From NCBI GenBank assembly GCA_021296475.1, contig JAGWAJ010000010.1:31792-89316 (forward strand): 57,525 bases of DNA. Direction: 5' to 3'. Below the pieces are notes generated by a model that was not told the DNA's origin, did not search any database, and saw only the letters and a list, made by a program, of their open reading frames with translations. Source of the DNA: Acidobacteriota bacterium. GTDB lineage: Bacteria; Acidobacteriota; Vicinamibacteria; Vicinamibacterales; UBA8438. Positions 1-57,525 of this stretch are shown one piece after another (positions within the stretch are counted from its first letter, which is position 1; each line of letters starts with the position of its first letter). The position numbers and the translations under genes are program-made.

Positions 1-134
1 GTGTAGGTCGCCTTCAGCATCGCCCCGTCGGCGCCGGTGAGATCGATGTCCATCGACTGGGCCGCGGCGGGTGCGGCGGATGCGAACGCGACGAGCAGGG
101 CGCCGAGCGCCGCGACGAGTGTCCTGGCCTTCAT
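1..134 (-). CDS. Secreted protein, N-terminal fragment
   Basis: This is the first ~44 codons of a leftward gene cut by the window edge. It starts at ATG 134 behind a good ribosome site (GGAGG, about 5 nt before the ATG). The first ~25 residues form a Sec signal peptide (MKARTLVAALGALLVAFASA then an Ala-rich AQ cleavage site). Only about 20 residues of the mature protein are visible, reading SMDIDLTGADGAMLKATYT. This resembles the beginning of some secreted alpha/beta-hydrolase (dienelactone-hydrolase-like) proteins, but the fragment is too short to assign. It is the last visible gene of the leftward run at 1-3 kb. Confidence 0.6.
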   Translation of the reverse strand, partial: MKARTLVAALGALLVAFASAAPAAAQSMDIDLTGADGAMLKATY

Positions 135-177
135 TTGGTCCTCCTTGGGGATCCGGTTGCGATCGTCGTTCGGGTCG

Positions 178-618
178 TCACTGGATCTGCGAATAGTCGG
201 TAGCGTCCATGAAGACCGCGTCGACGCTCTCCACGATGCGGCCGTCGCGCTGCGACTCCTCGGCCACCCGCTGCCATTCCGGATCCGCCCGGAACTTGTC
301 CCAGTTCGTGGCCGCGGCGTCGCGGCTCGGGTGCGAGATGATGTAGATGAGGGTGTTCTCGGCCAGCGGATCGTCCTGCGGCACCCAGTAGCCGACGTTC
401 GACATGCCGTGCTTCCGGAAGATGCGCGTCGTGTGATCCCGGAAGCGGGCGTTCAGGGCGTCGAGGCGGCCGGGAAGCGCGGTGTAGGTCCGCATCTCGA
501 AGACCTTCTCGCTCTGGGCCTCGACCGCGCTGCCCAGCTCCGTCAGGTTGCCCGCCAGGAAGCCCGCCGCGAACACGGTCACGCCGAACGCCACCAGCAG
601 CCGCTTGTTCTTGAGCAT
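178..618 (-). CDS. NIPSNAP family secreted protein
   Basis: A 146-residue protein with an N-terminal hydrophobic signal segment (about residues 6-25) followed by one NIPSNAP domain, a dimeric alpha/beta-barrel fold. The typical opening VFEMRTYTALPGRLDALNAR, the central GYWVPQDDPLAENTLIYI stretch and the closing DPEWQRVAEES region are all visible. The reading frame stays open well upstream to 924, but the start at ATG 618 is preferred: it has an AAGGAG site 5-6 nt upstream and gives the signal peptide directly. NIPSNAP proteins are small ligand-binding or stress-related proteins, and no specific substrate can be read here. It lies 43 bp upstream of the truncated secreted gene and may be cotranscribed with it. 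Confidence 0.85.
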   Translation of the reverse strand: MLKNKRLLVAFGVTVFAAGFLAGNLTELGSAVEAQSEKVFEMRTYTALPGRLDALNARFRDHTTRIFRKHGMSNVGYWVPQDDPLAENTLIYIISHPSRDAAATNWDKFRADPEWQRVAEESQRDGRIVESVDAVFMDATDYSQIQ

Positions 619-665
619 GGAATCTCCTTCGGATCGGAAAGGGTCAATCATAGCGCCGCCGCCCG

Positions 666-1310
666 TCACCGGGAAGCGTAGCGCGCCATCAGCCGCCGCC
701 GATCGCCGTCCGTGAGGCGCATGTACTCCGGGTCGTCGCTGCCCAGCCCGGACGTCCGGCAGGGGCCGCACATGAGCGAGGTCGGGTCGCGGTTGTGGAC
801 GAGTCCCAGCGAGTGGCCGATCTCGTGCGCGATGATGTTGCGGGCGATGTTGAGGTTCTGCGCCATCGCCAGCTCGTCGGCCTCGATGGCGATGAAATGC
901 CCGCGCCCCTTCGGTATGGGCCACGCGAACGACATCAGATCCTGCCGGGAAAGCAGCAGCACGACGTCGGCGTCGACCGCGACCACCTCGTCGGGGGGCG
1001 ACGGCTGGCTCTGCCCCGACCGGAGCCGCCCCGCCTGCTGCGAGATGGTGCGCGCGTAGGTCTCGAGCCGCCGCGTTACCGGCGAGGCGAGGATCACGTC
1101 GCTCACGAGCCGCAGGTCGAGATTGAGGCCGGTAGCGACGGAGTTCCAGAAGGCGATGGCGTCGAGCGTCATCGGCAGCCGGACGTCGTTCCCGTCCGGG
1201 CTGAAGATGACAACCCGATGCTCCACCGGTCCGCCGCCGGTGCCCGTGCAGAGCAGAGCGGCCAGTACGACCACCGCTGCCCGGCCTGCCGCCGCCCGCT
1301 TTGCCCCCAT
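666..1310 (-). CDS. Small secreted zinc metalloprotease (metzincin-like)
   Basis: A 214-residue protein with an N-terminal signal peptide (about residues 8-25). Residues 162-172 read HEIGHSLGLVH, a complete HExxHxxGxxH zinc-binding motif with the catalytic Glu. It is followed by a LMCGPC segment (179-184), where metzincins have the Met-turn. The preceding segment FIAIEADELAMAQNLNIARNIIAHE fits the active-site helix of matrixin or archaemetzincin-like peptidases. The likely role is an extracytoplasmic peptidase; the substrate is unknown. The gene begins 10 bp after the stop of the upstream membrane-protein gene, so the two are probably cotranscribed. The exact peptidase family cannot be fixed by eye. 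Confidence 0.7.
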   Translation of the reverse strand: MGAKRAAAGRAAVVVLAALLCTGTGGGPVEHRVVIFSPDGNDVRLPMTLDAIAFWNSVATGLNLDLRLVSDVILASPVTRRLETYARTISQQAGRLRSGQSQPSPPDEVVAVDADVVLLLSRQDLMSFAWPIPKGRGHFIAIEADELAMAQNLNIARNIIAHEIGHSLGLVHNRDPTSLMCGPCRTSGLGSDDPEYMRLTDGDRRRLMARYASR

Positions 1311-1320
1311 CCGCTCGGAA

Positions 1321-2109
1321 TCAGCGCGCGCCGTCGTCCTCCGCCCGGCACAGCACTTCCGTCGTGGTGCCGGCCGCGTACGCGGCGGCGCCCAGCGCCA
1401 GAATCAGAAGGGCGAGGCTGAGCTGGACGGCGCTGTCGAGACCGAGGGCGCGCACGCCGACGAAGGCGGAGGCGAGGACCATCAGGAACGCCACGGCCCA
1501 CACGGGCTGCAGGCCCTCCACGTTCGGCGTGAACCGGCCATCCCGGATCTGGAGCGGGATGAGCAGGGCGAGCATTCCCGCCGCCAGACCGCCCAGAGCG
1601 GCCGTGGACCACGCGGCGTCCAGCGCCAGCGGGAGCGTGATTCCGACCACCGCGCCGGTCACGATGGCCGCTGTGATCGACGTCGGGGAGAGCACCGCGG
1701 GCAGCGGAGCTTCCGTGCCGGCGGCCGGCGCGGGGTCGAGCAACGCGGCCGTGCTGCCGCACAGGAAGGCCGCCAGCCCGGTCAGGAACACCAGCACCTC
1801 GAGCCCGTCCGCGATCGACGCTTCCACCGGCAGGCCGCCGCTGCCGAAGAAGAGCGGCATCGCGATCAGGAGGAAGCTGAGGATCGCGATGACGCGCGCG
1901 CTCGCCGCGAGGCGGCGCCGGAGGGCCGGGAAGAACCATCCGTTCAGGATCTGGAACGGGACGATCAGCCCGATGGCCCCGGCCGCCACGCCCGTCGACA
2001 GCGCCATCCCGAGCGGGGCGTCAAAGGCGGCGGAGGATGCGACGCCGCCGGCGATTCCCGCGCCGATGGCGGGCCCGGCGACGCGTTCGGTGAACATCGA
2101 TGTCTGCAT
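1321..2109 (-). CDS. Hypothetical polytopic membrane protein
   Basis: A 262-residue protein built mostly of hydrophobic helices. About six to eight membrane segments are visible, for example AIGLIVPFQILNGWFF, VIAILSFLLIAMPLFF, GLEVLVFLTGLAAFL, ITAAIVTGAVVGITL and LALLILALGAAAYAAG. Two PFQI/PLQIRDG-type segments suggest an internal duplication: FQILNGWFFP early and LQIRDGRFTP late, about 130 residues apart. I do not recognise a family. It is followed at 10 bp by the metzincin gene, which suggests a two-gene unit. Confidence 0.6.
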   Translation of the reverse strand: MQTSMFTERVAGPAIGAGIAGGVASSAAFDAPLGMALSTGVAAGAIGLIVPFQILNGWFFPALRRRLAASARVIAILSFLLIAMPLFFGSGGLPVEASIADGLEVLVFLTGLAAFLCGSTAALLDPAPAAGTEAPLPAVLSPTSITAAIVTGAVVGITLPLALDAAWSTAALGGLAAGMLALLIPLQIRDGRFTPNVEGLQPVWAVAFLMVLASAFVGVRALGLDSAVQLSLALLILALGAAAYAAGTTTEVLCRAEDDGAR

Positions 2110-2283
2110 GTCGTTCCTCGTCGAGCGCCTGGCGTCCGCCGCCGGGCAGTGTCGTCGTCGTGCCGGGATTCCGGTTGCGGCAGGCCGGAACGGCGCGTGC
2201 GAGCCCGCAGCCGGCCGGCGCCATTCTACGATCCTGGGGCGGGCGCCGCGAAACGCGGGCCCTCGTGTCCGCTGCCGCGCGGG

Positions 2284-3054
2284 TCAGCGCGGGGGCGTCG
2301 CGGCGGCTCCGAACAATTCCACGAGCGCCTCGGCGCGGGCCAGCGGCCCTGGCGCTTCCAGCAGGCGCTGGCGCGCGCCCGGGGCCATCGGCGCGTACTG
2401 CGCGATCCCGTTGACCAGGTCTTCGTCGGGCAGCGCGGCCGGGGCCGGCGCACCGTTCCGGGCCGCGGCAAGAATCGTCTCGAGCGCCGGGCGGAGCTCA
2501 CCGAGCGCCGTCAGCTCGGCGTCGTCCACGAGCTCCGGGAGCGCCGCCACGCGCGCCAGCCGGTAGGGCCGGCTCCGATCCTCGTCGAGGACGCGGAACT
2601 TCACCAGGCCGCGCAGGACGATGAGGTACCGCCCGTCGGGCAGCTCTTCCACCTCCGTGATCCGACCGGCGCAGCCGATGCGGAAGATCGGCGGGCGCCC
2701 TTCGTAATCGGCCTCGTACCCGGGCTCGAGCGTGACCATGCCGATCAGCCCGTCGCCCGCCAGGGCATCCGCCACCATCTCGCGATAGCGCGGCTCGAAG
2801 ATGTGCAGCGGCCGGGAGACGTTCGGGAAGAGCATGACGTCCGGCAGCGGAAACACCGGGATGACGTCGGGCAGGGCCACCGCCCCCGGCACCGGGTCGA
2901 ACGCGGGGGGCTGGGCCGCGCCGCCGCCGGGTGCGGCCAGCAGGCAGGCCAGGACCGTGGCGGCTGCGAGGCCGCGGGCGGTCGTCCGTACTCGCTCGCG
3001 GCCGGCGGTCGTTCGAGGGTCGCGGCGTCGCCGCGCGGGATGTGCGGTCTGCAT
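2284..3054 (-). CDS. Secreted LON substrate-binding (N-terminal) domain protein
   Basis: A 256-residue protein. After a basic leader and hydrophobic segment (about residues 28-48) comes a LON-N-type domain. Its hallmarks are IPVFPLPDVMLFPNVSRPLH, IFEPRYREMV, GLIGMVTL, the GCAGRITEVEELPDGRYLIV strand and the LRGLVKFRV region. There is no AAA or peptidase domain, so this is a stand-alone LON-substrate-binding protein, a common family of unclear role. The apparent signal peptide is unusual because most homologues are cytosolic. The start at ATG 3054 is the only good Met; its ribosome site is weak. It is divergent from the Tsx-like gene across a 150-bp gap in which I see no convincing promoter motif. 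Confidence 0.75.
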   Translation of the reverse strand: MQTAHPARRRRDPRTTAGRERVRTTARGLAAATVLACLLAAPGGGAAQPPAFDPVPGAVALPDVIPVFPLPDVMLFPNVSRPLHIFEPRYREMVADALAGDGLIGMVTLEPGYEADYEGRPPIFRIGCAGRITEVEELPDGRYLIVLRGLVKFRVLDEDRSRPYRLARVAALPELVDDAELTALGELRPALETILAAARNGAPAPAALPDEDLVNGIAQYAPMAPGARQRLLEAPGPLARAEALVELFGAAATPPR

Positions 3055-3204
3055 GTCGCGCGCTCTGCGCCTTCCTCCGCGCAGCCTATCACGCGGCGGC
3101 GCGATGCGGGCGGGATGCCGGAAAGCCCGCGGCCAAAGCCGAAACCGATGCGGTAGGATGGCCGTACGGGCGGGCGCGACAGGTGCTCGAGCGAGGCGAT
3201 TCCG

Positions 3205-4053
3205 ATGCTACGGTTGACCAGACTTGCACATCCGCCCGGTCGGCGATCGGCGGGGACGAGTCGGCGTGCGCTGGCGCGCGGTCTGCGCTGCGGTGCGGCG
3301 GCGGCGGCATTGTGGCTGGCCGCGCCGTCCGCAGCCTCGGCGCAGATGGAGTTCCACTACCAGTACGGCCGACTGACGAACCCGTTCACCGGGCTGCGGA
3401 GCCCGACGTCGATTCTCACCATCCAGCACGCGGGGAGCTGGTCGTTGGGGGACAGCTTCTTCTTCGTCGATTTCCTGGACGACCAGTTGAGCGACGGGTT
3501 CAATCAGAAGGACCTGTACGGGGAGTGGTATCCCACGCTGAGCTTCAGCAAGCTGACAAGCCGGACCGTCGGGGGCGGGCCGGTGCGCGACATCGCGCTG
3601 ATCGGCGGCATCAACTTCGATGCGGACGCCAACTTCATGAAGTACCTGCCCGGGATTCGCGTGGCCTGGGACGTCCCCGGCTTCCTGTTCCTCAACACGG
3701 ACATCACGGCGTTCCTGGACGCGAACGACGGCGCCGGCCCCGGGGATGCCCCCCGGACCAGCGACAGCTTCATGTTCGACATCAACTGGGGGGCGGTCTT
3801 CGACATCGGCAACCAGTCGTTCCTCTTCACCGGCCACGCGGAGTACATCGGCGCGACGACGATCGAGCCCGTGGGCGGCGAGGTTAAGAGCTGGGTGCTC
3901 GCCCAGCCCCAGCTCACGTGGGACCTGAGCAAGGCGCTGAACGGGACCGGCAACGAGCTGTTCGTCGGCGTGGAGTACCAATACTGGGGGAACAAGCTCG
4001 GCGCGAATGGCCACGACAACGTGGCGCAGTTCCTCGTGATCTGGCGCCTCTAG
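3205..4053 (+). CDS. Tsx-like / DUF5020-type outer-membrane beta-barrel protein
   Basis: A 282-residue protein with a long basic N-region and a signal peptide ending near AASAQ (about residue 47). The mature part consists of alternating beta-strands typical of a 12-strand porin. It includes MEFHYQYGRLTNPFTG, ILTIQHAGSWSLGDSFFFVD, LYGEWYPTLSFSK, LFLNTDITAFLD and a C-terminal aromatic strand QFLVIWRL. The layout matches nucleoside-specific channel (Tsx-like) and DUF5020 proteins. The role would be outer-membrane passage of small solutes, with nucleosides only a guess. A GAGGCGA site lies just before the ATG. Repeat copy A begins at the base after its stop codon. Confidence 0.7.
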   Translation: MLRLTRLAHPPGRRSAGTSRRALARGLRCGAAAAALWLAAPSAASAQMEFHYQYGRLTNPFTGLRSPTSILTIQHAGSWSLGDSFFFVDFLDDQLSDGFNQKDLYGEWYPTLSFSKLTSRTVGGGPVRDIALIGGINFDADANFMKYLPGIRVAWDVPGFLFLNTDITAFLDANDGAGPGDAPRTSDSFMFDINWGAVFDIGNQSFLFTGHAEYIGATTIEPVGGEVKSWVLAQPQLTWDLSKALNGTGNELFVGVEYQYWGNKLGANGHDNVAQFLVIWRL

Positions 4054-4136
4054 GATCTGCGCCGTAGAACGGGCTGACTCCCAGTAGGCTTGGCTGGGCA
4101 CCAGGCGGAGCCGTCAGGCGACGAATGGTGGGCTAG
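4054..4136 (+). repeat. Dispersed intergenic hairpin element, copy A
   Basis: It begins on the base after the Tsx-like stop codon with GATCTGCGCCGTAGAACGG and continues through the conserved module GGCTTGGCTGGGCACC, GGCGGAGCCGTCAGGCGACG and ATGGTGGGCTAG. It ends 34 bp before the phosphatase start. The left part can form an imperfect hairpin that could end transcription of the porin gene. Other copies are at 6685, 12093, 41882, 42905, 45050 and 47366. Confidence 0.8.
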
Positions 4137-4170
4137 CGGGACGCCTCGCGAGGTTTCGAGGGTCGAAGAC

Positions 4171-6684
4171 ATGGCGAAGTCCCACACCGGCGTGCTGTCC
4201 CGGTCCCTCGAGGCGTGGCGGACCCCGGCGCGCATGCGGCTGGCGGTCCGCGGCTTCCTGGCGCTGGCCGTCCTGCTCGCCGTCACGATCACGGCGACAT
4301 CGGCCACGCTGCTCTACAACGCGGCCACCGCGCTCCGCGACGAGGCGGAGGGGGCGGCCACGCACCTGGCGGAGCTCCTTTCGGCCAGCTTCGCGGAGAT
4401 GGGGGAGATCTCGCTCGCGAACGTCGCCCGCACGCTCGACGCGACGCTCGACGGGCAGATGATCGCCCAGGCGCGCATCGCCGCCCACCTGGTCGCCGCG
4501 GCGGAGGAGGCGGGCTTCGACCCGCCGCGCGTCATCGACGTTCTCGATGACATCATCGCGAACACGGTGCTCGACGAGTTCTGGATCACCAACGAGGCCG
4601 GCTTCTCCTATCTCACCAACGTGCGGGACGAGCAGGGCGATCTCGTCCCGTTCCAGTTCGATCCGGACCCGGCGGTCCAGCCGCAGGCGTCGAAGTTCTA
4701 TGTACTGCTCGCCGCGCCGGTCGGCGGGAACGACTTCATCACGCAGCCGGCGCAGGTGCGTGAGATCGATCAGGAGGTCTACAAGTACGTCGGCGTCAGC
4801 GGCGTCGACAAGCAGCGGATCGTGCAGATCGGCAACGCACTCGTGTTCGGCGAGCAGGAGATCCTGACCAACGTCCACACGTCGCAGCGGGCGGACGTCT
4901 CGGCCGTCATCGAAGGCATCCTGGGCCAGCACATGGCCGTGCAGGCCACCATCGTCGACCGCTTCGCGACCGCCGCCGAGGCGGCCGGCTGGAGCGCGGC
5001 CGATGTCGACCGAAGGCTGGGCCAGATTGTCTCGACGACCGCCATCGGCGAGATCCGCGTCGTCGACCGGGACGGAACGCCCGTCTATTCGAGCCTGTCG
5101 GCATCGGACGCGGCCGGCGAGGAGGTTCCGCACTTCGGCGAGTACGCCGGCCTCTTCGACGGTTCCGAGTCCTTCTTCGAGCACCCGTCCGAGCCGCGCG
5201 CCTCGGACGGAGTCATCTACAAGTACGTGACGGTCGCCAGCCCGGACGGGTCGCGCCTGTCGCAGGTCGGGATACCCATCGAGAGCAGCGCCGGCAACCT
5301 GCTCTACTCCGTGTACCAGCGCGAGGCCGACGTGCTGGTCCGCTCGCGGAACCTCGAGGCGCTGTGGGTCGTCAACCTGGAGGGAGATGTCACCGCCGCG
5401 GCGCCGCGTGCGGAGCTGGCCGCGGGCGCCGCGGGCGCTTTCGGGGGCCGGGTGGAGGCGGTCATGTCCGACGCGCTGGCGCAGGGGCGCGTCGTCAGCG
5501 CCTCGAGCCTGAGCCTCCTGACGCCCGAGGATCGCGGCATCTGGGTCGCGTCGCCCCTGATCAACACGGGTGGGATCCCGATCGGCGGTCTCGCCATATC
5601 GGTGAGCCTGGACGATATCGCGCTCACGGTGCAGGGTGAGGCACTGAACACGACCCTCATCGCGTTTGCGCTGCTCGGCCTCACCGCGTTAGCCGCGGCA
5701 TGGGGCACCCGGTGGCTGACGCATCCGATCGAGGTCATTGCCGACGCGGCTCGGCAGGTCGAGGCGGGCAACCAGCCCGAGGACGACGAGATGGAGGACG
5801 TCCTGCGGCGGCAGGACGAGCTCGGCAGTCTCGCGCGGGTGTTCACGGCGATGACCGTGCAGGTTTTCAACCGCGAGGAGCAGCTCGAGATGCTCGTCTC
5901 CGAGCGGACGCGGGACCTGGAGGAGAGCAACCACAACCTGCGTGTCGCGAAGGAGGCGATGGAGCAGGACCTGGAGATGGCCAAGGTCGTGCAGGCCGCC
6001 CTCGTGCGCGAGGGGACGGTCGAGATGGGCGTCTTCTCCGCGTGCGCGCGGATGACGCCGGCCCAGCGGGTCGGCGGGGACTTCGTCGACGTCATGGAGC
6101 CGGCGCCCGGCCGCCGCTGCCTCGTCGTCGGGGACGTCTCGGGCAAGGGGGTGGCCGCGGCGCTGTTCATGGCCGCCTCGCAGGCGGCGATCAAGGCCGC
6201 GTTCAGCGAGTGCGACGGTATCGACGACGTCACGAGCGCGGCGAACGACCGGGTCTGCCGCCAGAACCCGATGGGGCTGTTCGTCACCGCCGTGCTCGCC
6301 GTCGTCGATCCCGAGAAAGGCGCGGTCGAGTACGTCTGCGCGGGCCACGACCCGGCCTACCTGATCGGATCGGACGACGTGTGCCGGTCTCTGCCGGTGA
6401 CGGGAGGGCTCGCCATGGGCGTGATGGAGGAGTTCCCGTACGCGAGCCGACGACACGTGCTGCAGCCCGGGGAGACGCTCGTCCTGTATACGGACGGATT
6501 GACCGACGCAGTGAACGCAGGCGGGGAGCTGTTCGGCAAGGAGCGCCTGGAGGCCGCGCTGGTCGGTACCGCGCACCGGACGCCTTCGGAGGTCGTGCAC
6601 CATGCGTGGAGCGAGATTGGAGCCTTCTCGGCGGGCATGCCGGCCGCGGACGACATGACCTGCCTCGTGCTGCGCCGCCACTAG
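4171..6684 (+). CDS. Membrane sensor PP2C phosphatase (SpoIIE/RsbU type) with HAMP domain
   Basis: An 837-residue protein. It has a membrane helix at about 24-46, a large extracytoplasmic sensor region (~46-490) that may hold two Cache/PAS-like units, and a second helix at ~492-512. These are followed by HAMP (~512-565), a coiled coil (~565-610) and a SpoIIE-type PP2C domain (~625-837). The metal-binding motifs VGGDFVDV, VVGDVSGKG, YTDGLTDA and ADDMTCLVL are present. It should dephosphorylate a STAS-domain anti-sigma antagonist in response to an external signal. The frame is open back to 4090, but those codons lie in the repeat, so ATG 4171 is chosen. The kinase and STAS genes follow directly. 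Confidence 0.88.
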   Translation: MAKSHTGVLSRSLEAWRTPARMRLAVRGFLALAVLLAVTITATSATLLYNAATALRDEAEGAATHLAELLSASFAEMGEISLANVARTLDATLDGQMIAQARIAAHLVAAAEEAGFDPPRVIDVLDDIIANTVLDEFWITNEAGFSYLTNVRDEQGDLVPFQFDPDPAVQPQASKFYVLLAAPVGGNDFITQPAQVREIDQEVYKYVGVSGVDKQRIVQIGNALVFGEQEILTNVHTSQRADVSAVIEGILGQHMAVQATIVDRFATAAEAAGWSAADVDRRLGQIVSTTAIGEIRVVDRDGTPVYSSLSASDAAGEEVPHFGEYAGLFDGSESFFEHPSEPRASDGVIYKYVTVASPDGSRLSQVGIPIESSAGNLLYSVYQREADVLVRSRNLEALWVVNLEGDVTAAAPRAELAAGAAGAFGGRVEAVMSDALAQGRVVSASSLSLLTPEDRGIWVASPLINTGGIPIGGLAISVSLDDIALTVQGEALNTTLIAFALLGLTALAAAWGTRWLTHPIEVIADAARQVEAGNQPEDDEMEDVLRRQDELGSLARVFTAMTVQVFNREEQLEMLVSERTRDLEESNHNLRVAKEAMEQDLEMAKVVQAALVREGTVEMGVFSACARMTPAQRVGGDFVDVMEPAPGRRCLVVGDVSGKGVAAALFMAASQAAIKAAFSECDGIDDVTSAANDRVCRQNPMGLFVTAVLAVVDPEKGAVEYVCAGHDPAYLIGSDDVCRSLPVTGGLAMGVMEEFPYASRRHVLQPGETLVLYTDGLTDAVNAGGELFGKERLEAALVGTAHRTPSEVVHHAWSEIGAFSAGMPAADDMTCLVLRRH

Positions 6685-6716
6685 AGTCTGCGCCGTAGCA
6701 CGCCGTTTGTGCAGCG
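6685..6716 (+). repeat. Dispersed intergenic hairpin element, partial copy B
   Basis: Directly after the phosphatase stop codon the sequence reads AGTCTGCGCCGTAGCACGCC, the left arm of the hairpin found in the other copies. The right arm has drifted and the GGTTGGTTGGGCACC module is missing, so this is a partial or decayed copy. It lies between two genes of the same operon. Confidence 0.6.
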
Positions 6717-6752
6717 TGTCCCGCGGCTGCTAGGGTACGAGAGAGCCTGACC

Positions 6753-7226
6753 ATGAGCTTCAATGATCTGCGTCTGTCCGTCGCACCCCGGTTGTCGGGC
6801 GTCGGCAACGTGTCCAGGATCGTCGAGGCGTTCGGGGAGGAGAACGGGCTTGCGGAGCCGCAGGTCTACGCCATCAACCTGGCCCTCGACGAACTGATCG
6901 CCAACGCGGTGACCCACGGGTTCGCCGACGTCACCCGTCCGCGCATCGACATCGGCTTGCGGGTCGACGACGACCGCCTGGTCCTCACCCTGACGGACAA
7001 CGGTGCGCCGTTCGACCCGACACGGCACGCGGAAGCCGCCGACACCGAGTCGCCGCTCGAGGAGCGGAGCGCCGACAACCTGGGCCTGCACCTGGTGAAG
7101 TCCGTAGCGGACCGGGTGAGCTACGAGTTCAGCGCCGGCCGGAACCACCTGACGATGGAGCGCGACCTGGCCGGCGTGGCGGCGTGGCGGCGTAGCGGCA
7201 CGGTCGTGGGCCGCGGTGCGAGGTAG
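6753..7226 (+). CDS. RsbW-like anti-sigma factor serine kinase / GHKL ATPase
   Basis: A 157-residue HATPase_c_2 protein. The N box is visible as NLALDELIANAVTHGF, the G1 box as LTDNGAPFDP, and the G2-like segment as NLGLHLVKSVADRVSYEF. RsbW/SpoIIAB kinases bind a sigma factor or another output protein and phosphorylate the STAS antagonist. The gene lies between the SpoIIE-type phosphatase and the STAS gene (5 bp before the latter), giving the classical three-part partner-switching set. No sigma factor gene is adjacent, so the output partner is not visible. The C-terminal ~20 residues are Arg/Gly-rich and not part of the fold. Confidence 0.88.
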   Translation: MSFNDLRLSVAPRLSGVGNVSRIVEAFGEENGLAEPQVYAINLALDELIANAVTHGFADVTRPRIDIGLRVDDDRLVLTLTDNGAPFDPTRHAEAADTESPLEERSADNLGLHLVKSVADRVSYEFSAGRNHLTMERDLAGVAAWRRSGTVVGRGAR

Positions 7227-7231
7227 GGTGC

Positions 7232-7573
7232 ATGGACATTGAAGTCGCCGAGGAGCGGACCGAGGAGACGCTGATCCTGCTTCCGGTCGGACGTCTCGAC
7301 AGCGCGAACGCGCGCTCGTTCGAGGCGCTCGTCATGGAGCACATCGAGGGCGGGCAGCAGAGTCTGGTCATCGACTTCAGCCGGCTCAACTTCATCAGCA
7401 GCTCCGGGATGCGGGTGCTCCTGATCGCGGCCAAGAAGCTGCAGGCGAGCCGCGGCACCCTCGTGCTGTGCGCCATGAAGGACCACATCCACGAGGTCTT
7501 CCGCATCAGCGGCTTCGATCGGATCATCCCGATCAAGGACTCGCGCAAGGCGGCCCTCGGCGTAACGGGCTGA
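7232..7573 (+). CDS. STAS-domain anti-sigma factor antagonist
   Basis: A 113-residue single STAS domain (SpoIIAA/RsbV-like). Visible features are the strand LLPVGRLDSANARSFEALV, the segment SLVIDFSRLNFISSSGMRVL with the conserved Ser-rich phospho-acceptor site (ISSSGMR), and the C-terminal FRISGFDRIIPI. In the family it is phosphorylated by the RsbW-like kinase and reactivated by the SpoIIE-type phosphatase, both encoded just upstream. The gene converges with the ammonium-transporter pseudogene, which starts to lose homology about 90 bp beyond this stop. Confidence 0.9.
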   Translation: MDIEVAEERTEETLILLPVGRLDSANARSFEALVMEHIEGGQQSLVIDFSRLNFISSSGMRVLLIAAKKLQASRGTLVLCAMKDHIHEVFRISGFDRIIPIKDSRKAALGVTG

Positions 7574-8657
7574 CGCGCTCCCGCCGCCGACCGAGCGGGC
7601 CGCCCGCCGAGGATTCGGCGCCGCCGGGCCGCGGCAGCGTGCGGAGCGGCGCGTCATCCCCTGCCGGCGTCGCTCCAGCAGCTTCAGCCCGGCCGTGCAG
7701 ATGACGGCCCCCACGGCGCCGATCACGATGGCCCAGTAGTGGCTCGTGAAGTCCGGTCCCGCTGTGATGGCAACGAGCCCCGCGATGGCGCCGTTCAAAC
7801 CGGCGAGCAGGTCGACGCGCCCCAGAATCGGCCGCGAGACGGCGATGGCCGCGACGACGCCGGCCGCCGCCGCGAGGTTCGTGTTGACCAGCACGTGACT
7901 CATGGCGACCACGTCGGCCGCGCTTCCCAGCGCGAGCTGCGAGCCGCCGTTGAAGCTGAACCACCCGAACCAGAGGATGAAGACGCCGAGCGTCACCACC
8001 GGGACGTTGGACGGCGGCGTCATGAGGGCGGTCCCGTCGGGCCGGAACTTGCCCCTGCGCGGTCCGACGACGAGCGCGCCGGCGAGCGCCGCCCATCCTC
8101 CCGTGCCGTGCACGATGGTCGATCCGGCGAAGTCCTGGAAGCCGAGCGCGTCCAGCCAGCCGCCGCCCACGTCCAGGCGCCGACGACCGGGTAGATGAAG
8201 GCGGTCAGGACCAGCGTGAACACGAAGAAAGACCAGAGCCGGACCCGTTCGGCCAGTGCGCCGGACACGATGGAGGCGGCCGTCGCCACGAACACCATCT
8301 GGAAGAACCAGTCGGACATCACCGCGTAGTTGTTGCCGATCACGGCCGCCCGCGCGCTCTCGTCGCCCGCCACGAGCGCCACCTCGTCGGCGGACGGGCC
8401 GTAGAGGAAGGAGATCGATCCGATCCACCCTCCGACGTCGACGTACATCAGGTTGTAGCCGATGACGTAGTAGGCCAGTCCGGCGATCGCGTACAGGCCG
8501 ATGTTCTTGAGGCAGATGAGGGACGCGTTCTTGGTGCGAACTACCCCGACTCCAGCATGGTGAAGCCGGCGCACATCCACATCACGAGCGCGCCCCAGAC
8601 GAGGAACGACAGGGTGTTGAGAACGAATTGGGACTCCGCGGCCGCGAGGTCATTCAT
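7574..8657 (-). pseudogene. amt: Ammonium transporter (Amt), frameshifted and 3'-truncated
   Basis: Reading leftward from ATG 8657, an Amt N-terminus is clear (WGALVMWMCAGFTMLESG). A TAG at 8541-8543 then stops it. Adding one G to the GGGG run at 8544-8547 restores the normal VRTKNASLICLKNIGLYAIA. A second missing G near 8166-8168 separates YPVVGAWTW from GGWLDALGFQDFAGSTIVHG. The third part continues through PVVTLGVFILWFGWFSFNGG to AVGAVICTAGLKLLE at about 7670. Homology then ends, without the last ~100 residues of a normal Amt (final helices). The loss of the 3' end argues for real decay; the two homopolymer indels alone could be sequencing errors. Confidence 0.85.
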
Positions 8658-8693
8658 TCATGGTCGTCGCCGATCCGATGCGGGCGCATGGCG

Positions 8694-9677
8694 TCAGCGC
8701 GCGGGCGCCCCGTCGACGCGGTATCCGACGTACGCGGCCAACACGAGGTCGTGCAGCGTGCGGCACTTCTGCTGCAGGCGCCGGAGGCGGTCGGCGCGCT
8801 CGTCCAGACTCGGTCGGCCCGACCAGCGTCCGCGCGTCGCCTGGGCCAGATCGTGTGCCGTCTGTCGCGCCTCGGCCGTCGGACCCGGACCGAGCGCGGC
8901 CGCGTTCAGGGCACCGGAGGCCATCTCGACCGCGCGACACAGCGAGCGCGGCAACAGCACGTCGGTGACGAGGAGATCCAGCACCCGGTCCGCGCTGATC
9001 TCGGCTCCGTGGCACCGGGCGTAGGCGTCGAGGGCCTGGCAGATCCGCAGCAGGCCGGGCCAGTCGCCGCCGACAGCGCCCTCCCGCCCTTCCCGCACGA
9101 GCGCGAGCTGGGCCAGGAGGAGCGCGATCATCAACTGCGCCCGCTCCGCGAATCTCCCGAGCTGCAGGAAGCGCCAGCCCTCGTCGCGGTACATCGTCGT
9201 CTGCGCCACGCCCGAGAAGGTGTCGAGGTCGCGGGCCACGGCGACGTAGAAGGCCTCCGGTGCCGTCTTCCAGATGTCGTCGATGGTGCGCGCGCTGAAG
9301 CGGAGCCAGGCCGCGTTCAGGCAGGTCCACATCTCGCTGCTGATGCGGTGCCGGACCTGCCTCGCGTTTTCCCGGGCGCAGGCGAGCCCGTTGCGGATCG
9401 AGTCCGGGTTCGCCGACTCGAAGGTGAGGTCGTCGGCCAGGGTGAACGAGTCCGCGAGCGTGTAATCGTCGTCCTCGCTCGTTGCGAAGGCGAGCTCCGG
9501 TCCCGGCGGCCTCCGGTGCAGCGAATCGTAGATGCGCCGCCAGCCGAAGTTGATCTCTCGCACGGGCCGATCGACCAGCGTCTCGACCTGACAGCTCAGC
9601 AGGCGGCAGAGGTGCTCCGTTCGCTCGAGGTAGCGGCCCATCCAGTAGAGGTCTTCCGCGTTGCGCGAGAGGATCAT
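8694..9677 (-). CDS. Alpha-E domain (DUF403) protein
   Basis: A 327-residue alpha-helical protein starting MILSRNAEDLYWMGRYLERT, the standard opening of the alpha-E family. Further marks are ARENARQVRHRISSEMW, the FLQLGRFAERAQLM segment and the LLPRSLCRAV stretch. Its ATG overlaps the stop of the upstream ATP-grasp gene by 4 bp (ATGA), so the two are translationally coupled. Alpha-E proteins nearly always pair with circularly permuted ATP-grasp ligases and are thought to take part in peptide synthesis or tagging, but the reaction is not established. No transglutaminase-like partner or proteasome-like protease is nearby. Confidence 0.9.
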   Translation of the reverse strand: MILSRNAEDLYWMGRYLERTEHLCRLLSCQVETLVDRPVREINFGWRRIYDSLHRRPPGPELAFATSEDDDYTLADSFTLADDLTFESANPDSIRNGLACARENARQVRHRISSEMWTCLNAAWLRFSARTIDDIWKTAPEAFYVAVARDLDTFSGVAQTTMYRDEGWRFLQLGRFAERAQLMIALLLAQLALVREGREGAVGGDWPGLLRICQALDAYARCHGAEISADRVLDLLVTDVLLPRSLCRAVEMASGALNAAALGPGPTAEARQTAHDLAQATRGRWSGRPSLDERADRLRRLQQKCRTLHDLVLAAYVGYRVDGAPAR

Positions 9678-11107
9678 TCGTCGAGCACCCAGACGTCCTT
9701 GCCGCCGCCGCCCTGGCTCGAGTTGACCACGAGACTCCCTTCGCGGAGCGCCACGCGGCTGAACGCGCCCGGTACCAGCCGGGTCTCGCGGCCGGTGAGC
9801 ACGAAGGGCCTGAGGTCCACCCGCCGCGGCTGGGCGCGGCCGTCGATGACGCACGGCGCGGACGAAAGCTCCAGCACCGGCTGCGAGATGTAGCCGGCCG
9901 GGTTGGCGCGCAGCTCCTTCGCGTACGCCTCCCGTTCCGCCGGCGTGGCGTGGGGGCCGACCAGCATGCCGTAGCCGCCCGAGCCCCCGACCTGCTTCAC
10001 GATCAGGTTCTCGAGGTTGTCGAGCGTGAGCTCCAGATCTTCCGGGCGGCGGCAGATGTGCGTCGGCACGTTCGCCAGCAGCGGGTCCTCGCCCAGGTAG
10101 TAGCGGATCAGGTCCGGAACGTAGGGGTACACGCTCTTGTCGTCCGCCACTCCGGTGCCGGGGGCGTTCACGAGGCTCACCCCGCCCAGGCGGTACGCCT
10201 CCAGGAGGCCCGCCACGCCGAGCAGAGAATCCTCCCGGAACACCAGCGGATCGAGGAAGTCGTCGTCCACGCGCCGGTATATCACGTCGACGCGCCGCAG
10301 CCCCTCCGTCGTCCGCATGTAGACGAGGCCGTTGCGGGTCAGCAGGTCGCGGCCCTCCACCAGCTCGGCCCCGATCTCGTGGGCCAGGAACACGTGCTCG
10401 TAGAACGCGGAGTTGTGGACCCCCGGTGTCAGCAGCGCGATGCGCGGGTCGTGGCAGCCCTCCGGCGCGAGCTCGACGAGCGTTCGCCGCAGCAGACGAC
10501 CGTAGTGCTCTACCTCCCGCACGCGGCAGCGGCGATAGAGTCGGCGCAGGCTCGATTTCACCGCTTTCCGGTTCGCGATCATGTAGGAGACGCCCGACGG
10601 CACCCGGAGGTTGTCCTCGAGCACGAGGAAGCCGTCGTTCGTGCGCACGACATCGCTGCCGCAGATGGCCGCCCACACGCCGTGCGGCGCCGAGAAGCCG
10701 CGCATCTCGGGGCGGTACTGCGGGCAGCCGTGCACGAGGTCCTCCGGCAGGACGCCGTCGGCCAGCACGTGGGCGTCACCGTAGACGTCGGCCAGGAAGC
10801 GGTTCACCGCCCGCACGCGCTGGGTGAGCCCGGTCTCGAGCAGCCGCCACTCGTCGGCCGACACGATCCGCGGCACGCAATCGATCGGGATGATGCGTTC
10901 CTCGGCCTCCTCGCTGCCGTAGACGGTGAAGGTGATTCCCTCGCTCACGAACGAGTGGGTCACGCGCGACTGAATGCTGGCGAGCTCCGCGGTCGAGAGT
11001 CCGCGCAGCGCGTCATGGAGCGCCCGGCTGTGCTCGCGGGGCGTGCCGTCCGGCAGGAACATCTCGTCGTAGACGGCGGCGTCGAGCTCGTAGCTGCCAA
11101 AGTCCAT
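9674..11107 (-). CDS. Circularly permuted type 2 ATP-grasp protein (DUF404/DUF407)
   Basis: A 477-residue protein of the circularly permuted ATP-grasp family. The opening YDEMFLPDGTPREHSRALHD, the core IPIDCVPRIVSADEW, the GFSAPHGVWAAICGSDVVRT stretch, LRVPSGVSYMIANR, LLTPGVHNSAFYEHVFLA and the NLIVKQVGGSGGYGML ATP-binding region are all visible. These enzymes are predicted to ligate an amino group to a carboxylate using ATP; the substrate is unknown. ATG 11107 is preferred over an in-frame TTG at 11149, although neither has a clear ribosome site. It is coupled to the alpha-E gene by a 4-bp overlap. Confidence 0.88.
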   Translation of the reverse strand: MDFGSYELDAAVYDEMFLPDGTPREHSRALHDALRGLSTAELASIQSRVTHSFVSEGITFTVYGSEEAEERIIPIDCVPRIVSADEWRLLETGLTQRVRAVNRFLADVYGDAHVLADGVLPEDLVHGCPQYRPEMRGFSAPHGVWAAICGSDVVRTNDGFLVLEDNLRVPSGVSYMIANRKAVKSSLRRLYRRCRVREVEHYGRLLRRTLVELAPEGCHDPRIALLTPGVHNSAFYEHVFLAHEIGAELVEGRDLLTRNGLVYMRTTEGLRRVDVIYRRVDDDFLDPLVFREDSLLGVAGLLEAYRLGGVSLVNAPGTGVADDKSVYPYVPDLIRYYLGEDPLLANVPTHICRRPEDLELTLDNLENLIVKQVGGSGGYGMLVGPHATPAEREAYAKELRANPAGYISQPVLELSSAPCVIDGRAQPRRVDLRPFVLTGRETRLVPGAFSRVALREGSLVVNSSQGGGGKDVWVLDE

Positions 11108-11230
11108 GTCGATGGACTGAGTTGTATCGCATCGGCGCCGGCGCAGCAACGGGGATCGCGCCGGGCGGGCGCTTCGCGTCAGGCCGACCGCTGGTTGGCG
11201 GCGAGCACGATAGGGGTACGGAGCACGGAC

Positions 11231-11309
11231 GCGTCTGGAGGGCGAGGGTGCGCGCCCGGAGGGCGAGGGTGCGCGCCCGGAGGGCCACGGGCGCGCACCC
11301 TCAAGACGC
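11231..11309. terminator. Long hairpin built on two 21-bp tandem repeats
   Basis: Two exact 21-bp units (11237-11257 and 11258-11278) each end in GAGGGTGCGCGCCC. A perfect 14-bp inverted copy, GGGCGCGCACCCTC, lies at 11289-11302 after a 10-nt loop, and an outer GCGTCT/AGACGC pair closes the structure. Either tandem arm could pair with the single inverted arm. It lies 57 bp past the stop of the leftward frameshifted gene and ~120 bp before the ATP-grasp start. A terminator or folding leader is plausible; there is no T-tract. Confidence 0.55.
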
Positions 11310-11365
11310 GGGCAGGTTACGGACGGCGACCCTGGCGCAGGGGGCCGTCCTATCGGGCAGTACCT

Positions 11366-11670
11366 CTACCGGAACCGGCCGCCCTCGGGTCCCGTGCCCG
11401 AGAAGCTGAGCTCGGGGTCGTACCGCAACACGGTGCGTTCCACCGAAAGGACCACGCCGGCCAGGCCGGCCGCGACGTTGCTGGTCCGCTCGCCCAGCGC
11501 GCGCTGCATGATCTGGACCTCGATGAACTCGTCCAGCTCGCGGGGGAGAACTTCGAGTACGTCGACGCGCATCCAGGGCAGCGCCTCCAGGGCGGGTGTC
11601 ACGGGCATGCTGTCGACGACGAGCAGTACGGCCACGGCTGCGGCCACCAACCAACGACAAGGCGTTTCAT
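11366..11670 (-). pseudogene. Small secreted hypothetical protein, frameshifted in its signal peptide
   Basis: ATG 11670 has a strong AGGAGGG site 6 nt upstream and begins MKRLVVG, but this frame ends after 23 codons. Adding one base in the GGTTGGTTGG stretch near 11650 joins MKRLVVG to LVAAAVAVLLVVDSMPVTPA and gives a good signal peptide on a ~100-residue protein. The mature part (VDVLEVLPRELDEFIEVQIM... to FSGTGPEGGRF) matches no family I know. Either a one-base sequencing deletion or a real mutation explains it; translation from TTG 11650 would give 94 residues. Confidence 0.5.
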
Positions 11671-11810
11671 CGAGTCCCTCCTGGTTCGCAGTATGATCCT
11701 CCCGCGACGGTTGGACTCGCCCGGAGGATCTCGAAAACCGCGGTCCGCCGGCCGAATTCTGTTGCCCGACAAAGGCGCCTCACCGTCTCGGTGAGCGTGA
11801 GAGGATACCG

Positions 11811-12110
11811 ATGCCTGCATACTTCATCATGCGCGTCGACGTTCATGACGCCGAGGCCTACGAGAAGAACATCGAGCCCGCCGCGGAGGCGGTGAAGGCC
11901 TGCGGCGGCGAGTTCCTGGCCAGGGGTGGCCGATGCGAACAGGTGACCGGCCAGGGCCGCGGCCGCAACGTCATCGTCCGATTCCCCGACTTCGAAGCGG
12001 CAAAGGTGTGCATCGCGGATCCGAGGGTCCAGGAGGCCCTGCAACGGACGGACGGCGCGTGCTCACGGGACTCGACCATCGTCGAAGGGCTCCAGGAGTC
12101 CGCGTCGTAA
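11811..12110 (+). CDS. DUF1330 family protein
   Basis: A 99-residue protein with the ferredoxin-like dimeric alpha/beta-barrel fold of DUF1330. Visible are AYFIMRVDVHDAEAYEKNIE, FLARGGRCEQVTGQGRGRN and IVRFPDFEAAKVCIADPRVQ. Members bind small molecules or have enzyme-like pockets, with no defined role. The last five codons (Gln-Glu-Ser-Ala-Ser) and the stop lie inside the left arm of the repeat C hairpin, so the C-terminus appears to be supplied by the repeat. The start ATG follows a GAGAGGATACCG leader. Confidence 0.85.
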   Translation: MPAYFIMRVDVHDAEAYEKNIEPAAEAVKACGGEFLARGGRCEQVTGQGRGRNVIVRFPDFEAAKVCIADPRVQEALQRTDGACSRDSTIVEGLQESAS

Positions 12111-12198
12111 GCGGCGCGGACTCCTGGGAGGGTTGGTTGGGCACCCGGCGGAGCCGCCAGGCGACGAATGGTGGGCTAGAAGTCTGCGCCGCAGACTT
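12093..12198 (+). repeat. Dispersed intergenic hairpin element, copy C
   Basis: A perfect 12-bp stem (CAGGAGTCCGCG at 12093-12104, CGCGGACTCCTG at 12115-12126) contains the end and stop codon of the DUF1330 gene. The conserved module follows: GGTTGGTTGGGCACCCGGCG, then GCCAGGCGACGAATGG and GTGGGCTAG. Directly after it, 12180-12198 is a second perfect hairpin, AAGTCTGCG-C-CGCAGACTT, which repeats the family arm. This is the most complete copy in the window. Confidence 0.8.
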
Positions 12199-12202
12199 CC
12201 AT

Positions 12203-12220
12203 CGCGCCCGTGAGGGCGCG
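12203..12220. terminator. Short GC-rich hairpin of the second family
   Basis: CGCGCCC-GTGA-GGGCGCG is a perfect 7-bp stem with a 4-nt loop, just after repeat C. The same stem (CGCGCCC/GGGCGCG) follows the stop codons at 51241 and 54308. There is no T-tract. Confidence 0.5.
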
Positions 12221-12326
12221 CAGGACGGCGGCGACCGCGCACGCCCGGCGCGCCTCGTCGCCCGACCGCGGGCACGGGCCGGCGTCCGGCGGCCCGTGCA
12301 GTGGCGCTGACTGGCGGTCGGCCCAC

Positions 12327-13496
12327 ATGAGCAGACCTCGCGTAAATCGCCGCATCCGTTACGAGCCGGACGAACAGCCCCCGCCCTTCGTGACGCTCGG
12401 TGTCGCCCTGCAGGGCGTCGTTCTCGTCCTCGCGAACACGGTCCTGATGGTGACGATCGTGGTCGGCGCGGCCGGCGAGGACGATGTCTACCTGTCCTGG
12501 GCGGTGTTCGCGGCCCTGATCATCGCCGGCGTCACCACGGCCCTGCAGGCGGCTCACGTCGGTCGGTTCGGCGCCGGCCATATCCTCATGATCGGCGCGG
12601 GGCCGCACTTCATCGCGGTCTCCGTCGTCGCGCTGACGGAAGGCGGGCTGCCGACGCTGGCGAGCCTCATCGTCGTAGCGTCCCTGTTTCAGTTCGCAAT
12701 GGCCGCCTGGCTGCCTTTCCTGCGGCGCATCATCACGCCGATCGTGTCCGGCACCGCGCTCATCCTGATCGGGCTCGCGGTCATGCCCATCGCCGTCGGC
12801 AGGATCGCGGAAGCGTCCGAGGGTGCGCCGGCCGGCGCCCTGATCGTTGCCGGCATGACGCTGGTCGTCGCTACCGCGATGGCGCTGCGCGCCTCGGGCG
12901 TGTGGCGGCTGTGGGCGCCGCTCAGCGGCATCCTGGCCGGCTGCGCGCTGGGGAACGGAAGCGTGCTGGAGGGCGTCCTGGGTGCGACATGGAGCGCTTC
13001 ACTGGGCAACGGCATGACCGTCGGAGTGCTGGCCGCGATCCTGATGACGGCTTTCCTGGAGCTCACAGGTCCGCGACGCCGGCGACTGGAGGCGGTACTC
13101 GACACCTCGGCGCTCCCGCAGATCGATGCTCTCCTGCGCGAGGTCGCAGGCCGGATGAAATGGAGCCGCGCCTCCGTGGATCAGTTGCGCGCGGCCGGCG
13201 AGGAGGCGTTGACGTGTCTGTTGCAGGTGCGCGGGGACCAAGTTGCTGAGATGCCGCCGCGCATGATCCTCGTGGCGCGTCCCGGTCCGGAGGTGGTCGA
13301 CCTGGAGTTCCTGGCTGTCTTCGACGAGCAGAACATCGAGGACCGCCTGACCTATCTGGGAGACCGTGCGGAGACCCCGGAGGAGAGCGAGTCCGAGATC
13401 TCGTTCCGCCTGCTGCGGCACTACGCCTCGTCCGTGCGTCACAAGAAGTACCACGGCATCGATGTCGTCACGGTGAAGGTCGCGGGTTCGCGCTGA
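12327..13496 (+). CDS. Half-length NCS2-like permease fused to a degenerate GHKL/RsbW-like domain
   Basis: A 389-residue protein. Residues ~20-230 are membrane helices resembling the first half of xanthine/uracil permeases (NCS2). Marks are VTLGVALQGVVLVLANTVLM, the AAHVGRFGAGHILMIGAGPH segment, RRIITPIVSGTALILIGLAV and WRLWAPLSGILAGCALG. The second half of an NCS2 transporter, with its substrate-site helices and NTR-type signature, is missing; after one further helix the chain enters a soluble domain (~245-389). That domain has an EEAL N-box-like helix and ISFRLLRHYASSVRHKKYHG, which aligns with the G2 region of RsbW-type ATPases. ATG 12327 is chosen; codons back to 12210 lie in repeat sequence. 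Likely a sensor or regulatory derivative, not a transporter. Confidence 0.6.
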   Translation: MSRPRVNRRIRYEPDEQPPPFVTLGVALQGVVLVLANTVLMVTIVVGAAGEDDVYLSWAVFAALIIAGVTTALQAAHVGRFGAGHILMIGAGPHFIAVSVVALTEGGLPTLASLIVVASLFQFAMAAWLPFLRRIITPIVSGTALILIGLAVMPIAVGRIAEASEGAPAGALIVAGMTLVVATAMALRASGVWRLWAPLSGILAGCALGNGSVLEGVLGATWSASLGNGMTVGVLAAILMTAFLELTGPRRRRLEAVLDTSALPQIDALLREVAGRMKWSRASVDQLRAAGEEALTCLLQVRGDQVAEMPPRMILVARPGPEVVDLEFLAVFDEQNIEDRLTYLGDRAETPEESESEISFRLLRHYASSVRHKKYHGIDVVTVKVAGSR

Positions 13497-13571
13497 GGTC
13501 GGACGTAGCTGAGCATCCCGCTCGGGTGCGGAACGACGCTGAGGCGCCGCGGGTCGCGCGGGGGCGGCCGC

Positions 13572-13584
13572 GAGGCGTCGCCTC
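13572..13584. terminator. Candidate bidirectional terminator stem
   Basis: GAGGCG-T-CGCCTC is a perfect 6-bp inverted repeat in the 127-bp gap between the convergent permease-fusion and TRAP genes. The loop is too small for the full stem to pair, and there is no T-tract. Nothing else is visible in this gap. Confidence 0.25.
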
Positions 13585-13623
13585 CCGAGCAAGGCGGCGC
13601 GGGCCGCGCTCCGACAGGACGGT

Positions 13624-15594
13624 TCAGGTCGAGCGCCGGTCGACGGCCAGCACGACGCAGAACAGGATGACTCCCGCGACGTCGAAGACCGCTACGTCGA
13701 GGCCGGCGAGCGAGGCGGTCGGCCCGGGAGCCAGGAGCAGCCCCGCCGCGGCGAAGACCGCCAGGCGCAGACCGAGGCCCAGGGGCCGGCTGAGCTGGCC
13801 GGCGATCCCGGCTGCGAAGCACGTGACGCCCAGCGTGGCGATGGCGACCGGCAGCAGCATCCCGAGCCAGCTCGCGGCCTCGCCCGAGGGCGTGAGCATG
13901 AGCAGCTCCGGCCGGTAGATGAACATGTACGGCAGGGTGAACCCGACGAGCGCGAAGCGGAACGCCGCCAGGCCCGTCGGCATGATGCGGGTGCCGGCGA
14001 TCGACGACGCGGCGTAGGCCGCGAGCGCCACCGGCGGCGTCACCATCGACATCATTCCGAAGTAGAAGATGAAAAGGTGCGCGGCGAGCGGTATCACGCC
14101 CAGGTTGCCGAGCACCGGGCCGATGAGCGTCGCCATCAGGAGATAGCAGACGGCGGAGGGGAGCCCCATCCCGAGCACGATCGACGAGATCATTATCAGG
14201 ATCAGGGCCAGGAACAGGCTCTGCTCGGCGAGCGGAATGATGGTTGCCGGCAGGCGGGTCCCGACTCCGGTCAGGGTCACGACGCCGATGATGATGCCGA
14301 CGCAGGCGGCGGCTGCGACCAGCGGCACGACCCCCCGCGCCGCGGTGACGAGGCTCACGAGCGTGAAGCGCCAGTCGAGGCGGGTTGCCTTGCTGAGGCT
14401 GCTGACCGCGACGATCACGACGAGCGACAGCGTCACGGCGCGGAACGCCGTGTAGCCGAGCACCAGGAACAGGATGAGGCTGCCGAGCGCCGATCCGAAC
14501 ACGACGCCCGCTGCGCGCGATCGCGCGGCGACTTCCGGCGTGTCGGGTCCGGGCGCGGCCGCCTCTCCCGGCCCGGCGGCGATCGCAACGCGCTTCGCGT
14601 GGAAGTGCACGATCAGGATCAGCGACAGGTAGTACAGGAGCGCCGGAATGAGCGCCGCCCGGATGATCTCCAGGTACGTCACGGGCGGGTCGACGATCTC
14701 GAGCATCATGTAGGCGCCCGCGCCCATCACCGGGGGCATGAGCGCCCCGCCGGAGCTCGCCGCCGCCTGCACGCCGGCCGCCGTCACGGGTTTGAAGCCG
14801 GCGCTCCGCATCATCGGAATCGTGAAGGTCCCGGTCGTCGCGGTGTTCGCGACCGCGCTCCCGGAGAGCGACCCCATGAGTCCGCTGCTCAGGACCGCCA
14901 CCTTGGCCGGGCCACCGGAGCTGCGGCCGAACACCCGTTCGGCAAAGTCGACGATGAAGCGGGTGGCGCCGGTTGCTTCGAGAAACGCGCCGAAGATGAC
15001 GAACAGGAAGACGTAGGTGAACATCACGTTCAGCGCCACGCCGAAGATGCCCTGGCTGTGCAGGAACGTCTGCGCCACGACGCGCTCGATGCCGTAGCCG
15101 CGATGCGGGAACAGCCAGTCCGGGAACGCCGCTCCGAACAGGGCGTACAGGATGAATGCCCCCGCCAGCAACGGCAGAGCCAGCCCGAGGGCGCGCCGGG
15201 CCGCCTCTATCACCAGGCCCAGGCCCAGCAGGCCGATTGCCGTGTCGTACGCCGACTCGAACCCGGCCCGATTCCCGAGGGACTGGCCGTTCACCCACCA
15301 CCCATCGAACAGCGGATCGGTCTGGGTGACGATGTAGCCGCAGCACAGGGCGGCCAACCCCGCCAGCACGACGTCCAGCGCACGGGCGCGCGGATTGTCC
15401 TTCAGCGAGGGGTGGACAGGGATGTTGAGGAAGCAGAGGGTCAGCCCTACCAGCGCAAAGAACGCGAGCCGGCTCTGGGGCGCCAGCAGCGGATAGTTCA
15501 CCTCGATCAAGGTGAAGGCGCACAGCAGAACGCCGAGGCCGCCGCTGACGAGAAGCCGGACGTCGCGCGCCGGAGCGGTGCTCTCCTGGGTCAC
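13624..15594 (-). CDS. TRAP transporter fused permease (DctQM type)
   Basis: A 656-residue polytopic membrane protein with the TIGR02123-type architecture: a small DctQ-like N-terminal part (~1-190) fused to a DctM-like part. The DctM region shows AVLSSGLMGSLSGSAVANTA and TTGTFTIPMMRSAGF, ASSGGALMPPVMGAGAYMML and GMGLPSAVCYLLMATLIGPV. It should import an organic acid or other solute by sodium or proton coupling, fed by the solute-binding lipoprotein encoded upstream. The GTG start overlaps that gene's stop by 4 bp (GTGA). It is the last gene of the nine-gene leftward array. Confidence 0.92.
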   Translation of the reverse strand: MTQESTAPARDVRLLVSGGLGVLLCAFTLIEVNYPLLAPQSRLAFFALVGLTLCFLNIPVHPSLKDNPRARALDVVLAGLAALCCGYIVTQTDPLFDGWWVNGQSLGNRAGFESAYDTAIGLLGLGLVIEAARRALGLALPLLAGAFILYALFGAAFPDWLFPHRGYGIERVVAQTFLHSQGIFGVALNVMFTYVFLFVIFGAFLEATGATRFIVDFAERVFGRSSGGPAKVAVLSSGLMGSLSGSAVANTATTGTFTIPMMRSAGFKPVTAAGVQAAASSGGALMPPVMGAGAYMMLEIVDPPVTYLEIIRAALIPALLYYLSLILIVHFHAKRVAIAAGPGEAAAPGPDTPEVAARSRAAGVVFGSALGSLILFLVLGYTAFRAVTLSLVVIVAVSSLSKATRLDWRFTLVSLVTAARGVVPLVAAAACVGIIIGVVTLTGVGTRLPATIIPLAEQSLFLALILIMISSIVLGMGLPSAVCYLLMATLIGPVLGNLGVIPLAAHLFIFYFGMMSMVTPPVALAAYAASSIAGTRIMPTGLAAFRFALVGFTLPYMFIYRPELLMLTPSGEAASWLGMLLPVAIATLGVTCFAAGIAGQLSRPLGLGLRLAVFAAAGLLLAPGPTASLAGLDVAVFDVAGVILFCVVLAVDRRST

Positions 15595-16601
15595 GGCGCG
15601 GCCTGTTGCGGCCAGACCCCGGCCTCCTGGTAGAAGCGAATCGCGCCGGGATGGAACTCCGTGCCCGTGTCGCGCACCACGTTGTTCGGGTTGATGGCCC
15701 GTCCCGCCGCGTGCTTCTCGACGACCAGCTCCCGGTTCTCGTAGAGCAGCCTCGTCACGTTGTAGACCAGGTCCTCCGGGGCGCCGGCCGAGGTGATGAC
15801 GTGCATCGATCCCACGTCGAGCCCCTCGAACGGCTCGGTCTGCCCGCGATAGGTGTCGGCGGGAATGGTTGCGGGGCGGAAGAAGACGTACTCGTCGGCG
15901 AGCTGCGCCATCTCGTCGCTCCCGTAGGGGATGAACGTGATGTCCATCGACGCCGCGGCCTGCGTGATCGATGCCGTGGGGACCGCCCCGCCGAGGAAGG
16001 TCGCGTCCGCCGAGCCGTCCGTCAGCATGTCGACGGCGGCCTGCTGCGTGGCGTTGAGCGGCGAGAAGTCGTCGTAGGTCACGCCGTGCGCTTCGAGCAG
16101 CGGACCGACGAAGTACTCGAACCCGGCGCCCGCGGGACCGACCGAGACCCGCCGGCCGCGCAGGTCGTCGAGGCTCTCGATGCCGGACGACGCCTGCGTG
16201 ACGAACAGCGCGACGTTGGGCGCCAGAGTCATGACGGAGCGGACCGGATAGGCGCGGTCCCAGCCCTCGCTGCCCCGCACCGCGAAGTAGGTGATGGCCG
16301 CGTTCGACAGGGCGAAGTCCAGCTCGCCGCTCGCCAGCCTCCGGATGTTCTCCTGCGAGCCGCTCGTCGCCTCGGCGGTCACGCTGTAGCCGAACCCGGT
16401 CGCGGTCTCGTTCACGACCTCGGCGAGCGCGCTGCCGACGACGAAGAAGGCGCCGCCGGGGGGCGCCGTCCCCATGCTGAGGAACTGCCGGGACGGCGCG
16501 GCGTCACCCGCATCGCCGCCGCTTCCGCCGCCGCACGCGGCGACGGCCACGCACAGGGCACCGAGTACACCCGCCGGCCACCGAAGTATGGATCGACGCA
16601 A
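15591..16601 (-). CDS. TAXI family TRAP transporter solute-binding lipoprotein
   Basis: A 336-residue protein. The start is taken as TTG 16601, which has an AGGAGG site exactly 6 nt upstream; an in-frame ATG exists further up but would add an unlikely leader. Residues 1-23 form a lipoprotein signal with lipobox VAAC (Cys23). The mature part shows TAXI features: FLSMGTAPPGGAFFVVGSAL, AEATSGSQENIRRLASGE, DFALSNAAI, LRGRRVSVGPAGAGFEY and FIPYGSDEM. It should capture a small organic solute for the fused permease. Ligand identity cannot be read; glutamate-like and aromatic acids are known for the family. Confidence 0.92.
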   Translation of the reverse strand: MRRSILRWPAGVLGALCVAVAACGGGSGGDAGDAAPSRQFLSMGTAPPGGAFFVVGSALAEVVNETATGFGYSVTAEATSGSQENIRRLASGELDFALSNAAITYFAVRGSEGWDRAYPVRSVMTLAPNVALFVTQASSGIESLDDLRGRRVSVGPAGAGFEYFVGPLLEAHGVTYDDFSPLNATQQAAVDMLTDGSADATFLGGAVPTASITQAAASMDITFIPYGSDEMAQLADEYVFFRPATIPADTYRGQTEPFEGLDVGSMHVITSAGAPEDLVYNVTRLLYENRELVVEKHAAGRAINPNNVVRDTGTEFHPGAIRFYQEAGVWPQQAAP

Positions 16602-16639
16602 GAAATGCCTCCTGGAACCCGCAGATGGTACTACGCTTC

Positions 16640-16993
16640 TCATTCCGGGCCGAAGATCGACAGCAGGTGCCCGTCCGGATCGCGGAAGTTGGCGGCCCAC
16701 GAGTCTCCGGTGACGTTGGCCGGCTCCCGCAGGAACTCGACCCCCTTCTCCCGCAGCGCCGCGTAGGCCTCGCGGACGCTCGCCACCGACAGGACGACCT
16801 CCGATGGTCCGGGGTGCTCGGCGAGCCGCGCATGCGCCGCGCTGAGGCAGAGAGTGACCGGACCGGTCTCGAGAAAGACGAATCCGGGAATCTCCTGCTT
16901 CACCGCCACACCCAGCGTGTCCCGGTAGAACGCCCGCGCGCGGTCGAGGTCCGCGGCGCCGAGCATCACGTTGGCAATTCCGGTGATGGTCAT
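16640..16993 (-). CDS. VOC (glyoxalase/dioxygenase superfamily) protein
   Basis: A 117-residue single VOC domain: ANVMLGAADLDRARAFYRDT, PGFVFLETGPVTLCLS, REAYAALREKGVEFL and a terminal NFRDPDGHLLSIFGPE with the usual metal-ligand Glu position. ATG 16993 has an AAGGAGGAG site upstream and overlaps the stop of the CoA-ligase gene by 4 bp. It lies 38 bp before the TAXI gene. The reaction is unknown; VOC proteins include glyoxalases, isomerases and resistance proteins. Confidence 0.9.
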   Translation of the reverse strand: MTITGIANVMLGAADLDRARAFYRDTLGVAVKQEIPGFVFLETGPVTLCLSAAHARLAEHPGPSEVVLSVASVREAYAALREKGVEFLREPANVTGDSWAANFRDPDGHLLSIFGPE

Positions 16994-18312
16994 GGCTCCT
17001 CCTTGCGCTCGACGACGAAGCGTCGTGCCTTCATCTCGAAGCGCGGCAGCGTGCCGGCGGCGACCGGCGCTACGGGGACCGTCAGGGCGAGCGCGTCTCG
17101 CAGGCGCCGTCCGGCCAGCGTGGCGATCGCCGCCGCGTCGGCGCCGGCCCGAACCTCGACCTCCACGTCGAGGGTCCGTTGCGAGCGCGCGGTCCGCACG
17201 GTGCAGCGGTACTCGACGATCGCGTCGATGGCGCGCAGCACCGACTCGACCGCGGCCGGGTAGACGTTGACGCCGCGCACGTTCGCCATGTCGTCCGCGC
17301 GCGCGACCACCCCTCCGACGAGCCGGGCGAACGTGCGTCCGCACGCGCAGGGTTCCGTTGTGCGGACCACGAGATCGCGCGTTCGGTAGCGGATGAGCGG
17401 GCTGGCCGTCCGTCCGAGGTTCGTGACCACGAGCTCGCCACGCCGGCCGTCGGGGACGGCGTCGCCCGTGGCGGGATCGACGACCTCGGCAACGTACTCG
17501 CCCTCGTTGACGTGGACGAACCCCGGCGCTTCCCGACACTCGAAGCTGACGGGACCGACCTCGGTCAGGCCGTGGTGGTCGATGACCCTGGCCCCCCACC
17601 CAGCTTCGATGCGCCGGCGTGTCGCCGCGATGCTGCCTCCCGGCTCGCCGGCGACGATGATCACGCGGACCGCCCGAGCCGCGAGCGGGTCCGTGCCGTC
17701 CCCCTGCCGCGCCACGTCGAGCAGGCGCAGCGCGTACGTCGGCGTGCAGCAGACGACCGTCGGGGCGAGCGCTTCGATCAGGCCCAGGCGCTGCTCGCTC
17801 GACATGCCCCCGGCGGGAATCGCGTGGGCGCCGATCTGCGTCGCCGCGTCGAACGCGGTCCAGAACCCCAGGAAGGGGCCGAACGAGAACGGGAAGAAGA
17901 TCCGGTCCCGCGCCGTCACGCCCGCCGCGCGGTAGACCGCCTTCCAGCACTCGAGCATCCACTGCCAGCTCTCGGGCGTGTCGATCCAGCGAAGCGGCCG
18001 GCCGGTCGTCGACGACGTCTGGTTGTACCGCGTGTAGCGTTCGAGGGGTTCGGTCAGTGCGGTTCCCCACGGCGGCGATTCCGCCTGGTCGGCGATCAGC
18101 TCGGCCTTCGTCGTGAACGGCAGGGCCTCCATATCGGCGGGCAGCGTCAACGCGTTGACGTCGACCCTCGCCGCGGCGAGCTTGCGCCGGTAGAAGGGGT
18201 TGCGCTCGCCGACGGTCCGGAGCAACGTGTGCAGACGCTCGCCCTGCCGGGTAGCCAACGCGGCGCGCGCCTGCCGCTCGCTGTCCGGTGGGGCCGTGTC
18301 GCGACGGGGCAT
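16990..18312 (-). CDS. Phenylacetate-CoA ligase family AMP-dependent enzyme
   Basis: A 440-residue adenylate-forming enzyme of the PaaK/CoF-synthetase type. The P-loop-like YNQTSSTTGRPLRWIDTPES, the A5-like HHGLTEVGPVSFEC motif, the ELVVTNLGRTASPLIRYRTR segment and a C-terminal small domain (ANVRGVNVYPAAVESVLRAI) are visible. The family activates aryl or arylacetic acids as acyl-AMP and then acyl-CoA. The final catalytic-loop Lys region (GTLPRFEMKARRF) is present. ATG 18312 is preferred over 18390. Neighbours are a thioesterase upstream and, translationally coupled, a VOC protein, within an array that also encodes a chorismate-lyase-like protein, so an aromatic acid substrate is plausible. 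Confidence 0.87.
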   Translation of the reverse strand: MPRRDTAPPDSERQARAALATRQGERLHTLLRTVGERNPFYRRKLAAARVDVNALTLPADMEALPFTTKAELIADQAESPPWGTALTEPLERYTRYNQTSSTTGRPLRWIDTPESWQWMLECWKAVYRAAGVTARDRIFFPFSFGPFLGFWTAFDAATQIGAHAIPAGGMSSEQRLGLIEALAPTVVCCTPTYALRLLDVARQGDGTDPLAARAVRVIIVAGEPGGSIAATRRRIEAGWGARVIDHHGLTEVGPVSFECREAPGFVHVNEGEYVAEVVDPATGDAVPDGRRGELVVTNLGRTASPLIRYRTRDLVVRTTEPCACGRTFARLVGGVVARADDMANVRGVNVYPAAVESVLRAIDAIVEYRCTVRTARSQRTLDVEVEVRAGADAAAIATLAGRRLRDALALTVPVAPVAAGTLPRFEMKARRFVVERKEEP

Positions 18313-18346
18313 GGGGCAAGGGCGGCGGGTCCGCGCCGCGGCGCGG

Positions 18347-18778
18347 TCACGCCTCGGGGCGCGCCGCGGCGACCTCGAAGCGGCCGGCAATCTCCGCCGG
18401 GATCGCCGTCGACCGGAAGGGCATGCCGGGGCGCTTGTCGATGCAGGCGACGGTCAGGCTGCCGGTTGCGATGGGGTCTCCGTCCTTCGTCACGTGGGCG
18501 GCGTAGCGGATCGACTTCGCTCCAACCCGCGCGATCCGGATGTGGACCTCGAACTCGTCCTCGAACCGGAGCGGCCGGTGGAAGTCGAACGAGGCGGCGA
18601 CGCGCGGAAAACCGACCGGCGCGTCCCGCGGGGCGATGCTGAGACCCGCCGACCGCCAGAGCGCGTGCTCCGCCTCCTCCATGTAGCGGTAGAACCAGGA
18701 GAAGTGCACGATGCCGGCCGTGTCGGTCTCGTGGAACTGCACCCGCCGCCTCAGTCGGTACTCGCTCGCCACGGGCAC
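18347..18778 (-). CDS. 4HBT-type acyl-CoA thioesterase (hotdog fold)
   Basis: A 143-residue YbgC/4-hydroxybenzoyl-CoA thioesterase-like protein. VQFHETDTAGIVHFSWFYRY contains the conserved Asp (ETDTAGIVH) of this class, followed by MEEAEHALWRSAGL and FDFHRPLRFEDEFEVHIRI. It should hydrolyse an acyl- or aroyl-CoA. It ends 34 bp before the CoA ligase gene, giving a ligase and thioesterase in one unit. Confidence 0.88.
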   Translation of the reverse strand: MPVASEYRLRRRVQFHETDTAGIVHFSWFYRYMEEAEHALWRSAGLSIAPRDAPVGFPRVAASFDFHRPLRFEDEFEVHIRIARVGAKSIRYAAHVTKDGDPIATGSLTVACIDKRPGMPFRSTAIPAEIAGRFEVAAARPEA

Positions 18779-18878
18779 ATTCTAGCCCGCCCATCGTCGC
18801 GCCTCGGCACCGGACCGCTGCTGCTCGCGGGCGGTCGCGGACTCAGGCGGGCGGTATCGGCCCGCCGGTTGCGGGCGG

Positions 18879-20141
18879 CTACGAGCCGCTCGCCGCGGGC
18901 AGCGCGGGCTCGGCTCGCGAGGTGCGGGCCGAGAACTCCCGGAGGGCCTCGAACAGCGGACCGAGGTCCGCGAAGACGTTCCCTACGAGGGCGTCGACGA
19001 GACGCGGGTGCAGGTCCGGGTGGGCCCGGATGAAGTCGCGGAAGCTGAAGGTCTGGCTGTAGAACGACAGCACGAGCTGCCGGAACTGGTCGAGCGCCCA
19101 GCGCATGTCGCGCTCGTAATCGGTGAAGGTCGCCGCGGTGATCGCTCCCGCGTCGAGCCCGCGGTGGACGGCGTCCGCCGCCATCTCGCCGCTCTTGAGG
19201 GCCATGAAGACCCCGGTGGAGAAGACCGGGTCGAGGAACGAGAACGCATCGCCGGCCAGGCAGAAGCCGTCCCCGCCGATCGACTCCGCGCGGTAGCTGA
19301 ACTCCCCGGTTACGCGGACCGGTTCCACCCGCGAGCCGCCGCGCAAGTGTTCTTCGATCCAGATGCAGTCGGCCGCCTCGCGCGCGAAGATCGCCTCCGG
19401 GTCGCGCGTGCCGCGGTAGAGGTAGTCCGCCTCCGCGACGACACCGACGCTGACGATGTCATCGGGCAACGGGATGTACCAGAACCAGCCCTTCTCCGGG
19501 ATGTAGGCGACCGTGGTCGCGCCTTCGTCCAGGCCCGGGTCGCGCTTCGCGCCGCGGTAGTAGGTGAAGACGGCGATCTTGGTGAGGTCGGGGTCGCGCC
19601 GCTTCCAGCCGAGCTTCGAGGCCAGGAACGTGTCGCGGCCCGAGGCGTCGATGACCACGTCTGCGAGGAACGTCTCCGACCCGCCGCCGGCCACATCGGC
19701 CCGTACGCCGACGGTGCGTCCCCCGTCGTCCGTCAGCAGCTCGCGGACGGCCCGGCCCTGGCGCACGTTCGCCCCTTTGGCCCGCGCGTTGTCGAGCAGC
19801 ATCCGGTCGAAGTCGCTGCGCCGCACCTGCCACGTGGTCGAGCAGGGATGCTTGATCGTCTCGAAGAAGTAGAACGGCTGCGAGACCTTCCCCGTCGTGG
19901 AGACGAACTGCACGCTGTACTTCTTCGGGCAGGCCGCCTCGGCGAACCAGTCGAGCACCCCGAGCCGCTCGAACGTGAACCAGGTGTACGGCATCAGAGA
20001 CTCGCCGATGTGGTAGCGCGGGAAGGCCTCGCGCTCGAGGACGGCGACGCGCCGGCCGTGCTGCGCCAGCACGGTGCCCGCGGTTGCTCCCGCGGGCCCT
20101 CCGCCGACGACGACGCAGTCGTAGCGCTCCTCCGTGCCCAT
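18879..20141 (-). CDS. FAD-dependent oxidoreductase, halogenase / geranylgeranyl-reductase-like
   Basis: A 420-residue flavoprotein. The N-terminal DCVVVGGGPAGATAGTVLAQ is the FAD-binding GxGxxG fold; FPRYHIGESLMPYTW and GDGFCLAGDAFSFLDPVFST are the GES and second FAD motifs. Residues around 200 read GWFWYIPL, matching the WxWxIP motif used to mark flavin-dependent halogenases. The halogenase active-site Lys cannot be assigned by eye, so reductase or monooxygenase activity is equally possible. It is 8 bp downstream of the chorismate-lyase-like gene. ATG 20141 is the clear start. Confidence 0.82.
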   Translation of the reverse strand: MGTEERYDCVVVGGGPAGATAGTVLAQHGRRVAVLEREAFPRYHIGESLMPYTWFTFERLGVLDWFAEAACPKKYSVQFVSTTGKVSQPFYFFETIKHPCSTTWQVRRSDFDRMLLDNARAKGANVRQGRAVRELLTDDGGRTVGVRADVAGGGSETFLADVVIDASGRDTFLASKLGWKRRDPDLTKIAVFTYYRGAKRDPGLDEGATTVAYIPEKGWFWYIPLPDDIVSVGVVAEADYLYRGTRDPEAIFAREAADCIWIEEHLRGGSRVEPVRVTGEFSYRAESIGGDGFCLAGDAFSFLDPVFSTGVFMALKSGEMAADAVHRGLDAGAITAATFTDYERDMRWALDQFRQLVLSFYSQTFSFRDFIRAHPDLHPRLVDALVGNVFADLGPLFEALREFSARTSRAEPALPAASGS

Positions 20142-20149
20142 CGGATCGA

Positions 20150-20716
20150 TTATCGCATCACGAGCGGGAGCACCTCGACGATGTCGCCGATCCGGTTGCC
20201 CCCGCGCAGGATCTCGGTGCGCCGGCCGTAGAGCGGCCGCGGCTCGCGCATCCAGAAAACGCCCATCATCTCCGGGTTCGGGGTCACCCGCAGGAACGCC
20301 TTGACGTGGCTCGCGTACTCGAAGCGTCCCTCGCGCAGGATCCGCCCGAGCGGCACCTCGTTCTTCAGGATCTGCCCGCGGATCTCGTCGCTGAACGCGT
20401 CGAGCCGCATCCGTATCGCGCCCATCTCGACCGGCTGCCCCGCGTACTCCTGCACCAGCAGAACCCGCCGGAAGTACGAGTCGTCGAGCGTGAACGTCGA
20501 CAGCGGACGCAGGACGATCCGGCCGCCGAAATGGCGCTCCAGGGTCAGGGTCATGTCGATGTCGTGCTCGAGCAGCGAGCGGTAGGGGAGGGGAATGTCC
20601 TCCGGCGAGACCTCCTCCACGTGCGGGACGTCGATTCCGGCCCGCTCGTAGACCAGGTCCAGGGGAAAGAGCAGGCTGTCGCCTCGCGGCTCCGCGCTCG
20701 AAGGTGCGGTCGTCAT
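20150..20716 (-). CDS. Chorismate-lyase-like protein (UbiC/DUF98 type)
   Basis: A 188-residue protein with the features of the chorismate pyruvate-lyase-like fold: LPYRSLLEHDIDMTLTLERH, the YFRRVLLVQEYAGQPVEMGA strand, IRMRLDAFSDEIRGQIL and VPLGRILREG. UbiC-type enzymes release 4-hydroxybenzoate and pyruvate from chorismate; other relatives act on related aromatic precursors. Its ATG overlaps the stop of the DUF4236 gene by 4 bp, so the two are translationally coupled. Assignment rests on pattern recognition of the family and not on a proven active site. Confidence 0.65.
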   Translation of the reverse strand: MTTAPSSAEPRGDSLLFPLDLVYERAGIDVPHVEEVSPEDIPLPYRSLLEHDIDMTLTLERHFGGRIVLRPLSTFTLDDSYFRRVLLVQEYAGQPVEMGAIRMRLDAFSDEIRGQILKNEVPLGRILREGRFEYASHVKAFLRVTPNPEMMGVFWMREPRPLYGRRTEILRGGNRIGDIVEVLPLVMR

Positions 20717-21987
20717 TGGTCTTCGGCGAGGGCAGCCACGATGGCGCCGGCGCGCAGCGCATCGGGCGTCGTCAGGTAGGTCGGCGTGGCGACGCCGTCC
20801 CGGATCAGGGTGAGCAACTGGCGGTCGTGATCGACCTCGACGTCCAGGATCCTGCTGTTCCGGATGGACGTGACTCCCCGGTGGACAAGCGCCACCCGCT
20901 TGCTGGTCACGACGAGAGTGCCCTCCTTGTCGATCACGAAGCCGCGCACCTTGTACCGCTGTCCGCCGCGCGAGAACGATCGCAGCAGGCGCTTCTGGAG
21001 GATCCGGCCCTCGCTTTCCATGTGGCACACCTCGCGGCGCGAGAGCTTCGTGGCGGCGTCGACCACCGGCAGGTCGCCGTCCCGAATCGCCCGGAGCTCG
21101 CGCAGCCGGTCGAGCAGGATCAGCTCGTCGGCGAGCTCTTCGTCGGTCAACCCGAAGGCGGCCCGCGCCCGCTCCAGCGCTTTCTCCTCGGCCTCGGTCA
21201 GGTCGTGGTCGCTCACCGCTTCCACGTGGGCCCGCGTGTAGGAGTCGAGCCGCGCGCGGTGCAGAAACGCCGGTTCGAGGTCGAGGAGGCGCTCCATCTC
21301 GCCGACGCGCTCGAGGCTCGGGTCGTCATAGGCGTTCGCCGTCGCAGCCTCCAGGAGGGTCAGGTACGCCCGCTCCTCGAAGTAGCGGGCGTCACCGGGA
21401 GTGAGCCAGCGGTCGCGACGTGCCGCGTCGATGGCGGATCGCGCCTCGTCGGCAATCGGCGCCGCCGCCGAGACCTGCGCGTCCAGCAGTCGGCCGTAGG
21501 CGTCACCGGCCGCCCGCCGCATCCGGCGGCCTACGGCGAGGACGACCAGGGCGGAAAGGACCCCGGCCGCGACCAGCGCCGGGAACGGTCGCGGCAGCAG
21601 CAGGCCGGCAACGGCGGCGCCCAGCGCCAACCACCCGTACGTCGGCGGTGATCTGCGCACCCGCGCGGGCTGCGAGGCGTCCGCGTCCGCCGGGCTGTGC
21701 GGCGCACCGTACGTCGCGCCGGTCTCCTCGGTCAGCTCGAGGGGCGCGCTCCGGACTGAAGATGCCCTACCTGCCTGGGCGCCGCCACGCCGTCCACCGC
21801 GGCTGCCGCCGCCGCCGAGCGATTTCCGGTAGTAGAGGCCTCCCCTCCCGCCGTGCGCGTAGGCCCGCCCGGAGGACGACAAGCCGAGACGGGCGCCGGT
21901 CACCCCGACCGAGACCCCGAAGCCGCTCTTCGAGAGGTTGAACCGGACCGGCCCGGCGCGAAACGACTTCCGGAGATAGAACCCCAC
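20713..21987 (-). CDS. DUF4236 domain protein with long C-terminal region
   Basis: A 424-residue protein. It starts at GTG 21987 with GFYLRKSFRAGPVRFNLSKS and GFGVSVGVTGARLGLSSSGR, the DUF4236 domain. A Gly/Arg-rich linker follows, then two hydrophobic helices (about 110-150: LALGAAVAGLLLP and ALVAAGVLSALVVLAVG) and a long cytosolic part with charged helices. The C-terminal ~130 residues (GRILQKRLLRSFSRGGQRYK, GTLVVTSKRVALVHRG) look like a PH-like or short-chain membrane-associated domain. Function is unknown. It is 20 bp after the radical-SAM gene and coupled to the lyase-like gene. Confidence 0.7.
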   Translation of the reverse strand: MGFYLRKSFRAGPVRFNLSKSGFGVSVGVTGARLGLSSSGRAYAHGGRGGLYYRKSLGGGGSRGGRRGGAQAGRASSVRSAPLELTEETGATYGAPHSPADADASQPARVRRSPPTYGWLALGAAVAGLLLPRPFPALVAAGVLSALVVLAVGRRMRRAAGDAYGRLLDAQVSAAAPIADEARSAIDAARRDRWLTPGDARYFEERAYLTLLEAATANAYDDPSLERVGEMERLLDLEPAFLHRARLDSYTRAHVEAVSDHDLTEAEEKALERARAAFGLTDEELADELILLDRLRELRAIRDGDLPVVDAATKLSRREVCHMESEGRILQKRLLRSFSRGGQRYKVRGFVIDKEGTLVVTSKRVALVHRGVTSIRNSRILDVEVDHDRQLLTLIRDGVATPTYLTTPDALRAGAIVAALAEDQ

Positions 21988-22007
21988 ACCGCGTCCCGGA
22001 GGCGTAC

Positions 22008-23381
22008 CTACGTGTAGCGGATGTCGGTGTGGGAGGGCAGGAAGAAGCGGGGAAGCAGGCTGTCGACGCGCAGCAGGCCGCCGCGCGAGAGGCGCACGGC
22101 GTCCGGGGACGACTCGTCGAGGTAGCCGTCGCGCGCGAGCGATGCCAGCGGGGCGGTGAAGCGGTCCCGGACGTCGACGCCGTACTTCTCGCGGAAGTAC
22201 GACGGCCGGATGGACCCGAGCTTGAGCTGCAGCACCAGCTCGCGGATGAGGCGTTCCTCGTCGGTCGGCCGGTAGGCCCGGTTCAGGGGGAGCCGGCCCC
22301 CCTCGATCGCCTCCGCATAGGCGCCCCACGAGTCGAGGTTCTGCATGTGGACGCCGTTGACGTGCCCGAACGACGCAACGCCGAGACCGGCGAGGTCTGC
22401 CCCCTGCCACAGCCGGTCGCGGTAGACGAAGCGCGTCCGGGCGGGGTCCCTGACCGCGGTGTAGGCGCTGCCGACCGTGTAGCCGGCCCGCTCCAGCTCC
22501 GCGAACGCCTCGTCCACCCAGCGCCGCTTCGTCGACCAGGGGGCCACGGTCTGCCGGAATTGCCCGTTGCCGTGGAGAAGGTCGCTGCTGATCGTCGTGT
22601 TGAACGGCAATTCCATCTGGTAGATGGTGATGCTGTCCGGATCGAGCGCGACCGCCTTCTCGACGGCCGTGCGCCACTTCTCGTCGCTCTCGCCGAGCAT
22701 GCCGGCGATCAGGTCGACGTTGATCTGCGGGAAGCCGACCGAGCGCGCGAAGGCGTAGGCCCGGAAGATCTCGGCCGAACGGTGCGCGCGGCCGTTGATC
22801 TCCAGCACCTGGTCGTCGAAGTGCTCGACGCCGAGGCTGAGGCGGGTCACCCCCATCTCGCGAATGGCGGCCAGCTTCGACTCGGTCAGCGTCCCCGGCT
22901 CGCACTCGAACGTGATCTCGCTCGCGTCCGTCCAGGGAGTGACGGCCGACAGCCGGTCGACCAGGCTGCGGAGCTGCCGGACGGAGAGGAACGACGGCGT
23001 CCCGCCCCCGAAGTAGACGAAGTCGAGCGGGCGGCCGGCGATGGCCGGCTGCTCGGCGTAGAGCTCCCACTCGCGCCCCAGCACGTCGAGATACGACTGC
23101 ACCTCGGCGGCGTTCTTGTCGGTATAGACGCGGAAGTAGCAGAAATGGCAGCGCTTGCGGCAGAACGGGATGTGCAGATAGAGCCCGAGCGGCACACCTG
23201 TCGGGGCTGGGGTGGCGAGCGCGGGCCGCGCGGCCTCGGCGACGGCGTCCGTCGTCCAGGTGGAGAACGGCGGATAGTTGGCGACGAAGTAGCTGCCGAC
23301 CTCGGTCGCACCGGGAGTCTCCGGCGCGCTGCCGACCTCCGTCGCGCCGGGCGCTTCCGCCGCCGATGCCGCTTCGCTCAT
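22008..23381 (-). CDS. HemN/HemW-like radical SAM protein (coproporphyrinogen III oxidase family)
   Basis: A 457-residue protein with the radical-SAM cluster CRKRCHFCYF (CxxxCxxC). Family marks are LYLHIPF before it, FVYFGGGTPSFLSVRQLRSL, TFECEPGTLTESKLAAIREM, GVTRLSLGVEHFDDQVLEIN and FPQINVDLIAGMLGESDEKW. Phe in place of a fourth Cys after the cluster is as in HemW. The N-terminal ~30 residues hold two copies of a GATEVGS repeat coded by a 45-bp duplication. It could be a haem chaperone, an oxidase or a pathway-specific enzyme; its position at the head of a four-gene operon with a lyase-like protein and a flavoprotein argues for the last. ATG 23381 is used. Confidence 0.85.
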   Translation of the reverse strand: MSEAASAAEAPGATEVGSAPETPGATEVGSYFVANYPPFSTWTTDAVAEAARPALATPAPTGVPLGLYLHIPFCRKRCHFCYFRVYTDKNAAEVQSYLDVLGREWELYAEQPAIAGRPLDFVYFGGGTPSFLSVRQLRSLVDRLSAVTPWTDASEITFECEPGTLTESKLAAIREMGVTRLSLGVEHFDDQVLEINGRAHRSAEIFRAYAFARSVGFPQINVDLIAGMLGESDEKWRTAVEKAVALDPDSITIYQMELPFNTTISSDLLHGNGQFRQTVAPWSTKRRWVDEAFAELERAGYTVGSAYTAVRDPARTRFVYRDRLWQGADLAGLGVASFGHVNGVHMQNLDSWGAYAEAIEGGRLPLNRAYRPTDEERLIRELVLQLKLGSIRPSYFREKYGVDVRDRFTAPLASLARDGYLDESSPDAVRLSRGGLLRVDSLLPRFFLPSHTDIRYT

Positions 23382-23445
23382 GGCGTCACTATATCAGCCT
23401 GCGGCGCACCGACCGGCACAGGTTTCGCATGGCATCCGCGGTAGG

Positions 23446-24009
23446 ATGGCGTCCATGCAGGCCGTGCCGCGGCGGGTCGGCTACCGCGACCTCCTGGCGA
23501 TGCCGGACGACGGGCGCCGCTACGAGATTCACGGAGGGGAGCTCGTCGTGGTCCCGGCGCCGCTGCTCCGCCACCAGATTGCCGCTCTCGAGATCGCCGC
23601 CCTGCTGACCGAGTACCGGCGGTCGTCGGGCGGGCTCGCGGTTGCTGCGCCGTTCGACATCGTCTTCGACGAGCACGACGTCGTGCAGCCGGACGTCGTC
23701 TTCTTCCGGGCCGAGCGAGTGCATCTGCTCGACCCGAACGCCGTGACCCGGGCGGCGCCGGACCTCGTGGTCGAGGTGCTCTCGCCTTCCACTGCGGCCA
23801 TCGACCGGGGCCGCAAGATGCGGATGTTCGCGCGCTACGCGGTGCCGGAGTACTGGATCGTCGACCCGGTCCGCCGCGAGGTAGAGGTCCACTGCCTGAA
23901 GGCGGCCACCTACCGCGAGGTCCTGCGGGCGCGGCCCGGGGGCAGCGTGCGCTCGGTGCTGCTCCCGGACCTCGCGTTCGACCCCGCCCGCATCTTCTCG
24001 TTCCCGTAG
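23446..24009 (+). CDS. Uma2 family (PD-(D/E)XK-like) protein
   Basis: A 187-residue Uma2 protein. RVGYRDLLAMPDDGRRYEIH and GGELVVVPAP, then FDIVFDEHDVVQPDVVFF with the conserved Asp, and APDLVVEVLSPST, then KMRMFARYAVPEYWIVDP give a full set of family motifs, including the nuclease-like D...ExK-type core. The biological role of Uma2 is not established. It stands alone, divergent from the radical-SAM gene with 64 bp between the starts. ATG 23446 is preferred; a second ATG lies 9 bp later. Confidence 0.88.
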   Translation: MASMQAVPRRVGYRDLLAMPDDGRRYEIHGGELVVVPAPLLRHQIAALEIAALLTEYRRSSGGLAVAAPFDIVFDEHDVVQPDVVFFRAERVHLLDPNAVTRAAPDLVVEVLSPSTAAIDRGRKMRMFARYAVPEYWIVDPVRREVEVHCLKAATYREVLRARPGGSVRSVLLPDLAFDPARIFSFP

Positions 24010-24038
24010 GGCGAAAGCGCCGGCGTGCTGCGGCACCC

Positions 24039-25199
24039 TCAGCCGAAGCAGTAGAGGATGCCGTCCTGCGAGCCGATGACCACCTTGCCCTCGGCGATCG
24101 CCGGCGAGGCCGAGAGCGGGGCGCCGGTATCGAACTCCCAGAGCTTGTCGCCGGTCTCGAGGTCGAGGACGTAGAGCCGGCCGTCGCCCGACCCGATGTA
24201 GACCCGGCCGCCGGAGGCGGCGGGGGACGAGTCGACGCGCGCGCGGGTCATGAACGTCCAGAGCGCTTCGCCGGTCCGCTCGTCGATGGCGTGCACCATC
24301 CGGTCGCGCCCGCCGATGACGACGCGCCCGTCGACGTGGAGCGCCGACGAATAGAACGGAAAGTGGCGGCGCGGGTGCTCGTAGCGCCAGAGGATCTCGT
24401 GCGTCGTCAGGTCGAGGCCGAGCACCTCGTTGTCGAAGGTGCCGAAGTAGGCCCGGCCTTCATGGATGGCGGACGAGGCCGCAGTGTAGGCGCCCGCCGG
24501 GAGGCTGACCACCTCCACGCCGTCGCTGATGCGGACTCCGTGAAAGGTCTCGTCGCACCCGCCGAAGTAGGCGACGCCGTCGGAGACGGCCGGGGTGGCG
24601 TGCACGTAGTTCTGGGTCTCGACCTGCCACGCGAGCTCGCCCGTCGCCGCATCGAGCCCGTAGAGGTAGCCGTCGTACGATCCGACCAGCACGCGATCGC
24701 CCACGACGACCGGCGAGGACTTGATCTCGCCCTGCGTCGGGAAGGTCCACACGGCTGCTCCCGTGTCGGCGTCGACCGCGTGCAGCACGCCGGCGAGGTC
24801 GCCCACGTAGACGCGGCCGCCGCCCACCGCCGGCGATGACTCGCCGATTCCCATGCGCTCGCTGGCCCGGTAGCGCCACTTCGGCGTGCCGCTCTCCAGG
24901 TCGACCGCGATCAGCTCGCCGGTGTACGTGCCGACATAGACCGTGCCGTCGACGACGGCCGCCGACGAGTCGATGGACTCGCCGGCCTCGAACGTCCAGA
25001 GCAGCTCGAGCTCTGCCGGCACGGCCGCCGCCGAGGCGCCGGTGAGCGCCGGCGTGCCGCGGAACTGCGTCCAGGCGTCGGCCGGCGCGGTCTGCGCCGC
25101 GGCGCCGGCGCCGCCGGTGAGGATCAGGACGCTGGCCAGCGCGGCGACGCGCCGCCCGGCACCGGACGTCGGGTGGGGTGTCTCGCTCAGTACGCGCAT
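24039..25199 (-). CDS. Secreted PQQ-type beta-propeller protein (BamB-like repeats)
   Basis: A 386-residue protein with a signal segment (~17-36) and about seven PQQ-like blades of the form SSPAV..GRVYVG...G.LHAVDA.TG...W. The mature part opens WTQFRGTPALTGAS, and the last repeat ends VIGSQDGILYCFG. No catalytic residues of quinoprotein dehydrogenases are evident, so this is probably a binding or scaffold propeller. Its start overlaps the end of the iron-alcohol-dehydrogenase gene by 13 bp, indicating cotranscription. A related propeller is encoded at 32.7-34.1 kb. Confidence 0.85.
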   Translation of the reverse strand: MRVLSETPHPTSGAGRRVAALASVLILTGGAGAAAQTAPADAWTQFRGTPALTGASAAAVPAELELLWTFEAGESIDSSAAVVDGTVYVGTYTGELIAVDLESGTPKWRYRASERMGIGESSPAVGGGRVYVGDLAGVLHAVDADTGAAVWTFPTQGEIKSSPVVVGDRVLVGSYDGYLYGLDAATGELAWQVETQNYVHATPAVSDGVAYFGGCDETFHGVRISDGVEVVSLPAGAYTAASSAIHEGRAYFGTFDNEVLGLDLTTHEILWRYEHPRRHFPFYSSALHVDGRVVIGGRDRMVHAIDERTGEALWTFMTRARVDSSPAASGGRVYIGSGDGRLYVLDLETGDKLWEFDTGAPLSASPAIAEGKVVIGSQDGILYCFG

Positions 25200-26368
25200 C
25201 GATAGACCTCCAACGCTTCACGGGAACCGAAGGTTCGCGGGTTGAACGTGCCGGTCCACTGCTCTCCGGCGGCCTCTGCCAGCGCCGACAAATCCTCGGC
25301 CGGGACGCCGGCCGTGCGGAGGTCGGCGGGGAATCCGCCGCTCCTGCCGATGGCGGCGAGCCGCGCCGCCAGGTACTCGCCGGCGTCCGCCTCCGCAGGC
25401 GCCGCGCCCGCGGAGGCTTCTCCCGCGGACGCCGCGCCCGCGGACGCGCCGCTTCCGACGAGGTCGCCGTAGAGGTCGGCGCAGCCCTCCGCGTTCCAGC
25501 GCACGATGTGGGGCAGGAGGATCGCCAGCGCGAGCCCGTGGGTCAGGCCGTAGCGCGCCGTCAGGGGATTGGCGCAGGCGTGCGCGGCACCGAGCATCGA
25601 CTGTTCGATCGCCACGCCGGCGTAGTACGCGCCGAGCTGCATCGCGCTGCGGGCCGCGAGGTTCATGGGGTCGTCGAGCACCCGCTGGTAGTGCCCGTCG
25701 AGCAGGCGGAACGCCTCGCGTGAGAAGAGAGTCGAAATGGGGGAGCGGCGCCGCGTGACCGCCGTCTCCACCGCGTGGGCGATGGCATCGAAGCCGGCCG
25801 CGGCGGTGACCGGCGGCGGCTGGGAGAACGTCAACTCCGGATCGAGAATTGCGACCGCGAAGGCGAGCTTCGGATCGCCGCACGCCATCTTCAGGTGCGT
25901 CTCGTTGTCGGCGATGACCGCGTAGCTCTGGGCCTCGGAGCCCGTGCCGGCCGTGGTCGGGACGGCGAACATCGGCAGGAGCGGCTGCCGCGCGTGCCCG
26001 TAGCCGCGGTAGTCGGCCATGGCGCCGCCGTTCGTCAGCAGCAGGTTGATCGCCTTCGCGCAGTCGAGCGAGCTGCCGCCGCCGAGACCGATCACCGAAT
26101 CGATCCCGCGCCCGCCGGCGAACGCCACCCCCCGGTCGACCATGGCCGCGTCGGGGTTGACGTCGAAGTCGTCGAAGACCTCGCACGCAATCCCCGCCTT
26201 CCGCAGCAACCCCAGTGCGCGGTCGACGTGTCCGGCCTCCTCGAGCCCGGGGTCGGACACGACGAGCGGCCGCGTGAAGCCGCGTTCGCGGGCCAACTCG
26301 CCGAGACGGTCGATAGTGCCGGCTCCGAACACGAGGCGCGTGGGGAGATGGAAGTCGAACGGCGTCAT
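25187..26368 (-). CDS. Iron-containing alcohol dehydrogenase
   Basis: A 393-residue group III alcohol dehydrogenase. The NAD(P)-binding GLGGGSSLDCAKAINLLL (about 95-112), FAVPTTAGTGSEAQSYAVIA, AAGFDAIAHAVET (first metal ligands Asp and His) and GAAHACANPLTARYGLTHGL with the other His ligands are present. Residues ~299-325 form an Ala/Ser/Gly/Glu-rich insertion coded by imperfect GCGTCCGCG-like repeats; most relatives have a short loop here. ATG 26368 is the natural start (TPFDFHLPTRLVFGAGT). The alcohol or aldehyde substrate is not known. Confidence 0.9.
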   Translation of the reverse strand: MTPFDFHLPTRLVFGAGTIDRLGELARERGFTRPLVVSDPGLEEAGHVDRALGLLRKAGIACEVFDDFDVNPDAAMVDRGVAFAGGRGIDSVIGLGGGSSLDCAKAINLLLTNGGAMADYRGYGHARQPLLPMFAVPTTAGTGSEAQSYAVIADNETHLKMACGDPKLAFAVAILDPELTFSQPPPVTAAAGFDAIAHAVETAVTRRRSPISTLFSREAFRLLDGHYQRVLDDPMNLAARSAMQLGAYYAGVAIEQSMLGAAHACANPLTARYGLTHGLALAILLPHIVRWNAEGCADLYGDLVGSGASAGAASAGEASAGAAPAEADAGEYLAARLAAIGRSGGFPADLRTAGVPAEDLSALAEAAGEQWTGTFNPRTFGSREALEVYRCAY

Positions 26369-26521
26369 CGTCGCGCGGACTCGGGATCCGGCGCGCCGTG
26401 CGGCGCGCAACAAAGGATCATAGCGCGAGTCGGCGCCGAGCACATGCTGCGGGACGGCGCGCCGTGGCCGGGAGACTCGTCCCGGGGCCGGCGACTCCAG
26501 CTTGGCCCGCGGTGGGGGAGG

Positions 26522-26598
26522 TGGCGCGCCCGGAGGGATTTGAACCCCCGACCTACGGGTTCGAAGCCCGGCGCTCTATCCAGCTGAGCTACGGGCGC
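26522..26598 (-). tRNA. tRNA-Arg (anticodon TCG)
   Basis: A 77-nt cloverleaf on the minus strand with acceptor GCGCCCG/CGGGCGC, the D-arm GCTCAGCTGGATAGAGC, an anticodon loop CTTCGAA (anticodon TCG, Arg), the T-arm GGGGGTTCAAATCCC and an encoded 3' CCA. Anticodon-stem position 27-43 appears to be a C-T mismatch. Confidence 0.95.
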
Positions 26599-26680
26599 GC
26601 GACGAAAGCGTACCGAAGAGCATATACCGCGCGCGTGGTCCGGGCGTTCGTCGGGCAGACCGTTGACCGCCGCCCGCCGG

Positions 26681-28384
26681 CTACGCGGCAGCCGGGTGCA
26701 TCGTCCGTCCCCCGACCACGGTGCGCACGACGCCGATGTTCTTGATGTCGTCGGGGTCGGCGTCGTGCGGGTCGCGCTCGAGGATGACGAAGTCGGCCAG
26801 CTTGCCGGCGGTGATCGAGCCCTTGTCGCGCTCCTCGTAGGACGCCCGCGCGCCGTGGAGGGTGCCGATGCGCAGCGCCTCGTCCACCGTCACCCGCTGG
26901 CTGGGGCCCCAGACCCGGCCGTCGAAGTCGCGGCGGGTCACCATGCTCTGGATCGCCATCAGCGGCTCGAAGGGCCCGGGCGTGTAGTCGGACGCTCCCG
27001 GCACGGGAATGTCGAAGTCGAGGAACGAGCGGTGCGCGAACATCCACTCCATCTTCGCGGCGCCGTACTCGCGCCACTTCTCGCCGTGGTAGTGGACGTA
27101 GGTCCAGAACGGGGTGGGGATGGAGCCGGTGTCCCGGATGCGCCGCAGCAGGCCCGGGTTGACGAGCGAGCAGTGCTCGATGCGGTGCCGGCGGTCGGGA
27201 TGCGGCCAGCGCGCGAGGACCCGCTCGTAGGCGTTCAGCACCATGTCGATGGTGACGTCCCCGTTGGCGTGGACACCCACCTGCCAGTTGTGGCGATGCG
27301 CCTCCTCGACCGCTTCGTGAATCTCCTCCTGCGACATCGTCAGGATGCCGTAGTCGTCCGGGCGGCCCTCGAACGGCGTGCTCATGCGCATCGTGCGTTC
27401 CGACGCCGAGCCGTCGGCGCCGTACTTCACCCCGCCGATGCGCAGCCACTCGTCGCCGAAGCCGGTGTGGACGCCGGCGTTGCGCAGGTGCTGGTACGGC
27501 CCGCGGACCATGGCGTAGACACGGTGCCGCAGCGCCCCCGCCTCACGGGCGTCCTGGTAGGCGGCCAGCCGGCCGCGGCTCGCTCCCGCGTCGTGAACGG
27601 TGGTGAGGCCGGCCGCGGTCATCAGCCGCGAGATGTAGGCCATCCCTTCGCGGGCGCGGGTGCGCTGCTCTTCCTCGGTGAGCTCCTCGCGCTCGCCGAC
27701 GTCGGCGAATACGTCCCGCGCGTGCTCCGCGACCATGCCCGAGAGCCCGCCGTCGGGGTCGCGCGCGAATCGGCCGTCGGGCGGATCCGGGGTGTCGCGG
27801 GTGATTCCGGCGAGCTCGAACGCGTGGCTGTTGAACCAGTTGGTGTGTCCGCCGCGGTGGGCCACGTTCACCGGGTGGTCGGGAACGGCCGCGTCGAGGT
27901 GGGTCCGGTGCAGCGGGCCGTCGACGACCTTCGTGTCGTCGAACATGAAGCCCCGCACCCACCGGCCGGGCGGCGTGTCGAGGGCCTTGGTCCGCAGGGC
28001 GGACTGGATCTCGGCCACCGTCCGCAGGTTGGTGTTCACGCCGTAGAGCTCGTTCACCCCGCCGGGGTGGGAGTGGGTGTCGATGAAACCCGGCGTGACC
28101 GTCATGCCGGCGGCGTCGATCACCTCGGTCTCGGGGGCGGCGAGGTTGCGGACGTCGTCGGTGCTGCCGACGGCGAGGAAGCGGTTGCCGCGGACCGCGA
28201 ACGCCTCCGCGCGGGGCAGCACGTCGTCGATGGTGTAGACCCGGGCGTTGATCACCACGAGGTCCGGCCGCCCCGGTTCGCGGGCGGGCTCCTGCGCCGC
28301 CGCGATCGGCAGCCGCGCCGCTGCCGCACCGCCGGCCAGCACGGCTCCGAGGCCCAGGAACTCCTTGCGGGTGTACGTGGCCAT
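26681..28384 (-). CDS. Amidohydrolase (YtcJ-like), exported
   Basis: A 567-residue metal-dependent amidohydrolase. After a TRKEFLGLGAVLAGGAAAAR leader (Tat-like with RK for RR), the enzyme shows VINARVYTIDDVLPRAEAFA and PGFIDTHSHPGGVNEL (the metal-binding HxH), VGVHANGDVTIDMVLNAYER and RHRIEHCSLV (further His ligands), and a late TPFWTYVHYHG. A C-terminal metallo-dependent composite domain (TLHGARASYEERDKGSITAG KLADFVIL) closes it. It probably hydrolyses a small amide; the substrate is unknown. It lies just downstream of the Sel1 gene. Confidence 0.88.
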   Translation of the reverse strand: MATYTRKEFLGLGAVLAGGAAAARLPIAAAQEPAREPGRPDLVVINARVYTIDDVLPRAEAFAVRGNRFLAVGSTDDVRNLAAPETEVIDAAGMTVTPGFIDTHSHPGGVNELYGVNTNLRTVAEIQSALRTKALDTPPGRWVRGFMFDDTKVVDGPLHRTHLDAAVPDHPVNVAHRGGHTNWFNSHAFELAGITRDTPDPPDGRFARDPDGGLSGMVAEHARDVFADVGEREELTEEEQRTRAREGMAYISRLMTAAGLTTVHDAGASRGRLAAYQDAREAGALRHRVYAMVRGPYQHLRNAGVHTGFGDEWLRIGGVKYGADGSASERTMRMSTPFEGRPDDYGILTMSQEEIHEAVEEAHRHNWQVGVHANGDVTIDMVLNAYERVLARWPHPDRRHRIEHCSLVNPGLLRRIRDTGSIPTPFWTYVHYHGEKWREYGAAKMEWMFAHRSFLDFDIPVPGASDYTPGPFEPLMAIQSMVTRRDFDGRVWGPSQRVTVDEALRIGTLHGARASYEERDKGSITAGKLADFVILERDPHDADPDDIKNIGVVRTVVGGRTMHPAAA

Positions 28385-28424
28385 CGGCTCTCTCCGTGGT
28401 CGCGCGCCGGCGCGGCGCGCTGCC

Positions 28425-29360
28425 TCAGCGCCGGCGGGTGTCGTCGGGGACGGTCGGCGTCCACTCGCGCGCGAGGCGCTGCGCCTCGCCGAGGTCGGAG
28501 CGGCTCATCTGCGACGCCACGCGCACGCGCGTGTTGACGGCGAGGTCGCGCTGGGCGCCCGTCAGCCCCGCCGCCGCGAGGTTCAGCCACATGTACGCGG
28601 TGACGTCGTCCCGGTCCACGCCGCGGCCTTCGGCGTACATCAGGCCGAGGTTGCTCTGCGCGTAGGCGTTGCCCTGCTCGGCCGCCCGCCGGTACCACTC
28701 GACCGCCTCGGCGTCGTCCTGGGGCACACCCTCGCCGTTGGCGTACAGGCTCCCGAGACTGAACTGGGCGTCGGCGTGTCCCTGCTCCGCGGCGCGGCGG
28801 TACCAGGCGAAGGCCTCGGCGTCGTCCTGCGCCACGCCCTCGCCGGAGTCGTACTTGTAGCCGAGGCTGTGCTGCGCGCTGGCGTGCCCCTGCTCGGCCG
28901 CCTGCCGATACCACTCGACCGCCTCGGCGTCGTCCTCGGCCACGCCCTCGCCGGTGGCGTACTTGAATCCGAGGTTGAACTGGGCGTCTGCGTGTCCCTG
29001 CTCGGCCGCCTGCCGGTACCACACGGCGGCCTCGGCGAAGTCCTGGAGGACTCCCTCGCCCGTGTCGTACATGGCGCCGAGGTTGAACTGGGCGTCTGCG
29101 TGTCCCTGCTCGGCCGACCGCCGGTACCACGCGGCGGCCTCGGCGAAGTCCTGCTCGACGCCCTGGCCGGTGTCGTAGCGGTTGCCGAGGTCGAGCTGGG
29201 CCTGGGCGTCTCCCGACTCGGCGGCCGCCTGGACGGCGGCCAGCGTCGTGCGGCGGCGGAAGCGCTGCGCCTCGGCCGGAAGGCTCGACAGGAGGAGGGT
29301 CGCCCCCAGTGCGCTCAGGGCGACGGCAACGGAGAACGGGCGGTTCAGGCAGCGATTCAT
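28425..29360 (-). CDS. Sel1-repeat (TPR-like) secreted protein
   Basis: A 311-residue protein with a signal peptide (~1-31) and about six 36-residue Sel1 repeats of the form A..WYR.AAEQGHA.AQ..LG..Y..GEGV..D.A. The DNA repeats at ~108 bp are also close copies, which suggests recent expansion. A C-terminal variant repeat has YMWLNLAAAGLTGAQRDLA, the usual family end. Sel1 proteins act as periplasmic or membrane adaptors. The amidohydrolase gene follows after 40 bp. Confidence 0.9.
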   Translation of the reverse strand: MNRCLNRPFSVAVALSALGATLLLSSLPAEAQRFRRRTTLAAVQAAAESGDAQAQLDLGNRYDTGQGVEQDFAEAAAWYRRSAEQGHADAQFNLGAMYDTGEGVLQDFAEAAVWYRQAAEQGHADAQFNLGFKYATGEGVAEDDAEAVEWYRQAAEQGHASAQHSLGYKYDSGEGVAQDDAEAFAWYRRAAEQGHADAQFSLGSLYANGEGVPQDDAEAVEWYRRAAEQGNAYAQSNLGLMYAEGRGVDRDDVTAYMWLNLAAAGLTGAQRDLAVNTRVRVASQMSRSDLGEAQRLAREWTPTVPDDTRRR

Positions 29361-29432
29361 GGCTCGGTCCGGTTCAGATCGGGCATCAACCGCCGCATCC
29401 TAGCACGGTTCGCCGCGCCGTTCCCGCGGCGC

Positions 29433-31664
29433 TCAGCCGTTCGCATAGGCGAACGCCGCCTCCAGATCGGCGGGCCGCGACCGCCGCAGCTCCGCCCACA
29501 GGTCGCCCGTCCCCTCGAGGCGTCCGAAGATCGAGCGCATCGTGAAGTCGTGCGGCCGGAGCCCCGCCGCCGCCCCTTCGTGGACCTCGTCCCAGGTGAG
29601 CGGCGTCGACACGCCGGCGAACGGGCTCGCGCGGGCGCTGTAGGCGCAGGCGAGCGTCTTCCCGTGGATGTTCTGCAGGTAGTCGATGTAGACGGCGTCC
29701 GGCCGGCGCTTCCGCACCATCCGCTCCACGGTGGCCGCGGCCGGGTGGGCCTCCGCGACCACCGTGGCGACGATCTGGCAGAAGATCATGCCCGCGTCGT
29801 AGGGGGTCCCGGGGGGCAGCGGTATGAAGATGTGCACGCCCTCGGATCCCGAGGTCTTGGCGAAGCACGGCACGTCGAGTCGACGGAGCTCGTCGTGGAG
29901 CCAGCAGGCGACGTCGAGCACCCGCTCGAAGCCCGCCTCCGGCATCGGGTCGAGGTCGAGCGCGGCCATGTCCGCGGCCCGGATGCCCGGCAGCCGCGAG
30001 AACCACGGGTCCTGCGAGATCACGCCGAGCTGGGCCATGTAGAGCAATGTCTGGAGGCTGCCGCCGATGAGGTACGGCACCTCCGACTCGGGTGCATCCG
30101 GACTCTCCCGAATGGCGGTCACCCGAATGCCGGCGGGCAGCGGGTCGGGCGCCCGGTGCTGGTAGAACGACTTCCCGTCCACCCCGTTGGGGAAGCGCTT
30201 CATCACGAGCGGCCGATCGGCGACGACCGGCAGCAGGTACGGGGCCATGCGCAGGTAGAACCGCACCAGCTCGCCCTTGGTGAGCCCCCCCGCGGGCCAG
30301 AAGACCTTGTGCAGGTTGCCGACCGGGACGCGCCCGCCGTCGCTCAGCACGAGGGTGCTCCGCCGTCCGGTCCGTTCCAGCTCTTCGAGCCGCGCCAGGA
30401 GGTCGCCGGCGGCAGGCTCCGGGTGCGGCGCCACCTCGATCGCCGCCCGCGGGGCGGCGCGCGGACCGGGGGGTGTACGCCGCGCTTCTTTCGTGCGTCG
30501 GCCTCCCGTACCGGAGCGCGCCACCGTGCCCTCGGATTGCGCTACCGCGCCGTCCGGCCCGCTGACCGGCGCGGGCCGCCGCGGTCGGCGACGAACCTCG
30601 TCCGGCCGCTTGTCGCCTCGCAGGCCGTCGTACACCGGGTGCCGGAGCACGCCATCGCGCGTCCATTGGGCAAACGTGACCTGCGCGACGAGCGACGGGG
30701 CGACCCAGCGCCGCGTCTCCGCGCGCGCCGGTGCCGGCAGATCCGCGAACGGGCAATCGCCGGTCTCGAGCGGCGCCAGCCGGGCAGCCACGCGGTCGAG
30801 CTCCGCCTCGGTGAAGCCGGTCCCGACCTGGCCGGCGAAGATCAGCCGCTCCCGCTCCTCCGAGCGTCGCTCCTCGTCCGGGTAGTAGCCGAGAAGCAGG
30901 GCCCCGAAGTGCGGCCGCGAGCCGCGCGGCGCCGTCCACCCCCCGACGACGAACTCCTCCGTCTCGGTGAACTTCAGCTTCTGCCAGGTCGAGCTCCGGC
31001 GGCCGCTGAAGTAGCGTCCGTCCGGCTGCTTGACGATGAGGCCCTCCCAGCCTCGGGCGCGGCCGTCCGCGGCGAGCGCGACGCCGTGGCCGACGGAGCT
31101 CTCGATCAGCCGGACCGTGTCCGAGGTCCTGCCCCGCAGCACGCGCTCGAGGCGGCGGCGACGCTCGCGGAAAGGAAGGACCCTGAGATCCGCGTCGCCC
31201 TCGCGCAGCAGATCGAAGACCACAAGGGCCGCGGGGACTCTCTGCGACGCGGCGCGGGCGGCCGAGGCGGAGACGTGCAACCGGTCCTGGAGATGCTGGA
31301 ACGGCAAGGCGGCCCCTTCGTCGTCGACCGCGACGATCTCGCCGTCCAGCAGCAGCGGCCGGCGGAGCCTTCGCCCGAACGTGGCCAGGGCGTCCGCCAC
31401 GTCGGGGAACTGGCCCGTCTTGTCGCGTCCGAGCCGCGTGTAGAGGACCGGCAGGGCGCCGGGGTCGAGCGCGACCAGCGCGCGGATACCGTCGTACTTC
31501 GGCTCGAAGCAGTGGTCGGTCCGCTCCAGAAGGCGGGCGCGGGCGGCGGCCGGCGCGAGCTCCGCCAGCATCGGACGGACGTCCCGCGGCTCGTCGCACC
31601 AGACGGCGGGCTCCGGGGTCCGGGCCTTCCCCTTCGTCGGCACGAGGCTATCAGCATACGGCAC
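29433..31664 (-). CDS. ligD: DNA ligase D, ligase-polymerase form without nuclease domain
   Basis: A 743-residue protein: an ATP-dependent ligase domain (~45-360) then a primase-like polymerase domain (~440-743). The adenylation motif is FEPKYDGIRAL with Lys56; GWEGLIVKQPDGRYFSG is a later ligase motif. The polymerase part has KVFWPAGGLTKGELVRFY, LDLDPMPEAGFERVLDVA and FAKTSGSEGVHIFIPL. The 3'-phosphoesterase (PE) domain common in LigD is missing, and the ligase-first order matches this subgroup. The start is uncertain between GTG 31664 and GTG 31643. With the divergent Ku gene (97 bp away) it forms a bacterial non-homologous end-joining pair. Confidence 0.93.
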   Translation of the reverse strand: MPYADSLVPTKGKARTPEPAVWCDEPRDVRPMLAELAPAAARARLLERTDHCFEPKYDGIRALVALDPGALPVLYTRLGRDKTGQFPDVADALATFGRRLRRPLLLDGEIVAVDDEGAALPFQHLQDRLHVSASAARAASQRVPAALVVFDLLREGDADLRVLPFRERRRRLERVLRGRTSDTVRLIESSVGHGVALAADGRARGWEGLIVKQPDGRYFSGRRSSTWQKLKFTETEEFVVGGWTAPRGSRPHFGALLLGYYPDEERRSEERERLIFAGQVGTGFTEAELDRVAARLAPLETGDCPFADLPAPARAETRRWVAPSLVAQVTFAQWTRDGVLRHPVYDGLRGDKRPDEVRRRPRRPAPVSGPDGAVAQSEGTVARSGTGGRRTKEARRTPPGPRAAPRAAIEVAPHPEPAAGDLLARLEELERTGRRSTLVLSDGGRVPVGNLHKVFWPAGGLTKGELVRFYLRMAPYLLPVVADRPLVMKRFPNGVDGKSFYQHRAPDPLPAGIRVTAIRESPDAPESEVPYLIGGSLQTLLYMAQLGVISQDPWFSRLPGIRAADMAALDLDPMPEAGFERVLDVACWLHDELRRLDVPCFAKTSGSEGVHIFIPLPPGTPYDAGMIFCQIVATVVAEAHPAAATVERMVRKRRPDAVYIDYLQNIHGKTLACAYSARASPFAGVSTPLTWDEVHEGAAAGLRPHDFTMRSIFGRLEGTGDLWAELRRSRPADLEAAFAYANG

Positions 31665-31761
31665 CCGGGCCCCGCGGCGCGGCGCGGCGGCAGCCGGGCG
31701 GCGCGCGGTCGCATCCGCCGCCGCCCGCGACCGATATAGTGGGGTGGGAGGGAGTGGAACG

Positions 31762-32682
31762 ATGCCCGCACGTCCGACCTGGAAGGGATACATGAAGGTG
31801 AGCCTGGTGACGGTCCCGGTGCGGGTCTTTCCGGCGACCAACACCGCGGGCGTGATCCGGTTCAACCAGTTGCACGGCGAGTGCCAGACGCGCATCACGC
31901 AGAAGAAACGCTGCCCGAAGTGCGACCGCGAGGTCGACAAGTCCGAGATCGTCAAGGGCTACGAGTTCGAGAAAGGCCGCTACGTCGTCGTCGGCGAGGA
32001 GGATCTCGCCAAGGCGCGGCCCGAGTCGACGCGCATCATCAACCTGCTCCGCTTCGCGGAGGTCGATTCCATCGACCCGATGTACGTGGAGCGGCCCTAC
32101 TACCTGGCGCCCGACGGCAAGGTGGCGGCGAGCGCGTTCGCGGTGCTGCGCGAGGCGCTCGCCGGCAAGGCGGGGATCGGCAAGCTGGCGCTCCTCGGCA
32201 GGGAGTACCTGGTTGCCGTGCAGCCGAGGGACAAGGGCCTCGTCATGTTCACCCTGCGGCAGGCGAGCGAGGTGCGCCGCATGTCGGGGATCGACGAGCT
32301 GGAGGACCTGCCGGAAGAGGTCAACGAGGCCGAGGTCACGCTGGCGAAGCAGGTGATCGGGAACTTCGCGGGCGACCTCGACCTGAAGGAGTTCACCGAC
32401 GAGTACCAGGCGGAGTTGCGGCGGATCATCGACGCGAAGGTGGCGGGCGAGGAGGTGGTCGAGAGCGCCGTGGAGGCGCCCGCCAAGGTGGTCAACCTGA
32501 TGGACGCGCTCCGGAAGAGCCTCGATGCGGTGGGCCGGAACAAGGACCTCGACGAGGTCAGCGCCTCGAAGAAGAAACCAGTCAAGGCGCCCCGCAAGCG
32601 GGCGTCGCGTCCGGCCGCCGGCGCAGGGACGGCCGGCGCCGGTGCCACGGAGGCGCCGGTCCGCAGGCGCAAGCGCGCCTGA
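31762..32682 (+). CDS. ku: Ku DNA-end-binding protein
   Basis: A 306-residue Ku-family protein. It opens ARPTWKGYMKVSLVTVPVRV, with the typical FNQLHGECQTRITQKKRCPK and VDKSEIVKGYEFEKGRYVVV stretches, YYLAPDGKVAASAFAVLREA, and ends in a basic tail (KKPVKAPRKRASRPAAG and RRRKRA) of the kind that recruits LigD and aids DNA binding. ATG 31762 follows a GGGAGGGAG site. It is divergent from ligD; the short shared 97-bp gap may hold a joint promoter, but I see no clear boxes. Confidence 0.95.
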   Translation: MPARPTWKGYMKVSLVTVPVRVFPATNTAGVIRFNQLHGECQTRITQKKRCPKCDREVDKSEIVKGYEFEKGRYVVVGEEDLAKARPESTRIINLLRFAEVDSIDPMYVERPYYLAPDGKVAASAFAVLREALAGKAGIGKLALLGREYLVAVQPRDKGLVMFTLRQASEVRRMSGIDELEDLPEEVNEAEVTLAKQVIGNFAGDLDLKEFTDEYQAELRRIIDAKVAGEEVVESAVEAPAKVVNLMDALRKSLDAVGRNKDLDEVSASKKKPVKAPRKRASRPAAGAGTAGAGATEAPVRRRKRA

Positions 32683-32718
32683 CCCAGCCCCGGCGGCAGG
32701 CCGAGGCGCTTGGGGAGG

Positions 32719-34092
32719 TCACGGCGAGAGATCGAACGCTGCCATCTCGCGGGCGTTCCGCACCAGCAGCCGCCCGCCGGCTATCGAGGGCACGTTCCAC
32801 GTCTTCCCGTCGATGGCGCTGAAACCGGCGAGCTCCTGGTGGCCCTCGGGGGTCGCCCGAACCAGCACGACGTCGCCCTCCTCCGTCAGCACTACCAGGT
32901 GGTCCCCGGCCGCGAGAAGCTGCCCGTCGCCGTAGCGGCCCCCCTTCCACAGCAGCTCCCCGGTGGCCGCGTCGAGGCAGGCCAGAATCGCGTGGTCGAG
33001 ACCGTAGATGTAGCCGCCGACCACCACGGAGCTGCTGATCCGGTTCCGCATCCGGTGGGTCTCCCACACCGTCGAGGCGGTGAAGCGGTCGCCGTCGGGG
33101 GTCAGCTCGATGAGTGCCGCCCCCTTGCCGTAGCTGGCGGAGAGGAAGAGCCGATCGTCCCCGACCGGGACCGGCTGCGCGACGTTCGGCACCGTCGCCA
33201 CCTCCCACGGGTACTCCCAGAGGAGCAGCCCGTCCGTGGGCCGCAGGCCGACGGCGCGCTCGGCGGTGACGACCACCACCTGCCGGACGCCGCCGAGCGT
33301 GACGAGCATCGGTGAAGCGTAGGCCTGCACGTCGTCCAGCACGTGCCACGCCACGTCGCCGGTGTGCCGGTCGTACGCGGCCACGGACCAGCCCTCGGTC
33401 CCTCCAGGCAGCACCACGACCAGATCGTCGACGACCAGCGGAGCCCCCGACATCGCCCACGGCAGGTTGGCGGCGTTGCCGTCGCTGAGGATGTTTCGCT
33501 CCCAGACGAGCTCGCCCGTGCCGGCCTCGAGGCAGAGGAGCCGGCCGGTGGCGCCCAGGGCGTAGAGTCGACCGTCGTGCCAGGTCGGCGTGGCGCGCGG
33601 TCCGGGGCCGCCCATCGCTTCCTCGAAGCGCGCGGCCCAGGCGCGGGTCCAGTGCTCGGCGCCGGTCTCGAGGTCGTACGCCGAGACCACCTCTTCGTCC
33701 CGCCGCTGCTCGATGGTGTAGGCGAGTCCGTCCGCCACGACGAACGACGCGTAGCCGCCGCCGACCGGATGGTGCCAGAGCCGTTCGAGCCCGGTCCCCG
33801 GCCAGTCGGTGCGGATGGCGGTCTCCGTGTACCGGCCGTCACGGTGCGGACCGCGGAAGTCGGTCCAGCGGGCGGCGGTCGCGGCCGGTCGGGTGGGTGC
33901 GGGGAGCGCGGCGCGGTGTGCGTCCAGCGCGTCGTAGTGCGCTTCGCGATCGCCGAACGAGAAGATGGGACGCAGGCCGCTGCCGGCCAGCTCGACTCGC
34001 AGATCGAACACGACGACGAGCATCGTCACGACGCCGGCGGCGAACGCGGCGAGGATCGCCACGCCCGCCGCGGCGCGCCACAGAATCGCCAT
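32719..34092 (-). CDS. Membrane-anchored PQQ-type beta-propeller protein
   Basis: A 457-residue protein: one N-terminal membrane helix (AAAGVAILAAFAAGVVTMLV, ~6-28) then a PQQ-like propeller. The opening WTDFRGPHRDGRYTETAIRT, the LERLWHHPVGGGYASFVVAD stretch and repeats ending TGELVWERN, TGDVAWHVLDD and TGELLWKGG are visible. Its start overlaps the end of the CoxG-like gene (TGATG), so it belongs to the molybdenum-hydroxylase operon and may be a periplasmic scaffold or redox partner; this is inferred from position only. No quinone-binding Trp-disk residues are assigned. Confidence 0.82.
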   Translation of the reverse strand: MAILWRAAAGVAILAAFAAGVVTMLVVVFDLRVELAGSGLRPIFSFGDREAHYDALDAHRAALPAPTRPAATAARWTDFRGPHRDGRYTETAIRTDWPGTGLERLWHHPVGGGYASFVVADGLAYTIEQRRDEEVVSAYDLETGAEHWTRAWAARFEEAMGGPGPRATPTWHDGRLYALGATGRLLCLEAGTGELVWERNILSDGNAANLPWAMSGAPLVVDDLVVVLPGGTEGWSVAAYDRHTGDVAWHVLDDVQAYASPMLVTLGGVRQVVVVTAERAVGLRPTDGLLLWEYPWEVATVPNVAQPVPVGDDRLFLSASYGKGAALIELTPDGDRFTASTVWETHRMRNRISSSVVVGGYIYGLDHAILACLDAATGELLWKGGRYGDGQLLAAGDHLVVLTEEGDVVLVRATPEGHQELAGFSAIDGKTWNVPSIAGGRLLVRNAREMAAFDLSP

Positions 34093-34550
34093 CACGCCCC
34101 CGTGCCGTCGGCCTTCGCCCGCTCCCGGAGGCAGGCGAAGAACCTGTCCATCGTCATCTTGGAGACCCCGCCGAGCAGGCGCTGGCCGACGCGCGCGATG
34201 GTGCCGCCGACCTGGGCCGTGCCGGCGACGGCAACCCGCGTCGCCGCGCCGCCGTTCTCCTCGGCGAGCGATATCGTGGCCGAGCCGTTGACGAACCCGG
34301 GGTTGCCCTTGCCCTCCACCATCAGGGTGTATCGCTCCGGTTCCTGCTTGTCGGTCATCCGGACCGTGCCCTGGTAGCGGCCCGTGATGGCGGCGATGCC
34401 GATCGTGAGGGTCGCGCGGTAGGCGTCCTCGCCGATCGCCTCCATCGACTCGCAACCGGGCAGGCAGCCGGCGATCACGTCCGGATCGACCAGCAGGCGC
34501 CAGACGCGGTCGCGCGGGGCCTCGAACGTGTAGGTCGCCGAAACGTCCAT
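34092..34550 (-). CDS. coxG: CoxG-like SRPBCC protein
   Basis: A 152-residue CoxG/SRPBCC protein: YTFEAPRDRVWRLLVDPDVI, AGCLPGCESMEAIGEDAYRA and TGRYQGTVRMTDKQEPERYT, then MVEGKGNPGFVNGSATISL and AGTAQVGGTIARVGQRLLGG. CoxG is thought to help anchor or mature the CO-dehydrogenase-type enzyme at the membrane. It is 3 bp downstream of the coxE-like gene and overlaps the propeller gene by one base. Confidence 0.9.
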   Translation of the reverse strand: MDVSATYTFEAPRDRVWRLLVDPDVIAGCLPGCESMEAIGEDAYRATLTIGIAAITGRYQGTVRMTDKQEPERYTLMVEGKGNPGFVNGSATISLAEENGGAATRVAVAGTAQVGGTIARVGQRLLGGVSKMTMDRFFACLRERAKADGTGA

Positions 34551-34553
34551 GCC

Positions 34554-35786
34554 TCAAGCATACTCCGGCGCCATTCGCGCCGCGGTCGCCGCCGGCCGGT
34601 GCGGCAGTGCCGGTGCCTGCCGCCGCGCCGGCCGCCGCGCGGGCAGCGCGTTGAGGTGCCGCGCCAGCGCATCGAGGCTCGCCAGGTTGTGGACCGGCAG
34701 GAAGTCGTCGATGAACGGCAGCGCGGCCTGCATGCCGCGGGTCAGGGGCAGGTAGTCGGGCGACCCGAGCAGGGGGTTCAGCCAGATGAGCCGTTGGCAG
34801 GAGCGCTGCAGGCGCCCCATCTCGAGGCGCAGCACGTCCGGTTCGCCGCGGTCCCAGCCGTCCGAGATCAGCAGCACCACGGGGCTCTGGCCGCGCACGC
34901 GGCGGGCCCAGTCGACGTTGAAGGCGCGCAGCGTCTCGCCGATGCGGGTGCCGCCCCCGAAGTCGCCGATCGTCCGCGGCAGCGTGGGCACGACCGCCCC
35001 CGCGGCCCGCGCGGCGAGCTGTCGCGTGATGCGGGTGAGGCGCGTGGCGAACACGAACGACTCCACCCGCGCCGTCCGGTCCCTGCCGCTCAGGGTGTGC
35101 ACGAAGTGGAGCAGCATGCGGCTGTAGCGTTCCATCGACCCGCTGACGTCGCACAGCAGCACGAGGGGCCGCGGCTTCGTCTTGCGCCGACGGGTCGGCC
35201 GGTCGACGATCTCGCCGCCGTAGCGCAGGTTGGTGCGTATGGTGCGGCGCAGATCGAGGAGCGGACCGCGACCGGCCGTCCAGCGTCGCGACCGGCGCGC
35301 CCCGAGCTCCCAGTCGAGATCGGCAATCAGGCGCTGGGCGGCCGCCACCTCCGCTTCCGTGAACTGCTCGAAGTCCTTGGCGTAGAGCGCGTCCCGACTG
35401 CTGTAGCTGAGCGCAGCCATCCGCTCCACCTGGTAGCGCGGCTCACGGCTTGCGTCCCCGCTCTCGCCCTCGCCGCCCGGCGGCAGCTCCGACTCGTACT
35501 CCGGCTGTCCGGAGCGCCGCGTCTCGCCCATCGCGCGCAGGTCGCGCGGCGTCCAGTCGCCGTGCGGCCGCCGCCAGAACACGCGGAACGCTTCGTCGAA
35601 CGGCTCCAGATCCTCGACCCGGTGCACCAGCAGGCACCGGAGCGTGTGGTAGAAGTCGGCCCGCCGCCCGACGTCGACGTGCGCCAGTGCGGCGGCGACG
35701 TCGCGCGTCCGCCCCGCCTGCACGTCGAGTCCCAGCCGGTGCAGCATGCGGACGAAGTGCAGCAGGTTGTGGAGCAGGTAGGACAT
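34554..35786 (-). CDS. coxE: CoxE-like VWA-domain protein
   Basis: A 410-residue protein. Its C-terminal half is a von Willebrand A domain with MIDAS motif LVLLCDVSGSMERYSRMLLH (DxSGS) and LLISDGWDRGEPD, preceded by a conserved CoxE region (ALYAKDFEQFTEAEVAAAQR and DLRRTIRTNLRYGGEIV). CoxE works with the MoxR-type ATPase CoxD in inserting or maturing the Mo/Cu centre of CO dehydrogenase; here the same role is expected for the related enzyme. ATG 35786 follows an AGGAACG site. It lies 142 bp after the MoxR gene. Confidence 0.88.
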   Translation of the reverse strand: MSYLLHNLLHFVRMLHRLGLDVQAGRTRDVAAALAHVDVGRRADFYHTLRCLLVHRVEDLEPFDEAFRVFWRRPHGDWTPRDLRAMGETRRSGQPEYESELPPGGEGESGDASREPRYQVERMAALSYSSRDALYAKDFEQFTEAEVAAAQRLIADLDWELGARRSRRWTAGRGPLLDLRRTIRTNLRYGGEIVDRPTRRRKTKPRPLVLLCDVSGSMERYSRMLLHFVHTLSGRDRTARVESFVFATRLTRITRQLAARAAGAVVPTLPRTIGDFGGGTRIGETLRAFNVDWARRVRGQSPVVLLISDGWDRGEPDVLRLEMGRLQRSCQRLIWLNPLLGSPDYLPLTRGMQAALPFIDDFLPVHNLASLDALARHLNALPARRPARRQAPALPHRPAATAARMAPEYA

Positions 35787-35928
35787 CCCGGTTCGTTCCT
35801 GACGGCGCTGCGACCCGCGTTGCCGCATGACACGGTCGCCACCGTGCTGCGCAAGGCCGGGGTGCTTCTGAGGTGACCGTCGCCCGTTCTGGTTTGTCCA
35901 GGAGAGCCTTGCAGAAGAACGGCGTCGG

Positions 35929-36921
35929 TCACCGGGGAGCGGACGCGTTCGCACCGGCCGTCCGTGCCCCGGGGGCCTTGGCCCGGTTCAGCATCTGCTG
36001 GATCCGCTCGCCGCGGACGGCCTGCAGATCCTCCTGCGTCTTGAGGACGATGCCCAGGGTGCGGTCGATGGTCTCCGCGTCGAGCTCCTGCCGGTCGAGC
36101 GCGACGAGCGCCGCCACCCAGTCGAGGGTCTCCGAGACGCCGGTCACCTTGTAGAGGTCAGCCTGGCGGAGCTCCTGCACGAAGCCGGTCACCTGCTCGG
36201 CCAGCAGCGCCGGCGCGCCCGGCACCCGGGTCGTGATGATGCGCAGCTCCTTCTCGAAGCTCGGGTAGTCGATCCAGGCGAAGACGCAGCGGCGCTTCAG
36301 CGCGTCGTGCAGCTCGCGCGTCCGGTTCGAGGTGATGACGACCACCGGCGGGGTCGCCGCCCTGATGGTGCCGAGCTCGGGGATGGTGATCTGGAAGTCG
36401 GACAGCAGTTCCAGCAGATAGCCCTCGAACTCCTCGTCGGCGCGGTCGAGCTCGTCGATCAGGAGCACGGGCGGTCTCGGGCGCCCGTCGCGGAGCGCCT
36501 GCAGCAGCGGCCGTTCGATCAGGAAGTCGGGTCCGAAGAGCTCCCGGACGCGCGTCGCATGGTTGCCGGCGTCCCCGTCGCCCGCCGTATCGTCGCGCGC
36601 CGCCACTTCGGCGCTCCCGGCCTGCGCCGCCTCAGCCAGGCGGATCTCGATGAGCTGCCGCGCGTAGTTCCACTCGTAGACCGCGTGCGTGACGTCGAGC
36701 CCCTCGTAGCACTGCAGCCGGATGAGGTCGGCGTCGAGCGCGGTCGCGAGCACCTTCGCCACCTCCGTCTTGCCGACCCCCGCTTCGCCCTCGAGCAGGA
36801 GCGGCCGGCGCAGCCTCAGGGCCAGATAGATGGCTGTCGCGAGGCCGTCGTCCGCGATGTACAGGTGCTCCGACAGGAGGTGCCGGAGGTCGTCGATGGA
36901 TGCGGGCGTCAATGGCGGCAT
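35929..36921 (-). CDS. coxD: MoxR-family AAA ATPase (CoxD-like)
   Basis: A 330-residue MoxR ATPase. Walker A is LLLEGEAGVGKTEVAKVLAT, Walker B is PPVLLIDELDRADEEFEGYL, and VVVITSNRTRELHDALKRRC gives sensor 1 and the Arg finger region. A short insertion (AEVAARDDTAGDGDAGNHAT) lies after the Walker A half. In CO-dehydrogenase clusters CoxD with CoxE matures the active site. It lies between the hydroxylase subunits (131 bp after the FAD-subunit gene) and coxE. ATG 36921 is the only reasonable start. Confidence 0.92.
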   Translation of the reverse strand: MPPLTPASIDDLRHLLSEHLYIADDGLATAIYLALRLRRPLLLEGEAGVGKTEVAKVLATALDADLIRLQCYEGLDVTHAVYEWNYARQLIEIRLAEAAQAGSAEVAARDDTAGDGDAGNHATRVRELFGPDFLIERPLLQALRDGRPRPPVLLIDELDRADEEFEGYLLELLSDFQITIPELGTIRAATPPVVVITSNRTRELHDALKRRCVFAWIDYPSFEKELRIITTRVPGAPALLAEQVTGFVQELRQADLYKVTGVSETLDWVAALVALDRQELDAETIDRTLGIVLKTQEDLQAVRGERIQQMLNRAKAPGARTAGANASAPR

Positions 36922-37052
36922 GGTCGAGTCACGCGCGCAAACGCCACGGCGCGATTCCTGGCGCACCGGGATGGTCACTTCCGGGCCATAGCGGAGACGC
37001 TGCCCGTCCGGACGCACGGTTTTCCTGGCCTGAATCGGGTCGACGGAGCTCC

Positions 37053-37973
37053 CTACCCTGCCTGCTCCGCCGTGGCCCGCTCCGCCGCGGCCGCGAGCGC
37101 CCGCCGCACGTACACGGGGGAGACCGCCTTGCGGTATTCGGCCGACGCGAAGACGTCGCCCAGCAGATCGCCGCCGAGGTCGCCGCCGACCGCGTCCGAG
37201 GCGGCTGCGAACGTCTCGGAGGTGAGCGCCTGGCCGGCGAGCGCGCCCTCGACGGCGCCGCAGCGCGTCGGCGCCGGCACGAGCCCGCCGATGGCGACCG
37301 CCGCCTCGCCGCACGTCGGGTCGCCCTTGCCCTGGCCGGTCAGCGCCGAGAGCCAGCCCCGGCCGGCGACGGTGATCGAGGCCGCCACGCCGATGACGGC
37401 GTAGCGCGACGCGGGGTGCGAGTACTTGACGTAGGCCGTTCCCCGTTTGCCGCCGACCGGGATCTGGATGGAAGTAACCAGATCACGCTCGCCCAGCGAC
37501 GTCATCATCACGCCCCGGAAGAAGTCGGCGACGCCGACCGCGCGTTCGCCCTCGGGTCCCGTGACATGCAGGGTCGCCCCGAGCGCCGCGAGCACGGTCG
37601 GGAGGTCGGACGCCGGGTCGGCGTGCGCCACGTTGCCCCCGATGGTGCCCCGATTGCGCACCGCGGGGTCGCCGATCTGGCCGGCCGCCTCGGCGAGGGC
37701 CGCCGCGTGCTGCTTCACGTCGGCCGACGCCGCGATCTCGGCGTGGGTCGTGAGCGCCCCGATGCGCAGCGTGTCGCCGGAGGTCGAGATACCCCGCAGC
37801 TCCGCGATCCGCCCGATGTCGATCACGGCTTCCGGCGCGGCGAGCCTCAGCTTCAGGAGCGGAATCAGGCTGTGCCCTCCGGCGAGGAGCTTCGCGCCGG
37901 GGTGCGCGGCCAGCAGTTGACCCGCCTCGGCCACCGAGCCCGCACGGTAGTACTCGAAGTCGGCAGAAAACAT
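37053..37973 (-). CDS. coxM: FAD-binding medium subunit of Mo hydroxylase (CoxM-like)
   Basis: A 306-residue FAD subunit of the xanthine-dehydrogenase family. Residues near 30 read AKLLAGGHSLIPLLKLRLAA, the first FAD motif; RNRGTIGGNVAHADPASDLP is the second (TIGGN). MTSLGERDLVTSIQIPV and KYSHPASRYAVIGVAASI follow. It transfers electrons from the 2Fe-2S subunit to the acceptor. The gene is 3 bp after the large-subunit gene. Confidence 0.93.
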   Translation of the reverse strand: MFSADFEYYRAGSVAEAGQLLAAHPGAKLLAGGHSLIPLLKLRLAAPEAVIDIGRIAELRGISTSGDTLRIGALTTHAEIAASADVKQHAAALAEAAGQIGDPAVRNRGTIGGNVAHADPASDLPTVLAALGATLHVTGPEGERAVGVADFFRGVMMTSLGERDLVTSIQIPVGGKRGTAYVKYSHPASRYAVIGVAASITVAGRGWLSALTGQGKGDPTCGEAAVAIGGLVPAPTRCGAVEGALAGQALTSETFAAASDAVGGDLGGDLLGDVFASAEYRKAVSPVYVRRALAAAAERATAEQAG

Positions 37974-37976
37974 GGC

Positions 37977-40358
37977 TCAGCTCCCCTTCGCTTCCTGAAT
38001 CGCGCGCCAGACCCGCTCGGGCGTCAGCGGCATGTCCACGCGCTTCACGCCGAGCGGCCGCAGGGCGTCCATCACTGCGTTGTAGACGGCCGCCGTCGAC
38101 GCGATGGTGCCCGCCTCGCCGATGCCCTTCACGCCCAGCGGGTGGTGCGGCGAGGGCGTGACGGTCGAGATGACGTCGAGGTCCGGCAGCAGGTCCGCGC
38201 GCGGCAGCGCGTAGTCGAGCATCGACCCGGTGACGAGCTGTCCGCTCTCGTCGTAGGCGGCGCCTTCCCAGAGCGCCTGCCCGACGCCCTGCACGATGCC
38301 GCCGTGGACCTGGCCCTCGACGATGACGGGGTTGATCTGCGGGCCGCAGTCGTCGAGCGCCGTGTAGCCGGTCAGCTCGACGTGCCCGGTACTCGAGTCG
38401 ACCTCGACCACCGCGAGGTGGGCGCCGTAGGGGAAGACGAAGTTCGGCGGATCGTAGAAGGTCGACGCCTCGAGGCCGGCCTCCATCCCCTCCGGCATGT
38501 CCCAGGCGACGTTCGCCATCAGGGCGATGTCCTGGATGGTCTTCGCCTTGTCGGGCGATCCCTTGACGAAGAACTTGCCGTCCTCGTAATCCATGTCGTC
38601 GACCGACGCCTCGAGCAGATGCGCGGCCAGCACCTTCGCCTTGTCGCGGATCTTGCGCACGGCGACGGCCAGCGCCGCCCCGCCCACCGCGGTGGTGCGG
38701 CTGCCGTAGGTGCCCCAGCCCATCGGCGTCGCGTCGGTGTCGCCGTGGAAGATCTTGACGTCGTCCGCGTCGACGCCGATCTCGCTGGCGACGATCTGCG
38801 CGAAGGTCGTCTCCTCGCCCTGCCCGTGCGGCGACGCGCCGATGAAGACGTGCACCTTCCCGGTCGGATGGAAGCGGACGATGGCGCTTTCCCACAGCCC
38901 GCCCTGGAACCCGATGGCGCCGGCCACCTGCGACGGTCCCAGCCCGCAGATCTCGACGTAGGACGAAAGGCCCAGGCCGAGGTACTTGCCGTTCGACGGA
39001 CCCGCCTTCTGTTTCTCGCGGAGCGCGGCGTAGCCGGTGTGCTGGACGAGCTTGTCGAGCGCCCCGGGGTAGTCGCCGCTGTCGTAGTTCAGCGTCGTCA
39101 CCACCTCGTGGCCGTCGTCGAACTTGGGGATGAAGTTCCTGCGGCGGACGTCGGCCGGATCCATGCCCAGCTCGCCGGCGAGCATGTCGATCACGCGCTC
39201 GAGCATGAACGTCGCTTCCGGCCGGCCGGCGCCGCGGTAGGCCTCCACCGGCACGCCGTTGGTGTAGACGCCGTAGACGTCCTCCTTGAGGGCCGGGATG
39301 GTGTAGCAGCCCGACAGCATCAGGCCGTGCAGGATGGTCGGGATGCCCGGGGCGGCGGTCGAGAGATACGCGCCCATCCCCGCGTGGACGGTGCAGCGCA
39401 GTCCGGTGATCCTGCCGTCCTTCGTGGCCGCGAGCTCGACGTCCTGGACGTGGTCGCGGCCGTGCGTCGTCGCCTGGTAGTTCTCGCTCCGGGTCTCGAT
39501 CCAGCGGACCGGAACGCCGAGCTGCTTCGAGCAGAACACCGTCAGGAAGTCGGCGGGATAGGCGGCGATCTTGCTGCCGAAGCCGCCTCCGACCTCCGGC
39601 GCGATGACCCGCAGCTTGTCCTCGGGGATCCCGGTGACGACCGAGCAGAGGAAGCGGACGATGTGCGGGTTCTGGGTCGTGTTCCAGAGCGTCAGCTCGC
39701 CGGTCGCGCGGTTGTACTGGGCCACCGCCCCGCGCGGCTCCATGGCGTTCGGGATCAGCCGCTGCTGGAGGATCCGCTCCTTGATGACGACGCCGTTCGC
39801 CTCGGCCTCGGCGAAGGCGGCATCGACGTCGCCGCCCCCCGCCACGGTCCAGTGGAATGCCTGGTTGCCGGGGATGTCGTCCCCGTTGACGTCCTTTGCG
39901 TGGAGTTGCGGCGCGTCGGCCGCCGCCGCCTTCTCCGGGTTGGTCACCGCGGGGAGCGGCTCGTAGTCGACCTCGATGAGCTCGAGGGCGTCCTGGGCCA
40001 GGGGCATCCGCTCCGCCACGAGCACCGCGACGATGTCGCCCGTGTAGCGGACGACGTCCTTGGCGATGCACGGGTAGGGCGCGATCCTGAGATTCGAATC
40101 GGGAAGCAGCCAGGCGCACGGCACCGGCTGCAGAGCGCCCTCGATGTCCGCCCCGGTGTAGACGGCGACGACCCCGGGGGCGGCCTTGGCCTTCTCCGTG
40201 TCGATGCGCGTGATCCGGGCGTGCGCGTGGCTGCTGCGGAGCATCGCCGCGTACACCATCCGGGGCAGCGTGATGTCGTGGGTATAGGTCGCGCTCCCGG
40301 TGATGAGGCGCGGGTCCTCGCGGCGGCGGATTCCGGAGCCGAAGATTCTGGTGCTCAT
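37977..40358 (-). CDS. coxL: Molybdopterin-binding large subunit (form II CoxL / aldehyde-oxidoreductase-like)
   Basis: A 793-residue Mo-hydroxylase large subunit: STRIFGSGIRRREDPRLITG start, EVGGGFGSKIAAYPADFLTV, VEAYRGAGRPEATFMLERVI (about 370), HGQGEETTFAQIVASEIGV and VKGIGEAGTIASTAAVYNAV with the catalytic Glu. The active-site loop is AYRGAGR, which marks form II; form I CO dehydrogenases have AYxCSFR. True CO oxidation is therefore uncertain and an aldehyde or heterocycle substrate is equally likely. The subunit order S-L-M is followed by maturation genes. ATG 40358 is clear. Confidence 0.93.
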   Translation of the reverse strand: MSTRIFGSGIRRREDPRLITGSATYTHDITLPRMVYAAMLRSSHAHARITRIDTEKAKAAPGVVAVYTGADIEGALQPVPCAWLLPDSNLRIAPYPCIAKDVVRYTGDIVAVLVAERMPLAQDALELIEVDYEPLPAVTNPEKAAAADAPQLHAKDVNGDDIPGNQAFHWTVAGGGDVDAAFAEAEANGVVIKERILQQRLIPNAMEPRGAVAQYNRATGELTLWNTTQNPHIVRFLCSVVTGIPEDKLRVIAPEVGGGFGSKIAAYPADFLTVFCSKQLGVPVRWIETRSENYQATTHGRDHVQDVELAATKDGRITGLRCTVHAGMGAYLSTAAPGIPTILHGLMLSGCYTIPALKEDVYGVYTNGVPVEAYRGAGRPEATFMLERVIDMLAGELGMDPADVRRRNFIPKFDDGHEVVTTLNYDSGDYPGALDKLVQHTGYAALREKQKAGPSNGKYLGLGLSSYVEICGLGPSQVAGAIGFQGGLWESAIVRFHPTGKVHVFIGASPHGQGEETTFAQIVASEIGVDADDVKIFHGDTDATPMGWGTYGSRTTAVGGAALAVAVRKIRDKAKVLAAHLLEASVDDMDYEDGKFFVKGSPDKAKTIQDIALMANVAWDMPEGMEAGLEASTFYDPPNFVFPYGAHLAVVEVDSSTGHVELTGYTALDDCGPQINPVIVEGQVHGGIVQGVGQALWEGAAYDESGQLVTGSMLDYALPRADLLPDLDVISTVTPSPHHPLGVKGIGEAGTIASTAAVYNAVMDALRPLGVKRVDMPLTPERVWRAIQEAKGS

Positions 40359-40372
40359 GGCTGAGACTCCCG

Positions 40373-40852
40373 CTACTGGTCCGCGGCGGCGGAGGCGCCG
40401 GCGGCATCCTTCACGGCGCGCACGATGTTCTGGTAGCCCGTGCACCGGCAGATGTTGCCCTCGAGGCCGTGCCGGATCTCCTCGTCGCTCGGCGACGCGT
40501 TCGTGCGCAGCAGCTCGTGCGACGCCAGGATCATCCCCGGCGTGCAGAAGCCGCACTGCAACCCGTGCTTGTTCCAGAAGCTCTCCTGCAGCGGATGGAG
40601 CTTCTCGCCGTCCGACAGACCCTCGATCGTCGTGACGCTCGCGCCGTCGGCCTGCACCGCCAGCGTCGTGCACGACTTCGCCGACACGCCGTCGATCAGC
40701 ACCGTGCACGAGCCGCACTGGCTCGTGTCGCAGCCGACCTTGGTACCGGTGAGGCCGACGTACACGCGGATGAAGTGGACCAGCAGCAGGCGCGGCTCGA
40801 TGTCGCGCTCGTAGCGGCGGCCGTTGATCGTGATCTTGACGGGGACCTTCAC
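40373..40852 (-). CDS. coxS: 2Fe-2S small subunit of Mo hydroxylase (CoxS-like)
   Basis: A 159-residue protein with two [2Fe-2S] centres: the ferredoxin-type [16 protein letters not shown] plus a Cys in AKSCTTLA, and the helical [16 protein letters not shown] with [15 protein letters not shown]. It carries electrons from the Mo centre to the FAD subunit. It begins the leftward hydroxylase operon; the large-subunit gene follows after 14 bp. Confidence 0.95.
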
Positions 40853-40889
40853 GCGTCACCTCCGGTTGGAGTGAGCAAGGAGCGCGGCA

Positions 40890-41783
40890 TTATATCTCCG
40901 CGGGGCGGTTCGTCGCCCGCTCGTAGGCCTCGGCGCGGGCGAGCTTCTCGTCGACCCCGACGATCTGGTTGAACCGCTCGAACGCGATCAGCCGATCCGC
41001 GACGCCGGCCGACGTGCCGTCGGCGAGCAACGAGCCGTACACGGCTTCGAGGGCTCGGGCCGCGGCGTAGAGGCCGGTGAGCGGATACAGCACGAGCTGG
41101 AATCCGAGGGCCGCGAGTTCGTCGCGAGGGCGGAGCGGGGTTCGGCCCTGTTCGATCATGTTGGCCACGGTCGGCTTCGGGGCGCGGCGCCCGATCTCGG
41201 TCAGCTCGTCGAGCGAACGCGGCGCCTCGACGAAGGTGGCGTCCGCGCCTGCCGCCCGGGCCGCCTCCGCGCGCGCCAGGGCTTCCTCGAGGCCGCCGTC
41301 GGCGATGGCGTCGGTCCGGGCGACCAGGAAGAAATCGGCGCCGCCCTTCGCATCGACCGCCGCGCGGATCTTGGCCAGGTACTCGTCGCGCGCGACGACC
41401 GTCTTGTCGCGCATGTGCCCGCACCGCTTGGGCCAGCGCTGGTCCTCCAGGAAGCACCCGGCGGCACCGGCCGCGATGAGCTCGCGGACGGTGCGGACGA
41501 CGTTCAGGGGGTTCCCGTAGCCGGTGTCGGCGTCGACGATGATCGGAATCGCGACGCTGCGGCAGATGGAGCGCGCCCGCTCGATCACCTCCGTCTGCGT
41601 CAGCAGACCGACGTCGGGTTCGCCGAGGCTGGTCGCCGACACGGCGTAGCCCGAAACGAACGCCAGCTCGAAGCCGGCCCGCTCCGCCATCTTCGCCGAC
41701 AGCGCGTCGTAGACCCCGGGGAAGACCAGACTCCCCGCACGATCGAGCACCGACTGCACGCGACCCGCCATGTCGGCCCCCAT
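40890..41783 (-). CDS. Isocitrate lyase / PEP mutase family enzyme
   Basis: A 297-residue (alpha/beta)8 barrel. LVFPGVYDALSAKMAERAGF, the Mg-binding PIIVDADTGYGNPLNVVRTV, CFLEDQRWPKRCGHMRDK with the KRCGH catalytic-loop motif, and ADFFLVARTDAIADGGLEEA are visible. The family includes 2-methylisocitrate lyase, carboxyphosphonoenolpyruvate phosphonomutase and oxaloacetate decarboxylase; the exact reaction cannot be told. ATG 41783 or 41771 are both possible. It lies just upstream of the hydroxylase operon (37 bp before coxS) and may be part of it. Confidence 0.88.
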   Translation of the reverse strand: MGADMAGRVQSVLDRAGSLVFPGVYDALSAKMAERAGFELAFVSGYAVSATSLGEPDVGLLTQTEVIERARSICRSVAIPIIVDADTGYGNPLNVVRTVRELIAAGAAGCFLEDQRWPKRCGHMRDKTVVARDEYLAKIRAAVDAKGGADFFLVARTDAIADGGLEEALARAEAARAAGADATFVEAPRSLDELTEIGRRAPKPTVANMIEQGRTPLRPRDELAALGFQLVLYPLTGLYAAARALEAVYGSLLADGTSAGVADRLIAFERFNQIVGVDEKLARAEAYERATNRPAEI

Positions 41784-41881
41784 TAGACCATGAGACCGCC
41801 TGTCGACGGGGCGGTTCGGACCTGTGCAACGAGGCGCAGCCGGGCCGGGCGGGGGGCGGACATGCGCCCGAGGCGCCCGCG

Positions 41882-41980
41882 CCAGGAGTCTGCGCCGTAG
41901 ATCGGCGACGACTCCCGGAAGGTTGGTTGGAGCTCGTGCGCCGCAGACGGCGGCGGAGCCGTCAGGCGACGAATGGCGGG
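41882..41980 (+). repeat. Dispersed intergenic hairpin element, copy D
   Basis: The hairpin is CCAGGAGTCTGCGCCGTAGA with GACTCCCGG as the right arm, then GGTTGGTTGGAGCTCGTGCG, a short insertion (CCGCAGACGG) and the module GGCGGAGCCGTCAGGCGACG and AATGGCGGG. It fills the gap between the divergent PEP-mutase-like and haloalkane dehalogenase genes and ends 13 bp before the latter's start, so in this copy no gene ends at the hairpin. Confidence 0.8.
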
Positions 41981-41993
41981 ATACGATCGCGCG

Positions 41994-42881
41994 ATGACCG
42001 AACAGGCGATCTCCGCCGCGATGCCCTACGAGTCGCGGTTCGTCACCGTGGCCGGCTCTCGGATCCACTACGTCGAGGCGGGGGAGGGGGATCCGGTCCT
42101 CTTCCTCCACGGCAACCCGACGTCCTGCTACCTCTGGCGCAACGTCCTGCCGCACCTCGCGGGGGAGGCCCGCTGCGTGGCGATGGACCTCATCGGCATG
42201 GGTCGGTCGGACAAGCCGGACCTCGCGTATCGCCTCGTCGATCACGCCCGCTACGTCGACGGCTTCATCGAGGCGCTCGGCCTGCGGCGGCTGACGCTCG
42301 TGCTTCACGACTGGGGCTCCGCGCTCGGCTTCCACTACGCCCGGCGTCATGCCGCCAACGTGCGGGCCCTCGCGTTCCTGGAAGCGATCGTGCGCCCCGT
42401 GACGTGGGACGAGTGGCCGCGCACCGTCCGTCCCCTGTTCGAGAAGTTCCGCACGCCGGAGGTCGGCTGGGAGCTGGTGGTGAACCGGAACGCGTTCGTC
42501 GAGCAGGTGCTGCCGGGCGCGATTCTGCGGACCCTGAGCGACGAGGAGATGGAGCGCTACCGCGAGCCGTTCCGGGAGCCGCAGAGCCGCAAGCCGGTCT
42601 GGCGCTGGCCCAACGAGATCCCGATCGACGGGAGGCCGGCGGACGTGGACGCCCTGGTCGGAGACTACGCGGCGTGGCTCGCCGCATCCGACGTGCCGAA
42701 GCTGCTCCTGTACGCGCGGCCGGGCGCCATCCTGCGCAAGGATCTCGTCGCCTGGTGCCGCGAGCGCCTGCCCAACCTGACCGCCGTCGACGTCGGTCCC
42801 GGGCTGCACTTCGTGCAGGAGGACCAGCCGCACGCGATCGGGGAGGCGCTCCGAAGGTGGTACGGAGGCCTGCCCGGGTAG
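41994..42881 (+). CDS. dhaA: Haloalkane dehalogenase (DhaA-like)
   Basis: A 295-residue alpha/beta hydrolase. Residues line up with the family pentad: Asn41 (HGNPTSCYLW), nucleophile Asp106 and Trp107 (VLHDWGSALGF), Glu130 (FLEAIVRP) and His272 (GLHFVQEDQP). These are the positions of the Rhodococcus DhaA enzyme, so hydrolytic removal of halide from haloalkanes is a strong prediction. ATG 41994 is chosen; an ATG at 41973 lies inside repeat D. A perfect 9-bp hairpin spans its stop codon. Confidence 0.94.
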   Translation: MTEQAISAAMPYESRFVTVAGSRIHYVEAGEGDPVLFLHGNPTSCYLWRNVLPHLAGEARCVAMDLIGMGRSDKPDLAYRLVDHARYVDGFIEALGLRRLTLVLHDWGSALGFHYARRHAANVRALAFLEAIVRPVTWDEWPRTVRPLFEKFRTPEVGWELVVNRNAFVEQVLPGAILRTLSDEEMERYREPFREPQSRKPVWRWPNEIPIDGRPADVDALVGDYAAWLAASDVPKLLLYARPGAILRKDLVAWCRERLPNLTAVDVGPGLHFVQEDQPHAIGEALRRWYGGLPG

Positions 42882-42917
42882 GGGCAGGCCTCGGCGCAGA
42901 CCTGGAAGTCTGCGCCG
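42867..42917 (+). terminator. Two adjacent perfect hairpins at the dehalogenase 3' end
   Basis: GGCCTGCCC (42867-42875) and GGGCAGGCC (42882-42890) pair perfectly around the stop codon. Directly after, CGGCGCAGAC (42892-42901) and GTCTGCGCCG (42908-42917) form a perfect 10-bp stem. The second stem shares its right arm with the left arm of repeat E, so it competes with that hairpin. There is no T-tract. Confidence 0.6.
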
Positions 42918-42990
42918 TAGAACGGTGCAGACTCCCAGCAGGGTCGGTTGGGCGCCAGGCAGAGCCCGCAGGCGATGATTGGCGGGCTAG
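42905..42990 (+). repeat. Dispersed intergenic hairpin element, copy E
   Basis: Hairpin AGTCTGCGCCGT-AGA-ACGGTGCAGACT (one G-T wobble), followed by GGTCGGTTGGGCGCCAGGCA and GAGCCCGCAGGCGATGATTG, ending GCGGGCTAG. It lies between the dehalogenase and the convergent NTF2-like gene, whose open frame reads straight into it. Confidence 0.8.
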
Positions 42991-43008
42991 CGTGGCTAGC
43001 GGGTTGCG

Positions 43009-43488
43009 AACCGGCTGCGGAGCCTCGGCGGCCGGCGTGTTGTGCTGCATCGCGATGCGCCACTCGTCGCCTACCCGGGTGTAGGTCATCGTGTAGCGCC
43101 CCTCGTGCACGGTCTGCCGGCCCTGGCCGTTGTAGTTCACCGACAGCGAGTACTCGCCGTAGGCGATGCCGGTGTCCCCGATGACGCGGTACTGCTCGTT
43201 CTTCGTCTCGAACCGCGCGTCGGTCGTGGTGTTGAAGAAGAGCTGCCAGTCGAGCGCGCACGCCTCGCGTCCCTGCTTGCCGGACGTCGGACCGCAAGAA
43301 TAGAACGACAGCGCCTCGTCGTGCACCGAGTCGAGGAACCCGTCCATGTTGCCCGTGTTGAGGGCGGCTACGGCTTCCTCGAACGTCGCGCGCACGTCCG
43401 CCACCTCGTCGTCGGCGGCCGCGGCGGGGCCGGCCGCCACCATCAGGGTCAGGGTCATCGCGATCGGCAACAGTCTGCTGGTGCGCAT
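43009..43488 (-). CDS. Secreted SnoaL/NTF2-like (DUF4440-type) protein with no stop before the repeat
   Basis: From ATG 43488 (AAGGAG site, 6 nt) the frame gives a signal peptide (LLPIAMTLTLMVAAGPAAAA), then a SnoaL-like domain: VRATFEEAVAALNTGNMDGF, DEALSFYSCGPTSGKQGREA, YGEYSLSVNYNGQGRQTVH and a terminal GDEWRIAMQHNTPAAEAPQP. Homologues end about here, but the frame has no stop and continues through repeat E and antisense to dhaA until 42265. The 3' boundary given is the last family-like residue, not a stop. The native stop was probably lost when the repeat inserted, or through a frameshift. Confidence 0.65.
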
Positions 43489-43688
43489 GGTGTCTCCTTG
43501 GCTCGCGCCGGCGCGTAGGCGTGTCCGGGCGTCCGGGTGTGCCGATTTGTTGCGGTCGCCCTCGCGGGGCAACCGGGTGTCCGCGCGCAGTCTACCAGAG
43601 GGCGTGGCGCCCGCGGACAACCGGGAATTCGCCGGGTGGTTCCTCGGGTCATCCGAATCGGGATCGGGATGGGGTCGGGATCCAGGGT

Positions 43689-45050
43689 TCAGGGTCGGGC
43701 CGGGGCCGGCGGCGCACTCCCGGGAGTCGCCGCGGGGGCGAGCAGAGCCTCCACCGCGTCGAGCCGGCCGTCGAGGAAATCCGGCTGCCTCAGCTTCAGC
43801 AGGTGCGCGATCAACGGATAGACGTGGACGCTCTCGACCGCCGGCAGTCGCGCGCCTCGTGCAATCCCGGGGCCGGCGGCCAGCAGGATGCCGTGCATCT
43901 CCGGAGCCCGCGGGTCCCAGCCGTGCATGCCGGCGGGATAGTCCGCGACGCGCTGGAGCCTCGCCGCGACGCCCTCGATGCCGCGAACGTCGACCATCAC
44001 TCCCACCTCGGGCACGACGATGACGTCGCCGAGCCGCCGGCTGGCGCGGGCGTGGAGGTGGTCCGGCATCTCCTCGCGCAGGTACGCTCGCGCATACCGC
44101 ACGCTCTCGTTGATCGCGTCCCGGATCGGGCCGCGCCGCGCTCGGTCGGCGACGTGCAGGCTGACGGCCGGCCCCGCCGGGACGGCCCGGATGCCGTCGC
44201 CGGCCGCGGCCGGAGGCAACGACTGCCGGCGCTCCGGTTCCACCGCGGCCATCCCGTGGTCGGACACGACGATGACGGCGACGCGATCGCCGTGGGGAAG
44301 CGCGTCGATGCCGTCGAGCAGCTCTCCGAGGAGGGCGTCGGCACGCTGCACGCTGTCGGCCATCTCCGCAGCCGCCGGACCGAGCCGATGCCCGGCGCTG
44401 TCGACGAGCGAGAAGTACAACGTCGTCAGGTGCGGCCGCGTCTCCGGGGGCCGCGCGAGCCAGTCGAGCACCGAGCGCACCCGATTGCGGTTGGGAGCGC
44501 GGCCGTCGTACGGCCTCCACTCGGTCGGCCGGACGCCGCCGATCGCCGCCTCCGTGCCGGGGAAGAACACCGCCGCCGCCACCAATCCCTGGTTCTCCGC
44601 CGTCACCCAGATCGGCTCCCCGCCCCACCAAGACCCGTCCTGCACGGTGTCCCGGTCGCGGTAGTCGAACTCGGCGTCGCGTTCGGAGTCGTAGAAGCGA
44701 TTGGCGACGATTCCGTGGTGCTCGGGGTAGAGGCCGGTCGCGATCGAGTAGTGCGCGGGGAACGTCAGGGACGGGAAGACCGGGATCAGCGCCGCCTGCG
44801 CTCCCGCCCCGGCCAGGCGGTCGAAGGCCGGCGTGGGGTAGCGGTCGAGGTAGTCGGGCCGGAATCCGTCGAACGAAACCAGCACGACGTACGGCCGGCT
44901 GCCGGCGGCCGGGTCGTTGACACCGCCGGTTCCCCGTTGCGCCGAGCGCGACCCGGCGGCCTCCGGCGCCGGCGCAGCGTCGCCGGCGCTGCCGGCGCAT
45001 GCCGCGGCGACGAGCGCGACGAGCGCGACGAGCGCGAGACGCCCCACCAC
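43689..45050 (-). CDS. ENPP-type phosphodiesterase / alkaline phosphatase family lipoprotein
   Basis: A 453-residue enzyme. GTG 45050 starts a lipoprotein signal (LALVALVALVAAAC, Cys18), part of it coded by GCGACGA tandem units. The catalytic domain has VSFDGFRPDYLDRYPTPAFD (first metal Asp), FPSLTFPAHYSIATGLYPEH with the Thr nucleophile, SLVDSAGHRLGP, VVSDHGMAAVEPERR and AGMHGWDPRAPEMHGILLA with the His ligands. It should hydrolyse nucleotide or phosphodiester bonds outside the cytoplasm. Its start is at the end of repeat F. Confidence 0.88.
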   Translation of the reverse strand: MVGRLALVALVALVAAACAGSAGDAAPAPEAAGSRSAQRGTGGVNDPAAGSRPYVVLVSFDGFRPDYLDRYPTPAFDRLAGAGAQAALIPVFPSLTFPAHYSIATGLYPEHHGIVANRFYDSERDAEFDYRDRDTVQDGSWWGGEPIWVTAENQGLVAAAVFFPGTEAAIGGVRPTEWRPYDGRAPNRNRVRSVLDWLARPPETRPHLTTLYFSLVDSAGHRLGPAAAEMADSVQRADALLGELLDGIDALPHGDRVAVIVVSDHGMAAVEPERRQSLPPAAAGDGIRAVPAGPAVSLHVADRARRGPIRDAINESVRYARAYLREEMPDHLHARASRRLGDVIVVPEVGVMVDVRGIEGVAARLQRVADYPAGMHGWDPRAPEMHGILLAAGPGIARGARLPAVESVHVYPLIAHLLKLRQPDFLDGRLDAVEALLAPAATPGSAPPAPARP

Positions 45051-45135
45051 TAGCCCACCATCCGTCGCCTGACGGCTCCGCCTGGTGCCCAACCGACCCT
45101 CCAGGAGTCCGCGCCGTCCTACGGCGCAGACTCCT
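45050..45135 (-). repeat. Dispersed intergenic hairpin element, copy F
   Basis: On the minus strand: GGAGTCTGCGCCGTAGGACG pairing with GCGCGGACTCC, a near-perfect 14-bp stem, then GGTCGGTTGGGCACCAGGCG, GAGCCGTCAGGCGACGGATG and GTGGGCTAG. The last bases overlap the GTG start of the ENPP-type gene; the element lies between tRNA-His and that gene. Confidence 0.85.
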
Positions 45136-45260
45136 CGCCCGTCAACCCGCCGGCGCACGGCGCGCGGAACGGTCCGGAGAGTCCGGCAACCGCGTCACCG
45201 CCGACGCGCCCTCTCGCCGGCCGAGCCCGCGGCCCGTTCGGCCGTCCGAGGCGGTCGGGG

Positions 45261-45337
45261 TGGGGTGAGTGACGGGGATTGAACCCGCGACCTCCGGAGC
45301 CACAGTCCGGCGCTCTACCAATTGAGCTACACTCACC
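45261..45337 (-). tRNA. tRNA-His (anticodon GTG)
   Basis: A minus-strand cloverleaf with acceptor GTGAGTG/CACTCAC and an extra 5' G (position -1) opposite a C discriminator, the hallmark of tRNA-His. The anticodon loop is CTGTGGC (GTG), the T-arm CGGGTTCAATCCC, and CCA is encoded. Confidence 0.96.
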
Positions 45338-45460
45338 GCATCGCATCGGAACCCCCGATCCTAGCACGCCGCTGCATCGGGAGTTCCACCAGCGGGTGCG
45401 AGCGTGGGTCGCATCGCTCCGGCGGCGCGGAGCGGCGCAAGTCGCAGTAAGGAGCTTCCC

Positions 45461-45838
45461 ATTTCTTCACGAGTCTTCGTCGGAAATCTGCAGTACGAAA
45501 CGTCGGCCCAGGAGCTCGAGACGCTCTTCTCCCAGGTCGGTCAGGTCGTCGAGGTGGTCCTGCCCGTCGACCGCATGACGGATCGCCCCCGCGGCTTCGC
45601 CTTCGTGGAGTTCGGCGACGCATCCGCAGTGGCCGAGGCCATCAACCGCTTCGACGGCACGGAGTTCGGCGGCCGCATGCTGCAGGTCAGCGAGGCCCGC
45701 GAGCGGGCGCCGCGGGCGCCGTTCGGCGGCGGTGACTCCGGCGGAGGCGGCGGATGGACGGACGACCGGCCCTCGCGCAAGCCCGCGCGCCCCAAGGGCA
45801 GCCGCCGGGGCGTTCGGGCCCGCAAGCGCGGGTTCTGA
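45461..45838 (+). CDS. RRM-type RNA-binding protein, apparent ATT start
   Basis: A 125-residue protein with one RRM: RNP2 RVFVGNLQ and RNP1 RGFAFVEF, then INRFDGTEFGGRMLQVSEAR. A Gly-rich and strongly basic tail (KPARPKGSRRGVRARKRGF) ends it. In the family the chain starts MSSR or close to it. Here that position is ATT 45461, with AAGGAG exactly 6 nt upstream and no ATG/GTG/TTG in frame except a distant GTG at 45404. An ATT start is rare; in infC it serves feedback control. A one-base error in ATG is the main alternative. Confidence 0.85.
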   Translation: MSSRVFVGNLQYETSAQELETLFSQVGQVVEVVLPVDRMTDRPRGFAFVEFGDASAVAEAINRFDGTEFGGRMLQVSEARERAPRAPFGGGDSGGGGGWTDDRPSRKPARPKGSRRGVRARKRGF

Positions 45839-45921
45839 CCGGTCCGCGCGTCTCGGCTCGGGCGGGCCGGCGATTGGCCGGCCGGTCCGCATCCGCCCCT
45901 GCGACCCGCTAAGATCAGGGC

Positions 45922-47253
45922 ATGGCGTCCGAGGTCAGCGAGCCTGTCGACGCGCCCGATCGGCCCTCGGTCCGGGCCAACGCGGATTCCCTCCAGGTCG
46001 CGCGGGCGATGATCGAGACGCACCGGGTCGCGCGCGAAGCGGGCGAGGCGGGCGACGCACGGTCCGTCCTCGACGGCATCCTCGACGGCATCGCGCCGCT
46101 CGTCGAGCACGACGCGGCCGGCATTCACGTCGTCGGGCGCCGGAGCGGTCTCGTCCGGCACAGCCGCACCCGGGGATGCGCAAGCCCCTCCCCAGATGGC
46201 CACGCGCCGTTCGAGGCGCGCGGCGTCATCGGCGAGGTGCTGGCCTCCGGGAAGACCGTCTCGGTGACCGACGCTGCGGCGTCGGATTGCCGGCCGTGCG
46301 CGCAGTCGCGCCTGGTGGTGCCGGTGATCGGGCCGCGCGATCGGGTCCTCGGCGTGCTCGACGTCCGCTCCGACCGGCCCGGTGGCTACGACGAGCCGGC
46401 GACGGCGCTGCTCGAGGTCTATGCCTCCGCGGTCGCCGCGGCCATCGAGACGGCGCGCCTCCAGGCCGACATGGTCGTCAAGCGGCGCCTCGACAGCGAC
46501 CTGGCGCTGGCCCGCGCCGTGATGGCCGACCTGCTGCCGCACAACGCGCCGTCGCTGGCCGGTTTCGACATCGCCGGGGCGCACCGGGCGTCGCTGGCGG
46601 TCGGCGGCGACTACTACGAGTTCATCCCCCTGGGCGAGGATCGCTGGGGCGTCGTGATCGCCGACGTGGTGGGGAAGGGCCTCCCCGCCGCTCTGCTCGT
46701 CGCCGCGACGCGGGCGTCCATCTGGGCGCTGGTGGGGCACGACCTGGCGGTGCGCACGGTCCTGCGGCGAGCCAACCGCTTCTTCCACGAGTCGGCGGAG
46801 GACGGGCGCTACGTGACGCTCTTCTACATGGTGCTGGACGTTCCGGCCCGCCGGCTCCTCTACGTCAACGCTGGGCACGTGCCGCCGGTGCTGCTCCGTG
46901 CGGACGGGGCCGTCGAGCTCTTCGATGAGGGCGGAGTGCCGCTGGGTCTCTTCGGCGCCCCGCGCTACACCGAGGGGCACGCGGCGCTCGGGGACGGCGA
47001 CGTGATGGCGCTCTACACGGACGGGATCGTCGAGTCGATGGACGCGGACGGGGAGGAGTACGGGCGCGAACGGCTGATCGGCGTCCTGCGCCGGACCCGG
47101 GAGGCGAGCGCCACCGAGATCTGCAACGCCATCGCCCAGGACGTGCGCGGCTTCGACGCCGGCGTCTCGCCCGACGACCGGACGCTGCTGGTCGTCAAGG
47201 CGACCGGCCCGGAGCGCACCCGACTCGGAATCGACCAGGACGCTTCCGCGTAG
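45922..47253 (+). CDS. GAF-PP2C (SpoIIE-type) phosphatase
   Basis: A 443-residue cytosolic protein: GAF domain (~25-185, VLDGIAPLVEHDAAGIHVVG region to GGYDEPATALLEVYASAVAA) and SpoIIE-type PP2C domain (~195-430). The metal motifs VGGDYYEF, VVIADVVGKGLPAAL and YTDGIVESMD are present, and NRFFHESAEDGRYVTLFYMV follows. It should dephosphorylate a STAS protein in a partner-switching pathway, here with a small-ligand GAF input. No kinase or STAS gene is adjacent, so its partner may be elsewhere, for example at 6.7-7.6 kb. Confidence 0.88.
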   Translation: MASEVSEPVDAPDRPSVRANADSLQVARAMIETHRVAREAGEAGDARSVLDGILDGIAPLVEHDAAGIHVVGRRSGLVRHSRTRGCASPSPDGHAPFEARGVIGEVLASGKTVSVTDAAASDCRPCAQSRLVVPVIGPRDRVLGVLDVRSDRPGGYDEPATALLEVYASAVAAAIETARLQADMVVKRRLDSDLALARAVMADLLPHNAPSLAGFDIAGAHRASLAVGGDYYEFIPLGEDRWGVVIADVVGKGLPAALLVAATRASIWALVGHDLAVRTVLRRANRFFHESAEDGRYVTLFYMVLDVPARRLLYVNAGHVPPVLLRADGAVELFDEGGVPLGLFGAPRYTEGHAALGDGDVMALYTDGIVESMDADGEEYGRERLIGVLRRTREASATEICNAIAQDVRGFDAGVSPDDRTLLVVKATGPERTRLGIDQDASA

Positions 47254-47365
47254 GGAGGAATCTCGCCCGGCCGGGGGGACGCCGACGCGGCGCGCCCGCT
47301 GCGCGGGTTGCCGTCGCGTCGGGAGAAGTGCGTCCCAAGGTCACCGGAAATTTCACGGCAACCCT

Positions 47366-47399
47366 GCCAGGAGTCTGCACCGTTCTACGGCGCACACTT
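47366..47399 (-). repeat. Dispersed intergenic hairpin element, partial copy G
   Basis: Directly after the leftward DUF3500 stop codon: AAGTGTGCGCCGT-AGA-ACGGTGCAGACTCC. The stem is close to that of copy E. The following GGGTTGCCG bears little of the second module, so only the hairpin part is kept. It lies between two convergent genes and could end transcription of DUF3500. Confidence 0.65.
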
Positions 47400-48458
47400 C
47401 TAGTCGGCGTTGGCCGCACCGCGCGCGCTGTGCGGGAACTGGCGGTAGTGCGCTGCCAGCGCGTCGCGGCCGAAGTCTCCGTCGAAGTCGCGCCACACGC
47501 TGTGGACGTGGTTCGCGCCGTTCTGCACGTTGTCGTACTCGATGAGGAACGTCGGTCCCTGCACGCGGTAGTAGTGCGGCTCGCCGTCCTCGAGGCTTCC
47601 CATCCAGGCGAAGCGGATGCCGTCGAGGCCGGCCTTCTTCACCTTGGCGAGACGCTCGGCCGCAATCGCGGCCGGCTGCGCGTCGGCATACTCCTCGATC
47701 AGCGCCCAGAGGATGTCCTGCTGGCCGCGATTGAGATCGCCGTAGGCGACGCCCCGGTTCTCCTGGATCGCGGCCTTGCGGTCGGAGGTGGTCAGGATGT
47801 CGCGCGGCGCTTCGTCGGAGATGATCGCCGCCCGACGGTGCGCGTCGGTCATCGAGGCAAGCAGGCTGCGGGGCAGGATGTCCTCCAGCACCAGGACCCG
47901 CTCGCCGGCGCGGCTGCCCTCGCGCACGTGGGCCGGGTTGGTCCCGAAGAACTGCGGTGTGCTGGAGCTGAGCGTCCCGCCGTTGACGGTCCAGTTCTGC
48001 GAGATGTGGTGGCCCTCGTAGCGCCAGCCCCAGGTCCCGTCCGCGGTCGGCTCGCCGAAGATCATGACGAAGTAGAGCTCGGTGTCGCGCATGGCGCGCC
48101 CCTCGCGGTCGTACAGGATCTGCTCGAGGTGCCGGATGCGCTCCGCCTTGTCGTAGCCCTCGGCGCTCAGGCTGGCCTCGAGGAGGGCCAGGGCCGCGGT
48201 CTTCTGGGCCTTGGTCATCGTCTTGAGGGCGACGCCCTTGCGCTCGCGCGGAATGTAGTGCCAGTCGAAGCGATCGTCGCTGTTGAAGGCGAACATCACC
48301 GCCGAGCGCTGATCGGGGGTCAGCGTGTCGAGGAACGCCTGCGCGGACTCGCTCATCGCCGCGACGTGATCCTCGTTCTGGAGCATGCTCACCGCACCCG
48401 CGGTCACGATGGCGAGCGCGACGAACACGATCGGCACAAGGCGCGCCGTCATTCTCAT
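47400..48458 (-). CDS. DUF3500 family secreted protein
   Basis: A 352-residue protein with a signal segment (LVPIVFVALAIVTAGAVS, ~5-24) and a DUF3500 domain: AFLDTLTPDQRSAVMFAFNS, RFDWHYIPRERKGVALKTM, WGWRYEGHHISQNWTVNGG, TPQFFGTNPAHVREG and a terminal NHVHSVWRDFDGDFGRD. Function is unknown; the family is common in acidobacteria and planctomycetes. ATG 48458 has a GGAGG site 5-6 nt upstream. A 19-bp tandem repeat lies at -16 to -73. Confidence 0.9.
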   Translation of the reverse strand: MRMTARLVPIVFVALAIVTAGAVSMLQNEDHVAAMSESAQAFLDTLTPDQRSAVMFAFNSDDRFDWHYIPRERKGVALKTMTKAQKTAALALLEASLSAEGYDKAERIRHLEQILYDREGRAMRDTELYFVMIFGEPTADGTWGWRYEGHHISQNWTVNGGTLSSSTPQFFGTNPAHVREGSRAGERVLVLEDILPRSLLASMTDAHRRAAIISDEAPRDILTTSDRKAAIQENRGVAYGDLNRGQQDILWALIEEYADAQPAAIAAERLAKVKKAGLDGIRFAWMGSLEDGEPHYYRVQGPTFLIEYDNVQNGANHVHSVWRDFDGDFGRDALAAHYRQFPHSARGAANAD

Positions 48459-48474
48459 GGATGCCTCCACATCT

Positions 48475-48531
48475 CTTGCCTGCGGATCCGGATCTTGCCC
48501 GCGGATCCGGATCTTGTCTGCGGATCCGACC
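48475..48531. repeat. Three 19-bp tandem repeats upstream of the DUF3500 gene
   Basis: Units 48475-48493, 48494-48512 and 48513-48531 read CTTGCCTGCGGATCCGGAT with one to four changes. Each contains GGATCC, so they are partly palindromic. They lie 17 bp upstream of the leftward start codon, where operator or transcript-start sites would be. Between 48532 and the rightward DUF1592 start at 48746 nothing else is recognised. Confidence 0.7.
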
Positions 48532-48745
48532 TCGCGCGGCTGCACCGGGCACCACACCCGGCCCGGCGCGGGCCGCATCTCGCGTGGGGCGAGCCTACAA
48601 CCGGCCGGAGGGGGCGTCAAGGCGGCTGCTGCGCCCCGGGGCGCGCGCTCGGCACGTCGAGTCGACTACAATGCGGCCATCGCTTTCTCGCGTCGTCGGG
48701 GTGCGCGCGGCAGGCCGGGCGGGGCCGGTTGCTCGGGTGGGCAGC

Positions 48746-51241
48746 ATGACCAGACGAAGGACGCAGGCATCGGGTGCGGGATGCGTCGCGGCGCTCACGG
48801 TGCTCCTGAACGTTGCGCCGCCGGCGGCACAGGAGCCGGCTGCACAGGCACCGGCGGCGCGGGAGCCGGCTGCACAGGCACCGGCGGCGCAGGCGGCAGG
48901 GGCCGCGCCGGCGGCGCAGGTGCCCGGGGATCCGCCGCACGGAGCGCTGATCGACCGCTACTGCGTGACGTGCCACAACGAGCGGCTGCGGACCGCGGGG
49001 GTCGTGCTCGAGGGGCTCGACGTCTCGAACGTCGCTCCCGGCGCGGCAACCTGGGAGCGGGTGCTGCGCAAGCTCCGCGGTCGGGAGATGCCGCCCGCGG
49101 GCCGGCCGAGGCCGAACGAGGCGGAGTACGACGCCCTCGCGGCGGATCTCACGACGGCCCTCGATCGAGCCGCCCGCAGCAGGCCGAATCCCGGCCGCGG
49201 TGCGCTGCACCGGCTGAACCGGACCGAGTACGCCAACGTCATCCGCGATCTGCTGACGCTCGAAGTGGACGTGGCGCGCTTCCTGCCGCCGGACGACTCC
49301 AGCTACGGCTTCGACAACATCGCCGACGTGCTGCGCGTCTCGCCCCTGCTGCTGGAGCAGTACCTGTCGGCGGCTCGGGTCATCAGCCGCGCGGCCGTCG
49401 GTAGCCCGACCGTGCGTGCGGCGACCGACACCTATCGGACCGCGCCCGACCACACGCAGGACTATCCCCTCGACGGCCTGCCGTTCGGGACCCGCGGCGG
49501 TCTCGCGGCGCGGCACTACTTCCCTCTCGACGCGGAGTACGAGATCCGCGGCTTCCTGAAGCGGACGGCGCAAACCGGAATCCGCGGGCTCGGCGAGGCT
49601 CACGACGTCGAGATCGCCATCGATGGGGTGCGCGCAGGGCTGTTCCGCGTCGGCGGTCCCGACTTCTACGACCAGATCGGCGACATCCAAACGGTGGTCG
49701 GGGTGACGAAGGCGTTCACCGCGGACGAGGTGCTGCGCGTCCGCGTCCCGGTCGCGGCCGGGTTCCACGAGGTGAGCGTCGCGTTTCTCAAGCAGCCGTC
49801 GGTGCTGGCCGAGGAGCTCGACCGGCCGTTCCTGGCGAGCTATCGCGCGGATCCGGTCGATGGGCTGCCGCACGTGGACCGGCTGACGGTGGGCGGCCCC
49901 TACGGACCGGCGGGGCCGGGCGAGACCCCCAGCCGCGAGCGCATCTTCACCTGCCGGCCGGCCGGGGACGATCCGGCCGAGGCGCGCGCGTGCGCGGCGT
50001 CCATCCTCGAGACGCTGGCCCGCCGGGCGTTCCGCCGCCCCGTCTTCGCGGCGGACCTCGACGTGCTGCTGCCGTTCTACGACGCGGGACGCGCCGAGGG
50101 CGGCTTCGAGACGGGTATCGAGACGGCTCTGCGCCGCGTCCTCGTCGATCCGGAATTCATCTTCCGCGCGGAGCGCGACCCGGACGATGTAGCGCCGGAC
50201 ACGGCGTTCCCGCTGACCGACCTGGAGCTGGCGTCTCGCCTGTCGTTCTTCCTCTGGAGCAGCATCCCGGACGACGAGCTGCTCGAGGTCGCCGAGCGGG
50301 GAGACCTCACCGAGCCCGGCGAGCTGCAGCGGCAGGTGCGCCGCATGCTCGCCGACCCGCGTTCCGCTGCCCTCGTCGACAACTTCGCGGTCCAGTGGCT
50401 GCTGGTGCGGAACCTCGGCGCGGCGCGTCCCACGCCGTCCGAGTTCCCGGACTTCGACGACAACCTGCGCCAGGCGTTCGCGCGGGAGACGGCGCTCTTC
50501 GTCGAGAGCGTCGTCCGCGAGGACCGGAGCGTCATCGACCTCCTCGACGCCGACTACACCTTCCTCAACGAGCGGCTGGCCCGCCACTACGGCATCCCGA
50601 ACGTGTACGGCGACCGCTTCCGGCGGGTCGCGGTGACCGACGAGAACCGGCGCGGCCTGCTCGGGCACGGCAGCGTGCTGACGGTCACCTCCTATCCCAA
50701 CCGCACGTCGCCGGTGCTCCGGGGCAAGTGGGTGCTCGACAACATCCTGGGGGCGCCGCCGCCCCCGCCGCCGCCGGACGTGCCCGATCTCGAGGAGAAC
50801 CCGGTGGGCGAGGTGCTGGCGATGCGCGAGCGGATGGCGCATCACCGCCGGAACGCGATCTGCGCGAGCTGCCACGTCCGGATGGACCCGCTGGGGCTGG
50901 CCCTGGAGAACTTCGACGCGACCGGTCGTTGGCGGACCGCCGAAGGCGGGAACCCCATCGACGCGTCGGCGGAGCTCGACGACGGGACGTCGTTCACCGG
51001 TGCGGCCGGGCTGCGCGACCTGCTGCTGCGGCGCCCCGAGCAGTTCGCGGAGACGGTGACCGCGAAGCTCCTCACGTTCGCGCTCGGCCGTGCCCCGGCG
51101 ATTCGCGGGATTCTGCGCCGGGCCGAGCCGGCCGGGTACGCCTTCTCGTCGCTCATCGAGGGCATCGTCGAGAGCGTCCCGTTCCGGATGCGCCGCTCTG
51201 CGGCCGAGGCGACGCCGGCGGTGGCGGACGCCGGCTCGTAG
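48746..51241 (+). CDS. DUF1592/DUF1588 planctomycete-type cytochrome c protein
   Basis: An 831-residue secreted protein. After a signal peptide and a Pro/Ala/Gln linker (two 30-bp tandem units) come a haem c site (LIDRYCVTCHNERLRTAGVV), DUF1587 (RLNRTEYANVIRDLLTLEVD), DUF1592 (around LSFFLWSSIPDDELLEVAER), DUF1588 (SYPNRTSPVLRGKWVLDNIL then ICASCHVRMDPLGLALENFD) and DUF1585 at the C-terminus (FALGRAPAIRGILR). The second CASCH may bind a second haem. ATG 48746 is chosen over 48671. Such proteins pair with DUF1552 proteins, as here. Confidence 0.9.
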   Translation: MTRRRTQASGAGCVAALTVLLNVAPPAAQEPAAQAPAAREPAAQAPAAQAAGAAPAAQVPGDPPHGALIDRYCVTCHNERLRTAGVVLEGLDVSNVAPGAATWERVLRKLRGREMPPAGRPRPNEAEYDALAADLTTALDRAARSRPNPGRGALHRLNRTEYANVIRDLLTLEVDVARFLPPDDSSYGFDNIADVLRVSPLLLEQYLSAARVISRAAVGSPTVRAATDTYRTAPDHTQDYPLDGLPFGTRGGLAARHYFPLDAEYEIRGFLKRTAQTGIRGLGEAHDVEIAIDGVRAGLFRVGGPDFYDQIGDIQTVVGVTKAFTADEVLRVRVPVAAGFHEVSVAFLKQPSVLAEELDRPFLASYRADPVDGLPHVDRLTVGGPYGPAGPGETPSRERIFTCRPAGDDPAEARACAASILETLARRAFRRPVFAADLDVLLPFYDAGRAEGGFETGIETALRRVLVDPEFIFRAERDPDDVAPDTAFPLTDLELASRLSFFLWSSIPDDELLEVAERGDLTEPGELQRQVRRMLADPRSAALVDNFAVQWLLVRNLGAARPTPSEFPDFDDNLRQAFARETALFVESVVREDRSVIDLLDADYTFLNERLARHYGIPNVYGDRFRRVAVTDENRRGLLGHGSVLTVTSYPNRTSPVLRGKWVLDNILGAPPPPPPPDVPDLEENPVGEVLAMRERMAHHRRNAICASCHVRMDPLGLALENFDATGRWRTAEGGNPIDASAELDDGTSFTGAAGLRDLLLRRPEQFAETVTAKLLTFALGRAPAIRGILRRAEPAGYAFSSLIEGIVESVPFRMRRSAAEATPAVADAGS

Positions 51242-51300
51242 GCGCGCCCTGAACGGGCGCGTTGCGCGTTGCGAGTTTCGCTGGCGCGAGACTCCTCCCC
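51242..51300 (+). terminator. Second-family hairpin element after the DUF1592 stop
   Basis: Directly after TAG: CGCGCCC-TGAA-CGGGCGCG stem, then GTTGCG and GAGTTTCGCTGGCGCGAGAC TCCTCC. The same order of parts follows the ankyrin-gene stop at 54308, so this is a repeat and not a chance stem. Probable terminator or small intergenic element. Confidence 0.6.
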
Positions 51301-51358
51301 GCAGAATCGCGGTGAGCTTGTCGGGCGACCACGAACTGTAGCCAGGAGACCGAGAGCC

Positions 51359-52693
51359 ATGATCAGCACCGCACGGTCGTTGCCGCGGCGGACGTTCCTG
51401 CGCGGCGCCGCAATCGCCCTGCCGTTCCTCGATGCCATGGTCCCCGCGCTCAGCGCGGCGGCGCGCGCGGCCGCGCGGCCGGTGCGCCGGCTGGGGTTCG
51501 TCTACGTGCCCAACGGCGTGATCATGAGCCGGTTCACGCCGCCCGACAGCGGTTCCGGCTTCACGTTCACGCCGATCCTGCAGCCGCTCGAGCCGTTCCG
51601 CGACCGCGTGGTCGTCATCTCCGGCCTCGGGTCGCGACCGGCGGAGCCGCAGGGCGACGGGCCGGGCGACCATGCGCGCGGGAGCGCCGCCTGGCTCAGC
51701 GCGGCGCACGCCAAGCGGACGGAGGGTGCCGATCTGCGCGCCGGGACGACGCTCGACCAGATCGTCGCGGACGAGGTGGGGCGCGAGACGCAGCTCCGGT
51801 CGCTCGAGCTGGCTGTCGACGACGTGAGCGAGCTCGTCGGCAACTGCGATTCCGGCTACACCTGCGCGTACACCAACACGCTCTCGTGGCGGACGCCGAC
51901 GACGCCGCTGCCGATGCAGACCGACCCGCGGATCGTCTTCGAGCGGCTGTTCGGCGACGGCGGCACCCCCGAGCAGCGGGCGGCGCAGGCCCGGATGGAC
52001 CGCAGCATCCTCGATTCGGTCACCGAGGCGGCGGCCCGCTTCCAGCGGCGGCTCGGGCCGGACGATCGCACGCGCGTCGGCGAGTACCTGGAGGCCATCC
52101 GGGATCTCGAGCGGCGCATTCAGCGCATCGAGACCGCCGCCGCGGACGAGGTCGAGGTGCCCGAGGCCCCGGTCGGCGTGCCGGACGACGTCGACGCCCA
52201 CATCCGCCTGATGCTCGATCTCCAGGTGCTCGCCTACCAGGCGGACGTGACGCGGGTCGCGACGTTCATGATGGGGCGCGAGATCTCGCAGCGCACCTAC
52301 GGGATGATCGGCGTGCCGGAGCCGCATCACGGCCTGTCGCACCACGGCGGCGACAAGGAGAAGATCGCCCGCCTCGTGCGGATCGACAGCTACCACGTCA
52401 GCCTGCTGGCGTACTACCTCGACCGGCTGCAGTCCGTGCCCGACGGCGACGGGACGTTGCTGGACCACTGCGCCATCCTCTACGGCGGCTGCATCAGCAA
52501 CGGCAACATGCACAGCCACTCGCCGCTGCCGGCGCTGGTGGCCGGGGGAGGCGCGGGCAGCATCCGGGGAAACCGGCACCTGGTGTACCCGGACGACACG
52601 CCGCTCGCCAACCTGCTGCTGGCGCTGGCCGACAAGGCGGGCGTCGCGGTGGAGCGGATCGGCGACAGCACGGCGGCGCTCGCGGAGGTGTAG
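51359..52693 (+). CDS. DUF1552 family Tat-exported protein
   Basis: A 444-residue DUF1552 protein with a Tat leader (RRTFLRGAAIALPFLDAMVP). Family features: RRLGFVYVPNGVIMSRFTPP, LQPLEPFRDRVVVISGLGS, HARGSAAWLSAAHAKRTEG, MMGREISQRTYGMIGVPEPH and ISNGNMHSHSPLPALVAGGG. Function is unknown, but DUF1552 genes almost always follow DUF1592 genes. ATG 51359 has an AGGAG site upstream. The ankyrin-repeat gene follows at 52 bp. Confidence 0.92.
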   Translation: MISTARSLPRRTFLRGAAIALPFLDAMVPALSAAARAAARPVRRLGFVYVPNGVIMSRFTPPDSGSGFTFTPILQPLEPFRDRVVVISGLGSRPAEPQGDGPGDHARGSAAWLSAAHAKRTEGADLRAGTTLDQIVADEVGRETQLRSLELAVDDVSELVGNCDSGYTCAYTNTLSWRTPTTPLPMQTDPRIVFERLFGDGGTPEQRAAQARMDRSILDSVTEAAARFQRRLGPDDRTRVGEYLEAIRDLERRIQRIETAAADEVEVPEAPVGVPDDVDAHIRLMLDLQVLAYQADVTRVATFMMGREISQRTYGMIGVPEPHHGLSHHGGDKEKIARLVRIDSYHVSLLAYYLDRLQSVPDGDGTLLDHCAILYGGCISNGNMHSHSPLPALVAGGGAGSIRGNRHLVYPDDTPLANLLLALADKAGVAVERIGDSTAALAEV

Positions 52694-52745
52694 GCCGGCG
52701 GACGCGAAGCCCAGAGGACGCGAAGCCCAGGAAGGAGCACCACCA

Positions 52746-54308
52746 GTGCGCGCATCCAGCTTGCTGCTCGTCGCCGTGTTGGCGATTCCGCTCGCCTCGG
52801 CTGCAACCGAGGCGCCTTCGGCGGCGGGCGCGGCGCCCGTGGCCCGGGATGCCGGCCTGCTCGAAGCCGTCCGGACCGGGGATGCCGCGGCCGTCGCGGC
52901 ACTGCTCGACGGGGGGGCGGACGTCAACGAGGCGGGCCCGGACGGCACGACCGCGCTCCACTGGGCGGTCTACCGCAGCGATGGCGCGATTGCGGAGCGG
53001 CTCATCAGCGTCGGGGCTGCGGTGGACGCCGCGAATCGGTACGGCGTCCGGCCGCTCACCATCGCGGCGGCGGCCGGGCACGCCGGCCTCGTCGAGCTGC
53101 TGCTCGACGCCGGCGCCGACCCGGCGCTGCCGGCGGCGGGCGAGCCGCCCATCCTGTCCGCGGCCCGGACCGGCAGCCTCGACACGGTTCGGCTGCTCGT
53201 CCGCCACGGGGCGGACATCAACGCGAAGGAGTCGCTGCGGGGGCAGACGGCGCTGATGTGGGCGGCGGCCGAGAACCACGCGGCCGTGGTGAGGACGCTG
53301 CTCGAGCTCGGGGCCGACGTCCACGCCCGCTCGACGGGGGCGGGGACGGTGCGGTCCGGGGCGCTGGATGCGGACCAGCGCGCACCCGAGCAGGTGACCG
53401 TGGGTTTCACGCCGATCCTGTTCGCGGCCCGGCAGGGGGCGCTGGACGCCGCGCGGGTCCTGGTTGCCGCGGGGGCGGACGTCAACGAGCACGGCCCGCG
53501 GGGCAGCAACGCGCTGCTGATCGCGACGCGCAACCACCACTACGAGCTGGCCGCGTACCTCGTGGCGCGCGGCGCCGATCCGAACGCCGCCGACGCGGGC
53601 GGCGCCACCGCCCTGCACGCCGCCGTGCGGGCGGAGACCCTGCGCGGCGTTTCGGCGCCGGCCCGGACGCCGACGGGCGTCATGGACCGCGTCGCATTCG
53701 TCGACTTCCTGCTGGATCACGGGGCGAATCCGAATGCGCGGCTCGCTCGCGACGCGCGTCCGAGGACGGCCGACACGCGCGACCTGATCGCGGATCGGGT
53801 CATCGACTTCAGCGTCTCCACGGGCGGCGCGACGCCTTTCTTCTTCGCCGCGAAGGCGGCGGACGTGGAGGTGATGCGGCTCCTCGTCGATCGCGGCGCG
53901 CACCCGCGGATCACGACCTACGAGGGGACGACGCCGCTCGCCGTCGCGGCCGGCATCGGCTTCAACGAGGGCCAGCGCCAGCCGCCGGATGCGCAGGTCC
54001 TCGAGGCGCTGGCCTTGACGATCGCCCTTGGCAACGACGTGCGCCTGGCGAACGTCCACGGCCAGACGCCGCTCCACGGCGCGGTGTACCGCGGGCTCGA
54101 GCCGGCCATTTCGCTGCTGATCGATCACGACGCTCCGCTGGACGCCGTCGACGGGGTCGACCGCACGCCGCTGAAGCTGGCCGAGGAGGGCTTCTTCCAG
54201 CTCGCGTCGCGACTGCGGCGCGACGGGGCGGCGGCGTTGCTCGCGGAACTGGGGAACGACACGCCGGAGCAGGCTCGCCTGCGCCGGCTGAATCCGACCC
54301 CACGGTAG
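52746..54308 (+). CDS. Secreted ankyrin-repeat protein
   Basis: A 520-residue protein. GTG 52746 has an AAGGAG site upstream; the first ~20 residues are a signal peptide (LLLVAVLAIPLASAAT). About nine to ten ankyrin repeats follow, typical units being DGTTALHWAVYRSDGAIAER, YGVRPLTIAAAAGHAGLVEL and GQTPLHGAVYRGLEPAISLL. It is a binding module outside the cytoplasm; in this lineage such genes often sit with DUF1592/DUF1552 pairs. The partner is unknown. Confidence 0.9.
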   Translation: MRASSLLLVAVLAIPLASAATEAPSAAGAAPVARDAGLLEAVRTGDAAAVAALLDGGADVNEAGPDGTTALHWAVYRSDGAIAERLISVGAAVDAANRYGVRPLTIAAAAGHAGLVELLLDAGADPALPAAGEPPILSAARTGSLDTVRLLVRHGADINAKESLRGQTALMWAAAENHAAVVRTLLELGADVHARSTGAGTVRSGALDADQRAPEQVTVGFTPILFAARQGALDAARVLVAAGADVNEHGPRGSNALLIATRNHHYELAAYLVARGADPNAADAGGATALHAAVRAETLRGVSAPARTPTGVMDRVAFVDFLLDHGANPNARLARDARPRTADTRDLIADRVIDFSVSTGGATPFFFAAKAADVEVMRLLVDRGAHPRITTYEGTTPLAVAAGIGFNEGQRQPPDAQVLEALALTIALGNDVRLANVHGQTPLHGAVYRGLEPAISLLIDHDAPLDAVDGVDRTPLKLAEEGFFQLASRLRRDGAAALLAELGNDTPEQARLRRLNPTPR

Positions 54309-54356
54309 CGCGCCCTGACGGGCGCGTTGGGAGCTTTCGCTTGTGCGCACTCCTCC
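54309..54356 (+). terminator. Second-family hairpin element after the ankyrin gene stop
   Basis: Directly after TAG: CGCGCCC-TGA-CGGGCGCG hairpin, then TTGGGAGCTTTCGCTTGTGC and GCACTCCTCC, the same two-part plan as at 51242. From 54357 to the next start at 54501 no further element is recognised. Confidence 0.6.
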
Positions 54357-54500
54357 GTCGCGACCCGGGGAGGCGGGGTGGCTGCCGTTCGTGGAAACAA
54401 GGGACTACGCGGGGTTCGACGGGGCGCGGCGCTACCGGGTCGCCCCGCCGCGCGCAGGACGAAGCGACGCGGCCCAGCGGGCTCGCGGGAGGGACAGGAG

Positions 54501-55481
54501 ATGCGGAATTCGAATCGTCGAGGGTTGATTGGGGTCGCCGCTGCGGTCGGGGCGGTCGTTGCGCTGGCCGCGGTTCCGGCGGCGGGCCAGATCGTTGCTG
54601 CAACCGATGAGGCGCCGGCCCGCACTCCCTGGGGGCACCCGAACCTGCAGGGCCTCTGGAACAACAACACCGTCGTGCCGCTCGAGCGCCCGGACGATCT
54701 GGCCGAGCGGGAGGAGCTGAGCGACGAGGAGGTCGCGGCCCGCTTCCAGGCCAACTCCGACTTCCTGTTCACGCCCCGCGAGGGGGACCCCGGCTTCTAC
54801 AACGAGTTCTGGTTCGAGTACGGCCAGGACACGAACCGGACGTCGCTCATCATCGACCCGCGCGACGGGAAGCTGCCGCCGCTGACGCCGGAGGCCGCGG
54901 AGCGGACCGCGGCGCTCGCCAACTTCGCGACCCTGCCCGCCGTCACCGGCGACGCCGCGAGCTGGGAGGAGCTGTCGCTCTTCGACCGCTGCATCACGCG
55001 CGGAATGCCCGGCGCCATGTCGCCCGGGTTCTACAACCACAACTACCGCATCCTGCAGACGCCGGACTACGTGGTGATGCTCGTCGAGATGATCCACGAC
55101 GTGCGAATCATCCCGCTCGAAGGGCGGCCGCACCCGTCGCCGGCCGTGCGCCAGTGGCTGGGCGACTCGGTGGGGCGCTGGGAGGGCGATACGCTCGTCG
55201 TCGAGACCACCAACTTCACGGACCGCGTCAACACGCGCGGCGTCACGGTCTTCGGCGGCAGCGACCAGATGCGCCTGGTCGAGCGCTTCACCCGCGTCGG
55301 CCCCGACACGATCGACTACCGCTACACCATCGAGGATGCGGCCAACTACAGCGCGCCCTGGACGGCCGCGATCCCGATGACCCGCATCGAGGGCGAGATC
55401 TTCGAGTACGCCTGCCACGAGGGCAACTACTCGGTGGGGAACATCCTCCGGGGAGCGCGGGCGAACGAACAGGAGCAGTAG
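54501..55481 (+). CDS. Secreted protein of unknown function (PNLQGLWN type)
   Basis: A 326-residue protein with a signal peptide (~8-32, GVAAAVGAVVALAAVPAAGQ). The mature part opens PWGHPNLQGLWNNNTVVPLE, and has NRTSLIIDPRDGKLPPLTPE, FDRCITRGMPGAMSPGFYNH and LGDSVGRWEGDTLVVETTNF. These phrases mark a large family of uncharacterised exported proteins abundant in acidobacteria. No catalytic motif is recognised. It ends the rightward run of four secreted proteins. ATG 54501 has GGAGGG 7 nt upstream. Confidence 0.85.
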   Translation: MRNSNRRGLIGVAAAVGAVVALAAVPAAGQIVAATDEAPARTPWGHPNLQGLWNNNTVVPLERPDDLAEREELSDEEVAARFQANSDFLFTPREGDPGFYNEFWFEYGQDTNRTSLIIDPRDGKLPPLTPEAAERTAALANFATLPAVTGDAASWEELSLFDRCITRGMPGAMSPGFYNHNYRILQTPDYVVMLVEMIHDVRIIPLEGRPHPSPAVRQWLGDSVGRWEGDTLVVETTNFTDRVNTRGVTVFGGSDQMRLVERFTRVGPDTIDYRYTIEDAANYSAPWTAAIPMTRIEGEIFEYACHEGNYSVGNILRGARANEQEQ

Positions 55482-55558
55482 GCGGGTCCGCCGTCGGCCG
55501 CGCCCGGTACCGGCCGGCCGCGACGGTCGCCGCACGGCGGCGGACGCTTCGCGGCCGG

Positions 55559-55965
55559 CTACACTCCCGCCCCGCCCCAGGTCTGCCGGGGCCGCCGCGC
55601 CGGCATCGGCGCCGGACGGGTGACCAGCGCCCCCCCGAACAAGACTGCGAACAACAGGTAGAGCAAGCCGAAGGCGGCGATGGTCGGATTGAGCGCCCCG
55701 GCGATGAGGTCATCATCGTGAAGTGCAGGAAGTTGCCGAGGGCGAGAGGCCGGTTGTTCTCCCAGCCGAGCCGCGTCCCGCGCGCCGCCCAGTTGACCAC
55801 CCCGAACCCCGCGTAGAGAGCGCCGGTCGCCTGCACCAGCAGGATCCCGAGGTTGGTCGGCTGCATCCTCGCGTAGAACAGCACTTCCTGGGGGAAGAAC
55901 GACGCGGCGAGGCCCAGGGCGAGCATGAAGAGGCCGCTGGCGATCAGGAGAATCCGCGTGCTCAT
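55559..55965 (-). pseudogene. Small four-helix membrane protein, frameshifted
   Basis: ATG 55965 (GGAGGG site) gives three helices (ILLIASGLFMLALGLAASFF, NLGILLVQATGALYAGFGVV and the NFLHFTMM region), then the frame leaves the family-like path near 55705-55712. The expected end, LIAGALNPTIAAFGLLYLLF and AVLFGGALVTRP, is in the neighbouring frame and stops at 55559. One extra base would restore a ~135-residue protein. Function unknown. It is either a real frameshift or a one-base sequencing deletion. Confidence 0.6.
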
Positions 55966-55984
55966 CGCGCCCTCCCGCGAGAAA

Positions 55985-56061
55985 TGGCACGCCCGGCTGG
56001 ACTCGAACCAGCGACCCTCGGTTTAGAAGACCGATGCTCTATCCACCTGAGCTACGGGCGT
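55985..56061 (-). tRNA. tRNA-Arg (anticodon TCT)
   Basis: A minus-strand cloverleaf with acceptor ACGCCCG/CGGGCGT, D-arm GCTCAGGTGGATAGAGC, anticodon loop CTTCTAA (TCT), T-arm GCTGGTTCGAGTCCAGC and an encoded CCA. It lies 20 bp from the membrane-protein start. Confidence 0.96.
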
Positions 56062-56147
56062 ACGCCTGACGTCCACCGACCCGCCTAGGATACCCGACAG
56101 CCCTCCTCCCGGCGGATCGCGACCGACGACGGGCCGAGATCGCCCGG

Positions 56148-56206
56148 CGAGCGGCCGAATCGCCGATCCCGGTCGCAGCGCGTCGCTGCCGGGGCACGGC
56201 CGCTCG
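56148..56206. terminator. Branched inverted repeat downstream of the VOC gene
   Basis: CGAGCGGCCG (56148-56157) and CGGCCGCTCG (56197-56206) are a perfect 10-bp pair. Between them, CCCGG, CAGCG, CGT, CGCTG and CCGGGG form an inner stem. It is 14 bp past the leftward VOC stop and fits a terminator; no T-tract is present. Confidence 0.55.
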
Positions 56207-56220
56207 GCTGAGAGCCGCGC

Positions 56221-56613
56221 CTACTTCGCCTCGCTCCCGGGCTTGGGGAAGAACTGATCCACCAGCACCGGGTTCCCGTCGGGATCCAGGAACGTGATGT
56301 GGGCCGGCCCCGTGCCGCCCGGGTCCGTGTCGGTGGACATCTCGATGCCGGCTCCGACCAGCGACTCCCGGATCTGCCGGACGTCGGTGAAGTCCGACAC
56401 GCGCGACCCGTCCTGCGCGAGACCCGGATTGAAGGTCAGGATGTTGCGCTCGAACATTCCCTGGAAGAGCCCGATGATGACCGGCCCGTTGACCAGGATC
56501 AGGTAGCCCGTTCCGTCGCCGCCCGTCTGTGAGAAGCCGAGCTTCTCGTAGAACGCCCTGGAGGCTTCGAGGTCCTTGACGGCGAGGCTGATGGAGAACG
56601 CGCCGAGGTTCAT
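56221..56613 (-). CDS. VOC family (glyoxalase-like) protein
   Basis: A 130-residue VOC domain: [39 protein letters not shown] and [19 protein letters not shown]. It resembles bleomycin-resistance/glyoxalase-like proteins; the ligand is unknown. ATG 56613 follows a GAGG site. The 198-bp gap to the helicase gene shows no recognised element. Confidence 0.9.
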
Positions 56614-56811
56614 CGATCCCTCCTCACTTCACCCCCACGCTGCCGTGCGAGCGGCACCGGGAGATCGTTTCAGGAGACTCAGCCACCGCCCGAAGGGGGG
56701 CTGCGTCGCGATGGCGTCAACCCAGCCTCGATGGCCGCAGGGGGCTGCGCTCAGGAATCCCGCCACGAGTGCTTCGACGCGGTTGGAGGGCGCGGAGTTC
56801 GGCCCGCGCGA

Positions 56812-57525
56812 TCACGTTCCGCCGCGCAGGTCGTCCAGGAACTCGGACGCCGGCTCGACGCCCGTAACGAGCAGCCGGTCGCGGGCGCGCGTGCAGGCGA
56901 CGTACAGCAAGTGCCGCTCGGTGCTGTAGACCTCTTCGAGATCCGTGTCGTCCGAGACCTGCTCGATTCGCGATTGGAGCGGCAGGATCTCGTCGTCGCA
57001 GGCCACCACGGCCACGGCGCGGAACTCCAGCCCCTTCGCGAGGTGCATCGTTCCGACCGCCACCGCCCCCGAAGCGACGACCGACCGAACGTCGAGCTCG
57101 ACGGGCGTCAGACCGCCATCCCGAACCGCCGCGACGGCCCGCGCGACCTGGGCCGACGATCGGACGAACACCCCGAGCGCCTGCGGCGCGTAGCCCTCCG
57201 CCGTGCGGGCCCGCAGCCACTCCGCGACCGCCGCCGTTTCGGCCACGGGCGTGTCGAACGTGCGGACCTCCGGCTCCGGTCCGTTGAAGACGGAGACCGT
57301 CGCGCCACGCTGCTCCGCGTTGCCGTCGACGTCGGCGAGCTCCGGGGGCAGGAGCCGATCCGCCTGCCGCCGGATCTGGTGCGAGGTCCGGTAGTTGATG
57401 CGCAGGGTGTGAGATCGCCCGCGCACGTCCACGCCCAGCGCCCGCCACGAGAACGGCGTCTGGAAGATCCGCTGCCCGAGGTCTCCGGCGAAGAACAGGC
57501 CGTCCGGACGACCGCCGCCGATCGC
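56812..57525 (-). CDS. UvrD-like helicase / DNA-dependent ATPase, C-terminal fragment
   Basis: The last 237 codons of a leftward superfamily I helicase whose beginning lies outside the window. GLFFAGDLGQRIFQTPFSWR is motif III, HTLRINYRTSHQIRRQADRL is motif IV, GTMHLAKGLEFRAVAVVACD is motif V and RHLLYVACTRARDRLLVTG is motif VI. It should unwind DNA with ATP. The family is diverse, so the pathway (repair, or replication restart) is open. Confidence 0.9.
   Translation of the reverse strand, partial: AIGGGRPDGLFFAGDLGQRIFQTPFSWRALGVDVRGRSHTLRINYRTSHQIRRQADRLLPPELADVDGNAEQRGATVSVFNGPEPEVRTFDTPVAETAAVAEWLRARTAEGYAPQALGVFVRSSAQVARAVAAVRDGGLTPVELDVRSVVASGAVAVGTMHLAKGLEFRAVAVVACDDEILPLQSRIEQVSDDTDLEEVYSTERHLLYVACTRARDRLLVTGVEPASEFLDDLRGGT

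Follow-up and report, generated by a model that had tools for sequence, protein, structure and literature searches.

An 89-bp repeat that often lies against stop codons is specific to several genera of one family of Vicinamibacteria. It has the look of a small mobile repeat of a new family, with a relationship to the ends of an IS1182-family transposon. We lean towards reading it as a non-autonomous, CTAG-targeting mobile repeat, REP- or MITE-like, which would be spread by an IS1182-type enzyme and kept in the sense direction by an effect at the mRNA level. In a gene-dense genome, such a high-copy repeat outside the RAYT world would find room by landing on stop codons and bringing along a replacement and a back-up stop. 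The IS1182 link also supplies a candidate mobilizer that can be assayed. A bolder proposal, to which we give rather little credence, is that these are composite mobile repeats with a DDE terminal repeat at one end and a target-like CTAG hairpin at the other, placed one way relative to transcription, each insertion of which would swap a stop for a 3' hairpin cassette with tandem stops.

The stretch of DNA analysed (57,525 nucleotides, hereafter the window) contains all seven copies, A to G, named in the original prediction. They were found by a sequence scan and a repeat finder, with covariance-model matches for A, C, D, E, F and G. The copies, and a decayed element of a sister family that adjoins one of them, are as follows.

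4050-4136, + strand: copy A, full; the CTAG at 4050-4053 includes the TAG stop (4051-4053) of the open reading frame 3205-4053, and the right CTAG is at 4133-4136
6681-6740 (end approximate), + strand: copy B, a decayed left half; the CTAG at 6681-6684 includes the TAG stop of a SpoIIE/RsbU-type phosphatase gene (4171-6684)
12092-12179, + strand: copy C, full, type II (CCAG/CTGG feet); covariance-model match
12176-12221, + strand: decayed family-3 element (AAGTCTGCGCCGCAGACTT plus GCGCCCGTGAGGGCGCGC), as judged against family-3 copies; it shares the CTAG at the right end of copy C
41882-41984, + strand: copy D, with an altered module and the right end GGGATACG; covariance-model match
42902-42990, + strand: copy E, full; covariance-model match
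45050-45137, - strand: copy F, full, with its right-end CTAG at 45050-45053; inverted repeats and covariance-model match
47352-47403, - strand: copy G, a hairpin plus a module cut off inside; the CTAG at 47400-47403 includes the TAG stop of a DUF3500 gene (47400-48620, - strand)

Copies A, B and G had been thought to begin on the base after a stop codon. The unit starts four bases earlier, with the CTAG, and the stop codon is therefore inside the left end of the element, not before it. Copy C had been said to enclose a stop, and a TAA does lie inside it, but this is more than enclosure: the stop of the upstream gene for 99 amino acids (11811-12110), which is GTAG in relatives, is gone, and the gene reads in frame into the element and ends at the TAA in the hairpin loop. 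Congeners G001-G003 are without the element and have a TAG stop there. The minus-strand placement of copies F and G is likewise a correction. Two further features of the window were noted: a TGCTAGGGTA box at 6725-6740, upstream of an RsbW-like gene (conserved in relatives in the form TGCTAGAGTA or TGCTATAGTG), that resembles an extended -10 promoter, and tandem repeats of 108 nt, in four to five copies, at 28587-29210 within a long open reading frame.

Alignment of 30 copies from the host genome gave a unit of about 89 bp, with CTAG or CCAG at both ends and the full pattern CTAGGAGTCTGCGCCGTAGAACGGTGCAGACTCCTAGCAGGGTTGGTTGGGCACCAGGCGGAGCCGTCAGGCGACGAATGGTGGGCTAG. The unit runs from a CTAG through a 17-bp hairpin, the spacer GGGTTGGTTGGG and a second hairpin with the core GGAGCC..GGCGACG to a closing CTAG. 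A left hairpin with arms of 10-14 bp, followed by a right module, had been described earlier; both parts are real, but the left stem can reach 17 bp and the right module also contains a hairpin. For the consensus, the two hairpins are predicted both as RNA and as DNA, with z about -6 (-6.7 for the element folded as RNA). Among 44 copies from two genera, 90.3% of the cells in both stems were paired, compared with 33-43% when the partners were slid, and changes on both sides of a stem numbered 71, compared with 32.5 +/- 5.2 in shuffles. The outer arms of the right hairpin vary by lineage (CACCAGGCG/CGAATGGTG, CGGCAATCG/CGATTTCCG and CGGTGAGCG/CGCTCTCCG), and the core between them is constant across lineages despite these variable, covarying arms. 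This covariation in both stems supports selection on structure and bears out the earlier remark that the arms differ yet keep pairing; template-switch repair of quasi-palindromes could be a selection-free source of it, or of part of it.

The feet of the left hairpin are of two types, CTAG/CTAG and CCAG/CTGG (type II), and the 5' and 3' tetranucleotides are complementary and change jointly (CTAG/CTAG, CCAG/CTGG, CCTGG/CCAGG). In type II the two feet are related by inverted complementarity, not by direct repetition, so that the left tetranucleotide acts like the foot of a hairpin rather than like a target duplication. All 21 adjacent pairs of the element are head-to-tail, and such neighbours have one CTAG in common, the tetranucleotide not being doubled. 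Long variants have an extended left hairpin (GCCGCCTCC..GGAGGCGC), and sometimes an extended right one too, as at the copy B site (L183/L184) and at 10285-10396 and 150108-150211 of G007; at L213 1187, about 80 bp flanked by two CTAGs separate the hairpin from the module, as if something had inserted at an inner CTAG. An Rfam search of the window returned only three tRNAs and no family at gathering score for the element.

In the host genome G000, an 85% complete MAG with 3.17 Mb of sequence, there were 88 BLAST matches (the best at 5e-35) and at least 142 covariance-model matches. A sequence of 71% GC yields many weak inverted repeats, and chance or ordinary GC-rich palindromes might be invoked on that account, but this explanation is refuted by alignable 89-bp copies, with 88-97% identity to the BLAST query, in more than 40 places in this one genome. 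Within the family, 13 of the 28 genomes bear the element, in four genera (g1, g2, g5 and g7); none of the 32 genomes sampled from the order's other families does. About 40-73 scored copies occur in nearly every bearing genome. In G007, a near-complete chromosome, the first 1.2 Mb hold about 135 full or partial matches and another 0.4 Mb holds 21 longer copies. Exact modules were found in MAGs named Vicinamibacteria or Acidobacteria, several of the bearing MAGs coming apparently from sponges, as read from isolate names; viral contigs had no match to the module. The idea of a mobile, REP/MITE-like repeat in the original prediction is supported by the hundreds of dispersed copies, the tandems that share a CTAG, and the sites filled in one congener and empty in another.

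Two regions of G007 (813455-813952 and 1174333-1174811) are tandem arrays of five to six copies, in which private mutations are common to neighbours, pointing to local duplication. The same genus also contains two sister families, which are bounded by CTAG, have two hairpins and begin as the 89-bp element does, with other right modules.

Family 2: copies at L173 1261, L185 6115 and L246 6197
Family 3: copies at L211 18966, L210 3187 and L216 11300, and at 12176-12221 of the window

The arm of the left hairpin is the terminal inverted repeat of an insertion sequence (IS) of 1.58 kb in G007. The ends of this IS are GAGTCTGCGCCGCAG(G/A)AA, its flanks are CTAG/CTAG, CTCG/CTCG or CGAG/CGAG (4-bp target duplications), and its transposase has the domains PF05598, PF01609 and PF13751, which we take to place it in the IS1182 family.

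L103 6664-8249, G007: IS copy with a frameshifted transposase
L107 854-2439, G007: IS copy with an intact transposase of 441 amino acids
L226-L230, G007: further IS copies

The transposase gave 17 hits in G007, and remnants were found in G001, G013 and G016, so that each bearing genus has one such genome. The IS or remnants with an element-like end are confined to genera g1, g2, g5 and g7 and occur in no non-bearing genome, for which the chance at genus level is 1 in 210. A MITE of 109 bp, with both IS ends and an AT-rich middle, is present in 22 unique copies. The first 1.2 Mb of G007 contain about 21 unique copies, and L213 7666 is a copy in the host genome. About 20 first bases are common to this MITE and the 89-bp element, whose left end reads GAGTCTGCGCCG(T/C)AGAAC; both have the CTAG boundary, and they insert mutually at a shared CTAG, 11 of the 22 unique MITEs abutting the right end of the element and one another terminal-repeat end. 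Unlike the MITE, the element has no right terminal repeat, a second covarying hairpin standing in that place, and it is oriented in sense.

Several points are against the IS1182 reading. A DDE transposase normally needs a terminal repeat at both ends, and the right end of the element, read inwards, is CTAGCCCACCATTCGTCGCC or CTAGCCCGGAAATCGTCGCC, not GAGTCTGCGCCG, with no IS terminal repeat and no match to any known terminal repeat. Secondly, an IS1182-type transposase was not found in the host MAG (85% complete), although a multicopy IS is often lost from assemblies. Thirdly, the type II feet do not form a direct repeat. The cleanest empty site, which may be a deletion scar, and the lack of an orientation bias in the MITE also count against it. 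No autonomous long copy, with halves of the element flanking a gene, was seen in 1.2 Mb of G007. An IS of 1468 bp with CAGCCCGTGG ends, found near CTA sites, was set aside as its ends are unrelated to those of the element, and PF13751 hits in G019 and G020 were without element-like ends. By inspection, no -10 promoter boxes (TGCTAGAGT) lie beside the right ends, and such boxes were rejected as an insertion target.

A literature search found no named family of such form, the closest published precedent being the GTAG-REPs (PMC3733652). Like the GTAG- and CGTC-tagged REPs, REPINs and RAYTs (PMC3733652, PMC2817692, PMC3116915), the element occurs as hundreds of extragenic palindromic copies, in tandem or in groups, often adjoining stop codons. 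It may be asked whether a REP/BIME-type repeat was spread by a single-strand Y1 (RAYT/IS200) transposase now lost, with the hairpin feet as guide or cleavage tetranucleotides and with insertion 3' of CTAG giving the shared CTAG. We judge such an origin improbable. The complementary feet that change together, a right end that has no terminal repeat, and the two subterminal hairpins would all suit it, single-strand insertion would fit a one-way orientation, and the ends of GTAG-REPs likewise provide TAG stop codons to flanking open reading frames (PMC3733652), as the terminal tetranucleotide does here. On the other hand, the left arm is an IS1182 end, and PF01797 (RAYT/Y1) is absent from the host genome and from 12 of the 13 bearing genomes, the one exception being a truncated hit, and is present in several non-bearing genomes, which is the opposite of what a RAYT/Y1 mobilizer would lead one to expect. 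A RAYT-type mobilizer, for which the original prediction had proposed to look, is therefore not supported; found in its place was a DDE element of the IS1182 type that has its terminal sequence in common with the repeat. A derivative of the IS200/IS605 type (PATE) would likewise call for a relative of the Y1 transposase, and the same PF01797 results speak against it. Moreover, the element has two unlike hairpins in place of the 20-40 bp palindromes of REPs, has CTAG/CCAG at both hairpin feet and not a GTAG or CGTC tag at one end, is without a RAYT, is common also in divergent gaps, and is strongly one-way in orientation. In its habit the element resembles a REP, but it departs from the RAYT-linked and GTAG-tagged repeats, and its likeness to a MITE is confined to one end.

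Under the IS1182 reading that we prefer, an IS1182-type transposase would move the 89-bp unit in trans into CTAG sites, and the right hairpin either would substitute for the missing right terminal repeat or would represent a preferred target hairpin. IS1272, of the IS1182 family, uses palindromes as targets and takes the place of stem-loops (PMC5678879). Insertion next to the right hairpin of the element would be in keeping with this, and the hairpin may act as a target-like end. In contrast to IS1272, which makes no target duplications, the G007 IS makes 4-bp ones (CTAG, CTCG, CGAG), and the 89-bp unit has no transposase.

The CTAG targets are rare in these genomes and would be safest at stop codons. 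Compared with the trinucleotide expectation, CTAG is 4- to 5-fold rarer in the window (13 versus 59) and in G007 (226 versus 938), and 9 of the 13 in the window fall within the seven elements or at their edges. The commonest context of TAG stops in both is GTAG. In 16 of 17 clear cases of a gene running into the left end, TAG (or CAG) is in frame (P = 2.7e-7). Genes were called with a codon-usage script over 427 kb of host sequence; there, copies were found at most 8 nt from 25 of 131 TAG stops, versus 1 of 201 TGA stops (P = 3e-10), and 13 of 30 CTAG stops carried a copy at most 8 nt away. The reading frame through the left end is TAG GAG TCT GCG CCG TAG. A further TAG thus follows in the same frame five codons later, so that copies whose first TAG is mutated to CAG still stop. 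Hardly any elements lie within genes (1-3 of 59 in one count, 2-4 of 112 in another).

Comparison of sites among relatives favours the view that a TAG or CTAG stop is a pre-existing target. Congeners without the element mostly have TAG already: three of them at site C, as GTAG, two at L202 5905 and one at L202 1156. The repeat family found at one and the same CTAG stop varies from species to species at sites A, G and L204 12583: in congeners the copy A stop has a different family or a remnant, and the copy G stop has a full element in G003, a family-2 element in G001 and two copies in G007. More distant genomes with TGA at sites where relatives carry repeats have no element, as at the copy G stop and at the copy A site in genus g2, which is empty. 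At the copy B site, G001 and G002 have a complete long variant, and the copy F site is empty in G002 and G003. At some sites the stop may have been brought in by the element itself. One empty site has a single CTAG (L202 1156); at another, the cleanest, six nucleotides (CCCCAG) are left over, which may mark a deletion.

After insertion, transcription would turn the element into a 3' hairpin that abuts the stop codon. Between same-direction genes of G007, with arrays merged, it is in sense with the flanking genes in 64 cases and in antisense in 7 (54:5 in one stretch and 10:2 in a separate one), the gene pairs themselves being balanced in strand. Unique copies of the 109-bp MITE gave 5:9 and 2:4 in two stretches, 7:13 in total (P = 1.7e-6 for the difference). 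The sense bias therefore belongs to the module and not to the left end that both have; since a MITE with the same left end is unbiased, IS insertion by itself does not account for it. Replication-strand bias was rejected as a cause, the strands of the element in G007 being independent of position. Such a strong bias fits a role at the RNA level: antisense copies would be lost, or sense copies favoured, through an effect on the mRNA, which might be antisense polarity via the C-rich CCCAACCAACCC strand, or effects on the 3' end or on translation as for REPs near stops. The bias might be due to polarity caused by the C-rich antisense strand, to a 3' hairpin that is of use, or to insertion by a one-way route.

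A functional RNA or DNA element (a 3' stabilizer, a translation-attenuating hairpin or an intercistronic leader) retained by selection, with mobility secondary, is a possibility that we entertain only tentatively. The 64:7 bias that the MITE lacks speaks for it, as does the constant GGAGCC..GGCGACG core amid covarying outer arms. In gaps between convergent genes, too, it is mostly the left end that lies at a stop, in 15 cases as against 3 for the right end, counts that come from related genomes and are partly non-independent; and a passage of PMC12306157 cites a report that REPs at most 15 nt from a stop codon lower translation. However, orthologous positions are not conserved, relatives having other repeats or none, and divergent gaps, which have no through-transcription, are not depleted of the element (18 of 108 in G007).

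The original prediction had also allowed for a terminator or a leader. Like intrinsic terminators, the element places a stable GC hairpin after the stop codon, and so strong a hairpin (z -6.7 when folded as RNA) at the ends of genes would suit a terminator family, but its anatomy makes one very unlikely: no T-run follows either hairpin, the sequences there being CAGGGTTGGTTGGG and GGCTAG. Furthermore, many copies sit in short gaps between genes that run the same way, the median distance from the element to the next gene in the host genome being 70 bp, and divergent gaps carry copies as well. The opposition between 64:7 for the element and 7:13 for a MITE with the same left end makes directly testable the old question of whether such repeats act on the mRNA or are simply tolerated.

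Follow-up and report, generated by a model that had tools for sequence, protein, structure and literature searches.

A half NCS2 permease with an RsbW-like tail probably arose by deletion within a multi-copy family of full-length fusions and is most likely decaying

The window (the whole stretch of DNA analyzed here, 57,525 nucleotides from an Acidobacteriota bacterium) contains an open reading frame in which part of an NCS2 permease is joined to a degenerate RsbW-type domain. An earlier note on this DNA suggested that the gene encodes a transporter-derived sensor of a distinct, half-permease design that feeds a partner-switching pathway, a kind of pathway whose input normally comes from phosphatases that carry sensor domains. 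The locus therefore raises the question of whether a shortened permease can be a sensor in its own right or whether the gene is the remnant of something larger. Our results favor the latter: the window gene probably derives by deletion from a multi-copy family of full-length NCS2-permease/RsbW-pseudo-kinase fusions, and it is most likely decaying. The gene and its parts are as follows.

12327–13496, plus strand: complete ORF of 389 aa, an internally deleted NCS2-permease/RsbW-like fusion, colinear with orthologues of 581–582 aa except for one 192-codon gap
12327–12947, plus strand: retained N-terminal permease part, residues 1–207 (TM1–7), from PF00860, TIGR03173, and TIGR00801 matches and orthologue identity, with helices taken from the model of the orthologue L038
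12947–12954, plus strand: deletion junction, where 576 bp (TM8–13) are absent compared with four orthologues, from the DNA alignment, with helix limits from the L038 model
13011–13067, plus strand: retained last permease helix, TM14, aligned to L038 residues 421–439
13068–13493, plus strand: C-terminal domain of predicted RsbW/SpoIIAB fold with its ATP-binding motifs lost (pseudo-kinase), from model, Foldseek, profile-profile comparison, and motif counts

The NCS2 profiles cover only residues 19–208 of the 389-aa protein, which corresponds to the first half of the profile, as the note had claimed. The individual matches were to PF00860 (8e-10, positions 6–197 of 389), TIGR03173 (1.4e-19), and TIGR00801 (1.7e-13). 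The note's further claim that the substrate-site half is missing needs trimming: TM8–13 are absent, yet TM14 is retained together with TM1–7 and the C-domain, so that six helices rather than a whole half are gone. The complete 14-helix, 7+7 core-gate NCS2/NAT fold is thus lacking in the window copy and present in the full-length orthologues. The substrate-site helices TM8 and TM10 fall inside the deleted 576 bp, and with them the positions of the acidic substrate residue of TM8 and of the NAT motif (Q/P-N) of TM10. With both of these helices lost, along with the greater part of the second inverted repeat, the window product should not transport.

The deletion became visible upon comparison with orthologues from four genomes, of which three (G001, G002, and G003) belong to the same genus and one (G022) to a neighboring genus. 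The note had proposed a search for full-length relatives with an intact permease, and these four genomes provided them: from a common start, their proteins run to 581–582 aa and contain a complete permease followed by the same C-terminal domain. Window residues 1–207 are 88–92% identical to L036, L038, and L039, residues 1–222 are 86% identical to L037, and residues 205–389 are 84–87% identical to the four orthologues. Between the two aligned parts, the orthologues carry 192 codons without a counterpart in the window copy, and the DNA gap was exactly 576 bp, in frame, in all four comparisons. One copy in this genome would thus have lost TM8–13 in frame through a short-homology deletion. The idea of the half-permease as a sensor design of its own did not survive this comparison, and the gene serves as a caution that what looks like a remarkable half-domain arrangement may be no more than a common deletion, visible only through orthologues.

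A first alternative is that the organism has a full-length gene and that the contig represents a rare molecule with the deletion, either as an assembly artefact or as a minority allele. The window's genome is a metagenome-assembled genome of 160 contigs and 85% completeness, the deletion is judged from contigs alone, and metagenome assemblies can follow minority variants. Against this, the deletion ends have only ~2 bp in common and there is no long repeat at the junction, which rules out repeat collapse or misjoining by a k-mer assembler. The missing segment was found on no other contig of this 85% complete assembly, which yielded just paralogues of 47–53% identity; on the same grounds, we rejected the idea that the missing half is located elsewhere in the genome. 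Different shortened copies also occur in other genomes, one of which consists of only three contigs (see below). We consider this alternative improbable, and the deleted molecule was probably present in the sample, as judged from the assembly alone. The note had conceded that its reading would fall if close relatives revealed the missing half to be an assembly deletion; the relatives do reveal a deletion, although a real one rather than one of assembly, as far as this can be judged.

In the window's own genome, a search found three more copies of the family, and its relatives have many more. Across 15 genomes we counted 78 copies, of which 65 were full length by span. Most of the 80 GTDB loci with a C-domain matched all three segments (N, middle, and C); the exceptions were a deleted copy in G014 (L057), L109, which is cut by a contig end, L071, which has a rearranged tail, and the G020 gene (L047), whose parts are broken into frames. 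Further shortened or broken copies all differ in their endpoints: in L043 and L126 the deletion is in frame and spares the C-domain or its tail, L041 and L040 are frameshifted, and L130 is both. In the three-contig genome G007, an N-terminal fragment (L127) and a C-terminal fragment (L128) each stand alone. These varied deletions and frameshifts point to decay of single copies in a multi-copy family, which is also the most likely reading of the window gene as an internally deleted copy. The full-length fusion itself is real and widespread in uncultured bacteria of several phyla.

Two other damaged loci were observed. In the window's genome, a second damaged copy lies on G000 contig 14 (L007:1501–2982) and is without the first 86 permease residues. 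At L071:4671–5417, a C-domain that retains just the final permease helix stands in the same frame behind an apparent piece of a short-chain dehydrogenase, which looks like a rearrangement or a chimeric contig.

Also improbable is that the shortened protein is functional, with eight helices as a membrane anchor that displays the RsbW-like domain as a constitutive sensor freed from substrate control. The frame is intact across the junction and, because an even number of helices was removed, the C-domain should still face the cytoplasm, a topology that we infer from the helix model. The retained parts have dN/dS values of 0.11–0.23 compared with G001, G002, G003, and G022, indicating purifying selection similar to that on the full-length orthologues, and at least two other in-frame deletions (L043 and L126) keep the C-domain or its tail. 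In a fold built from an interdigitated 7+7 repeat, however, TM1–7 plus TM14 would be expected on general grounds to bare buried surfaces. Moreover, every shortened copy ends elsewhere, others are frameshifted (L041 and L040), and the four in-frame cases among six internal deletions are not clearly above the one third expected. The dN/dS values gave no sign of relaxation and so provide no proof of a pseudogene; the purifying selection fits a recent deletion and is likewise no proof of function.

We then considered the C-terminal domain. Its 142 residues alone matched no Pfam or NCBIfam model, and phmmer and hmmsearch comparisons of the whole protein and of the C-domain with PDB sequences returned nothing meaningful. 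A template-free AlphaFold2 model of the 142 residues (pLDDT 81, pTM 0.76) was compared with known structures by Foldseek; the top 19 PDB matches were all UsfX, RsbW, or SpoIIAB (E 4.5e-8 to 6.8e-5), with CheA and further kinases of the GHKL type ranking next. HATPase_c_2 was weakly matched by 4 of 20 relatives, the best value of 1.5e-5 falling short of the curated cut-off, and three of the fusion genes were picked up in a genome scan that used the same model (PF13581). In a profile-profile comparison, 116 C-domains aligned with 30 local RsbW-type sequences over 129 columns (E 1.4e-4) with a score of 31.5; the highest score from 20 column shuffles was 15.9. This alignment pairs EISFRLLRHYASSVRH with NLGLHLVKSVADRVSY, the same pairing with RsbW that had been proposed from the sequence alone.

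The predicted fold and strand-helix order are therefore those of the anti-sigma serine kinases RsbW, SpoIIAB, and UsfX (HATPase_c_2), a GHKL fold of the SpoIIAB/RsbW type. Of the ATP/Mg motifs of these kinases (N-box E-x3-N, G1 D-x-G, and G2 G-x-G), only the N-box Glu remains (115 of 116 C-domains). The Mg-binding N-box Asn is absent from all 116, the G1 D-x-G is gone, Gly boxes are absent in nearly all, and the G2 Gly is replaced by Ser in 103 of 116. Additional differences from the kinases are the fusion to a permease and a new motif, LLRHxASSVRH, that is nearly invariant across the 116 domains. The description of the C terminus as a degenerate RsbW-type GHKL domain was thus well founded, and the model and alignments identify it as an RsbW-fold pseudo-kinase under strong conservation. 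Given the known role of the lost motifs, canonical ATP binding is not expected.

The full-length orthologue L038 (581 aa) matches PF00860 over nearly the whole profile. Its structural model is of moderate confidence (pLDDT 67.6), with UapA, UraA, and SVCT1 as best structural matches (E from 2.5e-14), and on the basis of this model the NCS2 fold of the full-length protein is safe. The family therefore resembles the NCS2/NAT (SLC23) transporters UraA, UapA, and PbuX/XanQ (E about 1e-14 for the match of L038 to the UapA/UraA structures) and differs from them by the extra RsbW-like domain of about 140 aa. Most members also differ at the substrate site: among 107 sequences, the TM8 Glu is usually replaced by Lys or Arg, as is the N of the TM10 NAT motif by other residues, and the orthologues of the window gene have Lys in TM8 and the pair PP in TM10. 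A smaller paralogous subfamily, the E-type, keeps Glu or Asp at TM8 and the N of the NAT motif. This division into K-type and E-type residues suggests two substrate classes, and the altered TM8 and TM10 positions would point to a non-nucleobase, perhaps anionic, substrate or to a receptor role for most members.

Fusion of a transporter to a partner-switching domain has a counterpart in SulP/SLC26 proteins with a C-terminal STAS domain. They share a related 7+7 fold, SLC26 structures being among the matches of the L038 model, and their C-terminal domain likewise comes from the partner-switching toolkit. SulP/SLC26 transporters carry the STAS side of the switch, whereas the family described here carries the RsbW-side partner. 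If true, a permease with such a partner would link nutrient sensing directly to partner switching, as a mirror image of SulP STAS. The family joins two known kinds, a permease and a degenerate RsbW domain, and we found no description of the full-length NCS2-RsbW fusion in the open-access literature.

The gene had also been noted to lie 4.8 kb from a phosphatase-kinase-STAS set, and an RsbU-RsbW-STAS set does lie at that distance, at 4.1–7.6 kb. The neighbors considered here are listed below.

4090–7573, plus strand: genes for RsbU (SpoIIE and HAMP domains), RsbW (6753–7226), and a STAS protein (7232–7573), assigned by domain matches; a neighbor and at most a candidate partner of the fusion
11811–12110, plus strand: DUF1330 gene (PF07045, 3.5e-23)

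In three genomes of the genus, the set lies no more than ~6 kb from the orthologous fusion (a STAS gene was seen in each, and RsbW was checked in G001); it was not found near the orthologue in the other genera examined. Because it is conserved near the fusion only within the genus, its closeness argues just weakly for a pathway link, and its candidacy as the dedicated partner is weakened. Among the GTDB loci examined, 32 have a gene of the DUF1330 type near the full-length fusion, an assignment checked with Pfam in the window and in L048. On the other side, a fused TRAP permease (DctM) and a TAXI/NMT1-type binding protein are encoded convergently to the gene (window 13624–16700, minus strand).

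The main support for a STAS link of the intact family comes from three loci and one published cluster. A STAS gene (115 aa) and then an ORF of ~90 aa lie directly upstream of the fusion, on the same strand, at L075:2634–3365, L087:2503–3198, and L095:3065–3771. Direct adjacency was seen in these 3 of 80 loci, two of which (L075 and L087) are from Gemmatimonadota, and the fusion in L095 is apparently frameshifted. As genomes hold 1–10 STAS genes each, we judge three adjacencies to be more than expected by chance. The published swf cluster from a symbiont of Plakortis simplex has, beside PKS genes, a 557-aa “permease” (ORF17) with SupE (ABE03914) as best match, followed by an anti-anti-sigma factor of 115 aa and an ORF of 92 aa (ORF18–ORF19) (PMC3908369). 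We liken this SupE-like permease to the family by its similar length and gene order; its membership is a lead only, and the published account of the cluster does not mention an RsbW-like domain (PMC3908369). The proposal of a transporter-derived sensor in partner switching thus holds in that a transporter-RsbW fusion exists, and its pathway part lives on as a hypothesis for the full-length family, to whose STAS link these loci lend independent support; as a reading of the window gene as a half-permease sensor, it fails.

How might an intact protein work? In the full-length family, a 14-helix NCS2-fold permease would carry a cytoplasmic C-terminal RsbW-like pseudo-kinase. The permease part may bind or move a small molecule, and its conformation would determine if the RsbW-like domain, acting independently of ATP, can hold a STAS protein, thereby coupling substrate availability to a partner-switching circuit. 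We put forward this substrate-controlled holding of STAS by an RsbW mimic only tentatively. About as likely is a purely intramolecular role, in which the C-domain is a cap that regulates its own permease through auto-inhibition or a dimer contact and takes no part in partner switching. Loss of the ATP motifs, the invariant private motif, the absence of an adjoining STAS gene at most loci, and the general frequency of cytoplasmic regulatory tails on transporters all speak for such a cap, although the STAS gene and ~90-aa ORF upstream in three loci and, in the published swf cluster, the STAS gene beside a SupE-like permease (PMC3908369) speak against it. Rather unlikely as a whole, though the most far-reaching, is the proposal that the family forms a new type of sensor in the membrane, an NCS2 transporter (often with the TM8 Glu-to-Lys change) whose ATP-independent pseudo-RsbW sequesters STAS according to substrate occupancy, in a circuit partly tied to symbiont polyketide clusters and with the window copy as its deleted form.

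The abundance of the family in uncultured bacteria of several phyla, in some beside PKS genes, makes it a testable lead. In about 20 GTDB loci (L083, L093, L065, L097, and ~16 others), the fusion lies beside genes for an alpha/beta hydrolase, a phosphopantetheinyl transferase, an ACP-like ORF, and a type I (KS-AT) PKS, to which it is arranged tail-to-tail. These loci resemble the sup/swf clusters of sponge symbionts. When L083 was checked, the small ORF was without a Pfam match and the synthase carried an ACP domain.
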